Shown here one piece after another: positions 1-64,000 of a stretch of 64,000 nucleotides of DNA. The notes under the pieces were generated by a model that did not search any database, had not been told where the DNA came from, and saw only the letters and a program-made list of their open reading frames with translations. The translations under genes were made by a program, and so were the position numbers. Where the stretch lies: positions 5,586,976 through 5,650,975 of the forward strand of contig OX387187.1 in assembly GCA_947561395.2 (NCBI GenBank), read 5' to 3'. Positions within the stretch are counted from its first letter, which is position 1; each line of letters opens with the position of its first letter. Origin of the DNA: Buxus sempervirens (lineage: Eukaryota; Streptophyta; Magnoliopsida; Buxales; Buxaceae).

Positions 1-365
1 TTCAGGATATATTTCAAAAGGCAGAACAAATATGCAAACACAAAAGAGATCAATAGTGCAGTGGATCAGTGGTTAAAACAGAAATTGCAGTTTCAGGATA
101 TAAAGCCTGCTTCAAAGACCACCAAGATACCAAATTGGAGAAGTAACCCACAAGGCAAAGGTCTCCCAAGGATAAATCATGTAAAGGTCCTAGTAGTTGG
201 AACACCACATTGATCAAAAGTGTACTAAAATCAGATAAAGCAGATTGCAGAGATCCTAGCATGGTATTTAAGCACCGGAAATTCAAGGATCAAAGGCGTT
301 TAAACCAAAAATCATGCAATTCAGTGGAAAATGTCGCCGGCAGGCAATCCGAGATTCTCGGATAC
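1..365 (+). mobile_element. Element A internal region, part 1 (Tat/Ogre-type LTR retrotransposon)
   Basis: Non-coding DNA that continues at 2862 once the solo LTR at 366-2856 and one copy of its 5-bp duplication (gatac) are removed. Together the two parts lead to a polypurine tract and the 3' LTR at 4296, so this is the 3' untranslated part of a larger element whose body lies left of the window. The short reading frames here show no recognisable domain. No gag or pol remains are visible. Assignment to the Tat/Ogre group rests on the LTR termini (TGTAGACACCCC .. CATGTCTCACA), which are shared with the clearly classified element E. Confidence 0.6.
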
Positions 366-466
366 TGTAGACACCCCAAAATTGCGTTGGGAAAATGATG
401 AATAATTGGCAAAAATCAGTCTTTCCTTTGTAACCAGCACAAAAATTCAGATTTAAGCATTCTTTA

Positions 467-613
467 TTGTATCCGACACAAGTCATCGGATACAAGAAGA
501 CCTTTCTATATCCGACACAAGTCGTCGGATACAAGCAGGTATTATTGTATCCGACGACATATGTCGAATACATATAGGTGTCCTTGTAGCCGACCTGAGT
601 TGTTGGATACAAG
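467..613 (+). repeat. Palindromic repeat array in solo LTR (TATCCGAC type)
   Basis: Four successive imperfect palindromes of the form TTGTATCCGAC..GTCGGATACAA, each about 30 bp. They start near 468, 507, 546 and 587 and are separated by short spacers. The last two are decayed (GTCGAATAC, GTTGGATAC). The array lies about 170 bp upstream of the LTR TATA box, so in the U3 region. The same motif recurs at 4396-4503, 3688-3752 and 60203-60352. Confidence 0.8.
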
Positions 614-776
614 GTTTTTGCTCAAAATTAGGGTTTTCCGAGAGTTTTCACTTTTTACCATCATATCCTTTGTTTAAGGAGTGGAAATCCCGGAAATAGC
701 CTTACGGTTTAAGTTGGTGGATTCTAGACATCATTTTGTGTCTAGAATTAGGGCACCCCTAACCCTAGCCTTTGCC

Positions 777-784
777 TATAAATA
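777..784 (+). promoter_or_regulatory. LTR TATA box
   Basis: TATAAATA in the context TTTGCCTATAAATAGGAGG. The same block occurs in the other Tat-type LTRs of the window (about 4672, 63190, and on the minus strand at 59995-60002), so it is the conserved LTR promoter core. Transcription would start about 30 bp downstream. Confidence 0.7.
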
Positions 785-3319
785 GGAGGCCTCTCCTCAA
801 GCAAATGGCCAATAACTTTTGCAAAGAATTTTTGTCAAGAGTTGGAGATTGAAGAGCTCCAAGTGAAGAAGGGAAACCTCTGCCCCATTGCGTCTAGCAC
901 CCCCAGGTAAGCCTAAAACCCCTTTTCTTTTATGTTCTTAAATTCTAGAAATAGATCTTTCTTCTACCTTTCTGTAGAATAATGGCCTATTGATTATGCT
1001 TGAAAACCCTTTCCCTACTCAAAGCACCTCGAGACTCCCTCTAGCCGTAAAACGTGAAGAGGGATCTAGGGGAAACGAGACTGGGAATTGATCCTTAGTC
1101 ATAGAACCCTCTTGATTGGCCTTTTGATTCTATGAAAACCGTTTCATACTCAAAGTACCCCAAGACTATCTCGAAGAACCGTAAAACGGGGAGAGAGAAC
1201 TAATGGAAACGAGAATGGAACGGAACCCTAGGTTTTTTAGAAACCCATTTGATTGATATGAATGCTATATGGTGTTATGTATGTGATTGAAGAAATGATT
1301 TTTACACCTACACACATAGCACCAGTTTTTGTTGGAATCGACTTATATTTCGAATCTATTGCATTCATTGTGATAGATCTGAAATAAATGGCCCTAAGCA
1401 ATTCTGGCACATATCTCAATGATTTTCAAAATGATTTCAAGTAAGTTATCTTTGAGTATTGAAGACCTCACGGTCTAACCTCCCGGTTGTGAGCATTTGG
1501 CTCCATTTTGGGGTTTTTGGTATATTCTCTCTAATCGGATAGAATGGTGAGCCAAACTTGTGCCCTATTTCCTCCTGGAGGTTTTTCAATATCTTTTGAA
1601 ATGATCTTGATTTAGATTGCACGGATTCCACACACTCAATCACTGTTTTGGCTTGATTTTACTTAAAAAAGGCAAAACTGGACAGCGTCTGTACCCTAAC
1701 TTAGGACACTCATAACTTCATTGTCTGGATGAATTTTAAGTGATTCCAAAGCCATGAGAAAGATGAGGCAGTCTAGTACATGTCTGTAAAATTCCATTAA
1801 TTTTTATGAAGTGGAGTTTTGATACCATTCAGTCGAAATTGACAAGACAGTTCAGGTCCAATTGCTGAACCTATCACTTCGAATGAGCACCATGTGTTTG
1901 TTTTAAGTCCGATTTGAGGGATTTTTGTTTCTGTGTTTTCCTTCGGAAGTCTAATTTCAAATCCAGTTGGTTTCATAATTTTTTGATTCCATTTGTGTCG
2001 TGGGTAACTGATTTACTCAGAACTGCTCAACAGCACATTTCTGAGTTAATCTATGATCTTCGGGGCCAGTTCGGGAGGTCGCCCAAGGCACACCTGGATG
2101 AATTTTTGTATGAGGCTAGTTTCAGTTAAAATATGGCCCTACATACTTCATTCATGCCAAATTTCACAGATTTATATGGAGCCAATGTTTCTAAATGAAT
2201 TTCCAAAGTTGCCCGCTTGTTACTTTTACTGATTTCCAACAGCAGATTTCAAAGGAGCATAACTCCTAGGGTTTTAACCAGATTTGATTGAAAATTTGCA
2301 TGAGTCTTCTATTTATCATAATCTTTGAAATGGATTTGGTTTGATTTAATTTAAATTAGATTTGAATGATTTCAAGACAAATGGCTCTAGCTTTTACCGG
2401 ATTTTCCGGATTTGTCTCAACTTGGTTTTGTTCAAGTTTTGCTTTGATTTCCATTTAATGGTGATGTCCCAGAAGTGATACTGACATAAAAAGAGGATCT
2501 GGAATTCATTGGATTTCTCATGTGGAAATATCATACATTTGTTTAATCGTTTTTCAAGGTTTTTGATTATTTTAGCAAGCTTTCTTATTTTTGAACATGA
2601 ACAACATTTGGCAACCACCTTGTGTGGGTGAGTGGGGGTGCCTAACACCTTCCCCCATTCATAATCTAATCCCCTTACCCGTCTCTGGGTTTTATTTTCA
2701 AGTAGAGTAATCTTTACTCTAGATTTGCCTTTTTGTTTGTTTTGGTGATTTTGGTGTCCATTCACACCTTAAAATTGAATGGTGGCGACTCTCCCATTTT
2801 GTTGAGCCCATGTGATGACGAAGGGAATCATCTAGGTGATTTTTCCATGTCTCACAGATACTGTCAAGGCAATCAGTCTCAAAGGAATGGCAGATCAGGC
2901 ATTAGCAAGACAGAGTGGAGAGCCAAAGCAAATGACAGAGAAAAAATCCTGGCAAGACATCAGCTATTCAGAGACTCAAAACATGAGAAGCATACAATCC
3001 AAAAAGCATGCAATCAGCAATTCTATGAATGCCACTGGCAGGCAATCCAAAGTTCCTAGACGCTATCAATTCAAGGGTATCACCAAATAAACAAGCCACT
3101 GTTATCAGTTCTAAGGAATCATAGACCAAGAATTGGCAAGTCAAAGCAAATTGCAAAACAAGACAGAAAAAATGGCATGGCATTGAGTCTGAAAATTTTA
3201 TCATCAACAGTATTGAAAATGCAGGATCGGAGAATCATGTCATGAGTAATTCGTCCAACATTCTCAATAGGCAGGGATTTAATTGCAAGTGCAAAAAAAT
3301 CTGAACATCTCGAGTGAGC

Positions 3320-3752
3320 TCACTGACCCGGACGAACAGTGTAGAATTGGGCGTCTGATTGCAAGTATGAAATAGAAGTAGAGAAGGGCAGGTCACCGGA
3401 ATTCAGAAACGATCACCGGAGGTCGGTACTGCAACGCCGAGCTGTGAAATCACCGGAAATCAGAGGAAACCGAGCTAGGGCTCGGCCACTGCCGTGAATG
3501 GGCGTTCACCAGAGAAACGCCGGAGTTAAGGTCGGTCGCCGGTGTCAATAGGAGTCACCGGAGCCCAGAGAGTTGCTGAAGAAGAAGAGGATGGCCATCG
3601 CAGTTGGAGAAAAGGATAAGTGTCCTAGGTTTGCAATCGGAGAAGAAGAAAAAGAAATGAAGAGTCGCGGTCTACATATAAACAGGTGTATCCGACGAAG
3701 CCGTCGGATACAAATGAAGGTTCTCTTATTCAACCAAATACGTCGGATACAA
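3320..3752 (-). promoter_or_regulatory. Probable relic of an antisense gene promoter and 5' UTR in element A
   Basis: Read on the minus strand this segment runs: A-type palindromes (3752-3688), a TATA-like stretch TTTATATG (about 3684-3675), then a CT- and CCGG-rich leader. That is the order seen in element E ahead of its first antisense gene (palindromes 11811-11915, then a CCGG/CTTC-rich leader 11920-12193), at a similar distance from the 3' LTR (about 540 bp here, about 350 bp in E). I infer that this family also had an antisense gene starting here. No coding exon survives in the window. Confidence 0.4.
3688..3752. repeat. Internal A-type palindromes
   Basis: One full palindrome, GTATCCGACGAAGCCGTCGGATAC, with a degenerate half copy ending GTCGGATACA. 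It is the same motif as in the A-family LTRs but lies in the internal region, about 540 bp before the 3' LTR. Confidence 0.7.
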
Positions 3753-3847
3753 AAGAAAAACAGAAAAAAAAAGGAAAAAAAAGAAAGAAAAAGAAAAGAA
3801 AAAGAGAAAAAGAAAAGGAAAAGACAAAAAAAAAAAAAAGGAAAAAT

Positions 3848-4140
3848 GTGTGTTGGTCAAAAAGAAAATATTCAATCAAAATTTTAAACATGGTTTGCTG
3901 CAAAATCTGCTATTTTCAAAAAAAAAACAACTTATTTTGGGCTTAAAATCCACTTCATAGCCACAAAAGCGCAGTGGAATTTAAGACAACTTGGAGAAAT
4001 GTGTTGGTCAAAAGGAAAATATTCTTTCAATTTTAAACATGGTTTGATGAAAAATCAGTTTTTCAAAAATCTTATTTTGGGCTTAAAATCCACTTCATAG
4101 CCACGAGAGCTCAGTGGAATTTAAGATAGCCTGGAGAACT
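3848..4140 (+). repeat. Tandem duplication, about 146 bp unit, two copies
   Basis: Copies start near 3848 and 3999. Both carry TGTGTTGGTCAAAA, then TTTTAAACATGGTTTG, and later GGCTTAAAATCCACTTC and GCAGTGGAATTTAAGA or its near match. The second copy is slightly shorter because an A-run is reduced. The duplication lies in the 3' untranslated region of element A. Confidence 0.75.
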
Positions 4141-4280
4141 GCCCCCTTAAGGTTAGGGCTTTTTGGCAAATCTCCACCCAAAATTATTTTGCAAAAATTA
4201 AATTGAACCAAGCAAATCATGGCCAAGGAAGCGTAATTTGGGCTTGTCTAATCTTTGCAGATCATTACTTTACAATTCCC

Positions 4281-4295
4281 ACAAAGAGGGGCAAT
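4281..4295 (+). promoter_or_regulatory. Polypurine tract of element A
   Basis: ACAAAGAGGGGCAAT immediately precedes the LTR start TGTAGACACC at 4296. Position and composition fit the plus-strand primer of LTR-retrotransposon reverse transcription. The counterpart in element E (minus strand, 11461-11475) has nearly the same AAAGAGGGGG core. Confidence 0.75.
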
Positions 4296-4755
4296 TGTAG
4301 ACACCCCAAAATTGCGCTGAAAAAATGATGAATAATTGGCAAAAACCATTCTTTCCTTTGTAACCAGCACAAAAATTCAGATTTAAGCATTCTTTATTGT
4401 ATCCGACACAAGTCATTGGATACAAGCAAGTATTAGTGTATCCGACGAAATTTGTCGGATACAAAAATGTTCACTTGTATCCGACCTGAGTTGTTGGATA
4501 TAAGGTTTTTGCTCAAAATTAGGGTTTTTCAAAAGTTTTCACTTTTTACCATCATATCCTTTGTTTAAGGAGTGGAAATCTCGGAAATAACCCTAGGGTT
4601 AAGTGTGGGGGATTCTAGACAATTCCTTGTGTCTACCATTAGGGTTCCCCCTAACCCTAGCCTTTGCCTATAAATAGGAGGCCACTCCTCAAGCAAATGG
4701 CCAAGAATTTTTGCCAAGAGTTGGAGATTGAAGAGCTCCAAGTGAAGAAGGGAAA
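4296..4755 (+). mobile_element. Element A 3' LTR, fragment 1
   Basis: Start of the 3' LTR (TGTAGACACCCC). It includes a three-unit TATCCGAC-type palindrome array (4396-4503) and the TATA block CCTATAAATAGGAGG (about 4670-4684). It is interrupted at GGAAA (4751-4755) by solo LTR C1 and resumes at 8430. Confidence 0.8.
4396..4503 (+). repeat. Palindromic repeat array in element A 3' LTR
   Basis: Three palindromes of the TATCCGAC..GTCGGATA type. Compared with the solo LTR at 366-2856, one unit is missing, so the array varies in copy number within the family. It lies about 170 bp upstream of the TATA box. Confidence 0.8.
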
Positions 4756-7700
4756 TGTAAAACCCCGAATTTTTAATAATATTAAAAATTGAATTTTAGG
4801 GTTTAGTAATTTATTTAATTGATGGAAAGTTCAGAAAAAATAAAAATAAATAAATAAAAAGATTAAGCGGTCAAACTGGACTTCTCGGGTGAATCCGGGT
4901 GGAAAATCTAATTATAAAGATAAGAAGGATTTTAAATACATCGTAACCCCAGATTTTTAGTAATTATAATTGAAGGAAATAATTAATAAATTTTAAAAAT
5001 TAATATTGGTGGATTTTCAGGTGAGGGTCAAGCAAGGGTAATTTGGGAACTTTGGAAAATTCGGTTTATATGAATTAAGGGTAAGTGATGTTATATTTTA
5101 GTTTCAATATTAAATAAATATTATGAGAAAAATTTAGAGCTGGAAACAAATAATAATATAAGTGTGTTGTTGGTTAGGATTGTAAATCAAATAACCAAGG
5201 GTCGATAGGCAATTGGTGGAGTGGAGTTGCACCGGATCATGAAGAAGTTGAAGAGTTAGGTTGCTGGAGAGTTAGACCTTTGGGTTTCTAAAGGTTGCTG
5301 GAGAGTTAGATTTAGACCCTTGGGATTCTAAAAACTGCTGGAGCATTAAACTAAAAGTCTTGACTCTTGGGTTGCTGAAGTGAGACTTTTGGATTGCTGA
5401 AGCTAGACAATTGGAGAAAACGTAGAGGAGAAAAACTGCTGGAGAGTTGCTGGAGAAATAGGCTTTTCAGCTCCCAAGGGCTGCTGGAGAAAGGACTCTT
5501 GGAGTTCTAGATACTATGGAAAGGTCTATTGAAATTATTGCTGCTGGAGAAAGGACTCTTGGAGTCCTTGTTGCTGGAGAAAAGAGGAGCAACATAAGGG
5601 GGAGAACCAGAATTCGTTTGGAGTCTTTTGGAAGAATTTTCTGCAGCAAAACTCAAGTGGTAGAGTGCTCCAAACGTCCAGATCAGATTTTGAAGGGGTT
5701 TTGACCATGGTGAATAATTGAGTTCATTGCTGGGTTATTGAAGTTGGGAGGCCAGCAAATATAAGGCAAGTAGCCCTTTCAAATGTCAGGATTTTCGTGT
5801 GTTTTGTGGACATCCTGAAATTTAGTTTTGAGTTGAACGAAATTGATAGAAACTGTTAAAACTCAAATTCTGCAGAAAATTTCAGAAAGATGGAATTTTT
5901 AGACTGATTTAGAGATATATTTAGGTTTCGGTTTCTGAATGAAAGTTTTTCCATTATTTCTCTATTTTCACTGAAAAATATATTCTGGGATAAAAACCTA
6001 TGATTTAGTAATGTTAATTGAATTATTACAGCTATTGGTCTGTACAGGATTTTGAATTAAAGTAGATTTTGAAAACTTATAATTAATTAACCAAGAGGAA
6101 TTTTCCAAAACTGCTATAGGTTATTTTAGTGTATTGAGTTAGAAGTCTAACAAACCAGATTTCATGTTATTTTGTTAAGAAATGAATAAGTTATGGGGAT
6201 TTGTTTCTTATTAGGTCAGAAAACACATAATTGATATAGTTATGATTAAAATTCAATAGAAAATAAATAGATTATAATTTATGATGGATTTAGGTTTGTT
6301 TTATATTCTGAAAATTCCCAAATTAATAAGAGGGTAGATTTTAAGGTATTTTTACATCCTGGAGAGTTTAAGTTTAGAGGTTGTTGAAATGTTTGTTTTG
6401 GGCTAAACTAGAGAGTATATTTCATATAAATTGTTTGAGCAATTCAATTAAATCCAAACCTATGCAAAAACACTATTTAGAGGATTATAATTAAGCTAGA
6501 AAAAGTTTGAATAAGAAATTTTAGATCAGTCCATGTGAATTTTGAATTCTAAGTTTAGAGGTTGCTGAAATGTCTGTTTTGGGACTACACCCACTTTTTC
6601 ACAAAAGTAAATTTTTTTAGGTATCAAACGATAGATTTGGGTACGATGGTCCTCATGAAAATTGTAGGGTTTTGGGTCTAGATTCATTTAAAAATATATA
6701 TTTAATATAAGCTCACTGTTGGTTAATTTAAAATACATTTTCCTTATACACCTGTTTGCACAGATTTTTCTGGAAAGTGTAGTTTGTTTGGACATAATTT
6801 TCTAATCATAGTAGTTCTGTAGAAACTGTTATTAGGTGATGAAAAAGGGTGAGTGAGGAAACTAACTAACAATATTTTAGAGGATTTGGTCTAAAATTGA
6901 TTCAGTTTTGGGGATTGAATAGTACTAATGCATATGTGGCAGATTTGGAATTTAAGTAAAACTTTATACTTTCTAATATTTCAGATTATGTCCATTCTCT
7001 TAGTTGCTTAAATTGATTTGCTCAAAATTCTAAACAGGATTTCCAAAACTAATAGAACCCTACGAAAAGTAAAGTTGAGTATAAATTTGAAGGAGAGATT
7101 ATGTGGAAATATGTAAAAGAAATTTTGCTAATCGGAGAGTTCTCTACCTGATTATAATATTATTAAATTTGTGACCTGATTAGAAATTGGTTATGTTTTC
7201 TTCGAAAGATTGCTGGTTTCTAATTTTGGTTAATTTATAAAGTACTTTTACCGGTTATGTCAAATTATGGAAATTTCCATTGTTGAGAATTCTAGTGGAT
7301 TGTTGAGCTGAATTTGGTAGTGTTAATGACTCCATTTGCTTGAGCATTATTTTGATTTGACTTGAGTTAATTTTTAGTAAATATAGACAGTTTTAAATAG
7401 AAGGGGTTTTTGTGCTTCAATTGTCTAATTCATTTTGATTCATTCTTGGATTTTCATGAGAAATATTTTAGGAAACTCCATGAGGGAGTAAGTGGCCCTG
7501 AGTAGCCATGAATATGTTGCTCGCACTCAGTTGTATAATGGTTTGCATGTTGAAATATTTTGGTTTGAATCGAAGTCCTTGCTTTACTGGTTGGTTTAAT
7601 CATTTAAACTATTTAGGGCATAGCACATTATGGATCTATAATCTAGCTAATAAGTGAAGTCTGTCTAATTTGTTTGGTTAAAGTCTAGCTTCCTTCATGC

Positions 7701-8429
7701 GTTTCCTTTATTCGGAGAGGCCTTCCATGAGGAAAGTGCTGCAAACTAAGAGGGATTTATTTTACGCATTTCCTCCATATAAAAAGGCCTTCCATGAGGG
7801 ATGTGCTGCAGCAACTCCGTTTCCACCCCATAAGGGGGTGAGGTCTATTATTGGCAGCAGTTTTCGACAGTGATTCTTAGACTGGATTGATATCCGTTTC
7901 CACCCTTGGAGAGGGTGAGGTCTTGTGATTTCCACCAAGAGATGATATATTGGAATCAGTTTACAGAGGTATCAGATTTGGCAGAGGTTCTCGGACTGGA
8001 ACTGTTGGAGCTAGAACTTAACTTTACAAAGTGGTCAAATTTCACGAGTCCCACCTTATTATGTGGTTTGATATTGTTTTGTCGGATTAGTCGGATTAAT
8101 CAATTTATTCGTGGTTAGTCGTTGAGTATGTTTTAATTGTGCATGTTTTATAAATTAAATTAAATTAAATATGTTTGAGCATGCATTGCTACTTGCTGAG
8201 ATAGTCGTATCTCATTTCTTTTGTTTTGTTTTGTTTCAGATCTCAGAGAGGACGATACAGGTGGGTTTATGCTTGGTTCAGGTGAGTTGGGGAAAATTTT
8301 AGTTGACTCTGATTATGTTATTGCCATTTCATGTTTCCTTACTCATATATAGCGATCCTGTATAGAAAAGCTAACTCCTCGGGGATAAGTTACGGTTCAA
8401 TTACGTAACCCAGTTCCGGGGCATTACAG
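4756..8429 (+). mobile_element. Solo LTR C1 (TGTAAAACCCCG .. GGGGCATTACA), 3.67 kb
   Basis: Inserted into the element A LTR between two copies of GGAAA (4751-4755 and 8430-8434). It begins TGTAAAACCCCG and ends CCGGGGCATTACA. It has no PBS, PPT or coding domain. Two relatives are present: C2 (37359-40200, minus strand) and C3 (47835 to about 51013). Shared blocks include GAGGCCTTCCATGAGG and the end segment with AGAGAGGACGATACAGG. An ORF at 7906-8118 lies in this conserved non-coding block and is not a gene. Its superfamily cannot be set from an LTR alone. The long LTR suggests gypsy. Confidence 0.75.
5228..5582 (+). repeat. Degenerate short repeats (GCTGGAGA-rich) within C1
   Basis: Many irregular copies of TTGCTGGAGAGTTAGA or GCTGGAGAAAGGACTC. 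Two copies near 5480-5506 and 5543-5570 contain the imperfect palindrome AAGGACTCTTGGAGTCCTT. The array is absent from the corresponding part of C2 and C3. Confidence 0.5.
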
Positions 8430-8663
8430 GAAACCTCTGCCCCATTGCTTCCAGCACCCCCAGGTAAGCCTAAAACCCATTTTCCTTTATGTTCTTAAAT
8501 TCTAGAAATATATCTTTCTTCTACCTTTCTGTAGAATAATGGCCTATTGATTGTGTATGCAACCCCTTTCCCTACTCAAAGTACCTCGAGACTCCCTCTA
8601 GCTGTAAAACGTGAAGAGGGATCTAGGGGAAACAAGACTGGGAATTGATCCTTAGTTATAGAA
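8430..8663 (+). mobile_element. Element A 3' LTR, fragment 2
   Basis: Continues fragment 1 after C1 (GGAAACCTCTGCCCC). It matches solo LTR positions of about 875-1108 and is interrupted at TAGAA (8659-8663) by element D. It resumes at 31482. Confidence 0.8.
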
Positions 8664-8890
8664 TGAAAGAGTAGGAGACTACTCTACAGGTCCTCGATCT
8701 ACAACAATTATGATCTTAACAATGCGGAAACAAACACACAGAAGTTATACGAGGAAACCTGAATCCAGATCTAGGAAAAACCTCGAGTTTATATGAGGCG
8801 ACTAACCCTTAGAATCTCCACTATTAAATGAAAGTCAATTACAAAGGAAAACACACTTAACCTTTACAATTGAACTCACTCAACAGCAAT

Positions 8891-9171
8891 CCACAGCTCG
8901 AATCCACGAACTGTAGCACAACTTGAATCCACAAGTTGCAATTCACGATCTATCCAGATCCACAGCTCGAATCCACGAACTGCAACACAGCTTGAATCCA
9001 CAAGCTGCAATTCACGATCAATCCAGATCCACAGCTCGAATCCACGAACTGCAACACAGCTTGAATCCACAAGCTGCAATTCACGATCAATCCAGATCCA
9101 CAGCTCGAATCCACGAACTGCAACACAGCTTGAATCCACAAGCTGCAATTCACGATCAATCCAGATCGTAA
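8891..9171. repeat. 69-bp minisatellite, about four copies
   Basis: Unit starting TCCAGATCCACAGCTCGAAT, repeated at about 8955, 9024 and 9093, with a diverged first copy from 8891. The last two full copies look identical. Each unit contains two related half-units (CACAGCTCGAATCCACGAACTGCAA-like and CACAGCTTGAATCCACAAGCTGCAA-like). Because 69 is divisible by three, every frame stays open and yields false 23-residue-repeat ORFs on both strands. Confidence 0.9.
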
Positions 9172-9472
9172 CAATCACCTCAGAGTCCACTGAGATGATC
9201 CAATGCAATAGGAATCCACCTATGCATCCAACAAGCTCGATCTCCAATCCAGGAGATCATACGATCGTGTGAAGTTCCGAACTGAAGAAGAATCCTCAAC
9301 TTCAATTCCAAGTGATCTCTCTCAGATCTCCCCCTCACTCGATCACCGACTCTCTAAAGATGAATTTATTGAATCTCGAACACCTCAAGATCCAAATCAA
9401 ATTAATCAAAAGAAAAAGTCCCTTAAAACAAATACAGCTCGTCTATTTAAAGGAGAAAACTTAGATCGCATC

Positions 9473-9665
9473 GAGTGCTGGTGGCGTCGCCTTGCGATCG
9501 GGGTAGACGGCTGGAAGTGAACTCAATCCCGCTCAAATCCAAATAGACTCAGTTAAGGGCGCGCTGCCAGCGCGCTGCTAGCGAGAGGGAACGTGGCATG
9601 TGCACAGCTGATTTGTAGATTCTTCAATCTTGCTCTGCACTACCAGCGGCGTGTCGGCGTCGCCT
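9473..9665. repeat. GC-rich palindromes in LTR D, left group
   Basis: Stretches GCTGGTGGCGTCGCC (about 9478), GCGCTGCCAGCGCGCTGC (about 9561) and CTACCAGCGGCGTGTCGGCG (about 9640). They belong with better palindromes at 31241-31266 and 31327-31359 on the other side of element E. In the minus orientation of D all lie upstream of the TTTAAATA box. Confidence 0.55.
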
Positions 9666-11044
9666 TACGACTGTGAGACATGGGAAAAAATCAAATCTAA
9701 TGATTTCCTCAATCATCACACGGGATTAAATCAAACAAAGAGTCGCCACCATTCAATTTAGGTGTGAATGGACACCAAAATATTAAATAAGCACAAAAGG
9801 CAATTTTAGGGCAAAATATCCCTCCTAAAAAAAACAACCAGAGATGGGTAAGGGGATTAGGTTATGAACAGGGGAAGGTGTTAGGCACCCCTATTCATCC
9901 ACACAAGGTGGTTTCCAGGCATTGTTCATGTTTAAATAAAGGAAAAAGCTTGCTATAAAAATCAGGAAAAATCACAAAAAAGGCAAAAATATATGGTTTT
10001 TTCATATGAATATTCTGATTGATCCAGAACTATCAAATATGATCATACCATTCCTAGGGTTTCATGATAAAATAAAATCAATTTAAAGTGAAAAATCCAA
10101 AAATCTGGTTTCAAGTCAAAATTCTAGAAATCTAGAAAAATATGATTTTTATAAAATATTTTAAAATTGAACTTGAATAGTCCAGGACATAAATAAAGCC
10201 CAAATTTCACATTAAATCAGAAAATAAAAACCAAAAATACCCACGTTGATGAAAAACACCAAAAGGGGAGAACTTAGACCGTAGGGTCTTCTCTCAATAA
10301 TGAAAAACAATTTAAAAAACATCTCATGAAACCCTAGAATTTATTTTCAGGCTTCTAGATTCAGATCTACCATATTGATCATGATAAATCCAAGATCCTA
10401 GCCTAAAACCACGAAAATCACGAAAACAGTGCTGTAGGTGCAAAAGTGGCAAAAATCCAAATTTTGGCAAAAAGAGAGGATCTCATGCTATAAACATCAC
10501 AGATTCATGTAATTCATTCAGATATATCATAAAAAGCATTAAAACATGATCAGGATATTTAAAACAACCACATCTCACAAATTAGAGCACATGGGGGTCT
10601 ACCCTACGGATCCACCTGTTCCCCTTTCCCCTAGTTCTCTCTTCACGTTTTACGGCTAGAGAGACTCTTGAGGTAGTTGGAGATAGGTTTGGTTATACAA
10701 ACACAATCACAGGCTTTACTCTAAAAAAAAAGGGAAAAACAGATATGGGGTTCTATTCTAGGGATCCACCTGTTCCCCTTTCCCCTAGTTCTCTCTTCAC
10801 GTTTTATGGCTAGAGAGACCCTTGAGGTACTTGGAGACAAGTTTAGGGATACAAAAACAGATATGGCCTTATTCTACAGCAATAGAGATGATCCTATTAC
10901 ATCTAGAATTGAAGACAGAAAATAAAAAGGGATAGGGGACTTACCTGGATTGAGCAGGCAGAGCAGCAGGAGTTCTTCTCTTGGAGCTTCTTAGAATTCC
11001 TTGGACTCAAAATTTCGTGGCCCTTAGCTAAAGGAAAGAGCCTC

Positions 11045-11052
11045 TATTTATA
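11045..11052 (-). promoter_or_regulatory. TATA box in element E left LTR
   Basis: TATAAATA on the minus strand (GTGTCTATAAATAGAGGC). It is identical to the copy at 30778-30785 in the 5' LTR. In this 3' LTR copy it would drive read-through into left-flanking DNA. Confidence 0.65.
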
Positions 11053-11252
11053 GACACACCCAGGGGCAAGGCTGGTCCAAAAGGATATATCCTGATCCTC
11101 AGGATAGAGTGAAAATTGGAGATAATGCCCATCCATAGCCAACCAAGGTGGCTTCAGCGAATAAAACACTTAATTCGCTCGTTTAAAGATATATTGGACT
11201 TCAAATAAAGCTCGGCAATCGAGAGAAGGACAAAACTTGCACGTGTCTTTAA

Positions 11253-11366
11253 TGCCCGTAAATGATTTACGGTCCAATGGTGACCGTATTGGTACTACGG
11301 GCGCGCCTGCCCGTAGATATTTTGCGGGCAAGATCGGCCCGTGAAGCCAATACGGGCAAAGCCTGT
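11253..11366. repeat. CCCGTA/TACGGG palindrome array, left LTR
   Basis: Half-sites of GCCCGTA and TACGGGC (with variants ACGGTC and GCGGGC) alternate in opposite orientation, with spacers such as GCGCCT and AAGCCT. About nine half-sites occur in 114 bp. The array is upstream, on the minus strand, of the LTR TATA box by about 200 bp. Confidence 0.85.
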
Positions 11367-11460
11367 TCATTCTATTTTTAGGCCTTTTTGACCTGTTTTA
11401 AGCTCTAATTACATGTTTTTATTATTTTCTCATTTGGCTGTGCAATTTGGGGTGTCTACA

Positions 11461-11475
11461 GCTGCCCCCTCTTTG
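11461..11475 (-). promoter_or_regulatory. Polypurine tract of element E
   Basis: On the minus strand CAAAGAGGGGGCAGC directly precedes the 3' LTR start TGTAGACACC. It fits the plus-strand primer site and matches the PPT of element A. Confidence 0.8.
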
Positions 11476-11810
11476 CTGGTAATTGGAACCAATTACAAGC
11501 AGAGAGCAAAAAGACCCACCAATTGCACTTTCTGAAATTTTTGTATAATCAATTGCACTTTGCAAGGATTAAATGGATGATTTTTGAAAAAAAGAATTGA
11601 TTGTGGAAGATTTGCTAAGAAATCCCTCAGCTTAAGGGCCAAATCCTCCTCTCTCCTCTCACTGAGCACTTGTGGGCTATGAAGTGAGATTTGAGACAAA
11701 ATTTTTACACAAAAGTGGGTAAGGTGACAATCCTTGCAACTTACAATTAATACAAACATTAATCTCCTAAAAATTGTGAGAAAATGATAAAAATATGCTT
11801 TTTTGGCTTC
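11476..11810. other. Non-coding spacer between PPT and first palindrome array
   Basis: A+T-rich DNA at the 3' end of the sense transcript. A frame at 11493-11969 on the minus strand crosses it and the array but shows no domain. I see nothing else in it. Confidence 0.5.
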
Positions 11811-11915
11811 GCCCGTATTTGGCTTACGGACATACCTGCCCGTAGAGGTTGCACGGGCGACCGGGACCGTAGTGCTTTCACGGGCGTCTGAAGCCCGTAC
11901 TGAGTTTACGGATTT
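11811..11915. repeat. CCCGTA/TACGGG palindrome array ahead of antisense gene 1
   Basis: Starts GCCCGTATTTGGCTTACGG and continues with GCCCGTAGAGG, CACGGGCG, ACCGTAG, CACGGGCG, GCCCGTACTG and TTTACGG. The motif is the same as in the LTR arrays. It lies immediately upstream of the presumed first exon of the PMD gene. Confidence 0.85.
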
Positions 11916-11919
11916 TATT

Positions 11920-13404
11920 CTCTTCTTAAGACCGCGAACGCGAACTTTTTCTCTTCTGCTCGCATTCAAGCCCTAATTCTCTGCGACCGTATCTTTTCCT
12001 ACGGTTTTCCTTCTCCTTCTTTCAATCCCCGACGAACACTGTTTTTCTCCGGCAAGCTTCTCATTTTTCCGGCGATTCTCACTGTTCTTCGGCAACTCTT
12101 TCGACCTGCTCATTCCGGCGACTGTGGACTTTCGCCTTTCATTTTGGTGAGGCACGAATTGTTCTTCTGAAATCTCCTTCCTTCTGCGAACAGGTATGTT
12201 TCTTTCCAATAATTAATACTTCAATTCCATGATTGAATGTCTTTGCATTCTGATCTTGAACGAATCCATACAATGCCTCTGATTTGCAGTTGTATTTGGC
12301 CAAAATCCACTATAACAAATTTGATAAATGCATGATTTTTCTTGTGTCTGATTCGAGAAGAATCCTCCAACTATTTATTTGTGCGTTGCAATCATGCATG
12401 TCATGCTGTAATATCTCTGTTTATGCTTGCTTATCCAGACAAATTCCTTGTATTTCACTGTTGTATTGACAAATTCCCAATTCTTTGTATATGCTAAATT
12501 GCTGTCTGCTAAACTTTTCTGTTCTGTATTATTGCTTACATGATCCTTGAGGCTTTGCATTAAATCCCCAACAAATATTCATCCTGCTAATAACCCATGC
12601 ATAGACAAAATTTTGATTGTCCCTTGATTGAGATGAGCCCACGTTTTTCCATATCACTGTCTGAAATAGAGGTAATGATATCCCTCTTCTGCAATTTTTT
12701 CTTCTTGAAGCGAACAGACTTGATTGCTGTGTTTGCTTCCTTTTCTTACAGTAATTCTGGAATTGCCTTGTCTATGCCATTGTTCTTTTGAAAACTTTGT
12801 TCTTTTGAAAACTTGAACACTCCAAATTCTTTGATAATTCCCCTTTTTTGTGAACCTGAATGATAAACATGGCTTTAATCTTTATATCCAAATTAACTCC
12901 CTTTCTTTGCAATCATTGGTATATGCTCTACTTTGGGCATGTTTGTAAATTTATTGCATGATCTCAATTTGAAGCTAAACACTTGTAGGTTCTGACATGA
13001 ATCAATTCATGACCCAAATGCTATATCTTGGCATTAAACAACTAGTTTTCCAAAATTTGTTCCTTCGTGCCAGTTTAAGCATGCCTTGATTTTCCTGAAA
13101 CCAAGTAAAATAAATGATTAGATATATTTACAAAAGATAAATTAATATTAATCTTTAGCACACATTTTCTCTTTTCTTTTTCTTTTCTTCATATACAAGA
13201 GGCCTATGCTTCTTATAAATTTTATATAATATAGAAAAATAAACTCCTTCAGCTATCTTCCGATTTGATTGGGAGCTTCTGAAATATTTTCTTTCATTCT
13301 CCATTTTTCTTTTTCCTGCAAATCAATTAATCTTGGTTAGAATGAAAATTAAGCAATTAAATTTTCACAAGAATAATTAACCAACTCCCTGATTTGAACC
13401 GTAG
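11920..13404 (+). other. Predicted 5' UTR exon and 1.2-kb leader intron of the PMD gene
   Basis: About 11920-12193 is CT- and CCGG-rich, like a plant 5' leader, and ends in a good donor, CAG/GTATGT (exon end 12193). The stretch 12194-13404 is T-rich and intron-like and ends AACCGTAG directly before the ATG at 13405. I infer a leader intron. The exact transcription start is unknown and no strong TATA box is seen. Small frames at 12284-12791 have no domain. Confidence 0.45.
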
Positions 13405-16321
13405 ATGGCCCGCCTTCGATCAGCTTCTAGGGATCCTGCGGATGAGCCTTCCTCCTCGAGGGTTAGGCGAGATCCTGCTGATGTGGCCTCGTCTTCGAGG
13501 ACCGAGAGGGATTCTGATTCTGATATCCCAGATTTCCCTTCTGGGGATTCGCGTGAGGCGACCCCAGAGGTATACTCTAACCTTTCTGCAATTTCCTATC
13601 CTTTCCCAAAATACATCTTCCTGATTCTTCCATTATTTTCTTTTAGCCGGCTGTTGAGGCTTCTGGCAGAGATAGGAGCCGTAGCAGACGCAGAGCTGGA
13701 GGCAGAGATGGAGGCCATGATGAGGGCCATAGAGGAGGCCGCCGAGGGGGCCGTGGCAGAGATGAGGCCAGGACCAGGGTTGAGATCCCTGAGGAGGTGG
13801 CTGCCCAGATTAGGGACACCGATCTTCTGCATGGTTTGAGGACTCATCCCTCAGCGTGCGTTAGGGCGGATATCCCTTTGGAGTATCCGATGTCCCACTA
13901 TAGAGGGAGCTGGGCCAGCTTTACTAAATTTTTGAGAGCTTGCAGTTCGGCCTATCGTCGGGAGCTAGGATTGTACGGTTTCGGCATGTTTATCACCATC
14001 CCGGACGTTCGCTTGGATCGAGCCCTTATTGCAGCATTATTGGAGAGGTTTTTCCCAGAGACCTTGAGCTTCCACTTCCCAGATATTGAGATTGGGATTC
14101 GGCCTTCTGATTTCACGCTCATCACCGGGATTAGGATGATCGGTGATGTTATTCCTGAGATGACGATGCCAGAGGCTGATGAGATCGCTGGTTATCTTGG
14201 ATATATTGTGCTGCCTCCAGAGGCCTAGGATCAGGGGAGAGCTAGATTGTCTCTGACATGGTTGAGAGAGACTTTCAGGAGGAGGCAGTTTAGCCAGCTT
14301 GCTGCCGGTGACCATGTTTTTCCTTTCGCCTTCAGATTTCTTTTTCTGTATATGATGGGATCCTGCTTCTTCCCAGAGGACACGACTTCAGTTAGTCCTC
14401 ACTTCTTGAGTCTTCTGGGAGATCTGCAGCGGACGAGGAGGTATGCCTGGGGCCCGCTCATATTTGGTACTATTCTGGCTGGCCTGCGCCGATCAGTGAG
14501 TGGCCTCTCTACTTCCAGAGGGGCTGGAGTTGGGTACAGGTTCTTCTGGCCCTTCTTGCAGGTGAACCTTATTTCCCTTCTTTTTCTTTATCCCTTTCTT
14601 TTTATCTCTCCTTTTATATTCTTCTGACTATTTTCTTCTTTCTTGCAGTTTTTTGCTAGGGTTTATATACCCTATTTCCGCCCTACCTCTACGATGCCTG
14701 AGGAGACGTATCCCATGGCACTTAGATGGTGTCATGTAGAGCATGACTCTGAAAAGAGTCGTCCCAGGTCCGCCCGGGCCCACTTAGACAGGTTATACCG
14801 GTCTGAGGTAATCTTCTTTAATTCCTCTACTTCTTCTTTTCTTTTCTTCCTGGATCGCATATCTGATGTCCTGTTCTGTTTTTCAGCTATTTGTCCCCAG
14901 GATGGAGGACATTCATGAGGTGCTGGCCCTGCAGGCTGCGAGAGATGATGCATTTGTCCTTGACCAGAGACGACAGAGATACCAGTTCTTTATTGGTCAG
15001 CTGGGCAGCATCTGGTACTGCGGCGAGCGCTTCTTCTTTCAGCATGTGGGAGAGCCGCGGATTCCTGCCATCCCGCCAGATACTACTCCTTTCTATCCTC
15101 CTATGCCTGTTGATCCTGCCCAGTTCTTAGATTGGACTGAGGCAGAGACATTATTAGAGGAGGGTGACTATGATGCCTGGTTCAGGCGAGCTTCTGTTGG
15201 GTGCCTCATGTCACCCATGCCTGTCCGTGGCGGAGTCACGGAGATAGGAGGGGTAGTGATTAGGGCCTACGACACCACGGTATGCCTTCTTCCTTCTCTG
15301 ATTTTCTATTTCCATTTCATTAGCATTTTTTTCTGACTTCTTTCTTTGCTATTTCAGGAGGCTCAGTTGGCAGAGATCAGGTCTCGCTATGCTGATTTAG
15401 AGCGCCAGCGTGATGCAGCGATCGCTGAGCGGGACGCCCTCTATATCACTATTTCCGATCTCCGGGGGCAGCTAGCCAAAGCCCAGGGCCAGGAGGGTCC
15501 ATCTGATGCACAGGACCAGGCGGGTCCGTCTGATACTCAGGTTAATTTCTTCTTTTATTTCCATTCCTGCTTTTGTATTAGCCTATCTTGTTCTGACTGA
15601 ATTTTTTTCTTAGTTTCAGGAGTACACAGCTGGCCCCTCTTCACCTGCTTCACCCGTGCCTATGCATTTCCGGGATGAAGTGTTTTCTGTGGCACGGGTG
15701 GAGTTTGTGACGTCTCCCAGTCCAGTGGAGGTTCCTGCAGCAGAGCCCGAGGTCGAGGCTGATATTGTACCTGCTGCTGAGGACGTGCCAGAGTCTGCCC
15801 CAGTAGCTGAGACTGCTCCTGCTGCATCTGCTGATATAGATATAGACTCGGCTATGGACGCCGCTGGGGTAGAGCCTACCGTGGAGACTGCAGTGATGGA
15901 GGAGGCTACAGCTGATCCTGTAGAGCCCGAGGTAGAGATGGCTGCTACTGAGCCTGTGGAGCCGGAGGTTGATGTACCTGGGACATCTGCTCCTGCTGGT
16001 CCTGTTAGTCCTGATATGGAGGATGCGGAGGTGACACATGCTGCTGTTGATCCTTCTGCGGATTCTTCCCGTACAGAGTCTGATCCCGATTCTACGGGAT
16101 ATGTAGATACTTCAGGGTACGTCCCTCCTAATCATCCCACTGCTGGCCTTGTGCCTTTATATATGTGGCATGATATTCAGTCTGTTTTGAGCAGGATGAC
16201 GCGTAGCACGGCCCGCAATGTTGTGCGGCATGTCTTTGAGCGCAGGCGATCTACAGGCCGTGGTCGAGGCAGAGGACGAGGCCGTGGCCGTAGGGGTGGA
16301 CCTGCATGGCCATTAGATTAG
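13405..16321 (+). CDS. Antisense gene 1 of element E: plant mobile domain (PMD) protein, six exons, one in-frame stop
   Basis: Exons read as 13405-13569, 13647-14561, 14649-14807, 14887-15279, 15358-15540 and 15620-16321. Every intron is GT..AG and phase 0, so one frame of about 838 codons results. Exon 2 has an Arg/Gly-rich stretch and then the PMD core: residues LIAALLERFFPETLSFHFPD and LITGIR, then FLFLYMMGSCFFPED and RRYAWGPLIFG, as in plant mobile domain (MAIN-like) proteins. Exon 5 is a coiled coil. Exon 6 is acidic, rich in Val-Glu-Pro, and ends in a basic RG-repeat tail. The TAG at 14226-14228 interrupts exon 2 in frame, probably from TGG, and would truncate the protein inside the domain. 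The strand is opposite to gag-pol. A nuclear, nucleic-acid-binding role is inferred from the RG-rich parts and the PMD family, whose host members act in silencing. Confidence 0.82.
14226..14228 (+). other. Premature TAG stop in PMD exon 2
   Basis: The frame before (13797-14225) and after (14229-14561) is the same and both sides carry conserved PMD sequence. This single codon therefore breaks an otherwise open exon. A G-to-A change of TGG, typical of deaminated methyl-CpG or CHG sites on the other strand, would explain it. Confidence 0.8.
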
Positions 16322-16524
16322 GATTCTTCCATGTACCTTTGTATTTTTTGGCAAAAGTGATGTAAACATTCATATATATAGAAGAAGTTTGTTTTATTTC
16401 CATTTGTGTTCTTTCTTCTTTATTTACAGTATTTATTATCTGATGAATGTTAAAACAGGGACAGGTGAAGCTTAGGAAAACCAAAGAAATTGAAACTTCC
16501 CACTTTTTTGCATTTTTTCGAAGG
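16322..16524 (+). other. 3' region of the PMD gene
   Basis: Short A+T-rich stretch with TATATATAGAAG and TGTAAACATTC, plausible as 3' UTR. No clear AATAAA is present. Confidence 0.35.
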
Positions 16525-16657
16525 AACCGTACTTATACTACGAGCAGGCTGTGCCCGTAAAGTTACTACGGGCGTGCGTTGCCCGCGAACTTTTCACGGT
16601 CAGGCGTGTCCGTAATTTCTATACGGGCGAGCCTTGCCCGTAATATAATTACGGAAT
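16525..16657. repeat. CCCGTA/TACGGG palindrome array ahead of antisense gene 2
   Basis: About ten half-sites in 133 bp, including GCCCGTAAAGTTACTACGGGC and ATACGGGCGAGCCTTGCCCG. It ends about 20 bp before a TATA box. The GAGCCT spacer between oppositely oriented half-sites also occurs in the 28043-28181 array. Confidence 0.87.
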
Positions 16658-16678
16658 TTACTGTCTTACGATTTTTTC

Positions 16679-16686
16679 TATATAAA
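16679..16686 (+). promoter_or_regulatory. TATA box of antisense gene 2
   Basis: TATATAAA in CTATATAAACTCC, 99 bp before the ATG at 16778 and right after the palindrome array. The spacing fits a plant core promoter with a leader of roughly 65-70 bases. Confidence 0.7.
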
Positions 16687-16777
16687 CTCCTAGGGAACAT
16701 CATTGTGACACTTTTATTAATTGAAAAACTCCCTGAGCAGGTCTTTTCTCACTTTCCTTGGCTTCTTTGGCGCTTCC

Positions 16778-18594
16778 ATGGCTTCCCCTACGCCGCTTTC
16801 TCCTGCCGTTGAATCTCCTCCTGCACGACAACCTGTTAGATCAAAACCTCCTAATCTTACCAGGTACAATATTGTGGATTCTTTTTATGATAGATGGGTT
16901 AACTCCATGACCCTTGATGAGGAGATTCGTTGGGATTCCATCCACTTAGGGCACATCCTACACCTCCCTAAAATTCCCTTTAAGTGGGAAATCATTGAAG
17001 CTTTGATTGGCCACTGGGTACCTGAGCTGAATCTCTTCCGTTTTGATGACAAAGAGATGACTCCCACCATAGAAGAGATTGAAACCATCCTTGGCCTTAG
17101 ATTTTCTGAAAAAGTTGTGAACCCACCCCTAAAGCTTAGTTATAAAAAAGAGGCTTCCACTTTCTTGGGTATAGGGAAGAAGGACTTAGGAAATTCTGAT
17201 GCACTATTGACCTTGTCCAAGACCTTTTTGACTGAAAAACTTCTGAGGAGTAATGACAAGGACTCTAGGTTTAATGCATTGACCCTGATAGTGGTCAATC
17301 AGCTGCTTTTTCCACGGGGTGATGACCAGGTTGACTTGGCTCTTATCTCAGTTATCTGTCAGGTTAGGGAACGCGAGAGGTTGGCCCCTATGATCCTAGC
17401 AGAGATATATCAGGCTCTTACTGATTGTTATTTCAGGAAGAAGAAACGCTTCCTTGCCTGCGCCCCTATCCTACAGGTAAAATATGCATGTATTTTTTTT
17501 CTTCTATTTTTTTTTCTTTCTATTCTTCCTTTCCTTTCTTTTTTTTTTTCTTTTTTTTTTCTTCTTCTTCTCTTTTTTCTTTCTTCTCTTTTTTTTCTTT
17601 TTCTCTCTCTTTTTCTTCCTTTTTTTTTTCTTTTTCTTTTTTTTTCTTTTTCTTTTTTTTTCTTTTTGGAAATAAATTGAAATACTCCCTTTTTCTGCAG
17701 CTTTGGTTGCTTGACCATCTTAGCCAGGTTGAAGAAATAACTCGCCGCTTCTTTCCAAGATTGAAAGTTCCTGTTTTGATGAGCAATAGGGGATGTCCTA
17801 ACATCCAAGGTGGCAAGCAAGGCTGGTTCACTTTCTTGGGTACTCTCCAGGATGATCAAGTGAGATGGCCTGGCACTTATCAGCCTACTCCAGAGACAGT
17901 GATTAGCTTTAGGGATAAAAACTTTCTGGCCCTAGCAGGCTTGAAATCTGCTGTTCTCTATCTTCCTTTGAGGGTTCTTCGGCAATTTGGAGCGACTCAG
18001 GGAATTATGATTCCCACAGGTTATGAGAGCTTTATAGGGCCACTTACATCAGCCACCATGGGGCTAAATGCTCAATTAATGAAAGAGTGGTCCTATGTTT
18101 GCTTTCTGCAGGGTCCCGTCTTTTCTGAGTCCCATGTGAAGGACTATCATTTCTGGATCAAAGAACAGGTGCAGAGTCATGCCCCAGTACCAGAGGATCC
18201 TCCTGCAGTTCTTCCTCCTACTTATGAGGACATTCTGGAGTCAGAAAGGGCAACCCATAAGCGGCTTCAACAAATATGGGTACGGGAGGCTCAAGAACTT
18301 AGGATAAAAGTCCTTGTTCTGGAGAGGAAGCTTGAAGAGCAGAAGTCTGGCCGCATTGCCATGGAGAAGAAACTTGAAGAACAAAGGCAAGCTCGTCGCT
18401 TTGAAGTCCGAGTGATGCGGAAGAAGTATCAGGATTCCTTGGCTGACCTTAGGGCGTTGAGGAGCAAGCTTTCTTTTTCAGATGAGGTCATCTCCTTTTT
18501 GAGTGATCCTGATGCAGAGGGTACTTCTGGAATCATTGCAACTCAGGCAGCTAGGATTAGGGAGCTTGAGGAGCAGTTAGGGAGTAGGGATTAG
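16778..18594 (+). CDS. Antisense gene 2 of element E: DUF7745-like coiled-coil protein, two exons, intact
   Basis: Exons 16778-17476 and 17701-18594, intron GT..AG in phase 0, giving 530 residues ending at TAG. The ATG at 16778 (MASPTPLSP) is the first in frame after the TATA box. The N-terminal half has LTRYNIVDSFYDRW. A central block has NQLLFPRGDDQVDLA, followed by MILAEIYQALTDCYFRKKKR and CAPILQ joined across the intron to LWLLDHL. This matches plant proteins listed as DUF7745, which are mostly retrotransposon-derived; I assign it from memory of the motif pattern. About residues 410-530 form a heptad-rich Lys/Glu/Arg coiled coil, suggesting oligomers. The gene is not broken, unlike its neighbour. 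It converges on pol, whose end is at 19558. Confidence 0.78.
17477..17700 (+). repeat. Poly-pyrimidine (CTTT)n intron of antisense gene 2
   Basis: Almost only C and T from about 17491 to 17668, then a short unique stretch and TTTTTCTGCAG. Such a low-complexity intron can slip in replication. Apparent Phe- or Lys-rich ORFs on both strands here are artefacts. Confidence 0.85.
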
Positions 18595-19557
18595 ATTCTT
18601 TCATCATTTTTTTTCTTTCATTTTTTCCATACTTTTTTACAAAAGCAAACTCCATTAGTGGAAAGATATTAGATTTAATTCAAAAATAGGTTTTATATTA
18701 TTGGCCTCAGAATTCTCAGATGCTTATAAAAACAGAAGTTTTATGAAAAAGTATTTGATTTCTCATCATTGGCCAAAGTATAGTTTTTTTTTTTTTTTTT
18801 TGAAAGCTGATCCAAAACACTTAATCACATATAATTAAAGGAATTAAAATCAGGTTGAATAATGAAAATGGTAGTCCAAGCAATAGGGAGAGACCAAATT
18901 TGTCTACCCCATGACCTTTAGAATCATCCCCTAATGATTTTTCCTTCATGATTGGCCTTGCTAATCTGCTCAGTTTCCAGTGCTCATGCTGATTTAAAAC
19001 TTAGACCCCATGATCAACTCAACCCTTGATTCTTTTCTTTTTTTTTTCTTTTTTTTCTTTTTTTTTCTTTTTTTCTTTTTGCCCCTCTTGCCCCTAGTGC
19101 CAATTACGGTTTTCACGAGGGTTCGCCTCTGCATTCCGTCATCACCAATCTTACTCTGAAAGTTGAATGAATATACTAAAATCACCGAGGTCTTAATAAT
19201 AGGACGAAACAAAGGCTAGGTTCGGTTTATGAAAGAAAAGGTATTAAAGGCTCAAAATTTTCTAAGTATGAAAATGGGTCAACTGGACTTACAGTCATGG
19301 TGAATTCAATCCCATTCCCCTTCTTTTGTATTTGGCATTTATTTGCCCCTATTTTTTCTTTTCTTTTTTTTTTTTTCAAAATTTTCTTTTTGCCCCTATT
19401 GGCCTTGCCCTTATTGGCTTTGCCCCAGTATAAGGCTGTAAGTCCAGTTTGGGTTTAACAAAAAAAAAGACGAACAGGCTCAAATTGGTTTGACTAAGGA
19501 TTCAAATTTTGGGATATAAAGAACAATGGCCTCAGATCATTTCCTAGTAATATTCAT
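18595..19557. other. Convergent spacer between antisense gene 2 and pol
   Basis: Non-coding, with T-runs at 18782-18800, 19030-19080 and 19350-19380. There are several copies of TTTTTGCCCCT(A/C)TTGGCC-like text (about 19080, 19345, 19388) and a decayed palindrome half-site, ATTACGGTTTTCACGAGGG, at about 19105. It presumably holds the 3' ends of both converging transcripts. Confidence 0.5.
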
Positions 19558-22500
19558 TCATGGAAAATATCTCTTTACTGCATCAGAGTTGATTGGCTCA
19601 GGAAAATCCTTCCCATCCATTTCTGTTAAGATGAGAGCACCCCCTGATAGGACTTTCTTGACCACATAAGGTCCTTCCCAATTTGGTTTGAATTTTCCCC
19701 GAGGATCCTCCAAAAAGGGTAAAATCTTCTTTGATACCAAATTTCCTTCTTGGAAAGTTCTGGGCTTCACCTTTTTATTGTAAGCCCTAGCCATCCTCTT
19801 CCGATATAATTGGCCATGACTAAGTGCCTTCAAGCGCTTTTCTTCTATTAAATTGAGTTGATCATGCCTAGATTGTATCCATTCAGCTTCTTCTAATTCT
19901 GCTTCCATTAGCACTCTTAGTGAAGGTATTTCCACTTCCACTGGTAAAACTGCTTCCATTCCATAGACTAAGGAGTATGGGGTTGCCCCTGTAGAAGTCC
20001 GGATTGAGGTTCTGTAAGCATGTAGAGCAAGTGGCAGCATTTCATGCCAATCTTTAAAACTCACCACCATCTTTTGAATAATCTTCTTTATATTCTTATT
20101 CGCTGCTTCCACTGCCCCATTCATCTTTGGTCTGTAAGGCGCTGACTTGTGGTGGGTAATCTGAAATTGTTCACACATCTTCCTCATGTCTTTGTTCTTA
20201 AGGTTTGAAGCATTGTCTGTTACTATGGCACTTGGCAAACCATAGCGGCAAATGATGTTGTGCTTCAAAAACTTAATAACATGGCTACTCATAATGTTTG
20301 CATAAGAAGCCGCTTCTACCCACTTGGTAAAATAATCGATTGCTACAAGTATAAACCTGTGTCCATTTGATGCCTTTGGAGAGATCATTCCAATGACATC
20401 TATACCCCACATAGAAAAAGGCCACGGAGATGTCATACTGTGTAATTCACTTGGGGGTGCATTCTTGTTATCTGCGTACACTTGGCATAAATGACACCTT
20501 TTAACGTGCATATAGCAATCATGCTCCATAGTTGACCAGTAATATCCCAATCGCAGGATCTTCTTGGCAAGCATATGCCCATTCATATGGGGTCCACACA
20601 CTCCTCCATGTACCGTTTCCACTATCCTTTCTGACTCAGTCTTTGCAACACATCTAAGTAGTATATCATTGTGCGATCTTTTGTACAACTGACCACCACT
20701 TAGTAAGAACTGTCCTGCCAACCTCTGTATTGTTCTTTTTTCTGTAGAGGTGACATTTTCTGGCAAGCTCCGATCATTTAGGAAGTTCTTAATGTCTTGA
20801 AACCATGGTACTTCTTCTTCTGGGGTTTCTTCTAGAACAAGACAGTAAGCTGGTTCATCCCTGACTTCAATTTCCAATGGTCTAATATCAACCCCTTCTG
20901 GCATACTGACCATTGAAGCCAATGTTACCAGAGCATCTGCAAACTGGTTTTTGGCCCTTGGCATATAATTGAAGGAAATTCGAGTAAACTTGGTGCTTAT
21001 TTCTTCCAAATACTGGTGATAGGGGATCAATTTGTGATCCTTGGTTTTCCATTCACCAGTTGTTTGGAAGATGATAAGACTCGAATCCCCATATACGTCA
21101 AGTTCCTCTACTTCATGGTCTAAGGCTGCTTGTAACCCAATTATGCATGCTTCATACTCTGCTATATTGTTCGTGCATTGGAACCTTAACTTCACTGCGA
21201 TCGGGATATGTGCCCCATCTGGCTTGATCAATACAGCCCCTATTCCATTTCCATTCATATTGGCGGCCCCATCAAAAAACATTTGCCATGAGCTTTCGCC
21301 TTCCTCCTCTTCAGCAAACAGGATTGCCTCATCAGGGAAGTTGGTCTTTAAGGGTTGGTATTCTGGTAAAGGGTGTGCAGCCAAGTGATCTGCAATGGCT
21401 TGACCCTTAATGGCCTTTTGTGTGATATAGGTGAGGTCAAATTCAGAGAGTAACAACTGCCACTTTGCTGTTCTGCCAGTTAAAGCCGGTTTCTCAAATA
21501 GATACTTCAAAGGGTCCATTCGGGATATCAGTAAGGTGGAATGGCTAAGGAAATAGTGCCTCAGTCTCTGAGTTACCCATACTAAAGCACAACAAGTCTT
21601 TTCCAAGGGGGAATACTTTGCTTCATATTCTGTAAATTTCTTACTCAGGTAGTAAATCGCCCTCTCCTTTCTGCCTGTATCGTCATGCTGTCCTAAGACG
21701 CACCCCATTGAGGTCTCCAAAACTGACAAGTATAAAATCAATGGTCTTCCTGGAGTGGGTGGTACTAGCACAGGTGGGTTCAATAAATACTCCTTTATTG
21801 TGTCAAAGGCTTCTTGGCAATCATTATTCCAGACTGTCGGGTTATTCTTTCTTAGAAGTTTGAAAATTGGTTCACAGATAGCGGTGAGCTGTGCTATGAA
21901 CCGGCTTATGTATTGAATCCTTCCAAGAAAACCCCGAACTTCCCTCTCGGTTCTAGGTGATGGCATTTCAATGATGGCTTTAGCTTTAGCTGGGTCAATC
22001 TCAATTCCCCTTCTGCTTACTATAAAGCCCAACAATTTTCCTGATGTAGCCCCAAAGACACATTTCGCAGGGTTAAGCCTTAGACTGTATTTCCTAAGCC
22101 GGTCAAATACCTTCTTCAAGTTGATCAAGTGGTCTTCTTCTTCACATGATTTGGCTATCATATCATCCACATAAACCTCCATCTCCTTATGGATCATATC
22201 ATGGAATAAGGCTGTCATGGCCCTCTGGTAGGTTGCCCCAGCGTTCTTAAGTCCAAATGGCATGACAGTGTAGTGGAAGGTACCCCAAGGGGTGATAAAG
22301 GCTGTCTTCTCTTGATCTTCCTTAGCCATCTTAATTTGATTGTACCCAGAAAACCCATCCATGAATGAGAACAGGCTATGTACAGCGGTGTTATCCACCA
22401 AGATGTCTATGTGTGGAAGTGGAAAATCATCCTTTGGACTTGCCTTATTCAAATCTCTATAATCTACGCACATTCTGACCTTTCCATCCTTCTTTGGCAC

Positions 22501-23184
22501 TGGCACTATATTTGCAAGCCATTCGGGGTATGTGGAAACTGCCAAGAATCCGGCTTGGAATTGTTTAACCACTTCATCTTTAACCTTCAATGTCCATTCA
22601 GGTTTTAACCTTCTCAGTTTCTGCTTAACTGGCTTAGAGTCTGGTAGAATGGGTAGCCTGTGCACCACCATATCTGTGTCTAACCCCGGCATATCCCGAT
22701 ACGACCATGCAAACACATCTTCATAATCAGCCAAAAATCGTATCATTTCATCCCGCTGTACCTCAGATAGGCATACCCCAATCTTCACTATTTTTGGGTC
22801 ATCTTCGGTCCCTAGGTTGATTGATATGGTCTCTTCAATATTGGGTTGGACCCCCTTTTCATGACGCTCTAATTGATATGTGATTTCTATTGGAACGTCG
22901 TTTTCTTCGTCCTCGGTCTCTTCTTCAACCCCCATTAGGTCAAAGTCGAGCTCAAGGTCGAAGTCATACTCATCCTGATCCAATTCCGTTTGCTTATATG
23001 GTTCATAAATGGTTTGGACCTTTTTGAAAACTTTATCTTTTCTAAAAAAAACTGAAAAATCTTTTTGTGTTATTTGAGAGCCTTCTACAAAATCTTTCCC
23101 TGAAGACGAAGGCTCATTAAAGCCTTCAGGAAAAGGGCATTCCACTAATGGAGTTTTTTTTTGGAAGCCATGTCTGTTTGCCAA
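19558..23184 (-). CDS. Element E pol: reverse transcriptase, RNase H, archaeal-type RNase H, integrase
   Basis: Open frame of 1208 residues. RT covers about 150-420 with the catalytic YVDD at about 338-341 and conserved VDYRDLN and MPFGLKNAG. A gypsy RNase H region follows (about 430-600). Then comes a second RNase H of archaeal type (about 630-760; FFDGAAN, NNIAEYEA, DSSLI), diagnostic of the Tat lineage. Integrase has an HHCC zinc-binding part near 870-900 and the catalytic core with GIDVIG (Asp near 929), TDNAS (Asp near 990) and a Glu near 1026, then a C-terminal domain with GPYVV and no chromodomain. The first residues overlap the gag frame over 23145-23184. All catalytic residues I checked are present. 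It copies and integrates the element. Confidence 0.93.
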   Translation of the reverse strand: MANRHGFQKKTPLVECPFPEGFNEPSSSGKDFVEGSQITQKDFSVFFRKDKVFKKVQTIYEPYKQTELDQDEYDFDLELDFDLMGVEEETEDEENDVPIEITYQLERHEKGVQPNIEETISINLGTEDDPKIVKIGVCLSEVQRDEMIRFLADYEDVFAWSYRDMPGLDTDMVVHRLPILPDSKPVKQKLRRLKPEWTLKVKDEVVKQFQAGFLAVSTYPEWLANIVPVPKKDGKVRMCVDYRDLNKASPKDDFPLPHIDILVDNTAVHSLFSFMDGFSGYNQIKMAKEDQEKTAFITPWGTFHYTVMPFGLKNAGATYQRAMTALFHDMIHKEMEVYVDDMIAKSCEEEDHLINLKKVFDRLRKYSLRLNPAKCVFGATSGKLLGFIVSRRGIEIDPAKAKAIIEMPSPRTEREVRGFLGRIQYISRFIAQLTAICEPIFKLLRKNNPTVWNNDCQEAFDTIKEYLLNPPVLVPPTPGRPLILYLSVLETSMGCVLGQHDDTGRKERAIYYLSKKFTEYEAKYSPLEKTCCALVWVTQRLRHYFLSHSTLLISRMDPLKYLFEKPALTGRTAKWQLLLSEFDLTYITQKAIKGQAIADHLAAHPLPEYQPLKTNFPDEAILFAEEEEGESSWQMFFDGAANMNGNGIGAVLIKPDGAHIPIAVKLRFQCTNNIAEYEACIIGLQAALDHEVEELDVYGDSSLIIFQTTGEWKTKDHKLIPYHQYLEEISTKFTRISFNYMPRAKNQFADALVTLASMVSMPEGVDIRPLEIEVRDEPAYCLVLEETPEEEVPWFQDIKNFLNDRSLPENVTSTEKRTIQRLAGQFLLSGGQLYKRSHNDILLRCVAKTESERIVETVHGGVCGPHMNGHMLAKKILRLGYYWSTMEHDCYMHVKRCHLCQVYADNKNAPPSELHSMTSPWPFSMWGIDVIGMISPKASNGHRFILVAIDYFTKWVEAASYANIMSSHVIKFLKHNIICRYGLPSAIVTDNASNLKNKDMRKMCEQFQITHHKSAPYRPKMNGAVEAANKNIKKIIQKMVVSFKDWHEMLPLALHAYRTSIRTSTGATPYSLVYGMEAVLPVEVEIPSLRVLMEAELEEAEWIQSRHDQLNLIEEKRLKALSHGQLYRKRMARAYNKKVKPRTFQEGNLVSKKILPFLEDPRGKFKPNWEGPYVVKKVLSGGALILTEMDGKDFPEPINSDAVKRYFP
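23145..23184 (-). promoter_or_regulatory. Gag/pol overlap with A9 run, candidate -1 frameshift site
   Basis: The gag frame reads TCC AAA AAA AAA CTC CAT TAG. The pol frame across the same nine A residues (plus-strand T9 at 23154-23162) reads CAA AAA AAA ACT. Pol is therefore in the -1 frame relative to gag, and both are open over 40 nt. A slip on the A-run would fuse gag-protease to pol. A recent one-base loss from an A10 run would look the same. Confidence 0.55.
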
Positions 23185-26100
23185 ACAAACGCGGCTTCAA
23201 AAGTAAGAGGAGTTTCCTCCCAATTATTCAGAATGAAAGAATCTGGGGCAGGGATACAAGCCTGCTCCTCAAGCTCAGGATCTGCGTCAGAGATCACCAG
23301 TACTGGGTGAGTTGCATCGCCTGCTTCTTCTGTAGGGCTAGTTCCAGATGGAACTTCTACTGCAGCCCAATCAATAAAAGGTAGCTCCTCTGCTACTTTT
23401 TCTTGCTTGCCTTCTGTCATGGCGAAGAATGCCCCTACGTCCTCAGAAAAGTCCTGCTCCTGTTCTGCCTGTAGCCCAGGCCCACCAGATGCTTGTGGAG
23501 GTGGAGGTGGAACATATGGTTGTATGGTGGAGGGTTTGGGTTTCTGGAATGGGTTGATATTGTAGTATGGAGGTTTGGACTGATCCTCAGGAGGAGACAG
23601 CTGAATCATGTGAGACAGCTTAGGAAAAGTTTCCCTGATGTGCGGGAATTTCATAGCTTCTATCTGCCCCTGACTTTTCCATTTCCTTGGCTTGGACCCC
23701 AATCCTGCTCTGTGAACCATCTTCTTAACCTGTACTGGTTCTATCCTTCCTTGCAGGTTAACCCCCAGACCTTTTCCAGGGTGAAAATGGTACTTTTCTA
23801 GCACATTCTTGACCATTTTTTCAGCACAGGTCAATTTTCCTTCTTTTTCCTGATACCCCCCAGGTATATAATTCACAGCTTCAAATTGAAAAGAGTGAAA
23901 TGCCATCTTATCTGCTGTCATTTCCGTGTTAATACAGGGTACATCAGGGGACCACATGGGGGGAACCAAATTTTCGGCCAGGACGGTAATCACCTTTTGC
24001 CCTCTAATATACTTGACTCTTTGGTGGAGGGTAGATGGTATGGCCCTAGCTGTATGAATCCACGGCCTTCCTAGGAGTAGGTTGAAGGCTGCAGGTATAT
24101 CCATCACTTCAAATGTGATGTTGAAAATATACGGTCCAATTGTGACCGGCAGTTCAACCTCCCCTAGGGAGTGTGTTTTAGAGCTGTCAAATGCTCTTAT
24201 AATTCTTCCGTTTTGTTTTATTTTGTTTCGCTCCAGATTGAGCTTAACAAAGGTTATCAATGGGCAGACATTGAGAGCTGACCCATTATCAATCAGAACC
24301 CGGGCTATCATGCAACCCTTACTGAGTACAGCTATGTGCAATGGGTCAACATGATGGTACCCTGCTGGACTGATTTCAGTTTCAGAAAAAGTTATCACAT
24401 TGTGGGATAAAATTTGACCAACCATCCGGCCTAATTGGTCTGGTTCAATGTTTTTAGGCACATGGGCCCCCTGGAGTATCCTTAACAAGGAGTCCCTATG
24501 TTTTTCAGAATTTAACAATAGGCCCAGTATTGAGATCTGGGCAGGGACTTTGTTCAACTGCTCAATGACATTGAACTCACTCTTTTTTATTACCTTGATG
24601 AGGTCAGCAGCCTCGCTGTCAATTACCTGAGGGGCCTCTTCCCCTACCTTGGCCTTGCCTTTATTTTTTTCTTCTTCTTTATCCTTCTCTGTTTCTTTCT
24701 GTTTTTCTTCCACCCCTACACACTTTCCTGACCTCATCATAAGGTTTACTTCTTCCTTGCTTTCAACTGCAGGGCATGTAGTGGTAAATGCTTCACTGTA
24801 GTTCCATGGTACAGCCGATTCAATGTAGGAAGGCTTAGGGACGTTTACCACCAATGGGGGAAGTTTGGACTTGGCAATGGAAGTCTGAGTAATAGGAACA
24901 TTAACAACCAATGGAGGAAGTTGTTTTGGTTGGGGGTTTGCAGAAGTGACTGATGCACTAAGGGGGTCACAATTTATGACCAATGGTGGCTTAGACTGAA
25001 TGGGCGGAGTAAAAGGGGATGGATTATAATTAATGACCAAAGGTGGGTTGGCAATGTTCATCTGGGCCATGAGGGATGAGACCCGGTCCAAAGATGAGCT
25101 AATGTTCTTTGCAGCACTATCATTCCCCTTTGAAATCATATTTATTTCTTTGCCTTCACTTCTCCTGTCAAAATATACTTTGACCGTTGTCCCTATGGGA
25201 GCAATTAATTGAGATGGGTCAAAGGTTATTTTGTCAGAAGAGATGACTCCTATGACATTAGATGGGCCTGCCCCGTGATGCTGGGGCAGTGGGTTTTGTC
25301 CAATATCTGTTCTTTGAGGATTGGAAGCCCCTGTATTGAAAGACAGGGTATTCTGGTCTAGTAAGTCCTGAATGGCATGTTTTAAAGGCCAGCACTTGTC
25401 TGTAGGGTGCCCAGGTGCACCCATATGGTAATCACAAGTGGTGGAGGGGTCAAAATTTCTCCCCTTAGATGCATTCGGATTAGGTTCTCTTAAGGTGATA
25501 TACCCTCCTTGCAATAAAGTGGGCAGCAATTGAGAGGGAGTCATTGGAATAAGGGTGAAAACCCTATTTCTCCTTGCTGCAAAATAGGCATCCTTTTCCT
25601 CTTTGGTAAAAACCCTTTTTTGGTCTGAAGGTGTTGTTGGAACATTAACCCTCATAGGGGCCTGGGTAGGTGGAGATGGAGTAGGAAAATGAGCAGGTAC
25701 GTTGATTTGTATGGGCTTGTTAGGGCCAGATGGTGGCTGTACCATGTTTACCTCACCCTCCTTCTTGTTCCCATTCTTTTTTGTTCCGCTTCCTTTCTTT
25801 AGGTTGGGGTCCTGCTGGCTAACCATGGCAGAGTGGTCAATTATCTTACCTGACCTTATTCCATCCTCAATTCGGTCAGCCACCTGAACCAAAGCTGCAA
25901 AATTAGTGGTGGTCTGACCCACCAAGTGGCTGTAGAATGGTTGACCCAAAGTGCTTATGAAAGTAGAAATCATTTCCTGTTCTAGCATGGGTGGCCTGAC
26001 CTGGGACGCCGTCTCCCTCCATCTCTTGGCATATTGCCTTACAGTCTCTTCTCTTCCTTTGCTCATTCTCATGACGTCATACCTATCTGGCATGATCTCT

Positions 26101-26777
26101 GAATTGAACCGGTATTGAGTTAGGAATGCATCAGCTAGGTCCTTCCATCTTTTGATCTTTCCATGGTCTAGAGTAGCAAACCATCTTAATGCGGTTCCAG
26201 TCAGGCTCCTTTGGAAAAGTTGGATTAGAACACCTTCATCCTGCCCAAACTGGCATAGGGCACCACAGTATAACTTTAGGTGGCTCATAGGGCACCCAGT
26301 GCCATCATACTTGTCCAAGTCTGGGCACTTAAACTTGGCCGGCAGGTTAACATTGGGGTATAGGCACAGGTCTTCAAAATTGGTGCCTCCAAAGTTGTTT
26401 ACCCCTTTGACTTCCCTTAGTTCATCTTGGATCATTTCTAGCTTATGCATGAACTTTCTTTCAACCTCTTCCCTTATCCTTTCCTTTTCCTTAGCCTTGT
26501 TTGATTCAGCTGTCTCATCCCTGGTCAGTATAGGTTCAGGGGTGGGTTCATAGACGGGTTCAGGAGTTGATTGCACTGGAGGTGGAACGTTGACTTGGGG
26601 TGGAGGTGCAGGGTTGGATGTGGATGCCTGGTTCTGGGCCTGCATTTGTTGGGCCTGCACTTGTTGGGCCTGTACTGACAGTATGTTCTCTAGCATTCGG
26701 GCTAGTCCTGCCACTTGTTCTTGGAGTAGAACAACATCTGGATGCGGAGCATCAACTTCATCTTCAATAGGATTCAT
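23145..26777 (-). CDS. Element E gag-protease with G-patch
   Basis: 1210 residues from the ATG at 26777-26775 (MNPIEDEVDAPHPDV). A Gln-rich N-terminus is followed by the retrotransposon gag domain (about 165-295; LTGTALRWFATL). Next come a zinc-knuckle-like CDYH..GH..DKC near 449, long Pro-rich linkers, an aspartic protease near 829 with active site IDNGSALNV (DNG in place of DSG or DTG, usual for this lineage) and a G-patch near 995 (FHPGKGLGVNLQGR). Gag forms the particle and binds RNA. The protease cuts the polyprotein. The G-patch is a known addition in Tat-type elements. The frame ends at 23145 just past the A9 run where pol can be entered. Confidence 0.92.
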   Translation of the reverse strand: MNPIEDEVDAPHPDVVLLQEQVAGLARMLENILSVQAQQVQAQQMQAQNQASTSNPAPPPQVNVPPPVQSTPEPVYEPTPEPILTRDETAESNKAKEKERIREEVERKFMHKLEMIQDELREVKGVNNFGGTNFEDLCLYPNVNLPAKFKCPDLDKYDGTGCPMSHLKLYCGALCQFGQDEGVLIQLFQRSLTGTALRWFATLDHGKIKRWKDLADAFLTQYRFNSEIMPDRYDVMRMSKGREETVRQYAKRWRETASQVRPPMLEQEMISTFISTLGQPFYSHLVGQTTTNFAALVQVADRIEDGIRSGKIIDHSAMVSQQDPNLKKGSGTKKNGNKKEGEVNMVQPPSGPNKPIQINVPAHFPTPSPPTQAPMRVNVPTTPSDQKRVFTKEEKDAYFAARRNRVFTLIPMTPSQLLPTLLQGGYITLREPNPNASKGRNFDPSTTCDYHMGAPGHPTDKCWPLKHAIQDLLDQNTLSFNTGASNPQRTDIGQNPLPQHHGAGPSNVIGVISSDKITFDPSQLIAPIGTTVKVYFDRRSEGKEINMISKGNDSAAKNISSSLDRVSSLMAQMNIANPPLVINYNPSPFTPPIQSKPPLVINCDPLSASVTSANPQPKQLPPLVVNVPITQTSIAKSKLPPLVVNVPKPSYIESAVPWNYSEAFTTTCPAVESKEEVNLMMRSGKCVGVEEKQKETEKDKEEEKNKGKAKVGEEAPQVIDSEAADLIKVIKKSEFNVIEQLNKVPAQISILGLLLNSEKHRDSLLRILQGAHVPKNIEPDQLGRMVGQILSHNVITFSETEISPAGYHHVDPLHIAVLSKGCMIARVLIDNGSALNVCPLITFVKLNLERNKIKQNGRIIRAFDSSKTHSLGEVELPVTIGPYIFNITFEVMDIPAAFNLLLGRPWIHTARAIPSTLHQRVKYIRGQKVITVLAENLVPPMWSPDVPCINTEMTADKMAFHSFQFEAVNYIPGGYQEKEGKLTCAEKMVKNVLEKYHFHPGKGLGVNLQGRIEPVQVKKMVHRAGLGSKPRKWKSQGQIEAMKFPHIRETFPKLSHMIQLSPPEDQSKPPYYNINPFQKPKPSTIQPYVPPPPPQASGGPGLQAEQEQDFSEDVGAFFAMTEGKQEKVAEELPFIDWAAVEVPSGTSPTEEAGDATHPVLVISDADPELEEQACIPAPDSFILNNWEETPLTFEAAFVWQTDMASKKKLH

Positions 26778-27019
26778 GGCTCGAGCTCTTGATCTGGTTA
26801 CAGGAGCTATGATTGTGAGTGTATTAGTACCTGGTGAAAAGATAAAGGAAAAATATCAGTGCCAATTTAATCTCATTCACATGTCTAGGTATGCCTATGT
26901 GCAAGCTGGGTGAACACGAGTTTGGATTTGTTTCTTTCTTTATTTGCTTCTTTTTTTTTTTTTTTTTGAATTGAATTGAATTGTTGGAATATTCTAGGGC
27001 TTCCAACAGGTCCCACAAA

Positions 27020-27895
27020 AGAGAGAAAGGTCTGAAATTCAAAGGCTTTCAGAGGCCCGGGGGGGGGGGGGGGTTTGAAAAAGGTCTGAAATTCAAAGGC
27101 TTTCAGAGGCCCAGGGATATTTTTGGAAAAAGTCTGAAATTCAGAGGCTTTCAGAGGCCCGGGATTTTTGATGAAAGTCTGAAATTCAAAGGCTTTCAGA
27201 GGCCCAGGGATGTTTTGATGAAAGTCTGAAATTCAAAGGCTTTCAGAGGCCCAAAAGGAAAATGTCTGAAATTCAAAGGCTTTCAGGGGCCCAGAAGTTC
27301 TGAAATTCAAAGGCTTTCAGAGGCCCAAAAGATAAAGGTCTGAAATTCAAAGGCTTTCAGAGGCCCAAAAGGAAAAGGTCTGAAATTCAAAGGCTTTCAG
27401 AGGCCCAAAAGTTCTGAAATTCAAAGGCTTTCAGAGGCCCAAAAGAAGAAGGTCTGAAATTCAGAGGCCCAACAGTTCTGAAATTCAAAGGCTTTCAGAG
27501 GCCCAAAAGAAAAAGGTCTGAAATTCAAAGGCTTTCAGAGGCCCAACAGTTCTGAAATTCAAAGGCTTTTAGAGGCCCAAAAGATCTGAAATTCAAAGGC
27601 TTTCAGAGGCCCGGAGTTTTTTGAGAAAAAGTCTGAAATTCAAAGGCTTTCAGAGGCCCGGGGTTTTTTGAGAAAAAGTCTGAAATTCAAAGGCTTTCAG
27701 AGGCCCAGGGATTTTTGAGAAAAAGTCTGAAATTCAAAGGCTTTCAGAGGCCCAGGATTTTTTGAAAAATCTGAAATTCAAAGGCTTTCAGAGGCCCAGG
27801 ATTTTTTTTGAAAAATCTGAAATTCAAAGGCTTTCAGAAGCCCAAGAGTTTTGAAAAAGTCTGAAATTCAAAGGCTTTCAGAAGCCCAAGGAACC
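27020..27895. repeat. Leader tandem repeat, about 21 copies of a 28-bp core
   Basis: The core TCTGAAATTCAAAGGCTTTC followed by AGAGGCCC recurs every 32-52 bp with short variable linkers (AAAAGGAAAAGG, GATTTTTGAGAAAAAG). The core contains the inverted arms CTGAAA..TTTCAG, so each unit can fold into a small hairpin in RNA or DNA. One copy (about 27453) is shortened. A G-run of about 14 sits at 27060-27073. The array lies in the gag leader. Confidence 0.9.
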
Positions 27896-28042
27896 TTTCT
27901 CTCACATTTTTTTTCTTTTAATTATTTTGTTTGTTTTTTTTTTTTGAAGCATTTTATTCAAACTTGTTTCCCTTTATCATTATTTAAAGGTTAAAAGAAT
28001 ATTTTAGTGGGAAAAACTGATTAAAGTTGAATATTCCGAGAA

Positions 28043-28181
28043 AACCGTATACACAGTACGGTCCAGCCCTGCCCGTATTCAAATTACGAGCCTGCCGTGA
28101 CCGTATGCAATCCACGGGCGAGCCTAGCCCGTATGACCAATACGGGCAAGCCCAGCCCGTGTACCAAATGCGGTTTTACGG
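28043..28181. repeat. CCCGTA/TACGGG palindrome array in the 5' leader
   Basis: About ten half-sites including ACCGTATACACAGTACGGTC, GCCCGTATTC, CACGGGCGAGCCTAGCCCGT and AATACGGGCAAGCC. The motif is the same as the three other arrays of element E, but it lies inside the transcribed leader about 1.2 kb from the PBS. Confidence 0.85.
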
Positions 28182-29378
28182 AACTCTGTTATATTTTTCC
28201 AGTTTTTACATGGTTTGATCACTTTCATTGTTCATCCAAACGTACGGTTCACCCATTGCAGAGCTTCTAAACTGCCCCAAAGTGGACTTTGGCCTTTTTG
28301 TTAAAACACATGCTTGGGAGGGCACATGTACCCTCCAAATTGACATCATACTCAAGAATTTGATACCCTTTTGTTGCCTCTTGTGTGTACATAGGGTAGG
28401 ATTGATTCTAAACAGAGTTAGAAACTCTTCCTATGGGCTGCACCAACTTTAGAAAATATGCATATTTTGGGACCAATTTTATCCCAAACCAAAGGGCACC
28501 ATGACACCCCTATGACATGAAAATAATGCAAAACAATAGGATTACCTTGTTACCTTGTTTACCTTGAATATAGCATCCGCATTATGCCCTGGTTTGTAAG
28601 CCATGCACACGGCCTTCCCACAATCATACAAACCCATATTCCCACGTAATTGTGTACTTTAGCCAAAAACTTGTAACTCCACCTTCAAGCGTAGGGGTTT
28701 TGGGTTTTGGCTTAATGGCAACTTAGCACTTAAGCCTAGTGATGACCAGAATCCCAGATCCACATTATCATCACATCATTAGCTCAAAATTCTAAGGTGA
28801 ATGTTTTCACTTTCGCTTTCCGAAGTATCGACCTCGTTGCGCCAAGCTACACACATTCGGGTTCAACTTCCTATAGGTTAAGGGTAGGCTGTGTAAAAAC
28901 AAAAGGTGCATAGTGCATTGTAAAAATAGGGTGCATTCACAACGTCCCAAACCCTTGCCACTCTTTTCGCAGCCATGCATAAACAAACCAAGGCATAATA
29001 GGAAAGCATATTTAAAATAAACAAGTAAATAAAGCAATCCTATAGCACCCAAAACATGCTCATAAAAAAAATCATCTAATCATGCAAACATATGATCATG
29101 TTATACACCCAAAATCATCATGGAGATCATGCTGCAAATTGAAACATGCTATCATAAAAATATAGCAAGAAATAAGCATGGTTCAGCAAAACGGACCTCC
29201 CCTACGCATGTTTGTAGAAACAATCCTATAAATCCAAATTAAGCATGTTTCTACCCCCATGAATTCCTAAGCAATAATTCAGATTTAAAACATACTCAAC
29301 ATGCTTAAGAACACAAAATAGCAAGCAAATCAAAAAATCAAAACATGAACAAAAACACCTAAAGGCTGAAATCCACAA

Positions 29379-29397
29379 GTCCCCAGCAGAGTCGCCA
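29379..29397 (-). promoter_or_regulatory. Primer binding site of element E
   Basis: Minus strand TGGCGACTCTGCTGGGGAC, two bases after the 5' LTR end. It starts with TGG as required to pair with a tRNA 3' CCA. A tRNA-Arg-type primer is what I recall for Tat/Ogre elements with this sequence. Confidence 0.75.
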
Positions 29398-30777
29398 GTT
29401 GTGAGACATGGGAAAAAATCAAATCTAATGATTTCCTCAATCATCACACGGGATTAAATCAAACAAAGAGCCGCCACCATTCAATTTAGGTGTGAATGGA
29501 CACCAAAATATTAAATAAGCACAAAAGGCAATTTTAGGGCAAAATATCCCTCCTAAAAAAAACAACCAGAGATGGGTAAGGGGATTAGGTTATGAACAGG
29601 GGAAGGTGTTAGGCACCCCTATTCATCCACACAAGGTGGTTTCCAGGCATTGTTCATGTTTAAATAAAGGAAAAAGCTTGCTATAAAAATCAGGAAAAAT
29701 CACAAAAAAGGCAAAAATATATGGTTTTTTCATATGAATATTCTGATTGATCCAGAACTATCAAATATGATCATACCATTCCTAGGGTTTCATGATAAAA
29801 TAAAATCAATTTAAAGTGAAAAATCCAAAAATCTGGTTTCAAGTCAAAATTCTAGAAATCTAGAAAAATATGATTTTTATAAAATATTTTAAAATTGAAC
29901 TTGAATAGTCCAGGACATAAATAAAGCCCAAATTTCACATTAAATCAGAAAATAAAAACCAAAAATACCCACGTTGATGAAAAACACCAAAAGGGGAGAA
30001 CTTAGACCGTAGGGTCTTCTCTCAATAATGAAAAACAATTTAAAAAACATCTCATGAAACCCTAGAATTTATTTTCAGGCTTCTAGATTCAGATCTACCA
30101 TATTGATCATGATAAATCCAAGATCCTAGCCTAAAACCACGAAAATCACGAAAACAGTGCTGTAGGTGCAAAAGTGGCAAAAATCCAAATTTTGGCAAAA
30201 AGAGAGGATCTCATGCTATAAACATCACAGATTCATGTAATTCATTCAGATATATCATAAAAAGCATTAAAACATGATCAGGATATTTAAAACAACCACA
30301 TCTCACAAATTAGAGCACATGGGGGTCTACCCTACGGATCCACCTGTTCCCCTTTCCCCTAGTTCTCTCTTCACGTTTTACGGCTAGAGAGACTCTTGAG
30401 GTAGTTGGAGATAGGTTTGGTTATACAAACACAATCACAGGCTTTACTCTAAAAAAAAAGGGAAAAACAGATATGAGGTTTTATTCTAGGGATCCACCTG
30501 TTCCCCTTTCCCCTAGTTCTCTCTTCACGTTTTACGGCTAGAGAGACCCTTGAGGTACTTGGAGACAAGTTTAGGGATACAAAAACAGATATGGCCTTAT
30601 TCTACAGCAATAGAGATGATCCTATTACATCTAGAATTGAAGACAGAAAATAAAAAGGGATAGGGGACTTACCTGGATTGAGCAAGCAGGCAGCAGGAGT
30701 TCCTTCTCTTCTCTTGGAGCTTCTTAGAATTCCTTGGACTCAAAATTTCGTGGCCCTTAGCTAGAGGAAAGAGCCTC

Positions 30778-30785
30778 TATTTATA
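30778..30785 (-). promoter_or_regulatory. TATA box driving element E genomic RNA
   Basis: Minus strand GTGTCTATAAATAGAGGC. It resembles the TATA block of the A, F and G LTRs. Transcription should start near 30750 and run leftward through PBS, leader, gag and pol. Confidence 0.7.
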
Positions 30786-30985
30786 GACACACCCAGGGGC
30801 AAGGCTGGTCCAAAAGGATATATCCTGATCCTCAGGATAGAGTGAAAATTGGAGATAATGCCCATCCATAGCCAACCAAGGTGGCTTCAGCGAATAAAAC
30901 ACTTAATTCGCTCGTTTAAAGATATATTGGACTTCAAATAAAGCTCGGAAATCGAGAGAAGGACAAAACTTGCACGTGTCTTTAA

Positions 30986-31099
30986 TGCCCGTAAATGATT
31001 TACGGTCCAATGGTGACCGTATTGATACTACGGGCGCGCCTGCCCGTAGATATTTTGCGGGCAAGATCGGCCCGTGAAGCCAATACGGGCAAAGCCTGT
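30986..31099. repeat. CCCGTA/TACGGG palindrome array, right (5') LTR
   Basis: Copy of the array at 11253-11366, with one visible change near 31024. It lies about 200-320 bp upstream of the minus-strand TATA box. Confidence 0.85.
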
Positions 31100-31198
31100 T
31101 CATTCTATTTTTAGGCCTTTTTGACCTGTTTTAAGCTCTAATTACATGTTTTTATTATTTTCTCATTTGGCAGTGCAATTTGGGGTGTCTACAACGAC

Positions 31199-31481
31199 GC
31201 AGGTGCGTGTGCTTTACTTTCAAAGTGCTATTTCACTTATGCGCTGCCAGCGGAGTGGCAGCGGCGTTGTTCCTCGCAAGTGCCTTTACGAAATGTTCTT
31301 TGTGTAGAAATCTTTACATTTCCTTGAGCTACCAGCGGCGTGGTAGCTGTGTGGCAGCCTCACCTTCCTCTTTACTAAATTCACAGAATTTATATTTTGA
31401 TTCTGCACATCTTGAAGATTATTAGAGGATATAATTTGTCAAACATTTGCCATATAAGGAGTGTGAGTTTTCACACTTACA
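31199..31481 (-). mobile_element. Solo LTR D, right part
   Basis: Completes LTR D after element E and its ACGAC duplication, ending CACACTTACA before TAGAA. It contains the palindromes GCTGCCAGCGGAGTGGCAGC (31243-31262) and GCTACCAGCGGCGTGGTAGC (31328-31347). Confidence 0.7.
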
Positions 31482-33226
31482 TAGAACCCTCTTGATTGGC
31501 CTTATTCTATGAAAACCGTTTCATACTCAAAGTACCCCAAGACTATCTCGATACCGTAAAACGGGGAGAGAGAACTAAGGGAAACGAGAATGGAACGGAA
31601 CCCTAGGTTTTCTAGAACCCCATTTGATTGATATGAATGCTATATGTTGTTATGTATGTGATTGAAGAGTTAATTTGTACACATACACATATTGCACTCG
31701 TTTTGTCGGAATCGGCTTGTATTTGGGATCTATTGCATTCATTGTGATAGATCTGAAATAAATAGCCCCAAGCATTTCTAGGATATTTCTTATTGATTTC
31801 AAATAAGTTTATCTCAAGTATTGAAGACCTCTAGGTCTAACCTCTCGGATTTGGGCATTTTTGCTCCATTTTAGGGTTTTGGCGTATTCTCTTCGATCGA
31901 AGAGGATGGTGAGCCAAATTCGTGCCATATTTCCTCCTAGAGGTTTTTCAATACTTTTTCAAATGATTTTGATTTAGATTTCACGGACTCCACACACTCA
32001 ATCACTGTTTTGGATTGATTTATCTTAAAAATGGCAAAACTGGACAACATCTGTACCCTAACTTCGGACACCCATAACTTTATCATCCGGATGAATTTTG
32101 GAGTGATTCCAAAGACATATGAAAGGTGAGACTGTCTAGTTCATGTCTATAAAATTTCATCAATTTTATGAAGTGGTTTTTTGATACCATTCAGTCGAAG
32201 TTGACAGGTCAGTTCAGACCAGATTGCTGAACCTGTCACTTCAAATGAGCACCATTTGCTCGATTTAAGTCCGATTTGAGTGACTTTGGTTTTTGTGTTT
32301 TCCTTTGGGAGTCTAATTTCAAATCCAATTGGTTTTATAATTTTTTGACTTCATTTGTGTCGTGGGTAATGGATTTACTCAGAACTGCTCAATAGCATAT
32401 TTCTGGGTTAATCTGTGATCTTCGGGGCCTGTTCAGGAGGTCACCCAAGGCACATCCGGATGAATTTTTGTATGGGGCTAGTTTTATTTGAAAGATGGCC
32501 CTACATAATTCATTCATGCCAAATTTCACGAATTTATATGAAGCCAATTTTCCCAAATGAAATTCCAAAGTTGCCCACTTGTTACTTTTACCGATTTCCA
32601 ACAGCAGATTTCAAAGGAGCATAACTCTTAGGTTTTTAACCGGATTTAATTGAAAATTTGCACGAGTCTTCTATTTATCATAATCTTTCAAATGGATTTG
32701 GTTTGATTCAATTTGAATTTGATTTGAATGATTTATGGTCAAATGGCTCCATCTTTTACCGAATTCTCCGAATTTGTCTTAACTTGTTTGTGTTCAAGTT
32801 TTGTTTTGATTTCCATTTAAAATGGTGATGTCCCAGAAGTGATACTTCCATAAAAGAAATTCTAAGATTCATTGGACTTCTCATGTGGAGGGATCATACA
32901 TGTATTTAATTCTTTGCAAGCTTTTTGATTATTTTGAATTAGCAAGCCCTTTTTTTTATATTTTGAGCATGAACAACACTTGGCAACCATCTTGCGTGGG
33001 TGAATGGGGGTGCCTAACACCTTCCCCCATTCATAATCTAATCCCCTTACCCATCTGTGGATTTTATTTTCAAATGGAGTTATTTTTACTCTAGATTTGC
33101 CTTTTTGCTTGTTTTGATGATTTTGGTGTCCATTCACACCTAAAATTGAATGGTGGTGACTCTCCCATTTTGTTGAGCCCGTGTGAAGATGGAGGGAATC
33201 ATCTAGGTGATTTTCCATGTCTCACA
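31482..33226 (+). mobile_element. Element A 3' LTR, fragment 3 (LTR end)
   Basis: Resumes with TAGAACCCTCTTGATTGGCC after element D and matches solo LTR positions of about 1103-2856 to the end CCATGTCTCACA (33226). The next five bases, GTTGC (33227-33231), would be the target duplication of element A. Its partner lies outside the window. Confidence 0.82.
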
Positions 33227-33358
33227 GTTGCAGATGTCATAGATTGAAGCAAAGTTTATAGCGAGATCAGATGACTGGGGATCCAAGTAAGGATGGTGAG
33301 ATGAGGAAGAAGGAGAGGAAGCATTCATAAATCCTCCAACAAAACCCATCAAATTCAT
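33227..33358 (-). pseudogene. Coding-like exon cut by element A (unrecognised protein)
   Basis: On the minus strand an ATG at 33358-33356 opens a 44-codon frame (MNLMGFVGGFMNASS.. to ..FASIYDICN) with a Ser-rich stretch and normal codon composition. It runs exactly to the LTR boundary. The upstream stretch to about 33560 looks like a leader. I infer a host gene fragment interrupted by element A. If so, the rest would lie left of the window. I do not recognise the protein, and an accidental frame cannot be excluded. Confidence 0.35.
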
Positions 33359-34416
33359 TCCTTCCTCCTTAAAAACACAAATGAAGCTTTGTTTAAAATA
33401 TTAGCAATACATTTTTCCTACAAGCTGGTGGTTCTGATGGAGAAAGTCCTCAATGGCGGTGCTTTTCTAGAATACCTGAGCGCAAAGGCAACGGATCATA
33501 AAGAGGGACCAACCTCGAGCAACCTTGAAGAAAATGAGGGAAGAGGAAATGGAGAGAGGTAGAAGAAAATGAGAGGAGAGGAAGAAAAAGATGAGGGAAG
33601 AAGAGAAAAAACTACCTCAAAACAAGAGATTGAAATTTTGAATCTCAGCGACATTGACATTAATGATAAGTGTTTGAACGTTTATGTTAGTTGCAACTTG
33701 CTAAGAGCAATTGCAACCACAGACACGTGTTCGCATCCTATGGAGGCTCTATATATGGTTGTAGATATAGGCTCTATAGGATTCAAGTCGGTCTAAATCC
33801 ATATAGAGTAGGATTTTGAAATTAAAAAAATGGATGGGGTTAATGCCTGCTTCTGTCATGGGACTCGTGGTTACAATCAAGGGTGTCAATTGGTTTGGTG
33901 TAAACCGAAAACCGATTGAACCAAATTGAAAAAATCAGTTTAGTTTGGTTTTATTTTAGTTTGGTTCGGTTTTGGTTTGAAAAACTTCAAACCAAATTAG
34001 TTTGGTTTGGTTTATGGTTTACGTATCCAATAAACCAAACCGAATCGAAAAACCGAACATATATAAAATGAGGGAGACACTTGTCTTTCTTCTTTTGGGA
34101 CTCTACACCTATTGTTGTCCGCCTTTTGATTTTCTTCTGCAAACCCTATAGGCAAGCGGCTGCTGTTGCATCTCTCCCCTCTTTTATCTCTCTCCAAACT
34201 CTATAGGCAAGCATCCCTCCCCCTTCTCACCTCTCTCTCTCTCTCTCTTAAGTTGTAGCCGTTGCATCTCTCCCCCTCCCTCCCTCTCTTTCTCTCTCTA
34301 TCTCTTATCGATAAAATCTGCTCACAGCCATCATGGAGTCTCGCCGTGATCAAGAGCGAATGGTAATATCAATTTGTTTGTTCACCCCCTCTATATCTCT
34401 CTGATATGAAATCTAC
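33359..34416. other. Non-element flank with AG-rich, GGTTTGG-rich and CT-rich stretches
   Basis: 33530-33610 is AG-rich. 33878-34060 is dense in GGTTTGG and AACCAAA, as in the ends of some hAT-type or MITE elements. 34130-34320 is CT-rich with two copies of CTATAGGCAAGC and GTTGCATCTCTCCCC. A possible mini-exon, ATGGAGTCTCGCCGTGATCA at 34333, ends in a GTAATA donor near 34363. No gene can be supported. The ORF at 33569 has no domain. Confidence 0.4.
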
Positions 34417-34865
34417 TGTAAAGAACTTGCACAATTCAAATGAATTATAATCTGCAAATTCAGAACGAACTGTAAATGTGGTTTCTTTGAGGGAACCTTC
34501 CTCCTAACAAACAAGTTTTGGATTAATTTTCTCAATGCCTTTCATTACGCAAATAGCTATATTTAAAAACATAATTTCCTACTCGATCTGCTCTACTACC
34601 ATATCCTAACAACCCTACTTTCAAGGGGATAAGAACACCACCTACGATACCCCTGTTTTATGAAAAATAAATAACAAGATAACAACATCACAGATGTGTT
34701 TATCTTGGACTCTCTTAACATGATAACAATTAATAATTTAAATTGACAACTAAGAATTAAAGGGAACTAATCAACTGGGAACCGATCAACTTCAACTTCC
34801 TGATTCATCTCGCTGATTCAGCCCCTTCGTGTGCTTTGCTGTGAACTAAAGGTAAGCCCGTTACA
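34417..34865 (-). mobile_element. Element B 3' LTR
   Basis: Left copy. It differs from the right copy at scattered positions (for example AAATGAATTATAATC versus AAATGATTTATAATC, and TTCTTTGAGG versus TTCTTCGAGG), so it is moderately old. On its right, TTCCTCCCTT (34866-34875) is the minus-strand PPT AAGGGAGGAA. Confidence 0.85.
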
Positions 34866-34915
34866 TTCCTCCCTTGTTGAAATTAGAGCTTGTCCTCAAG
34901 CTCAATGGCTGGAAA

Positions 34916-35573
34916 CTATGGAAGCTGTTGCCTGAACTTGTATAATGGTTCCCATGTGGCATCATCCTTCTCTAGACCTTGCCATTGAATCAGTACTTCT
35001 GTCACTGCTCTTCCACGTCGATTCACAATCCGACAATCCAATATGACAAGTGGAAGCGGTCGTATGTTGCCCTCATTGTCCGTAGCTAGAAGGGTAGTTT
35101 GTGGGGTCACCTTTGAACCCAACTTCTTCTTCAAACAAGAAACATGAACAACTAGATGGATCCGAGCACCTTCAGATAGTTGAAGACGATAAGCCACCAT
35201 GCCTATTTTTTTTGCAGATTTGAAATGGCCCATAGAACCTGGGGTACAGCTTGTGATAGGCCCTGAATGCAACAATTTGTTGTCTATATGGAAGGAGTCG
35301 TAAGAAAACCTAGTCACCCACATTGAAAGATCTTTCGGTTCGACGTTTATTGGCTTGTGACTTCATCCGATGTTGAGCTACAGTCAAGTTATCCTTAAGA
35401 AGTTGTAAAACTTGATCTCGATTCTTCAAAGTTTGCTCAATTGCTGCAACCTTTGTGGTCCCTTTGACATAAGATAAGAGGCGAGGTGGAGGCACCCCAT
35501 AAACAGATTCGTACGGAGAAAGGCCCATAGCTGAATGAACATTGGTACTATACCAAAATTCTATGAGAGACAC
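34916..35573 (-). pseudogene. Element B integrase C-terminal part and chromodomain
   Basis: Two overlapping frames (35573-35310 and 35323-34916). The first holds the end of integrase (MGLSPYESVYGVPPPR). The second has VVHVSCLKKKLGS and, at its end, a chromodomain (LDCRIVNRRGRAVTEVLIQW, then DDATWEP). The chromodomain targets integration to modified chromatin in chromoviruses. The frame is broken near 35310-35323. Confidence 0.75.
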
Positions 35574-35612
35574 CCATTTGCTCCATTCCTTTGGACATTG
35601 GCTATAGAAACT

Positions 35613-35939
35613 TCAAAGATAATGCTCCAAAGATTTATTGACAATCTCTGTTTGCCCATCAGACTGCGGGTGGTAGGCTGAACTAAGGTTCAATGTAGTG
35701 TCCTGCAACCTGAAAAATTCAGTCCAAAAATGACTTGTAAATGTTGGATCACGATCGCTGATGATTGAAGTAGGCATGCCATGCAATTTGAACACATGGT
35801 CAAGGAAGAGCTTTTCCACCATTGCTGCTGTATAAGGATGGAACACAGTGATGAAGTGGGCATATTTGGTGAGTCGATCAACCACCACCATTATCGTATC
35901 CTTGTTGAAGGAACTTGGGAGGCCTCCCACAAAATCCAT
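35613..35939 (-). pseudogene. Element B integrase core fragment
   Basis: MDFVGGLPSS, then VVVDRLTKYAHF, IISDRDPTF and SAYHPQSDGQTEIVN: the first Asp region, second Asp and catalytic Glu of a gypsy integrase. It is separated by stops from neighbouring parts. The sequence 35940-36488 holds the decayed integrase zinc region and linker. Confidence 0.8.
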
Positions 35940-36488
35940 GGAAATGTCGAACCAAATCCTATTAGGAATAGGGAGAGGGTGAAGAAGTTATGCCGGATAA
36001 GTATTTTCCAATTTATTTCTTTGACACGAGTCGCACTCCTGGATGTGCTGCTGAACATCCTTCTTTATCCCAACCCAATAAAAATCTACCGTTAATCGCT
36101 AGTAGGTTTTATGAAAGCCGAAGTGTCCTCCCAATGCACTGTCATGATAATGGGATAAAGCTTTAAGCTTAAATGTAGATTGATTAGGCAGGAAAATTCT
36201 ACCTTCGTAAAATAACATCCCCTCATGTGAAATGTATCTGGAAGGATCAAGCTTTCCATTTTTGAGTCGACGAATTTTATCCAGAATTTATGGGCTATGC
36301 GTTGATTCCTCCTTGACCTCATCTAGCCATGTGGCAATTGGCATGGTTAAAGCATAACTTTCAACATTCTCAGCCTTCCTAGAAAGGGCATCTACTACTA
36401 TGTTTAGATTCCTGCTCTGATACTCTACAGTAAAGTCATACCCAAATAGCTTGGATACCCACAACTGTTGAGAGGGAGTGCCAATTTT

Positions 36489-37353
36489 CTATTTGAGCAA
36501 AAGCTTCAGACTCCGCTGATCGGTTTTTATTAAAAATTTCCGGACAAACAGATATGGACGCCATTTACGGACCGATAAAACTAAGGCGAGCAACTCCTTT
36601 TCATTAGTTGAAAGAGATAGCGATTTACTAGTCAAAATTTTGCTGAAGAAGGCGATTGGCCAATTATCTTGTGTTAAAAGTGCTCCAATGCCAGTTCCAA
36701 AAGTGTCGCATTCCACGGTAAATCTTTTATTAAAATCTGGCAATGCGAGAACTGATGAGCTTCCCATAGCGCTTTTTAAAAGGTCGAATGCTTGAATAGC
36801 TTCCAGCGTCCACGCAAAGGAATCCTTTTTTAACATATTCGTGAGAGGCCTTGCAATCTTCCCATAATTTTGTACAAACTTGCGGTAATATCCGGTGAGG
36901 CCAAGAAATCCCCTTAGAGACTTAAGAGTTTTAGGAAGAGGCCAATCAATCATACATGAGACTTTATTAGGATCTATAGCAAAACCATGTTCTAAGATTA
37001 TATGGCCCAAATACTCGATTGTTGAGCATGCAAAGCGGCATTTTGATTCTTTTGCAAATAACATGTGTGTACGAAGAACGTTCAATACCAACTTTAGTTG
37101 ATCCACATGTGCCTACCAGGATTTACTGTAGATTAGAATATCATCAAAGAATATGAGAACAAACCTCCGTAAGTAGGGCTGGAAAATATTAATCATGAGG
37201 CTTTGGAATGTTGATGGTGCATTAGTTAACCTGAAGGGCATTATGAGGAATTCGTAATGACCATCATGTGTCTAGAAGGCAGTTTTCTCCACATCGGTTG
37301 GATGAATCCTGATCTGATGGTAATCGGAGTGGAGATCCAGTATTGAGAAGATA
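36489..37353 (-). pseudogene. Element B RT second half and RNase H
   Basis: The intact frame 37106-36489 has the RT connection (GFAIDPNKVSCMIDWP, LRGFLGLTGYYRKFV) and RNase H (FTVECDTFGTGIGALL, LLALVLSVRKWRPYL). Just upstream, 37353-37107 translates to the RT core with an FFDDILIYS active-site box (FxDD in place of YxDD), but contains at least two stop codons (near 37275 and 37115). Confidence 0.78.
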
Positions 37354-37358
37354 GTGGC

Positions 37359-40200
37359 TGTAACGCCCCGGAACCGGGTTACGTAGTAAAAACCGTAACT
37401 CGTTCCCCAAGGGTTACTTTTATACACAGGATCGCTATATCAGAGTAAGGAAAACATGAAATGGCAATAACATAATCAGAGTCAACTAAAATTTTCCCCA
37501 ACTCACCTAAACCAAGCATAAACCCGCCTGTATCGTCCTCTCTGAGATCTGAAAACAAAACAAAAGAGAAGGAATGAGATACGACTATCTCAGCAAGTAG
37601 CAATGCATGCTCAAACATATTTAATTTAATTTCTAAAACATGCACGATTAAAATATACTCAACGACTAACCACAAATAAATCGATTAATCCGACTAATCC
37701 GGAAAAACAATATCAAATCACATAATAAGGTGGGACTCGTGAAATTTGACCACTTTGTAAAGTTAAGTTCTAGCTCCAAACAGTTCCAGTCCGAGAACCT
37801 CTGCCAAATCTGATACCTCTGAAAACTGATTCCAATATATCGTCTCTTGGTGGAAATCACAAGACCTCACCCTCCTCAAGGGTGGAAACGGATATCAATC
37901 CAGTCTGAGAACCACTGTCGTAACTGCTACCAATAATAGACCTCACCCCCTCATGGGGTGGAAACGAAGCTGCTGCAGCACATCCCTCATGGAAGGCCTC
38001 TTTATATGGAGGAAACGCGTAAAATAAATCCCTCTTAGTTCGCAGCACTTCCCTCATGGAAGGCCTCTCCGCATAAAGGAAACACATGAAGGAAGCTAGA
38101 CTTTAACCAAACAAAATAGACCGACTTCACTTACTAGCTAGATTATGGATCCATAACATGCTATGCCCTAAATAGCATACATAAAGACCAACAAGTACGA
38201 CAAAAGCTTCGTTTCAAACCAAGAAGTATTTCGATGTGCAACACAACATATAACCGGGTGCGAATAAACATAATATGGTCACTCAGGACCAAAGCCTACT
38301 CCCTCATGGAGTTTTCGAAAGTACTTTCTCAAGCAACAATTTTTAAGAATAAAATACATGCAGTTCTGATACCAACTTTCAATTAAGAATGCAGTAATTA
38401 AATAAATCAATCGGAAAACACTAAGAGTCTTCAAATCTGTCTCAGCAACATAAGTCTGATAAAATTCCATAAAATAGATATCATTTCATTTCAGGAATTT
38501 CAGAGGTTATACACATTACTAAGAAAAAAATTAAACCAGCATTGGGATTCCGATTAAACACAAAACAGTTCCTAGCTGAATATCTCATCATTTTTACTTT
38601 CATTGACAACCCAAGACCATAACCAGTGATTTATTAAAACAGCATAGACAATTTAATATTCAAGTCATGACAGAAATTCAGCTAAGACAATGAGATTAGG
38701 ATCAGCTCCAGGATTTTCCGAATAACCAATTCTTTTAGTGCATAAATTCAGATTTGCTAAGTTGCTAGTAATTGATTCCCAACATAAATTAAACCTTACT
38801 TTTTATTATCATATTGATCCCCATAGTTTCCCAACAGCTCTTGAAAATTTCAAATGAAATGATAAAATGAGTTTAACACCAGAAATAGACTCAAAGAATC
38901 TCAACTATATGCTGCAGAAAATTTAGAACCTACTTTTAGTATTTTTCCTCTCAACAATTCTCTTAGTTCATGGTGTTAATTGAGCTTCCACAAGATTCTA
39001 ATAGTCTTAGATCCTAAATAGAACTTAAATGAACCCATTTGAACAGGTTTTAGAGGCTAAAGTTTTATTTATAAACAAATAATAAATCAGCCGCACATAG
39101 TATTAGAATTTGGATCTGGTGCTGATCCGGAGAGGTTAGCACCCCTTATTTTGTGATCTGGCGCCAGTTCAGTTGGAGTCTGGTGCTAACCTCTTTGAGG
39201 TTGGCGCCAGGTCCAATAGGTTAGCACCAGGTCCAAGCAGTAGGCGGCAGTTTTATTTTTGGTCTGGTGCTAACCTCTTTGAGGTTGGCGCCAGGTCCAT
39301 TAGGTTGGCACCAGGTCTGGTTTCAACTCGGTAATTCTCAAAACTTGCGGCCAAAGCTCATTCTACCATTATCAACCAAAACAAACCTTATGAAACCTTC
39401 CAACCCAGCACATATGATCTTAATAACTCAATAATTCTCCTTCGAAAATAAACCAACCAGATTATACAACTATTAAACATCAAACGCTCGAACGAAACTT
39501 GGAAATTTCTTTAAACACAAATCTACCCTTTATATGATCTTAAAAACCACAAGAATCATGCTGTTTTCGAAGGTGCTACTTGCCTCAGATTTGATGAGAA
39601 CCAACTCCATAGAATGCTACTGCTGAATAGATTCCTCACTTCCAAGATTTTGGACGTCTTCTGCTCCAACAAAAACAAACGTACTCACTAACAGCAACAA
39701 ACTCTTCTTCTTCCTTCCAAACAAATCTCTCTCCACTCCTTCTCAACTCTCCGATCTAAAGTTTTCATTTGTTTGCACTACTCCGAATATGAGCGATCCA
39801 AATGGTTGGAAACGCTTGGGAAACCAACTATTTGTAACGCCCGGTGAAACACTTCTTTCGTTTCAAAAACTTTTTATTTCCTTTTTGATCATGTGTAGTG
39901 CTCCACCACCCTATCTCCTACACCATCCGCCCATCAACCCTTGGTAGATTAATCTATTCATCACACATATATATATTAATTATTATTTATTCATTTCCAG
40001 CTCCCTAAAATTTTCTCATAATATAATATTATTTCAAATTGAAATTAAAAAAATATATATCACTACTTATTATTAGCTTTTATAATTAATAATTTCTAAA
40101 ATCCCAGAAATGCCCTTGCAACTCAACTACCTAAATTAACCCTCATTAATAATATTAGCACAATCCTTATATTAGCTAATCAAAAATCCGGGGTCTTACA
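37359..40200 (-). mobile_element. Solo LTR C2, inserted in the RT of element B
   Basis: TGTAACGCCCCGG (37359) to CCGGGGTCTTACA (40200), flanked by perfect GTGGC copies at 37354-37358 and 40201-40205. It is in minus orientation relative to C1: CTCTGAGATC, CTCCCTCATGGAG and GGAAGGCCTCT blocks match C1 reverse-complemented. It has no coding domain. It separates RT motifs of element B, so it is younger than B. Confidence 0.85.
39114..39320. repeat. Palindromic array in LTR C2 (GGTGCTAACCT type)
   Basis: Repeats of GGTGCTAACCTCTTTGAGGT followed by TGGCGCCAGGTCC, with half copies GGTTAGCACC and GGTTGGCACC. Two near-identical units start at about 39181 and 39263. Arms GGTGCTAACCT and AGGTTGGCGCC are near-complementary. 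The array follows the conserved block GAGGCAAGTAGC (minus, about 39590) by about 270 bp. Confidence 0.75.
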
Positions 40201-40205
40201 GTGGC

Positions 40206-40529
40206 TCCATGTAATTCATCCAAGAGCTCGTCAATCACAGGAATGGGAAATTTATCTTTCACGGTTTCGCAATTTAAGGCTCGATAACCAACACATAGTA
40301 GCCATGAATCGTCATTTTTTTGCACCAATAGAACCGGTGAAGAGAACAAACTATGGCTGGGACGTACCACCCCTATTTGTAGAAGATCTTGAACGTGATT
40401 TTCAATCTCACTTTTTTGAAAGTGAGGGTAGCGATAAGGACGAGCGCTAATTGGCTTGGATCCCGGTGCAAGATTGATACAGTGATCAAGTTCTCTAGGT
40501 GTAGGTAGCCCTTTTAAATCTGCAAACAC
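40206..40529 (-). pseudogene. Element B RT N-terminal fragment
   Basis: Contains SKPISARPYRYP, IGVVRPSHSLFSSPVLLVQK and KDKFPIPVIDELLDELHGA, the start of a gypsy RT up to the C2 insertion. The usual VDYRALN is altered (VGYRALN). It continues at 37353 after removal of C2. Upstream it overlaps the protease frame by 16 nt in another frame. Confidence 0.82.
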
Positions 40530-41829
40530 TCTCTAAATTCATCCAATATAGGATGAATCTGGGGATTGATATCATCTAGCTGTTGGTCGACACTCATGCT
40601 ACAAATATGCAAGAACATGTAGCTGTTAGCGAGTACCTTACGAACACTTTTTTCGGTACGCACATCCGCTTCTTGTGCCGCCTCTCCTTTGAATGAGTAC
40701 TGTTTCCCCCCTACGTGAAAGGCCATAGTGAGATGCTTAAAATCCCAAGTTATAGGTCCCAACTCTTGTAACCATTGTGCTCCTAAAACTCCATCACACC
40801 CTCCTAATCCCAACAGAAACAATTCAGTTGAAATAGGAACGCCTTGCAACCATAATTTAACTCCTTCACATCTCCCATGACAAGGGATTTTATCTCCATT
40901 TGCAACAATTACCATGAATCGTCCCTCCATAATAATCTTAAGACCCGCCTTGTGAGCTACTTTTGGGTCTAAAAAATTATGTGTACTTCCCGAGTCGACA
41001 AGTATCATGGCCATTACCTTTCCTACTATCCCTTTTACCCTCATAGTTTGAGGATTTTGACTTCCTGTGATAGCATGTAGGGAGATTTTTGCATAATGTA
41101 AGGTATTATCACCCACCGGTTCATCCTCCATGAATTCCTGCATTCCTGCAAGACCAATTGCGTTAGTTAAAGTGGTTGGTTTCATCATCTTAACACTCAG
41201 CCGAATTTCCTCCTTTAAGCCTCCAACAAAACAGCTAACCATAAAGGCCTCATATAGTCCTTCGGTTCGATTAGCCAATTCCTCAAACTGAGTTTGATAA
41301 TTCTCAACTGAGGAAGTTTTTCTTAGTTTAGATAGTAGCGTCGTGGGGTCTTCATATTGCAACGGTCCAAACCGAGTTTGGAGAGATTTTGCAAACACGT
41401 CCCAACTGGTAACCGCACTAGCTTTCTCCATCCATCTAAACCATTGTAGCGCCTTACCCTCCAAGTGAAAGGATGCTACGAGTAAACGTTGTGTCTGGGG
41501 TGTCTGTTGATACAAAAAAATTGCTCCGCTTGGTACAGCCATCCTGATAGATCGCTACCGTCAAACCTCAGAAAATAGAATCTTGTGCTTCTCGTGTGGA
41601 CCGGTCTTTCGTCTCCTACCCTTGATTCTTTTTGGTTGCAATTTCCAATTCGTCCAACTGAGCTTTCTCCTTTATCTTTGCCGTTGCCTAATGATAAGCT
41701 CTCCATTTTCCCGTCAATGGCCGCCACTCTTTGTGATAACTCCCTTAAGATTTTTCCTTGGGCTTTGGTCATTTCTTTCAACAGCCCCATCATTTCGTCA
41801 ATCTTTGAATTTCTTGTTGCTTCCGCCAT
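40514..41829 (-). pseudogene. Element B gag-protease, frameshifted and internally shortened
   Basis: The ATG at 41829 (MAEATRNSK) opens the gag N-terminus. The frame shifts between about 41476 and 41542 and continues 41542-40514 with gag core (FHLEGKALQWFRWM, VENYQTQFEELANR) and protease (MILVDSGSTHNFLD, WLQELGPITWDF). The usual CCHC zinc knuckle between gag and protease is missing: the sequence passes directly from MQEFMEDEP to ISLHAITG. That indicates an internal deletion. Confidence 0.8.
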
Positions 41830-41836
41830 TCCAAGA

Positions 41837-41855
41837 TCTACTGCTCCAATACCAA
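41837..41855 (-). promoter_or_regulatory. Element B primer binding site, mutated
   Basis: Minus strand TTGGTATTGGAGCAGTAG next to the 5' LTR end. It resembles the initiator-Met primer site TGGTATCAGAGC with two changes. Confidence 0.6.
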
Positions 41856-42303
41856 TGTACAGAACTTGCACAATTCAAATGATTTATAATCTGCAAATTT
41901 AGAACGAACTGTAAATGTGGTTTCTTCGAGGGAACCTTCCTCCTAACAAACATGTTTTGGATTAATTTTCTCAATGCCTTTCATTACGCAAATAGCTATA
42001 TTTAAGAACATAATTTCCTACTCAATCTGCTCTACTACCATATCCTAACAACCCTACTTCCAAGGGGATAAGAACACCACCTATGATACCCCTGTTTTAT
42101 GAAAAATAAATAACAAGATACAACATCACAGATGTGTTTATCTTGGACTCTCTTAACAAGATAACAATTAATAATTTAAATTGACAACTAAGAATTAAAG
42201 GGAACTAATCAACTGGGAACCGATCAACTTCAACTTCCTGATTCATCTCGTTGACTCAGGCCCTTCGTGTGCTTTGTTGTGAACTAAAGGTAAGCGTGTT
42301 ACA
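41856..42303 (-). mobile_element. Element B 5' LTR
   Basis: Right copy, 448 bp, ending GTGTTACA before TCTGC. It adjoins the mutated primer binding site. Confidence 0.85.
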
Positions 42304-42700
42304 TCTGCTTTCAATCGTGGTGGTGTCTCATCTTGAACTGTTGGTAATAACGATTACAAGTTCATTCGTTTTCCCCTCTCTCTCTCTCTCTCTCTCTCTG
42401 GATATCATCATCCTCGTTGCTGCTAGAAATTTGATGAAGTCTAAAAGCAAAACAAGTTGTGAGGGGCCCTACTTACAAGATTCCATTGATCTAATGTTGA
42501 GTGTTTTTTCTTTCTAAGAAGTCAAAGCTTGCATTTTTTTTGTCGGTTTAATTTAATTAATTTTGGTTCGGTTTGGTTTTGGTTTGAAATTTTAAATTGA
42601 AATTCGATTTGATTTTGTTTTCGGTTTAAATCAAGATAATTTGGTTTGGTTTAGGTGTGGCAAAAAACCTAACCAAACAGACTGATCGCACCACCGAGTA
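42304..42700. other. Flank right of element B
   Basis: CT microsatellite at about 42376-42399 and a GGTTTGG/GGTTTAAA-rich stretch at 42540-42665 that mirrors 33878-34060. The two may be the ends of one older element into which B inserted. Nothing coding is supported. Confidence 0.35.
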
Positions 42701-42785
42701 ACACTAGACGAAGAAATGCCGAGTTTTCGGGTCGGCACGCCTGGCGCCATTGTTACTCGAGCTCTCTCCGTGTTACGTGTCGCTC

Positions 42786-43150
42786 ATGGCCATCGACATG
42801 TTGCCACCCGTTCTTCGGGTTTCGTTAAGAAGAACTCACAGAAGCATTCACTCCATTGCTCCCCCCAACTCTCGGATTCTGTATCTCTCTGTACATGTTG
42901 CGGATTTAGTTAAAAGGTTGGTTATTCTTGTTCGTTCCGAGCTTTTTCCCCCGGTTGATTTCAATTTCCACCTAATAATCTTGTTACATGATCTGCAGTC
43001 TTGTTTTTATTTGAATTAGGTTTTATGCTTTTACTGTGCTTGATGATGTCTAACTGGTGCTAGGTTGCTACTTAAATATATACTTTCATCTTTATTTTTG
43101 TGTTTTAGGATCAGGGATTACAGATTCCTTCTGAACAGCTGAGGAAATCG
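42786..43150 (+). other. Candidate first two coding exons of the coiled-coil membrane protein gene
   Basis: Possible exon 42786-42920 (MAIDMLPPVLRVSLRRTHRS.., 45 codons, Arg-rich N-terminus) ends in TTG/GTTATT. Possible exon 43109-43150 (DQGLQIPSEQLRKS) is preceded by TTTGTGTTTTAG and followed by GTGGAT. Both are phase 0 and could join the phase-0 start of the exon at 46547. The higher G+C content at 42700-42900 suits a gene start. Another frame (42716-42913) is also open, so this model is tentative. Confidence 0.35.
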
Positions 43151-46100
43151 GTGGATTAATGTTAATTTTTTGTGGTTAAATTTATTTGCTTATCCCTCTC
43201 TCTCTCTCTTTCTATTGAAGCAATTATACTATTGTTTATTGTCTCGGCCATTTTGTAGTGAACGAAGATTTCAAAATTTGGGTTTGGAATAAGATTTAGG
43301 GTTTAGTCGGCCTAAGAAAAATGTGATATTTGAAGTCTTTATTAAGGATCAGCGGTGTAACATTTTTATTTTTAGGCAATTCTTTTATTAAGGGTTTAGG
43401 GTTTTAGGAATTAGTCATATCAATAATGCTAGATCTTTTTCTTGGTTTCCATGCTATGTTTTACAGACTGCTGGTTGTCAAGTGTATTTTCTGGACTTGA
43501 AGTTTATGCATTATGAAGATCCTAAGAGTGGGACTGTACTATGAGGAGAGTGGTTTTGAGAAGCAAATTCCAGAGTGGTTGGTATATGAGGTGTTGGAGA
43601 ATTCAGGGTTTTGAACTTTGACTATAAAGTTTTTGGCTGAGATTAAAACAGTTGCCTATTCTGGTCACCTTGCATTCAAATTTGGTTCCAATTTTTGAAA
43701 GTCTCAGGATGGTTGTCAAATATCAACTTCAGACATAATATCAGAGTTATAAGTTTCACACCTGACTTCCAGTGTGCCGCCTGTTGGTTGGTGGGTTATT
43801 TGACATCCCTAACTAAGTTCCTGACCATCCAATGAATTGAACTGACTGTTAAACCACCATTTTTCCTTTTAGATATAATTTTTGCCCTTGTTAGTAGTGT
43901 ATTTAAGCAGCCAATTTTGTTGCATAACTGGAGCTATAACTCATTCAATAACATGCTTTCAACTGAGCATTTTGATTTCAAGCACAGTGGCTGAGCTCCT
44001 TGTGGCTTAGGTTAGGTGAATTCTCACTTATTGATGTATCATACATACTTCAAAAAGCCTAAAATTATGCTTATGTTGTGATTTTGGATGAAATTTTATC
44101 TCATTTGAAAGATAACTTTGTTTATTATCATGACTGTATTTTATTATTTTATTGGTATCTTAATGTTTTGTCTTCAAAGATGCAAAAAAAGTGATTGGTT
44201 ATGAATTATGAGTACTTATGCCATTAGCTAGAAATCATGTGAATTTAAGGGCAGACATATGAGTTTTTTCTGTTGTACTGTTTGAGATCCATTTATTTGG
44301 TGGGTTGATTTTTTTTCACTCTCAAGTTAGGTTTAAGATTGAATTTCTTTGTAAATAGATGCTATGAGGAAGTCCTGAGCAGTCCTATCTGAATATAAAT
44401 GAAATCAGCATTTAGACATTTGAGTTGTTTTTAGAACTATTGGACTGTCAGATGATAACTTTACAAGTGGTATTCCCCTTGGTTTCCCTCTAAGAAGCCT
44501 ATGCCTTGAAAGGGATTGAAGTAACCATGCTTATCATGATATTGATGCAGCATGTGCAAACTTTTAAAGTAGGTTTTGTTGCTTGGATTAGCATTTTACT
44601 CATGCAGTATAAAGTGGTTTATTGCTTGGATTATCACTTTAAAAGTGATTTTCCATGGGTTTATTAGGAAGACACTAAGGCTTTGATGTGATCAAAAGAA
44701 CTAAAACACATGTTATAGGTGAGCAAGAGGCAGTTTTAACACTTCATCATCTAGCGAGCTAAACTGTTGGAATGGTTCTTGGTCTAGACTCATAATCAAT
44801 GTAATAAGTCCATATGTGAGGAGATGCTGTCATTTGGGTTTCTGACTCCAGGAAAAAAATGCTTTTCAATGAGGATTGGGCCTGCACTTCTTCACGACTG
44901 ACAAATCCAAAACAATAAGCATGGTGTAAAATTGTTATATGAATTCCCATTTATATGTTTGGCTATATAACCCTTGATTCCATTGATAAAGGAGAGAATG
45001 ATGCAATCCTTCTATTAAATAAAATTTGAAAAGAAAGAAAAGGTAGTAAGAACTGAAATGACAAGTTCAAACCATGAGAGACCAACTGATTTCTTTTTGA
45101 TTGACGATAGGGGAAGTTGCAACCAGGAGAAGCAAGTGGCATCACTAAATTCACTATAGTTAATGCAATGAATAATAAGAACCATTTGGTACTTTCTATA
45201 CAAATTAAAAAGCTGTTAAGCTTTTTGGTATTTTCTCAAGATCATTGGATTAGCACTTAAGAAAATACTGAAAAAGTACAATAATATCTTTTGATAATAT
45301 TCTAAATAAGCAATAAAACCTTCTTCTTTTTTTTCTTTGTTTAGGAATGCAGAATGATGTTACACCAAAGCCACCCATGTTGAAGGTCCATGGTATCTCC
45401 TCTTATATCATGCCATGAGTTACAGTCCCATGAAATTTGAAAGTGCCCCAGTGAGGGATATCAGAGCAAAAAAAAGAAATAAATAAAAAATAAGTTGCTC
45501 TTTGTTGTGAATTTCATTGTGGAGGAAGAAGCAGGATTGGATCAGCTTGATCTGAATCCTTGGGAGAGAAAATTGTGTCTTAATGAATCTTCTAGGAAGT
45601 ATCCAAAATTGTGAATTATGAATCATTATACCTTACTATGTCTCCTTAATATTCTGGCTGTGATGATGATGATAATACAATATCTGATGCAGTCTTTACG
45701 TAACTCTTTGTGAAGATGCCGATTAGATGTGTTTGGTTTGCCTGATGTGTAACTCAATATTTATGAAAATGCTAACTTACTTCCTGTTTTACATATTCAT
45801 GTAATTTTTTAATGTTTCTCCCAATGATGGGCCAAGCAAAGTGGGTATCAGGCTGAACTGATCCAGGACATACAAATGGTACATATTCAATCCAACAGGG
45901 TTATGGACTGGCAAGTTATATCCGCGTGGAGTGAATCAATAAATTTACTGATATTGATACTTTGAACCTGACCAATCCTCATGGAGGCATATTATATAAG
46001 CATTGAAAAAGAGGCAATCATTTCATGGCACTAATATATAGATTTCATGTTTGCTCTTAAAAAAATTTATTCATTAAATTCTAGGTTCAGTGGACAACTT

Positions 46101-46546
46101 ATGTATTTATGATATTTATTGTAAATGAAAACCAAGGTTCTTCATATGATTAGGAAGTCATTGTGAGGTTTGAAACTTTTATCTTGAAAATTGCTTTTGA
46201 TATTATTCTTGAAAGTGCAATATCTATTCTGGCTTATTACTTTATCCTAGAGTTTTTACATCCTTTAAGCGAGTCCTAAGTTTCCCTTTCTCCATGATAT
46301 TATTGATGTGCATACTTTATAGAGGAGAATATTTTCCCAAATGTCTTATTGACAAATATTTCATGTAGAGGAAGGGGAATTCAGCATTTTAGCTGGCTTT
46401 GACCTTGACTTAATATGTAATGCGACAACTAGGAGTCAAACTTGAGTAAAGCTGGCCCCACAGGTGACGGTGGACCTGCTGTGGTTGTTATGTGAGACGA
46501 TGGAAAACATAATCACCTTGGTTACCTTGCCATTATCGTTGTTCAG
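43151..46546 (+). other. Intron-like or intergenic A+T-rich region
   Basis: No recognisable protein-coding exon or transposon domain. It contains a CT microsatellite (43196-43212) and AT-rich unique sequence. Short frames on both strands have no domain. Confidence 0.4.
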
Positions 46547-49500
46547 GCATGTAACTCTCGTTTGTATCAGCATATTTTGCATTATTATCTTCACTTGGAT
46601 ACAGCTCGTAAGGAATACAATCAACTTCCATGTCAATGTATGCTGGAGGATTATGATATGGACAATTGCTCTTATATCTCTTCCTCTACGAGTTTTGACT
46701 GCATTAAAAAGGGAGAGACTGGTTAGTTGAAACTTTCTCATTTTACATTATTATTCATCGGTTAACATATTTAAGATCATGCATTTCTTCAAATTCCACT
46801 GAATGATAATTAACCAGCTGATTTTGTTATTTTTCTGTTTTGATATTCAATATCTGACTTCGGATGGCATAAAGAAGTGCTATTACATGGAAAATGAAAG
46901 AATATGATTCCATTGCTTTAAAAATTGAATTGAATTGTAAATTCTAGTGGGTTCGCTATGATTCATATGGGATTCAAATTTTTAGCTGAAAGGATTCTGT
47001 TTGTTTTGACTAGAATTAAGGTCTGTGGAAGTAATTTCAAGCAATACTAGAGGAGATGGATGCAGTAGTGAATGCTAATAATTCAAGGTTATGTAAAAAA
47101 TTTGTAATACTAGGGTTATAATTATCGAAAAAGATAAAATTCATGAGTTAGTTAAAGTAGTGCCTGAAATCCTAAAATATAGTAATTGAAGCGATGGTAA
47201 TGGTTGCAAGTCTCTTTGTAAGTTGTAGCTCAACACATTTTGTTAGGACTCTTGTACAAGAGTTTGAATAGTGACCAAAATAAATAAAACAAGAAGATAA
47301 GAAACAAGAAGATAAGAAGCATAACCTGACCTATTAAACACTATTAAACAGTATGGAATGACTAAATTTCCTTTTCAGTATTCTTTACTGTGCTATTGCA
47401 AGGTTGTTTGTGGGAAGAGGTTACTTTATTTTTGGCACACTTCCCAAGATACCCTCTCCAATAAAAAAAAAAGGAACAAGAAAAAATCACCACACTAAAA
47501 AGAAAAAAAGGGTCTTTGGGGTATATTACAACAAGCTACTGATTGAATACATATAGTCCTAGTTTTGCTCAAAAAAGTTGTCCTCTCATGATTGGGATGG
47601 TGATATTTTAGCAGTTTCACATGGTTACATGTGCCAAATCATTGTGTTATTAGACAACTTTGCATGATAAATTATTCAATATTTCTAATATTCTAGCATG
47701 CTCATTGTTTGATGCTACAAATAGAGTCTTCAATATATTTCTGTTGTTTTTTTAAAAAAATTGTTTATTTAATCTATTAAATCCAAAAATCAAATGGTTT
47801 GGTTTGTGATTCCCAATCAAGGCCAAACATGGCCTGTAATATCCTTGATTTTTGAATATAATAAAATTATAAAATAAATCTCAATATTGAAGAATCAATT
47901 GCTAAATCTCAAAATATTGAGGAATATAGATTTAATCTAAGTATTTGAAGGATTAATATTAGTCCAAAAATAGATTGATAATTAAATAAATGAATAGTAG
48001 TGATTTTGAATAATTAGAAATTAAAATAGTAACTTCGATTAATTGAAAGAATAATTATATTTTGAGAATTTAGTGAAAGTAAGTAAACAATAATCTAAAT
48101 TCATATTATAAAGAGATATAATAAGAAGATTAAATTTGAATTTAATAGAAATCAAATGGTTAAATAGGGTTTAAATAAAGAAAATGGTATTTTTTTGGTA
48201 ATTTTCTAATTAGCCAAATTCATAAATTGATTAATTAAATAAATATTAAACCTGAAAATTTAATTAAACATAACTTCGGTTTAATTTAAATTTAAATAGC
48301 ATGATTTATGGCATAATAGGTGAGAAAATGGCTTATTGGTAATTATATTTAATTAGGGGCCTTAATTTGGGAAATAAGTGAGATAATGAGGTGTTTTGGT
48401 AATATTTAAAAATAGTACGAAAATTGATTAAAATAGGAGTTATTTTATAAGGGATTTAGGAGGGAGGATTTAGAAGGAAAGTATGTTAGTAGGAAAGTTT
48501 CCAGGTAAACAAGGACTCTTATTTAGGTGTGACTGTGTGAGTATAAAAGAGAGAGATAGAAATAATTTGGGGTTTTGTTGATTCCCACGGCTGGGAGAAG
48601 AAGAGAGAGAATTCTAGACATTGAGGAGATGAAGGAAAAGAGGGAGAAAATATAACCACAGAGAGAGAGAGACAGCATGAGACATTAAGAGTGAAGAATA
48701 CTGTTGCTGAAATTCTCTAACCAGTTGCCATCAAAACTTGATCTGAAGATGATCCACCGTTGGATCAGCCTCAAATTTGGAGGAGATGTTTTTGATTAGT
48801 AGTTATTCAGTCTGAACGGTGGAGATGAGATCTTTAGAGTGGTAAGAAGTTAACAAAACATGACTGTACAAGAAAATGAGGGATTTTGCGAATAGAGGTA
48901 AGTGGCAACCCTTTGCCTTGGCAAACTTGCATGGTTTCATGTTTAGCCATTAAATCATTGTGTTCTGGTGATTTGTGTGCTTTAGAAAACATCCTTGTGA
49001 GGTTTTGATGATATTACATGAGATTTTAAAGTGCTGGAAATCTGTTTCAGTCATGTATGTTCAAATTCTTGTTTTTATTGAGATTTTTAGATGAAAATAT
49101 GATTTTAATGAGGGAACTTGTTTAGCGTTCGAAATGCATGATTTGCTATGTTCAGAGAATGATTTTAAATGTGTTAGAATTGATTTTTAATGATGGAAAC
49201 AAGTTTTAGAAGAAAGAATCGAAAAATCGAAATTTATAGAAAATTCCCAGATTTCACAAATTTACATGAGCGTCCGCTATATGGCTCGAACGCCCACTAA
49301 GGTGCCCGTATTGTTCTTAAGGTCGTCCGATGTAGTTGAGCACCCAAGCAGGCGCCTCGCCTGTACGTATTTTTTAAATTTGAAACCAAGAGCGATTTGT
49401 TCGAGCGCCCGATGTCGCTCGAGAACCATATCAAGCAACAGAATCTGAGAAACCTGAGTCGAGCGCTGGAGTGAGTGCCATGTCGAGCGATAGAGTAAAA

Positions 49501-52500
49501 TTGGATTTTAACTAGATGCTTGAGGTGTGGCTCGAGAGCCACTTCAAGTGTTGAAGCCCAAATTTTCAGAATTGGGGTTTTGACCTAGTTTTTCCAAAAT
49601 AAAATGATTTTTGTCCAAATCCAACACATGTACAAATAAGATTTGGGTATTTATGAGTGGTTTTCAGTGGCCAAATAACTTTATAAAAATTATATAAGAT
49701 TTTGGGTACGTTCTACTGTAATAGCTCATATTTTGGTTCCAAGAGGGAAAATAACTTTTGTATAGGTTTTTGTTTTTGGAACTTGTTGGTTTCCACGCTT
49801 GTAATAGTTGGTTTTGAAGGTTTTTTTAGCTATAAAATTGTATAAAAAATGTTTTCCTAAAGATTTGGGTAGATTGAGCCTATTTCTTGGATTTTGACAA
49901 TTTTGAGTAACTTTGGTTTTCCTCCATGAGGTAGGGGATTTTACTTATGTTTTATTTTCCATGATGGAGTTATGTTGCCATGAGGGCATTGAAAATAATA
50001 TACCTCCATAAGGGAGTGGTTTTGCCAAGAGGGCACTATTGACATTGATTGGCCATGAGGGCTATGATTCTTGTTATTTTGCCATGAGGGCAATACACTA
50101 TACCACACTTATGTTTTGGTCATGAGGACCTATGTTGATATGGTTTGGTTTTATTTGTCTCTAACGGGCTTAGCTTGTTATGAATCCATAGTTTAGCTAG
50201 TTAGTGAAGTCTGTCTATCTTTGTTTGGATTAAGTTTAGTTCCTTTATGCACTTCCTCCATGATGGAGCGGCCTTTCATGAGGGAATAAGCTGCAGCAAT
50301 TCTACTTCCATCATGAGGGTGAGGTCTCTTATATTTCCATCATTAGGGTGATGACATTGGTATCAGATATGTTGCAACATTGTTCTTAAACTGGATTGTT
50401 GGACTAGGTCTTAACCTTTCAAAGTGGTCATATTTTACAAATCCTATGATGCCACAACTGTGTTGCTTGGTTTTGATTTTCATGATGAGATTGTTGTATT
50501 GTTTTGGAAATACTTGTTAAATGGTTTATTGCTTATTAAATTGTGATTAGTCGCATTTAATTGCTGAAATTGTTAGACCTCATGAAAAGTATTTGAAAGC
50601 AAAGAATGGACTGTTTTTATTCATGCATGTTGCTGCTTACTAAGATGTTTATTTCACTTCGTGTTTTTAAATGTTTTGTTTTCAGATACGCTTGGAGAGG
50701 ACGAACAATTGAGATCTTGAGGGTATAGCTAATGATTTAGAATAATACTTTGTAACTTGTTAGGTTATTCTTTTTGTAAAATTATAGGATATTTTGTTTA
50801 GGTGACGTTTAGTTTAAATTGGAGAATTGTCATTATGATAGTGAGTTGTTAGTTGCCTTTTTATAATCAAATCGGATATATATATATACAATTGGGACTT
50901 TATTTTGAAGCCTTCCGATATCATTTGAAATAATTAAAAAGTTGTTTAAATTTGGCATACTCCAATATGAAATCATTGTTTAATTCTAGATTTTTATTTT
51001 GTTTCGGGCCACAATACTAATACTTCGGATTTTGGATAATTATTTATTAATTATTCTGGATGAGAAAGAAATTACTCTATATTGAGGCTTCTCTATTGAT
51101 GTGATTAGTTAAGCTACCATAAATCTAGATCCACCCCAAAGAGCCTAAAATGACTTCTTATAATGAACAGTTAGAATTCTCATTTATATATGTACTAAAA
51201 ATAAAATATTAGTACTTTTTGATATGAGACATGATTAAAAGTCACATGGATGATTATCAATCTTCATGAAATTCTTTTGTTGTTTGTCACTTTCCACAGC
51301 TTTAACTGCTCCCATATGACACGACTATTTGCGCAATAAATTATATTTTTATAGCATTCATGATATGTCACTAAAACCTTGAAATCTCAGCTACATTATT
51401 TTCTCTTTATATATTACTGACATGCAGACTATACTGATCATATGCAGTTGGAAACGTATCTTCATGAGATGCAAATTGAGTTTGAAAATATTATCTGGTA
51501 TGAGGAAGACCTCAAAGAGCAGTTTCAAGCAGCCATCAAAGATTGTAGAGTAATGGAGTCGATATTAGCAGAACTTGAGGAGGAGCATGACCTAGCCATT
51601 GCCAAAATGGAACTACTAGAGGGTGAGGTAGTGCCATGTTTAATTGGTTCTTTAAAAGCCAAAATTTCTTGAGCAATTTTACTTCCAAACTGATGATCTA
51701 ACTCAAACGTTAGTTTTTCAATAATGAGATCTGGTTTTCCATGTGTTATTGTTTCTTTTCTTTAATCATTACATACATGTGCACGTACAAGAACGTGTTT
51801 ATGTATATATTTAGTTATGTATGTGCATGTATTATATCTTACATACATATGTATGTATATACATCTGTGTGTGCATTGGGTGTATAAAGGCGGCCTACAT
51901 ATTTTACTTTTATCTCGCTACTACAGTGTTTTTTTTTCCTCATTGCTGCCATTTTTCTCTTGGAGTTACTGTGTAATTTATTTCTTATTGTTTCTATACT
52001 CAAAATTCATAAATATATGCAACTTGGGTCCATAAATATGTAATTATATGTTTCCATAAGAATTCAAACCACATTTGCCTTTTTAGAGATGAGGGAGTCG
52101 ATCACTGTTGGAAGTCATCTTGCCACTTTTACTTATGTGTTAGCCTCAACCTCATCTTATCTAATAGCAAGAACCCTCTAATGGGTGACAATGTCCGACG
52201 CTGGTATATCACGGAACTCTTTCCTAACACTCAACCAAGATGTTGCTAACACGATTGCCTCCTCCTGAAATTTGTGAGCTGAATCATGAATGTCCTCAAA
52301 GATCTTACAGTTCTTTGTCCTCCATCTTATCTAGTAGCAAGAATCCTCCAATGGATGAAAATGTCAAATGCTGGTATCATGGAACTCTTTCCTAACGCTC
52401 AACCAAGATGTTGCTAACAAGATCGCCTCCTGCACTGCATGAGATGAATCATGAATGTCCTCAAAGATCTTACAGTTCTTTGCCCTTCATACAGCACCAA

Positions 52501-55500
52501 TAACTGAGAAAACGCTGCCCTATACATAAAAAAACCTAACCATGTGAGGGAAGGAAACTGCCACTAAGAAAATACGTGACAAATATCCTTCGGCATTATC
52601 CAACTAAGTCCCATCGTCATTAGAAAAAATGGCAATATAGAGCCACAAACTTGAAATGTATGAGCAGGTGAAATCGACTCCCCATCCCTAAGACACAATA
52701 ATACACTTGAGGTGTGAGAGCTAAATAAGGCCTCGAGAGTGTTAACCCTTGTTAGGAGCACTATCCATGAGAATGCTAGGACTTGAGGAGGTGCTGGAGC
52801 CTTCCACAAAAACCAGATGAGAAAGGGAGGTGGAGAAGATGAAGACAAAGAAGTGAGGAAGTTGAAGAAAGACATAAAAGTGAAAAAATGGCTGTCCTAT
52901 GATCAATACTTTCACATCTAGGATGGAAAGAACAATGACGACATACTCAGGAGTATCAAATAACTGACCTAACTCTACTAGTTTCCCCACCTGCGATTTC
53001 CTTGTAAAGTTAAGGTTCCACTCTTAACCCACACTTCGACCAAGCTAGTACATTACACATTAGGGAATCCTTGGGCACACATAGGTTGAAAATATGAGGT
53101 AGCCATACCAATAGACTAGAGTCGCCCCACCATTGATCTAGCTAGAAACGAACAAAGTACCCTTGACGTAACCTAACCAATAGCAAAGGAAAGAATGTTG
53201 GCAAGATAGCCAAATTGCTTTCCAGGGGCTGAAATTAAAACTCCAAAGGGAATTGGATCTCCCTTGACCGAGCATATGTGATTCAAATTTATTGTTTGTC
53301 TCCTTAAGCCAAAGTTCCTCCTCTTCCACCATCAACCACAACAACCACTGATGAAGAAGGGCATTGTTCCAAGCTCTGATGTTTCCCAATTTAAGCCCGC
53401 CCAACTCTTTTTGGCTAAAGAATGCTTCCCACTTCACTAGATGATCTTTTTTAACACCCCATACTCCTTCCCACAAAAAGTACTGCTGGAACTTTTGTAA
53501 TGATTTAAGCAGGAGGACTTGTTGTTGTTGCAGCAAGAGGACTGGTGGTTTTTATTGTCATTACATCAACCAAATGTCTTATCCCAACTAATTGTGGTTA
53601 GCTTCACTAATCCTGATCCTCCATAAAACCATAACTTCGGTCGAATTATGAGATTAAATCTAAAATAGAAAAGAAAATTCGATATAAAAAGATGAAAAAA
53701 AGAAGAGGCAAGAGTTCTAGAACCCTAGATCTCTAGTCTGAGATACTTGACTCACATCAATCATGATATGCCTCAGTTGCAAAGCAGCATTTGGAGTTAT
53801 TGAAAATTTAACATCTATATAAGTGGATGTTATTAGCAAACATATTAGATATTCCCAAATCACAAATATTCAAACACCTTTTTTGGATGAAAATGAGCCT
53901 ATTGAAAATATTAGCTGCTGCATGGAAAAATCAATATTAGGTTTGGCAATAGCTTTACTCAAGAAATAAAACAAATGGAAAAGTCTTCTGATCTTTCAAG
54001 GCCAATTGTGGAGTCTTTCAATTTGGAGGGATGACATGGCCAGAACTGTTTCTAGTTTGAGAAAAAATTATGTGGATAGGTAGGCCAAATGAAAAGAAAG
54101 GAATTACACAAATGTTGTACCATTATATGTACCGCTTGACCATGCTCAATGCAACTATTTTAAGGAGCAGACGTATTATACAAATGTACCATTATATGTA
54201 CCACTTGACCATGCTTAATGACAGATACTAAATTTTTTTGTTTTTAAAAAAAAAATTGCAACTATTTTAAACAGCCGCTTTTTATCTTTTGTTAATGTAT
54301 CAATTTTCTTTTTCCTTTTTTGAAACTTGTCATGTGAAGGAGAATGATGTGAAAATAGGTCTTACCAATTTAGTTGCCACATACAATAGTATTACAACAA
54401 AGTTCCTTAAATGGCGCTTGACCAGCCTACCTTCCCTCCTAATGAAGTAGAATCAAACTCCAACTTCTGAAATAATTGATAGTGTAATTTTTTATAGCAA
54501 AGTTTTAAGTTTCAGCAGCTACCATGTAACTCTGTGCTTCAGGTGTCAACAAATTTTGGTCAAGCATTGGGGGTTTAAATTGTGTCATATTACAACTCGT
54601 AGAGACTTAGAATTGAGCTTTATTATATCAAGAAAAATGCTGCAAGTTTGACAAAACAGTGTTTTCTCAATACATATTTTCTTAAAATGTGTCTGTATCC
54701 TATTCTCTCGGACATCCTCTCAGACTCATCGTTGTTTAATGTGTTGTTCTCTCGGACATCCTTTTGGGTGTTCTTGCTTCTCTCATAACCCTATCCATCA
54801 CTCTCCTCTAGGAAATCATATTTGTATAGCTCTTAAAAGTCACCCAACAAGTTAGGTGGGTTTGACTATGCTCACTGGAGAGTTATGCATCGTTATCTTT
54901 CCAATAATTTAATCCAAAATTCCTTAAAAGTAGACATTTGAAATAATATTTGGTATATTAGTAGACATCTAATTTATATCGATTTTTCCATTTGGGATTA
55001 TTTTCATTCTGATATTTCATTTTTCCTCCTGATTTTTGTTGTTCCTTTGTATGCTGTATGCAACATTTGATTCTTGCGAGTGGTATGCATAACATACAGT
55101 CTACTTGATTTAAATTTTATACAATTATTTATAAATACATGTAAATAGCATGCGTGCAAAATGTAAGCATATTGTTTTCTTGTTTTCTCTTTTAAAATGC
55201 ATCAGTATCTGATTCTCTCAAACTCATCTTAGTTTAACATTTGTGCATCCATAATTAGAATTGTGAATCACCTCTTCCCCATCAAGATTTTGACAATTTG
55301 CAGTCAATATTTTATATTCTTTATTATTAATCAGTCTTCTTTGGAAAATCACTTTCATTCATCTCATATTTGTACAATTCCTTCATCTACCCAACAAGTT
55401 GGAGTCGTTGGACTGTGTTTGAGTCAAGGTTTACCGTTTCGGTGTTGATGGGCATGCCGCCCATGGCCTGAAACGAAATTTCGCCAGCATGCCGCTCCGT

Positions 55501-57079
55501 TTTGTTGGCACGCCGTCCCGTTTCGTCAATAAAAAATGAACAAATTTTCATTTCCCTCCCCTATTTCACCCGTTTTGTTCCGTTTCGCTCGGTACGCCGC
55601 CAAAAATCGTTAGCGATGCAATTAAGCGATTTTGCCCCTCAGAAACGCATCATTAGCTCGTGCCGCCGAAACTGTAAACACTGGTTTGAATATTGTAAGC
55701 CATTCATTTTCCAATAATTAATCCAAAATTCCTTAAAAAAAGACATTTAAACATTATTTGGTAGTTTGTGCTTTTAATTTAATTGTTCCATTATTTCCTC
55801 GTAGAGCTACATCAATGGTAACCTCCAGAGCCATAATTTTGGCTCATTGATTAGCTAACGGAACCAAAATTTTTGCATTTTAAGACTTGAGTGACATTAG
55901 GTTGTTACGAGCCAATTCAGGGTTTTTGTGGGGTCAAAACATGATCCTGTGTTCTTTTGAAACTTGATTAATATAGTCTGCGTTAGGGAGCCAACAGATA
56001 ATAATGGGCAAGAAGCAGTAGGTATATATTTTGAGATGACCTGTTGGTGGACTCGGGTGTGTGTATGTTTGGGGAGGGTTTGGTGGGTGGGAAAGAAACT
56101 GCACCTGCTGAATGATTTAGTTATTTTTATGTTGTGTTCTTCAAATTGGCAATTGGAGGTTTTAGAACATTCATTGATCTGATGGTCTAGTTACTCACAT
56201 GCATTTTGGTAATGACATAGCTTGGTCTTAGGCAAATTTACCATAGTAGTAGTCGGGAGTTAATAGTAACTATCTATTTTCTCTATGTTGATGGTATCTC
56301 AAACAGTTACATGGCCTTTAACAGCCACGTTTTAGTTTTCCAGATTAGATTCATGATGGTATTTGTAGTAATTTTATTTATGAAATATGTTTGAATTGTT
56401 GTTCTTCCTACAGTTGCAGGAATTAAAGGATGAAAACCTTCGTCTCTATGAGATTCAAAAGAAGGCATATTGGGACTTCAAAGCTCAAGATGATTCACAC
56501 GGTAGCCAAAAAGTTAGAAATGTTGATGACCCTGGTACTCCCGTAGTAACTGAGAAGCCTGATTATAATAGAAGCACTTTGGTCCTTGAAGATCTTCTGA
56601 TGCAGAGGGAATCAAGAGATGATGAGGGAAAAGGTAAAATTCTATTGTCTGATATCCAAAAAAATGGATCAAAAGCCATTGAGCCAGTCTTCCCACATTC
56701 CCCAGGAATCATACTTGAAGACTTGGTAGCAGATGAATCACTTGACCTTCACAGGCGAGTTGCGCTCTCACAAAGCCTTTTCAGTGCCGTTCTCTCTCTT
56801 TTGGTCGGAATGATCATATGGGAAGCTGAAGACCCCTGCATGCCCCTTGTTGTAGCTCTTTTCACTGTGGTGGGTATGTCTTTGAAGAGTGTGGTTCAGT
56901 TCTTCTCCACCATAAAGAACAAACCTGCTTCTGATGCCGTCACTCTGTTGAGCTTCAACTGGTTCATCCTTGGCACACTCACCTATCCAACCCTTCCAAG
57001 AATTGCCTATATGCTGGCACCACTAGCTCTAAGAGTTGCCAAGAGGACGGTAATCTGGCTTGGCATATCTCTATCATAG
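46547..57079 (+). CDS. Coiled-coil and multi-pass membrane protein, unrecognised host gene (3 supported exons)
   Basis: Exons 46547-46721, 51428-51627 and 56414-57079. Introns are GT..AG and phases agree (phase 1, then phase 0). The joined frame has no stop until TAG at 57077. Exon 1 gives ACNSRLYQHILHYYLHLDTA. The second exon and start of the third are an acidic coiled coil (EEDLKEQFQAAIKDCRVMES, LAELEEEHDLAIAKMELLEG, then LQELKDENLRLYEIQKKAY). A Ser/Asp-rich linker follows. The last 100 residues have two clear hydrophobic spans (LFSAVLSLLVGMIIW; MPLVVALFTVVGM) and a further hydrophobic C-terminus. This suits a tail-anchored or multi-pass membrane protein with a cytosolic coiled coil. I do not know its function. 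The 5' end is uncertain. The introns are 4.7 and 4.8 kb and contain transposons. Confidence 0.65.
48542..48549 (+). promoter_or_regulatory. TATA box of LTR C3
   Basis: TATAAAAG in GTGAGTATAAAAGAGAGAG, followed by a purine-rich leader. It is a plausible LTR promoter that could also give transcripts starting inside the host intron. Confidence 0.5.
49267..49552. repeat. Palindromic array in LTR C3 (TCGAGCG type)
   Basis: Repeated (T)CGAGCGCCC, TCGCTCGAG, GGCTCGAACGCCC and GTCGAGCGATAG. There is a larger palindrome, CTTGAGGTGTGGCTCGAGAG followed by CCACTTCAAG, near 49520-49549. It lies about 370 bp after the conserved AGGTAAGTGGCAACC block, the position where C2 carries its unrelated array. Confidence 0.65.
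52159..52484. repeat. Direct duplication, about 165 bp, two copies
   Basis: Copies near 52159 and 52330 share GCAAGAA.CCTC.AATGG, GGAACTCTTTCCTAAC and CTCAAAGATCTTACAGTTCT. They adjoin the LINE fragment and probably belong to its 3' part. Confidence 0.7.
52564..53536 (-). pseudogene. Degraded L1-type LINE, 3' part of the reverse transcriptase ORF
   Basis: Minus-strand frame 53536-53138 carries FQQYFLWEGVWGVKKDHLVK, then SQKELGGLKLGNIRAWNNAL, typical of the end of plant LINE RT proteins. Frame 52875-52564 has FLWKAPAPPQVLAFSWIVLL and a Cys-poor remnant of the zf-RVT region. The parts are in different frames with stops between, so this is a dead fragment. It lies antisense in the host intron. 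Confidence 0.7.
55425..55682. mobile_element. Probable hAT-type MITE, 258 bp
   Basis: Terminal inverted repeats AAGGTTTACCGTTTCGGTG on the left and, reversed, AGTGTTTACAGTTTCGGCGG on the right. Flanks GTTTGAGT (55417-55424) and GTTTGAAT (55683-55690) resemble an 8-bp duplication with one change. The interior is G+C-rich with GCATGCCGC and GGCACGCCG repeats. No ORF of interest. Confidence 0.5.
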
Positions 57080-58283
57080 AATGTATATAGAGTAGCAGCC
57101 GACAATTTCCTTCGGTATGTGGCTCTGCTGCCCTCTTATTTTTGTATTATGTAACTATGTGGATCAAAATATTTTGCTTTGTTCGGTGCTGTTTAGCTTG
57201 AAAGTACACTTTGATTTCTTTTATTTATGTTAAACTTCTATACTTGCAACAAGTTTCTGGAGGAAAGGTCTATTTGTATGTATATATCTATATATGTATA
57301 TATTGTGCTTAAAACAAGATGAAGAGACTGGTTCTTTTTCTTACTTGGTTTCCCCTATGAGCAAAAAATGGAACGTCCCTGCATTTGCATTATTTTGAAG
57401 TAGTTAAAAACAGTACCAGAAATTGAACCGACCACGGGAGTGAGTTTGTGAGTTTCTCTGGACTCTGGACTCAGAAAGACTTTATTGGCTCATTTTCACT
57501 GGTCTGGTTTGATTGTTGTCGACCTTATTGTTTGGGCAAAATATAATCGTTTTTCAAATTTATTTTTCTGAATAATGTGAAAAGATTTTAAGAAAATTGA
57601 GCCGGCTTTTGTAAAGTGTTGATTGATGACGTTAATAGTTAATACTTCATATTAAGAGGTGTTCAAATGAGATTTATTTGGGGTTTTGGGTCCCGAGTCA
57701 AATGGTTTATCTAGCGAGTCACCTGTTATTATGGTATAGCAATCATAATAGTGAAGTGAAGTAAGCGCCTTTCAACACTACCAAAAAAAAAAAGTAAGCG
57801 CCTTTCAAGGTAAATTGTGAGGAGGACGGTTTGGCCCCCGTATCTACTGATGCAATTTGCTGGGACATTGGCTTGAGGAGCTCCCTTGGAACTTCCCAAC
57901 GCATCCTCAAGCCCCCTGGCGTTAGATAGACACGGAGACGTGCGTCGGTCTCCTTCCTAGAATACAAAACCTGACGCTGGAAAGGTTTTGAGAATGAGAA
58001 GGAGGGTACCTTCATTCCAAGTCTCCAGCAATTGCTGCAAGTTGCAGAATCTCGCTTCAACCTTCATTCCAAAACTCCGGTAAGTTGGATCCTCCGCTTA
58101 ACCTTCATTCCAAACTCCTTGTTTTCACTACCTCATTTGAAGTTGCAACCTATCTCTGTAATCGCTGCAAGTTGGATAATCTCGGTGCAAATTTCATTCC
58201 AAAACCCCAGTAAGTTGGAGTCTCTTGCTGTAACCTTCATTTCTGATTCTTGGATGAAGGTTCTTCATGGTTTTCATTTGAAC
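57080..58283 (+). other. 3' flank of the host gene
   Basis: Likely 3' UTR to about 57300 (T-rich, TATATATCTATATATG). Further on, 58039-58090 and 58163-58214 are two copies of a block with GCAAGTTG.A.AATCTCG and CTTCATTCCAAAAC, each followed by GTAAGTTGG, about 124 bp apart. No coding sequence is supported. Confidence 0.45.
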
Positions 58284-60416
58284 TGTGAGACATGGAAAAT
58301 CAACTTAATGACTTTCTATCATCACACGGGATTCATAAAAATGAGGAGTCACTACCATTCAATTTTAGGTGTGAATGGACACAAAAATCATCAAATAAAA
58401 TACAAAAAACAAATCTAGATTAAAAATAATTCTACTTTAAAATAATAACCAGAGATGGGTAAGGAGATTAGATTATGAATAGGGGAAAGTGTTAGGCACA
58501 CCTATTCATCCACACAAGGTGGTTGCCAAATATTTGTTCATGCTAAAAAAATGTTTGCTAATAAAAACCAAATTAAAAGTATGAAAAAGAACAAAAAATA
58601 TGTACGGCCTTTTTTTTCATATGAATGGCCCAATTAATTCTGGATTATTCATATGAATATACCATCTTGAGGGTTTCATGATTGAGTGAAAAACAAGATA
58701 AAAAATCAAAGAAAGCGAATCTAAAGTAAAACACCAAAAATGATAAATTTAAATAAAATCCTTGAAATAAAAAATTAAAACCAAAATATTGAGGAACTAA
58801 ACCTGAACAATTTAGGGTACAGATCTAGTCAAAATCTCTCATTAATTGAGGGATCTAAACCGAATACACCCATGTTGATGAAAAACATCAAAAAGGAGAG
58901 TTTAGACCATAGGGTCTTCTCTCAAAAATTAAATAACTAAAAAATGATCTCCTAATGTGGAAGAATCAATCCAAACAGTTTTAGGGTACAGATCTGGTCC
59001 ATATTTCCCATTGGTTGAGAGACCTAAACCAGATACACCAAAAAATCATCAAAAGGGAGAATTTAAACCATAGGGTCTTTTCTCAAAAATTAAAATAGTA
59101 CAAAAACCATATCAGAATATTGGAAAATAAATCCGAATCATCTAGGGTACAGATCTAGTCTAGATTTCCCATTGGTTGAGAGACTTAAACCAGATACACC
59201 CAAAAATCATCAGAAGGGAGAGTTTAGACCATAAGGTCTTCTCTAAAAAATTAAAATAATACAAAAGTCACCTCAGAATATTGGAAAATAAATCCGAACC
59301 ATCTAGGGTACAGATCTAGTCCAGATTTCCCATTGGTTGAGAGACCTAAACCAGATACACCAAAAAATATCAAAAGTGAGAGTTTAGACCATAGGGTCTT
59401 CTCTCAAAAATTAAAATAATACAAAAATCACCTCATGAAAACTTAGAGGTTACTTTAAGGCTTCTGATTTCAGATCTACCATATAGATCATGGTAGATTC
59501 AAAATCCTAGCCTAATGATTAAAAACATGAATAAACATAAAAAGGGAGAAAACAATGTGAAAAATCGAAATCTAGGAGGAAAATGAGATCTAATGCTATG
59601 AACAGCATAGATCTATAGTATTCCTCCATATTTCATCAATAAGCAATCATACAATCTAAACAAAAAATTAAAATTACAGAGTTCTAAGATTACAATATAT
59701 GGGGTCTGCCCTACGGATCCACCTGTCTCCATTTCCTCTAACTCTCTCTTCACGTTTTACGGCTAGAGAGTAATCTTGAGGTACTTGGAAGTAGGTTTGG
59801 ATAACAACCACACACATAGGCCTTATTCTACAGAAGAAAGGAGAAGACAGAATAATCCTAGAACTTAAAAAAAGAAAAGAAGAGAAGAGAAGAGACATAC
59901 CTAGATTTTTGAAAGTAGTGAGGCAGGGGTTCCCTTCTTCACTTGGAGCTCTTCAATCTCCAATTTTTGGCCATTTGCTTGAGGGAAGGCCCTCTATTTA
60001 TAGGCAAGAGCTAGGGCAAAGGGAGCCCTAATAGTAGACATGAAAATATGTCTAGAACCCTCCAACTTAACCCTAATGCAGGGACTTGGAAGAGTATGGT
60101 TAATCTCGGAGGCTAAATTCAAGAATCCCCACTTTTCAGACAGAGGTAAAACAGCAAATAAGTGAAAACTCTCAGGATTTTCCAATTTGCAACAAAACAT
60201 TAGTATCCGACAAAACAGGTCGGATACAAACAAAACTCTGTGTCAGAAATTAAATTTGGGATACAAATAAACAAGTGTGTATCCGAAATATATTTTCAGA
60301 TACAAAGGGAGAACCTTTTATCCGAAATTTGATTTCGGTTACAAAAGAAAAACTTGTTTTTTATGATTTCAGCCAATTATTCATCTTCTTATACAATGTA
60401 ATTTGGGGTGTCTACA
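58284..60416 (-). mobile_element. Solo LTR F, Tat type, minus strand
   Basis: Plus-strand ends TGTGAGACATGG and GGGTGTCTACA, the same termini as element E and A LTRs. No PBS or PPT adjoins either end, so it looks like a solo LTR of 2.13 kb. Flanks TGAAC and AAAAC are not a clean duplication. Inside are four tandem-like blocks of about 150-165 bp with GGGTACAGATCTAGTC and TTTAGACCATAGGGTCTTCT (about 58800-59420). The TATA box is at 59995-60002 (minus). Confidence 0.75.
60203..60352. repeat. TATCCGA-type palindrome array in LTR F
   Basis: GTATCCGACAAAACAGGTCGGATACAAA is the best copy. Others are diverged, such as GTATCCGAAATATATTTTCAGATACAAA and TATCCGAAATTTGATTTCGGTTACAAA. In LTR orientation it lies upstream of the TATA box, as in the A family. 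Confidence 0.75.
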
Positions 60417-61162
60417 AAAACCTCTAGCAAAATGTTTTGTTTTTTTTTGAGTTCGTTCACTTCTAGAACCTTTGACCTTATTGGATGGGCTATCAGATTG
60501 GGTGCTTGTGTTACTTGCCCCGAATTGAGAGCACGTAACAGGCTTATGAATAGGTAAAGAACAATGATCTACCTTGCGTTGCTTACCTATTTTGAATGTG
60601 TAGGATACTTCAAAGGTATCCTGGCCTCCAAGAACAACGTAAGTTGCTTCCCCCAAATTAGCCGATCCATTCTTCATTAATTCTAAAGAATATAAATACA
60701 GTAATTGCTATGGTTAACAAACCTTATCACTTCCTAACAAACCTATCCCTTCCTACCTAATTGGGATAACAAGCCTATTCCTTAACTTATTCAATTTGAT
60801 CTACTAAAATAAAGATAACCCAAAATAATGATAATTGATTGTATGCACGTCCATACAACCCATTGGTGACTCTATCCAACGTGTAACTTCCCTATATTTT
60901 CTCAAGACTTGTAATGCAATATCACCTCCTTTATTCCCACGTGTCAATTTTAATTACCTATATGTTGAGGGTATTTCAATTTCCTATGTTATTTTGTTCT
61001 TAGTGATATTTGAATGTTAGAATGTTTCGTTTCTTGTTTTTTTTAGCTACATCTGTTATGCTAGTCCCTCTTTCAAGTTCAGGCACCTGACTTGATTGCC
61101 ATCTCTGTTACATGATTTGTTATCTTAACAAATTATTATTGTGTATTGAAAACGAGGTTTAT
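60417..61162. other. Region between LTR F and a small LINE
   Basis: A minus-strand frame (60677 down to about 60417) ends in the LTR and could be a fragment of an interrupted coding sequence, but I recognise no domain. The remainder is A+T-rich without features. Confidence 0.3.
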
Positions 61163-61182
61163 TTTCTTATCAAGCCTTCAGA

Positions 61183-61458
61183 CCCATATTTCCAAAGTTC
61201 CATGGCGTTTAGTTGGTCTGATTTCGGATATTAAACTCTGGTGTTCTAGATTTCAATATATTAGATTTTCTCATGTGTTACGGGAGGGAAATGGGGCTGC
61301 TGATTATCTCGCAAACTTCTCTTTGGATTCATACTCGTGTACCTGGCTTAGAACTCCACCACCTGGCATCCTTCCCCTGTTGATGGATGATGCTCGGGGT
61401 AGAGTGCACGTAAGACTTCATTAATAACAAAGCTTTCTGTTTTACTACCAAAAAAAAA
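61183..61458 (+). mobile_element. Severely 5'-truncated LINE insertion with RNase H remnant
   Basis: 276 bp ending in A9, flanked by identical 20-bp duplications TTTCTTATCAAGCCTTCAGA (61163-61182 and 61459-61478). The open frame has WRLVGLISDIKLWCSRF and FSHVLREGNGAADYLANFSL, matching the RNase H-like C-terminal domain of plant LINE proteins. The perfect long duplication and poly-A show target-primed integration, probably recent. Confidence 0.85.
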
Positions 61459-61478
61459 TTTCTTATCAAGCCTTCAGA

Positions 61479-62262
61479 GTTCAAAGTATCCGATACCTTG
61501 GATAAGTCAGGATTATGCAAAGTCTCCTATTCAGCAACATATCATGCACAATCACCTTAACCTTCCACATGCTACACAAACTCCATTTCTCGCTCTACTC
61601 TCATGGCACATCTTTGGTTCAGCATTCTCATCACTTACCCTTGCTTCAGCCTCCTCAATTTTCTCTGCTTTTGGACAAATATAATCTGTTGTGACAATCA
61701 AAGAGACGACATATAAGAAACACTATAGTGAAATTTGGATGAGGCCAAGATCCCAAAGGTAGAATAGATTGAAAGCACTTAAAGCCTGTTCCTTCTACCA
61801 ATCCCTAAAACTATACTAGTCAATATCATCACCCCACCACCCTCGAGCAAAGCCAACAATAAAAAATGTAACAAGCAATAGGACTTTAAAAGCAATTTAT
61901 TCATCAAGATGGATTAGGCATCAAGCTTCTCAACCTCAAGTTATTAAGTAGTTGACAAAAACCAAATTGGTACTTCTCATAAGCCATATGGCCAAGAATT
62001 TATTCCTCCCCCTATTCAAGGCTTATCCATGACTCATCCTCATTTCTAGACAAAGCTTGAAGTTAATAGATAAATGATAGCCTCCACCTCATCCTTTGAT
62101 TCTTGTATGGCCGTATGAAATCCATAATATCTACACAGTTTCCCCCCTTGAAGTTGAATAATGTTTGTTATGTTCAAAGCTTGGTACAAATAATTGTTGA
62201 ATTTTAAGTTAAGAATTAACAAGACTTAAAAAAAATGGTAAGATTGACTAAGCATGTTCTAT
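61479..62262. other. Unique A+T-rich region before LTR G
   Basis: No gene or repeat recognised. One T/C-rich stretch at about 61580-61680 and no open frame of interest. Confidence 0.35.
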
Positions 62263-62704
62263 TGTAGACATCCCAAAATTGCATGATTTATGATAAATCT
62301 TGAGGGAGAGAAATATTTTATTGGAATTTTCAATTTTTAGCATTGGATTTGAAATCCTTAACCCATTTGAATCCAAAACCATAAAGGAAAAAGCCCAAAT
62401 TCAATCTTTTGCGCAAAGTCAAACTTTTCTGGTTGAATTTTGTTGACTTTTGATCCCAAAAAATGAAATATTTTTTAAGGTAAGATTTCAAGATAATTTT
62501 TCCCGGTAATTAGGTTTTTAGCAATGTTATTGCATAAATGAATTTTTTGAGCCTTTAAATCTTAATGAATACCTTGGTATTAACATGTTGAATCTTTTTA
62601 CCTAACCTGAAAAACAAGAATTTAGCCTTGAACTGAAAAGTTGACTTTTTATTCACTTGGAATTTGGGTCTGGAACTGGAACTATTTTTAATGGATTCAA
62701 ATTA

Positions 62705-62728
62705 GGGGGGGGGGGGGGGGGGGGGGGG
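62705..62728 (+). repeat. G24 homopolymer
   Basis: Twenty-four consecutive G residues, immediately before the hairpin at 62738. Length is liable to sequencing and assembly error. Confidence 0.85.
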
Positions 62729-62737
62729 TTGTGTTTG

Positions 62738-62819
62738 CTTATTTACATGTAATATCTTAAGTAAATGGAGATTAAAAAATACGAGGACATTTACTTAAAT
62801 GATATTACATGTAAATAAG
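62738..62819. repeat. Large inverted repeat (hairpin) in LTR G
   Basis: Left arm 62738-62767 (CTTATTTACATGTAATATCT..) and right arm 62786-62819 (..TGATATTACATGTAAATAAG) are complementary with few mismatches, separated by an 18-bp loop. It could form a cruciform or a strong RNA hairpin. Confidence 0.85.
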
Positions 62820-62856
62820 TATTGCAACTGTGATGATGTTATTAATATGTGCTAGC

Positions 62857-62994
62857 CGCATTAAGTATGCGGATTGGTCTTGACCGCAATATATATGCGG
62901 TCAAGGCATGACCGCAATATGTATGCGGTCAAAGCATGACCGCAATATGTATGCGGTCAAGGCATGACCGCAATATATATACGATCATGCGCAA
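62857..62994. repeat. GACCGC/GCGGTC palindrome array in LTR G
   Basis: Four units of TGACCGCAATATGTATGCGGTCA or close variants (CAATATATATG), joined by AAGGCA or AAAGCA, with a diverged unit on the left (GCCGCATTAAGTATGCGG) and a decayed right end. It lies about 200 bp upstream of the TATA box at 63190, where the A family has its TATCCGAC array. Confidence 0.88.
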
Positions 62995-63189
62995 TTTTGT
63001 GCATTTTTGCAATTGTTCGATTTCTGAGCCTTATTTACACTCCTACCTCTCTCTAGGAGATGTGATATTCTATTTTTATTTTCCGTGGTTTATTAGATTT
63101 ACTCCAACTCATGCTTTGAAACTGAGTTGGAACATTCTAGAACCCTATTTTGGCATACCCTTGGGACCAACCATGCCCTTGGGTTTGCC

Positions 63190-63197
63190 TATAAATA
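63190..63197 (+). promoter_or_regulatory. TATA box of LTR G
   Basis: TATAAATA in TTTGCCTATAAATAAAGGGCC, homologous to the A-family LTR promoter core. Confidence 0.7.
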
Positions 63198-64000
63198 AAG
63201 GGCCTCACCTCAAGCAAATGACGGAGAATTGAAGCTAGAAGAGCTCCAAGTAAAGAAGGGAACCCCTGCCTCTCTACTTTCTCAAATCCAGGTAAGCTTC
63301 TCTCCCCTTTTCTTTTCTGTTTTTAAATTCTAGGGTTAGTCTGATCTTCTCCCTTTCTGTAGAATAAGGCCTACTTTGTGTTTGTAACCCCATACCTAAC
63401 TCGAAGTACCTCAAGACTCCTCTCTAGCCGTAAAACATAAAGAGAGAGAGCTAGGGGAAAAGAGAACAGGTGGATCCATATGATAGACCCCTATGTGTTG
63501 TAATCCTTGATATGTGTCTTTTAATACTTTGTTTGTATTATGTGATTGTTTATTTCTGAAATATGGAGGAATACCATGGATCTATGCTGTTCATAGCATT
63601 AGATCTCATTTTCCTCCTAGAGTGTTGATTTTTCCACACAACTACACCCACACCACATTGTTTTCTTTCTTTTGGTTATTATTAGGCTAGGATTTTGGAT
63701 CTACCATGATCAATATAGTAGATCTGAAATCAGAAGCCTTAAAGTAACCTCTAGGGTTTCATGAGGTGATTTTCAAGTTATTTTAATCTTTGAGAAAGGA
63801 TCCTATGGTCTAAACTCTCCCTTTTAATGTTTTCATCAACATGGGTGTAACTGATTTAGATTTCTCAACTACTGAGAGATCTGGACCAGATCTGTACCAT
63901 AGATTGTTCAGATTTAATTCCTTAATATTTTGTTAAAAGATTTTTAACTTTTATTATGTAGTTTCAAGATTTCAAGGATTTAACTTAAAGCTAGTTTTTT

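Follow-up and report, generated by a model that had tools for sequence, protein, structure and literature searches.

Why should a single retrotransposon carry the same palindrome at several of its control regions, and what might read it? The question is raised by element E in the stretch of Buxus sempervirens DNA analyzed here (64,000 nucleotides of contig OX387187.1, hereafter the window). Element E is a Tat/Ogre-type LTR retrotransposon with ACGAC as its target duplication (Table 1). According to the accessible portion of PMC6317226, the mark of Tat/Ogre elements is an additional RNase H domain in the interval from RNase H to integrase, and a PMD-bearing extra ORF is present in 57% of Ogre elements. 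Both features occur in E. RVT_3 (637–755) lies between RT_RNaseH (478–582) and rve (922–1019) in the pol ORF, and antisense gene 2 encodes PMD and DUF7745. A primer-binding site complementary to tRNA-Arg is a further mark of Ogre elements. Searches of viral contigs found no relatives of pol or of gene 2 exon 1 (DUF7745).

The array unit of E is a palindrome of 21 bp, in most cases G[C/A]CCGTA-N7-TACGG[G/T]C, with four to five units per array in 27/28-bp steps. A search of E permitting up to two mismatches over the 12 half-site letters and spacers of 4–12 identified 23 units, whereas 50 dinucleotide-shuffled versions averaged 1.56 and never exceeded 6. Exact half-sites number 21, compared with a shuffle mean of 2.4 (maximum 6). 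Twenty of the units have a spacer of 7, and all of these fall within five arrays: one in each U3, one upstream of each of the two antisense genes, and one in the gag leader. These are the five places named in the original prediction. Its claim that E has no further array of comparable density is also borne out. The other three units lie outside the arrays and have spacers of 8 or 10. A scan of the window for spacer-7 arrays (at least four units with a common core) gave 11 core/start combinations, which are not equivalent to distinct arrays, and none in 20 shuffled windows. The motif had further been placed at every promoter of E. This is too strong. The arrays of the U3s and of gene 2 precede TATAAATA and TATATAAA, respectively, but no TATA[AT][AT] occurs within 300 bp downstream of the gene-1 array, and at the gag leader the only one (TATATTTT, 14 bp away) is on the opposite strand, with none on the gag side.

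Table 1. Coordinates of element E, its antisense genes, and the palindrome arrays of E and of LTR families D, G, and F.
Feature	Positions	Strand	Description
Element E	9672-31193	-	Tat/Ogre-type LTR retrotransposon; gag-pol on minus strand
LTRs of element E	9672-11460 (3' LTR) + 29400-31193 (5' LTR)		99.1% identical over 1795 columns
Antisense gene 1	13405..16321	+	multi-exon; two pieces match PMD weakly
Antisense gene 2	16778..18594	+	exon 1 16778-17476, exon 2 17701-18594; 530 aa, DUF7745/PMD
U3 array, 5' LTR of E	30987..31090	-	4 units, 103-206 bases from LTR start; TATAAATA 201 bp further
U3 array, 3' LTR of E	11254..11357	-	4 units, matching the 5' LTR array
Array upstream of presumed antisense gene 1 start	11811..11913	+	4 units
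Array upstream of antisense gene 2	16525..16656	+	5 units, one weak; TATATAAA 22 bp downstream
Gag-leader array of E	28043..28175	.	5 units, one weak; promoter role putative
Family D U3 array, LTR start 366	469..612	+	GTATCCGAC-N7, 4 units, 39-bp steps
Family D second LTR, start 4296	4399..4501	+	2 scan-found units and a weaker third
Family G U3 array, LTR start 60416	60203..60342	-	GTATCCGA[AC]-N7, 3 units and one degenerate, 37-39-bp steps
Family F U3 array, LTR start 62263	62854..62986	+	GACCGCA-N7-TGCGGTC, 4 units and one degenerate, 28-bp steps

Three more LTR families in the window (D, G, and F), missed by the original prediction, have U3 arrays of equal layout. The observation on E's arrays was correct, yet understated. 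The units of these families share the frame CCG-N11-CGG, but their letters are GACCGCA, GTATCCGAC, or GTATCCGAA/C, unlike those of E. Within the window, every one of the six TGTAGACA-type LTR starts bears such an array. We identified at least two CCG-N11-CGG units in 27 of 30 LTR starts fetched genome-wide, which were picked by their first 19 bases alone. These 30 starts contain 91 units at spacer 7, compared with 0–8 at each of the spacers 3–6 and 8–12. The frame is constant, while the pairs of letters on either side of CCG vary between LTR groups. Viral contigs yielded 70 stretches with an E-type palindrome and at least 120 with an F-type palindrome; we take these as chance occurrences since each is a single palindrome without an array.

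The original prediction took the arrays of E to be self-recognition sites, a view that is partly supported. In keeping with it, the arrays recur at promoters in sense and antisense orientation, have letters that change between LTR families as VANC targets do between VANDAL families, and are found in other copies of the element, with half-sites that are kept while loops and spacers change. The gene-2 array is present in all 20 other copies fetched. Compared with E, these copies differ at 35 of 1400 arm positions (2.5%) and 91 of 700 loop positions (13%), and at 81 of 539 spacer positions (15%) and 48 of 1780 flank positions (2.7%). Variable columns account for 12 of 70 in the arms and 31 of 62 in the loops and spacers (Fisher P=8e-5, with columns treated as independent). 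As loops and spacers change faster than the flanks, some further force acts on the arrays. Agreement among the four distinct arrays of E is 0.81 in the arms and 0.26, the chance level, in the loops. The U3s of E and ten E-like LTRs give 0.84 for arms, 0.90 for the core, 0.60 for loops, and 0.75 for the flank, leaving out pairs that contain a perfect unit because perfect units had served to find the copies. The copy counts exclude, from ten stretches, L284 and L289 (misplaced), and L280 and L283 (gene 1) and L287 (leader), which are short of the intended array; region L224, chosen to represent the 3' portion of a second copy, is not similar to E.

The central CpG is retained in 36 of 36 half-sites, and E is otherwise CpG-poor. 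The observed/expected CpG ratio is 1.13–1.71 in all nine arrays compared with 0.36 in the remainder of E, although high CpG is not array-specific, as the 200 bp downstream of the gene-1 array also reach 1.71.

Arrays of this kind could arise through tandem-repeat turnover, or be insertion-target palindromes, without any regulatory role. Unit number does vary, with four units in one family D LTR and three in the other, and the units of family F have near-identical loops, like young tandem copies. In addition, an E-like LTR start in one region (L201) abuts F-like sequence that ends abruptly inside the F array. However, slippage would keep loops as similar as arms, and the arrays of E and the 20 copies keep their arms but not their loops, which makes this explanation very improbable.

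The palindromes might instead act as RNA, with the full-length transcript forming hairpins that serve packaging, dimerization, or small-RNA production. From their positions, the internal arrays and the U3 of the 3' LTR would be within the gag-pol transcript. Three arrays are predicted to fold strongly on the gag-pol strand (z -4.7 to -7.7, with 0 of 200 shuffles as stable), but such folding is expected of any inverted-repeat array. There is arm symmetry in ATCCG-type units: in 26 of the 38 distinct units the inner two letters match between the arms (permutation expectation 10.5). A hairpin would produce this as well, and common descent of the unit positions is another possible cause. However, the arms in E show no compensation: the most variable position is paired in 7 of 18 units, and overall 100 of 126 matches compare with 101.8 by permutation (P=0.81). 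DNA half-sites can vary independently in this way. The spacing of 7, the 27/28- or 39-bp steps, and the placement before TATA sequences also suit DNA sites better, and we consider a function in RNA improbable.

One finding speaks against self-recognition in its strict form. LTR family K bears the GCCCGTA-N7 units of E in an LTR without DNA similarity to E, and the letters of the array are therefore not private to E. Searches of two interior stretches of K with the proteins of E gave gag matches at approximately 43% protein identity and no match to PMD. Because this distantly related family shares the letters of E, the main rival to a reader encoded by the element is one or more host transcription or silencing factors, for which the elements evolved copies of the sites. 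The arrays would then be enhancers or repressors, with the letter types corresponding to paralogues. The genome contains 12,353 exact CCCGTA-N5..10-TACGGG sites compared with 980 for the reversed control pattern, consistent with a host factor, and there is precedent in the repeated U3 boxes of Tnt1, which are bound by host factors according to the accessible part of PMC3316501. However, a single factor does not explain why LTR groups differ in the letters flanking CCG while the frame stays, and no host factor recognizing a CCG-N11-CGG palindrome emerged from the literature searched. Overall we regard a host reader as rather unlikely. The CGTA core is a reason to consider NAC- or SBP-type plant factors, and LBD factors were considered as well. 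The CCGCA, CCGAC, and CCGGC families do not fit the CGT core of NAC- or SBP-type factors, and the literature searched gave nothing usable for LBD factors.

We lean slightly towards the arrays being operators for a dimeric sequence-specific protein, an activator or anti-silencer, with the element's own PMD/DUF7745 protein as its likeliest identity. Each half-site has CCG in a fixed position, and specificity for one family or a group of families would come from the letters around it. Several dimers per array could form a platform adjoining the promoters of the LTR and of the antisense genes, and one factor could therefore switch gag-pol and the accessory genes jointly. A PMD/DUF7745 reader would act partly on its own promoter.

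The antisense-encoded PMD/DUF7745 proteins are the leading, though unproven, candidate readers. Exon 1 of gene 2 scores above the curated cut-offs of DUF7745 (PF24924; 60.5 bits, cut-off 26) and PMD (PF10536; 40.4 bits, cut-off 34.9), and its reading frame is uninterrupted in 146 of the best 150 copies scored. The intron (17477–17700) is predicted from splice signals and the open frame. Two pieces of gene 1, searched separately, match PMD (PF10536) at 30.3 and 26.8 bits (cut-off 34.9), and the copy in E has one in-frame stop codon at 14226–14228. DUF1985 gave only 11.7 bits (E=0.27, cut-off 35.1) with one piece of gene 1 and no match with gene 2 exon 1. A protein search with gene 2 exon 1 returned nothing at E<=0.001, and the PDB has no sequence match to it. 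The spliced 530-aa protein has 17 matches at E<=1, mostly from Solanum and 20–29% identical; the predicted model of one of these (P0001) has a mean pLDDT of 32.4. A coiled coil in the tail of the gene-2 protein was rejected by a heptad test (80 of 500 shuffles scored as well), which leaves dimer formation without support from the protein side.

A broader proposal, which we offer tentatively and which is somewhat more likely to be wrong than right, is a lineage-wide code. Tat/Ogre-type elements would carry palindromic operators in the single frame CCG-N11-CGG, with the outer and inner letters serving as family passwords, read by antisense-encoded PMD/DUF7745 proteins. Each family would activate or de-silence the promoters of its LTR and of its accessory genes, and families poor in coding sequence would borrow a reader through its password. 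Family D, whose approximately 1.4 kb between the LTRs has no match to the proteins of E, would depend on a reader provided in trans, which counts against the operator reading.

The closest parallel is the VANC/VANDAL system of Arabidopsis, in which a transposon-encoded accessory protein reads short-motif arrays located in non-coding DNA (accessible portions of PMC5735166 and PMC10398659). VANDAL elements, as described there, and E-type LTRs have in common arrays in the non-coding DNA of mobile elements, motifs that differ between related families, and fast turnover. The LTR families described here likewise differ in the motifs of their arrays. However, VANC/VANDAL motifs are in the same orientation, whereas E, an LTR retrotransposon, has palindromic units with a spacer of 7 bp. 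In the VANC/VANDAL system the encoded protein binds the arrays and DNA methylation is lost, whereas PMD/DUF7745 proteins are the candidate readers here. DUF1985, the domain of the VANC/VANDAL protein, has no match above the cut-off in the pieces of gene 1 or in gene 2 exon 1. The VANC21 motif occurs twice in the window, both times outside E. The arrays resemble VANC/VANDAL in their working but are not a member of that system.

Other comparisons are more partial. Grande gene23 and Retand TRP28 are also antisense accessory ORFs of plant LTR retrotransposons (accessible text of PMC7264820), while the domain here is PMD/DUF7745. The accessible parts of PMC11963269 and PMC7264820 describe no recurring operator sites for antisense ORFs, and 'palindrom' occurs there solely in a reference of PMC11963269. 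The host PMD proteins MAIN and MAIL1 are required to express genes with a common promoter motif, DOWN (accessible portions of PMC7156037 and PMC9899485). They share with E the pairing of PMD proteins and a promoter motif, and in those portions direct binding is not established for DOWN either. The DOWN sequence of the MORC1 promoter, CATGCAGTTT, is absent from the window. The BII boxes of Tnt1 are repeated U3 boxes bound by nuclear factors but, in the available part of PMC3316501, these are defense-induced host factors and antisense promoters are not involved. We found no earlier description of such arrays in the literature listings and passages covered, which include few subscription papers.

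Sequence-specific anti-silencing encoded by a transposon is already established for VANDAL elements. If it holds for Tat/Ogre LTR retrotransposons, a palindromic, letter-coded equivalent would explain the purpose of the antisense PMD genes and the spread of coding-poor families alongside PMD-coding ones. The 21-bp sites, differing by family, are simple direct probes for binding, and the genome offers thousands of natural site variants, the 12,353 exact sites being of one letter type.

We identified a palindromic unit that recurs in element E, in both U3s, at the two antisense genes and in the gag leader. E is a 21.5 kb LTR retrotransposon on the minus strand with LTRs that are 99.1% identical, and ACGAC is present at both of its flanks. 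Its pol ORF encodes reverse transcriptase, RNase H, a second RNase H-like domain and integrase. This domain set and a G-patch found in gag match those of Tat/Ogre elements, as described in PMC6317226. The region from pol to the 3' LTR contains two genes in antisense orientation. Gene 2 has two exons and encodes a DUF7745/PMD product. Gene 1 is matched weakly by PMD, on two pieces, and its copy in the window has one stop codon in frame. A piece of gene 1 also has a below-threshold match (E=0.27) to DUF1985, one of the domains of the VANC anti-silencing proteins of Arabidopsis.

The original prediction described half-sites in alternating orientation. These are real, with the refinement that they are the arms of palindromes in which the spacer is exactly 7. 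Four distinct arrays hold 18 units, or 36 half-sites (the fifth array is the copy in the other LTR), and the units follow one another at 27 or 28 bp. The half-sites are GCCCGTA (14), GACCGTA (5), GCCCGTG (5) and nine rarer forms. All 36 contain the central CG, although elsewhere in E the observed/expected ratio of CpG is 0.36. When the arrays are compared with each other, the arms agree at 0.81 and the loops at 0.26, which is chance level. The 200 bp beyond the gene-1 array, the presumed 5' leader of that gene, are CpG-rich too (observed/expected 1.71); most of E is not.

Repeated palindromes whose arms are conserved and whose loops are free to vary are the trace that a candidate dimeric DNA-binding protein would be expected to leave. 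The arrays might instead act as RNA stems; they are predicted to fold well as RNA, and in other families the two inner letters are symmetric in 26 of 38 ATCCG-type units, against 10.5 expected. However, the two arms of an E unit vary independently (100 matches of 126 versus 101.8 by permutation, P=0.81), which favours DNA half-sites and lends no support to an RNA stem.

The arrays are also present in other copies of E. Twenty stretches from 11 contigs were drawn from the 150 best protein matches, ignoring the array in the choice. Each has four units at gene 2, in the scan that gives four in E, and each has TATATAA. Differences from E amount to 2.5% in arms, 13% in loops, 15% in spacers and 2.7% in flanks. 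Loops and spacers thus diverge five times more often than flanks, and neutral change does not explain this. VANC target regions likewise change fast, which PMC10398659 attributes to escape from RNA-directed methylation. The U3 array has four units in all four stretches extending that far, the leader array has four, four and three units in three of three, and the gene-1 array was found in two of two (three units; two up to the stretch end). Among more distant relatives, coordinates alone located leader arrays in L226 (five units) and L227 (four) and a four-unit U3 array in L225, and the motif located the leader array of L212. In ten E-like U3s the unit offsets equal those of E, with two units kept in L218 and three in L195. 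With perfect units left out, agreement is 0.84 in arms, 0.90 in the core, 0.60 in loops and 0.75 in the flank, and the core CG is retained in 80 of 86 half-sites.

Features and array types in the window
Feature	Position	Half-site or repeat unit	Step
Family E	9672-31193 (-)	G[C/A]CCGTA	28 bp
Family F		GACCGCA	28 bp
Family D	366-33227; first LTR 366-2856; second LTR starts 4296	GTATCCGAC	37-39 bp (range for D and G)
Family G		GTATCCGAA or -C	37-39 bp (range for D and G)
CpG-rich stretch	11914-12113		
DUF1985 match	14229-14570		
Gene-2 array	16525-16656		
DUF7745 exon 1	16778-17428		
Gag leader tandem repeat	27020-27890	19 copies of CTGAAATTCA[A/G]AGGCTTT[C/T]AGA	34-74 bp
Further retroelement	34417-42304		

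The geometry is shared by other LTR families. A motif-free scan of the window returned one array with this geometry whose core is CCGCA, and a CCG-frame scan returned two further LTR families with arrays. The window has six TGTAGACA-type LTR starts (two each of E and D, one each of F and G), and in every one an array lies between the LTR start and the TATA box. The second D LTR appears to be split by insertions, one of them E. Neither scan found such an array in the further retroelement, with similar ends 96% identical and pol at ~30%.

Across the genome (676.5 Mb), exact CCCGTA-N5..10-TACGGG sites number 12,353 and the reversed pattern 980; among the matches listed, every such place has spacer 7. 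As a motif-independent sample, 30 LTR starts were picked by a 19-base LTR-start pattern (2,139 genome sites; control 0). At least one CCG-N7 unit occurs in 28 and at least two in 27 of the 30, or 21 of 24 when seven near-identical neighbours are counted once; mononucleotide shuffles gave 0 of 300. Spacer 7 accounts for 91 units, and other spacers for 0-8 each. The letters fall into groups: ATCCGAC, ATCCGGC/ATCCGGT, ATCCGGA/ATCCGGT, GTCCGCA, CCGTA-like and AACCGC-like, the last with less regular unit spacing.

One putative operator common to U3 and accessory genes suggests that these would be under joint control. The leading candidates to bind the arrays are E's own PMD/DUF7745 proteins, because this putative operator stands before their genes, 146 of the best 150 copies have gene 2 open and the letters differ from family to family. 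A first-look search of the genome gave 5,738 candidates for DUF7745 exon 1; the best 150, when scored, are 98-100% identical, 146 without a stop, and these copies are a recent large burst. Binding by a host factor is a real rival, as family K has E's letters, which counts against a private code. K (loci such as L193) is a separate LTR family whose LTR has no DNA similarity to E; it carries GCCCGTA-N7 units next to the TATA box and again ~0.9 kb off. Two stretches between K arrays (L228, 6.6 kb; L229, 8.8 kb) match E gag at ~43% identity and gave no match to any E PMD query, a search that a diverged PMD could escape.

In L217 the gene-1 array runs straight into the beginning of gene 2, the intervening stretch being gone; we infer recombination between arrays. 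L207 and L223 are E-like from the LTR until just short of the gene-1 array and divergent beyond; the 401 and 341 bases covered past the E-like part contain no array.

The tandem repeat unit of the gag leader is itself an inverted repeat (arms 7, loop 9); two copies folded as RNA are not unusually stable (z -0.47). The seven near-identical LTR starts (L247-L253, C1:8465188-8557139) follow at steps of ~15.3 kb, like a tandem array of one element. At ~1342 in L201 (window counterpart 62960), an E-like LTR start adjoins F-like LTR sequence broken off inside the F palindrome array, as if an E-like element had inserted there.
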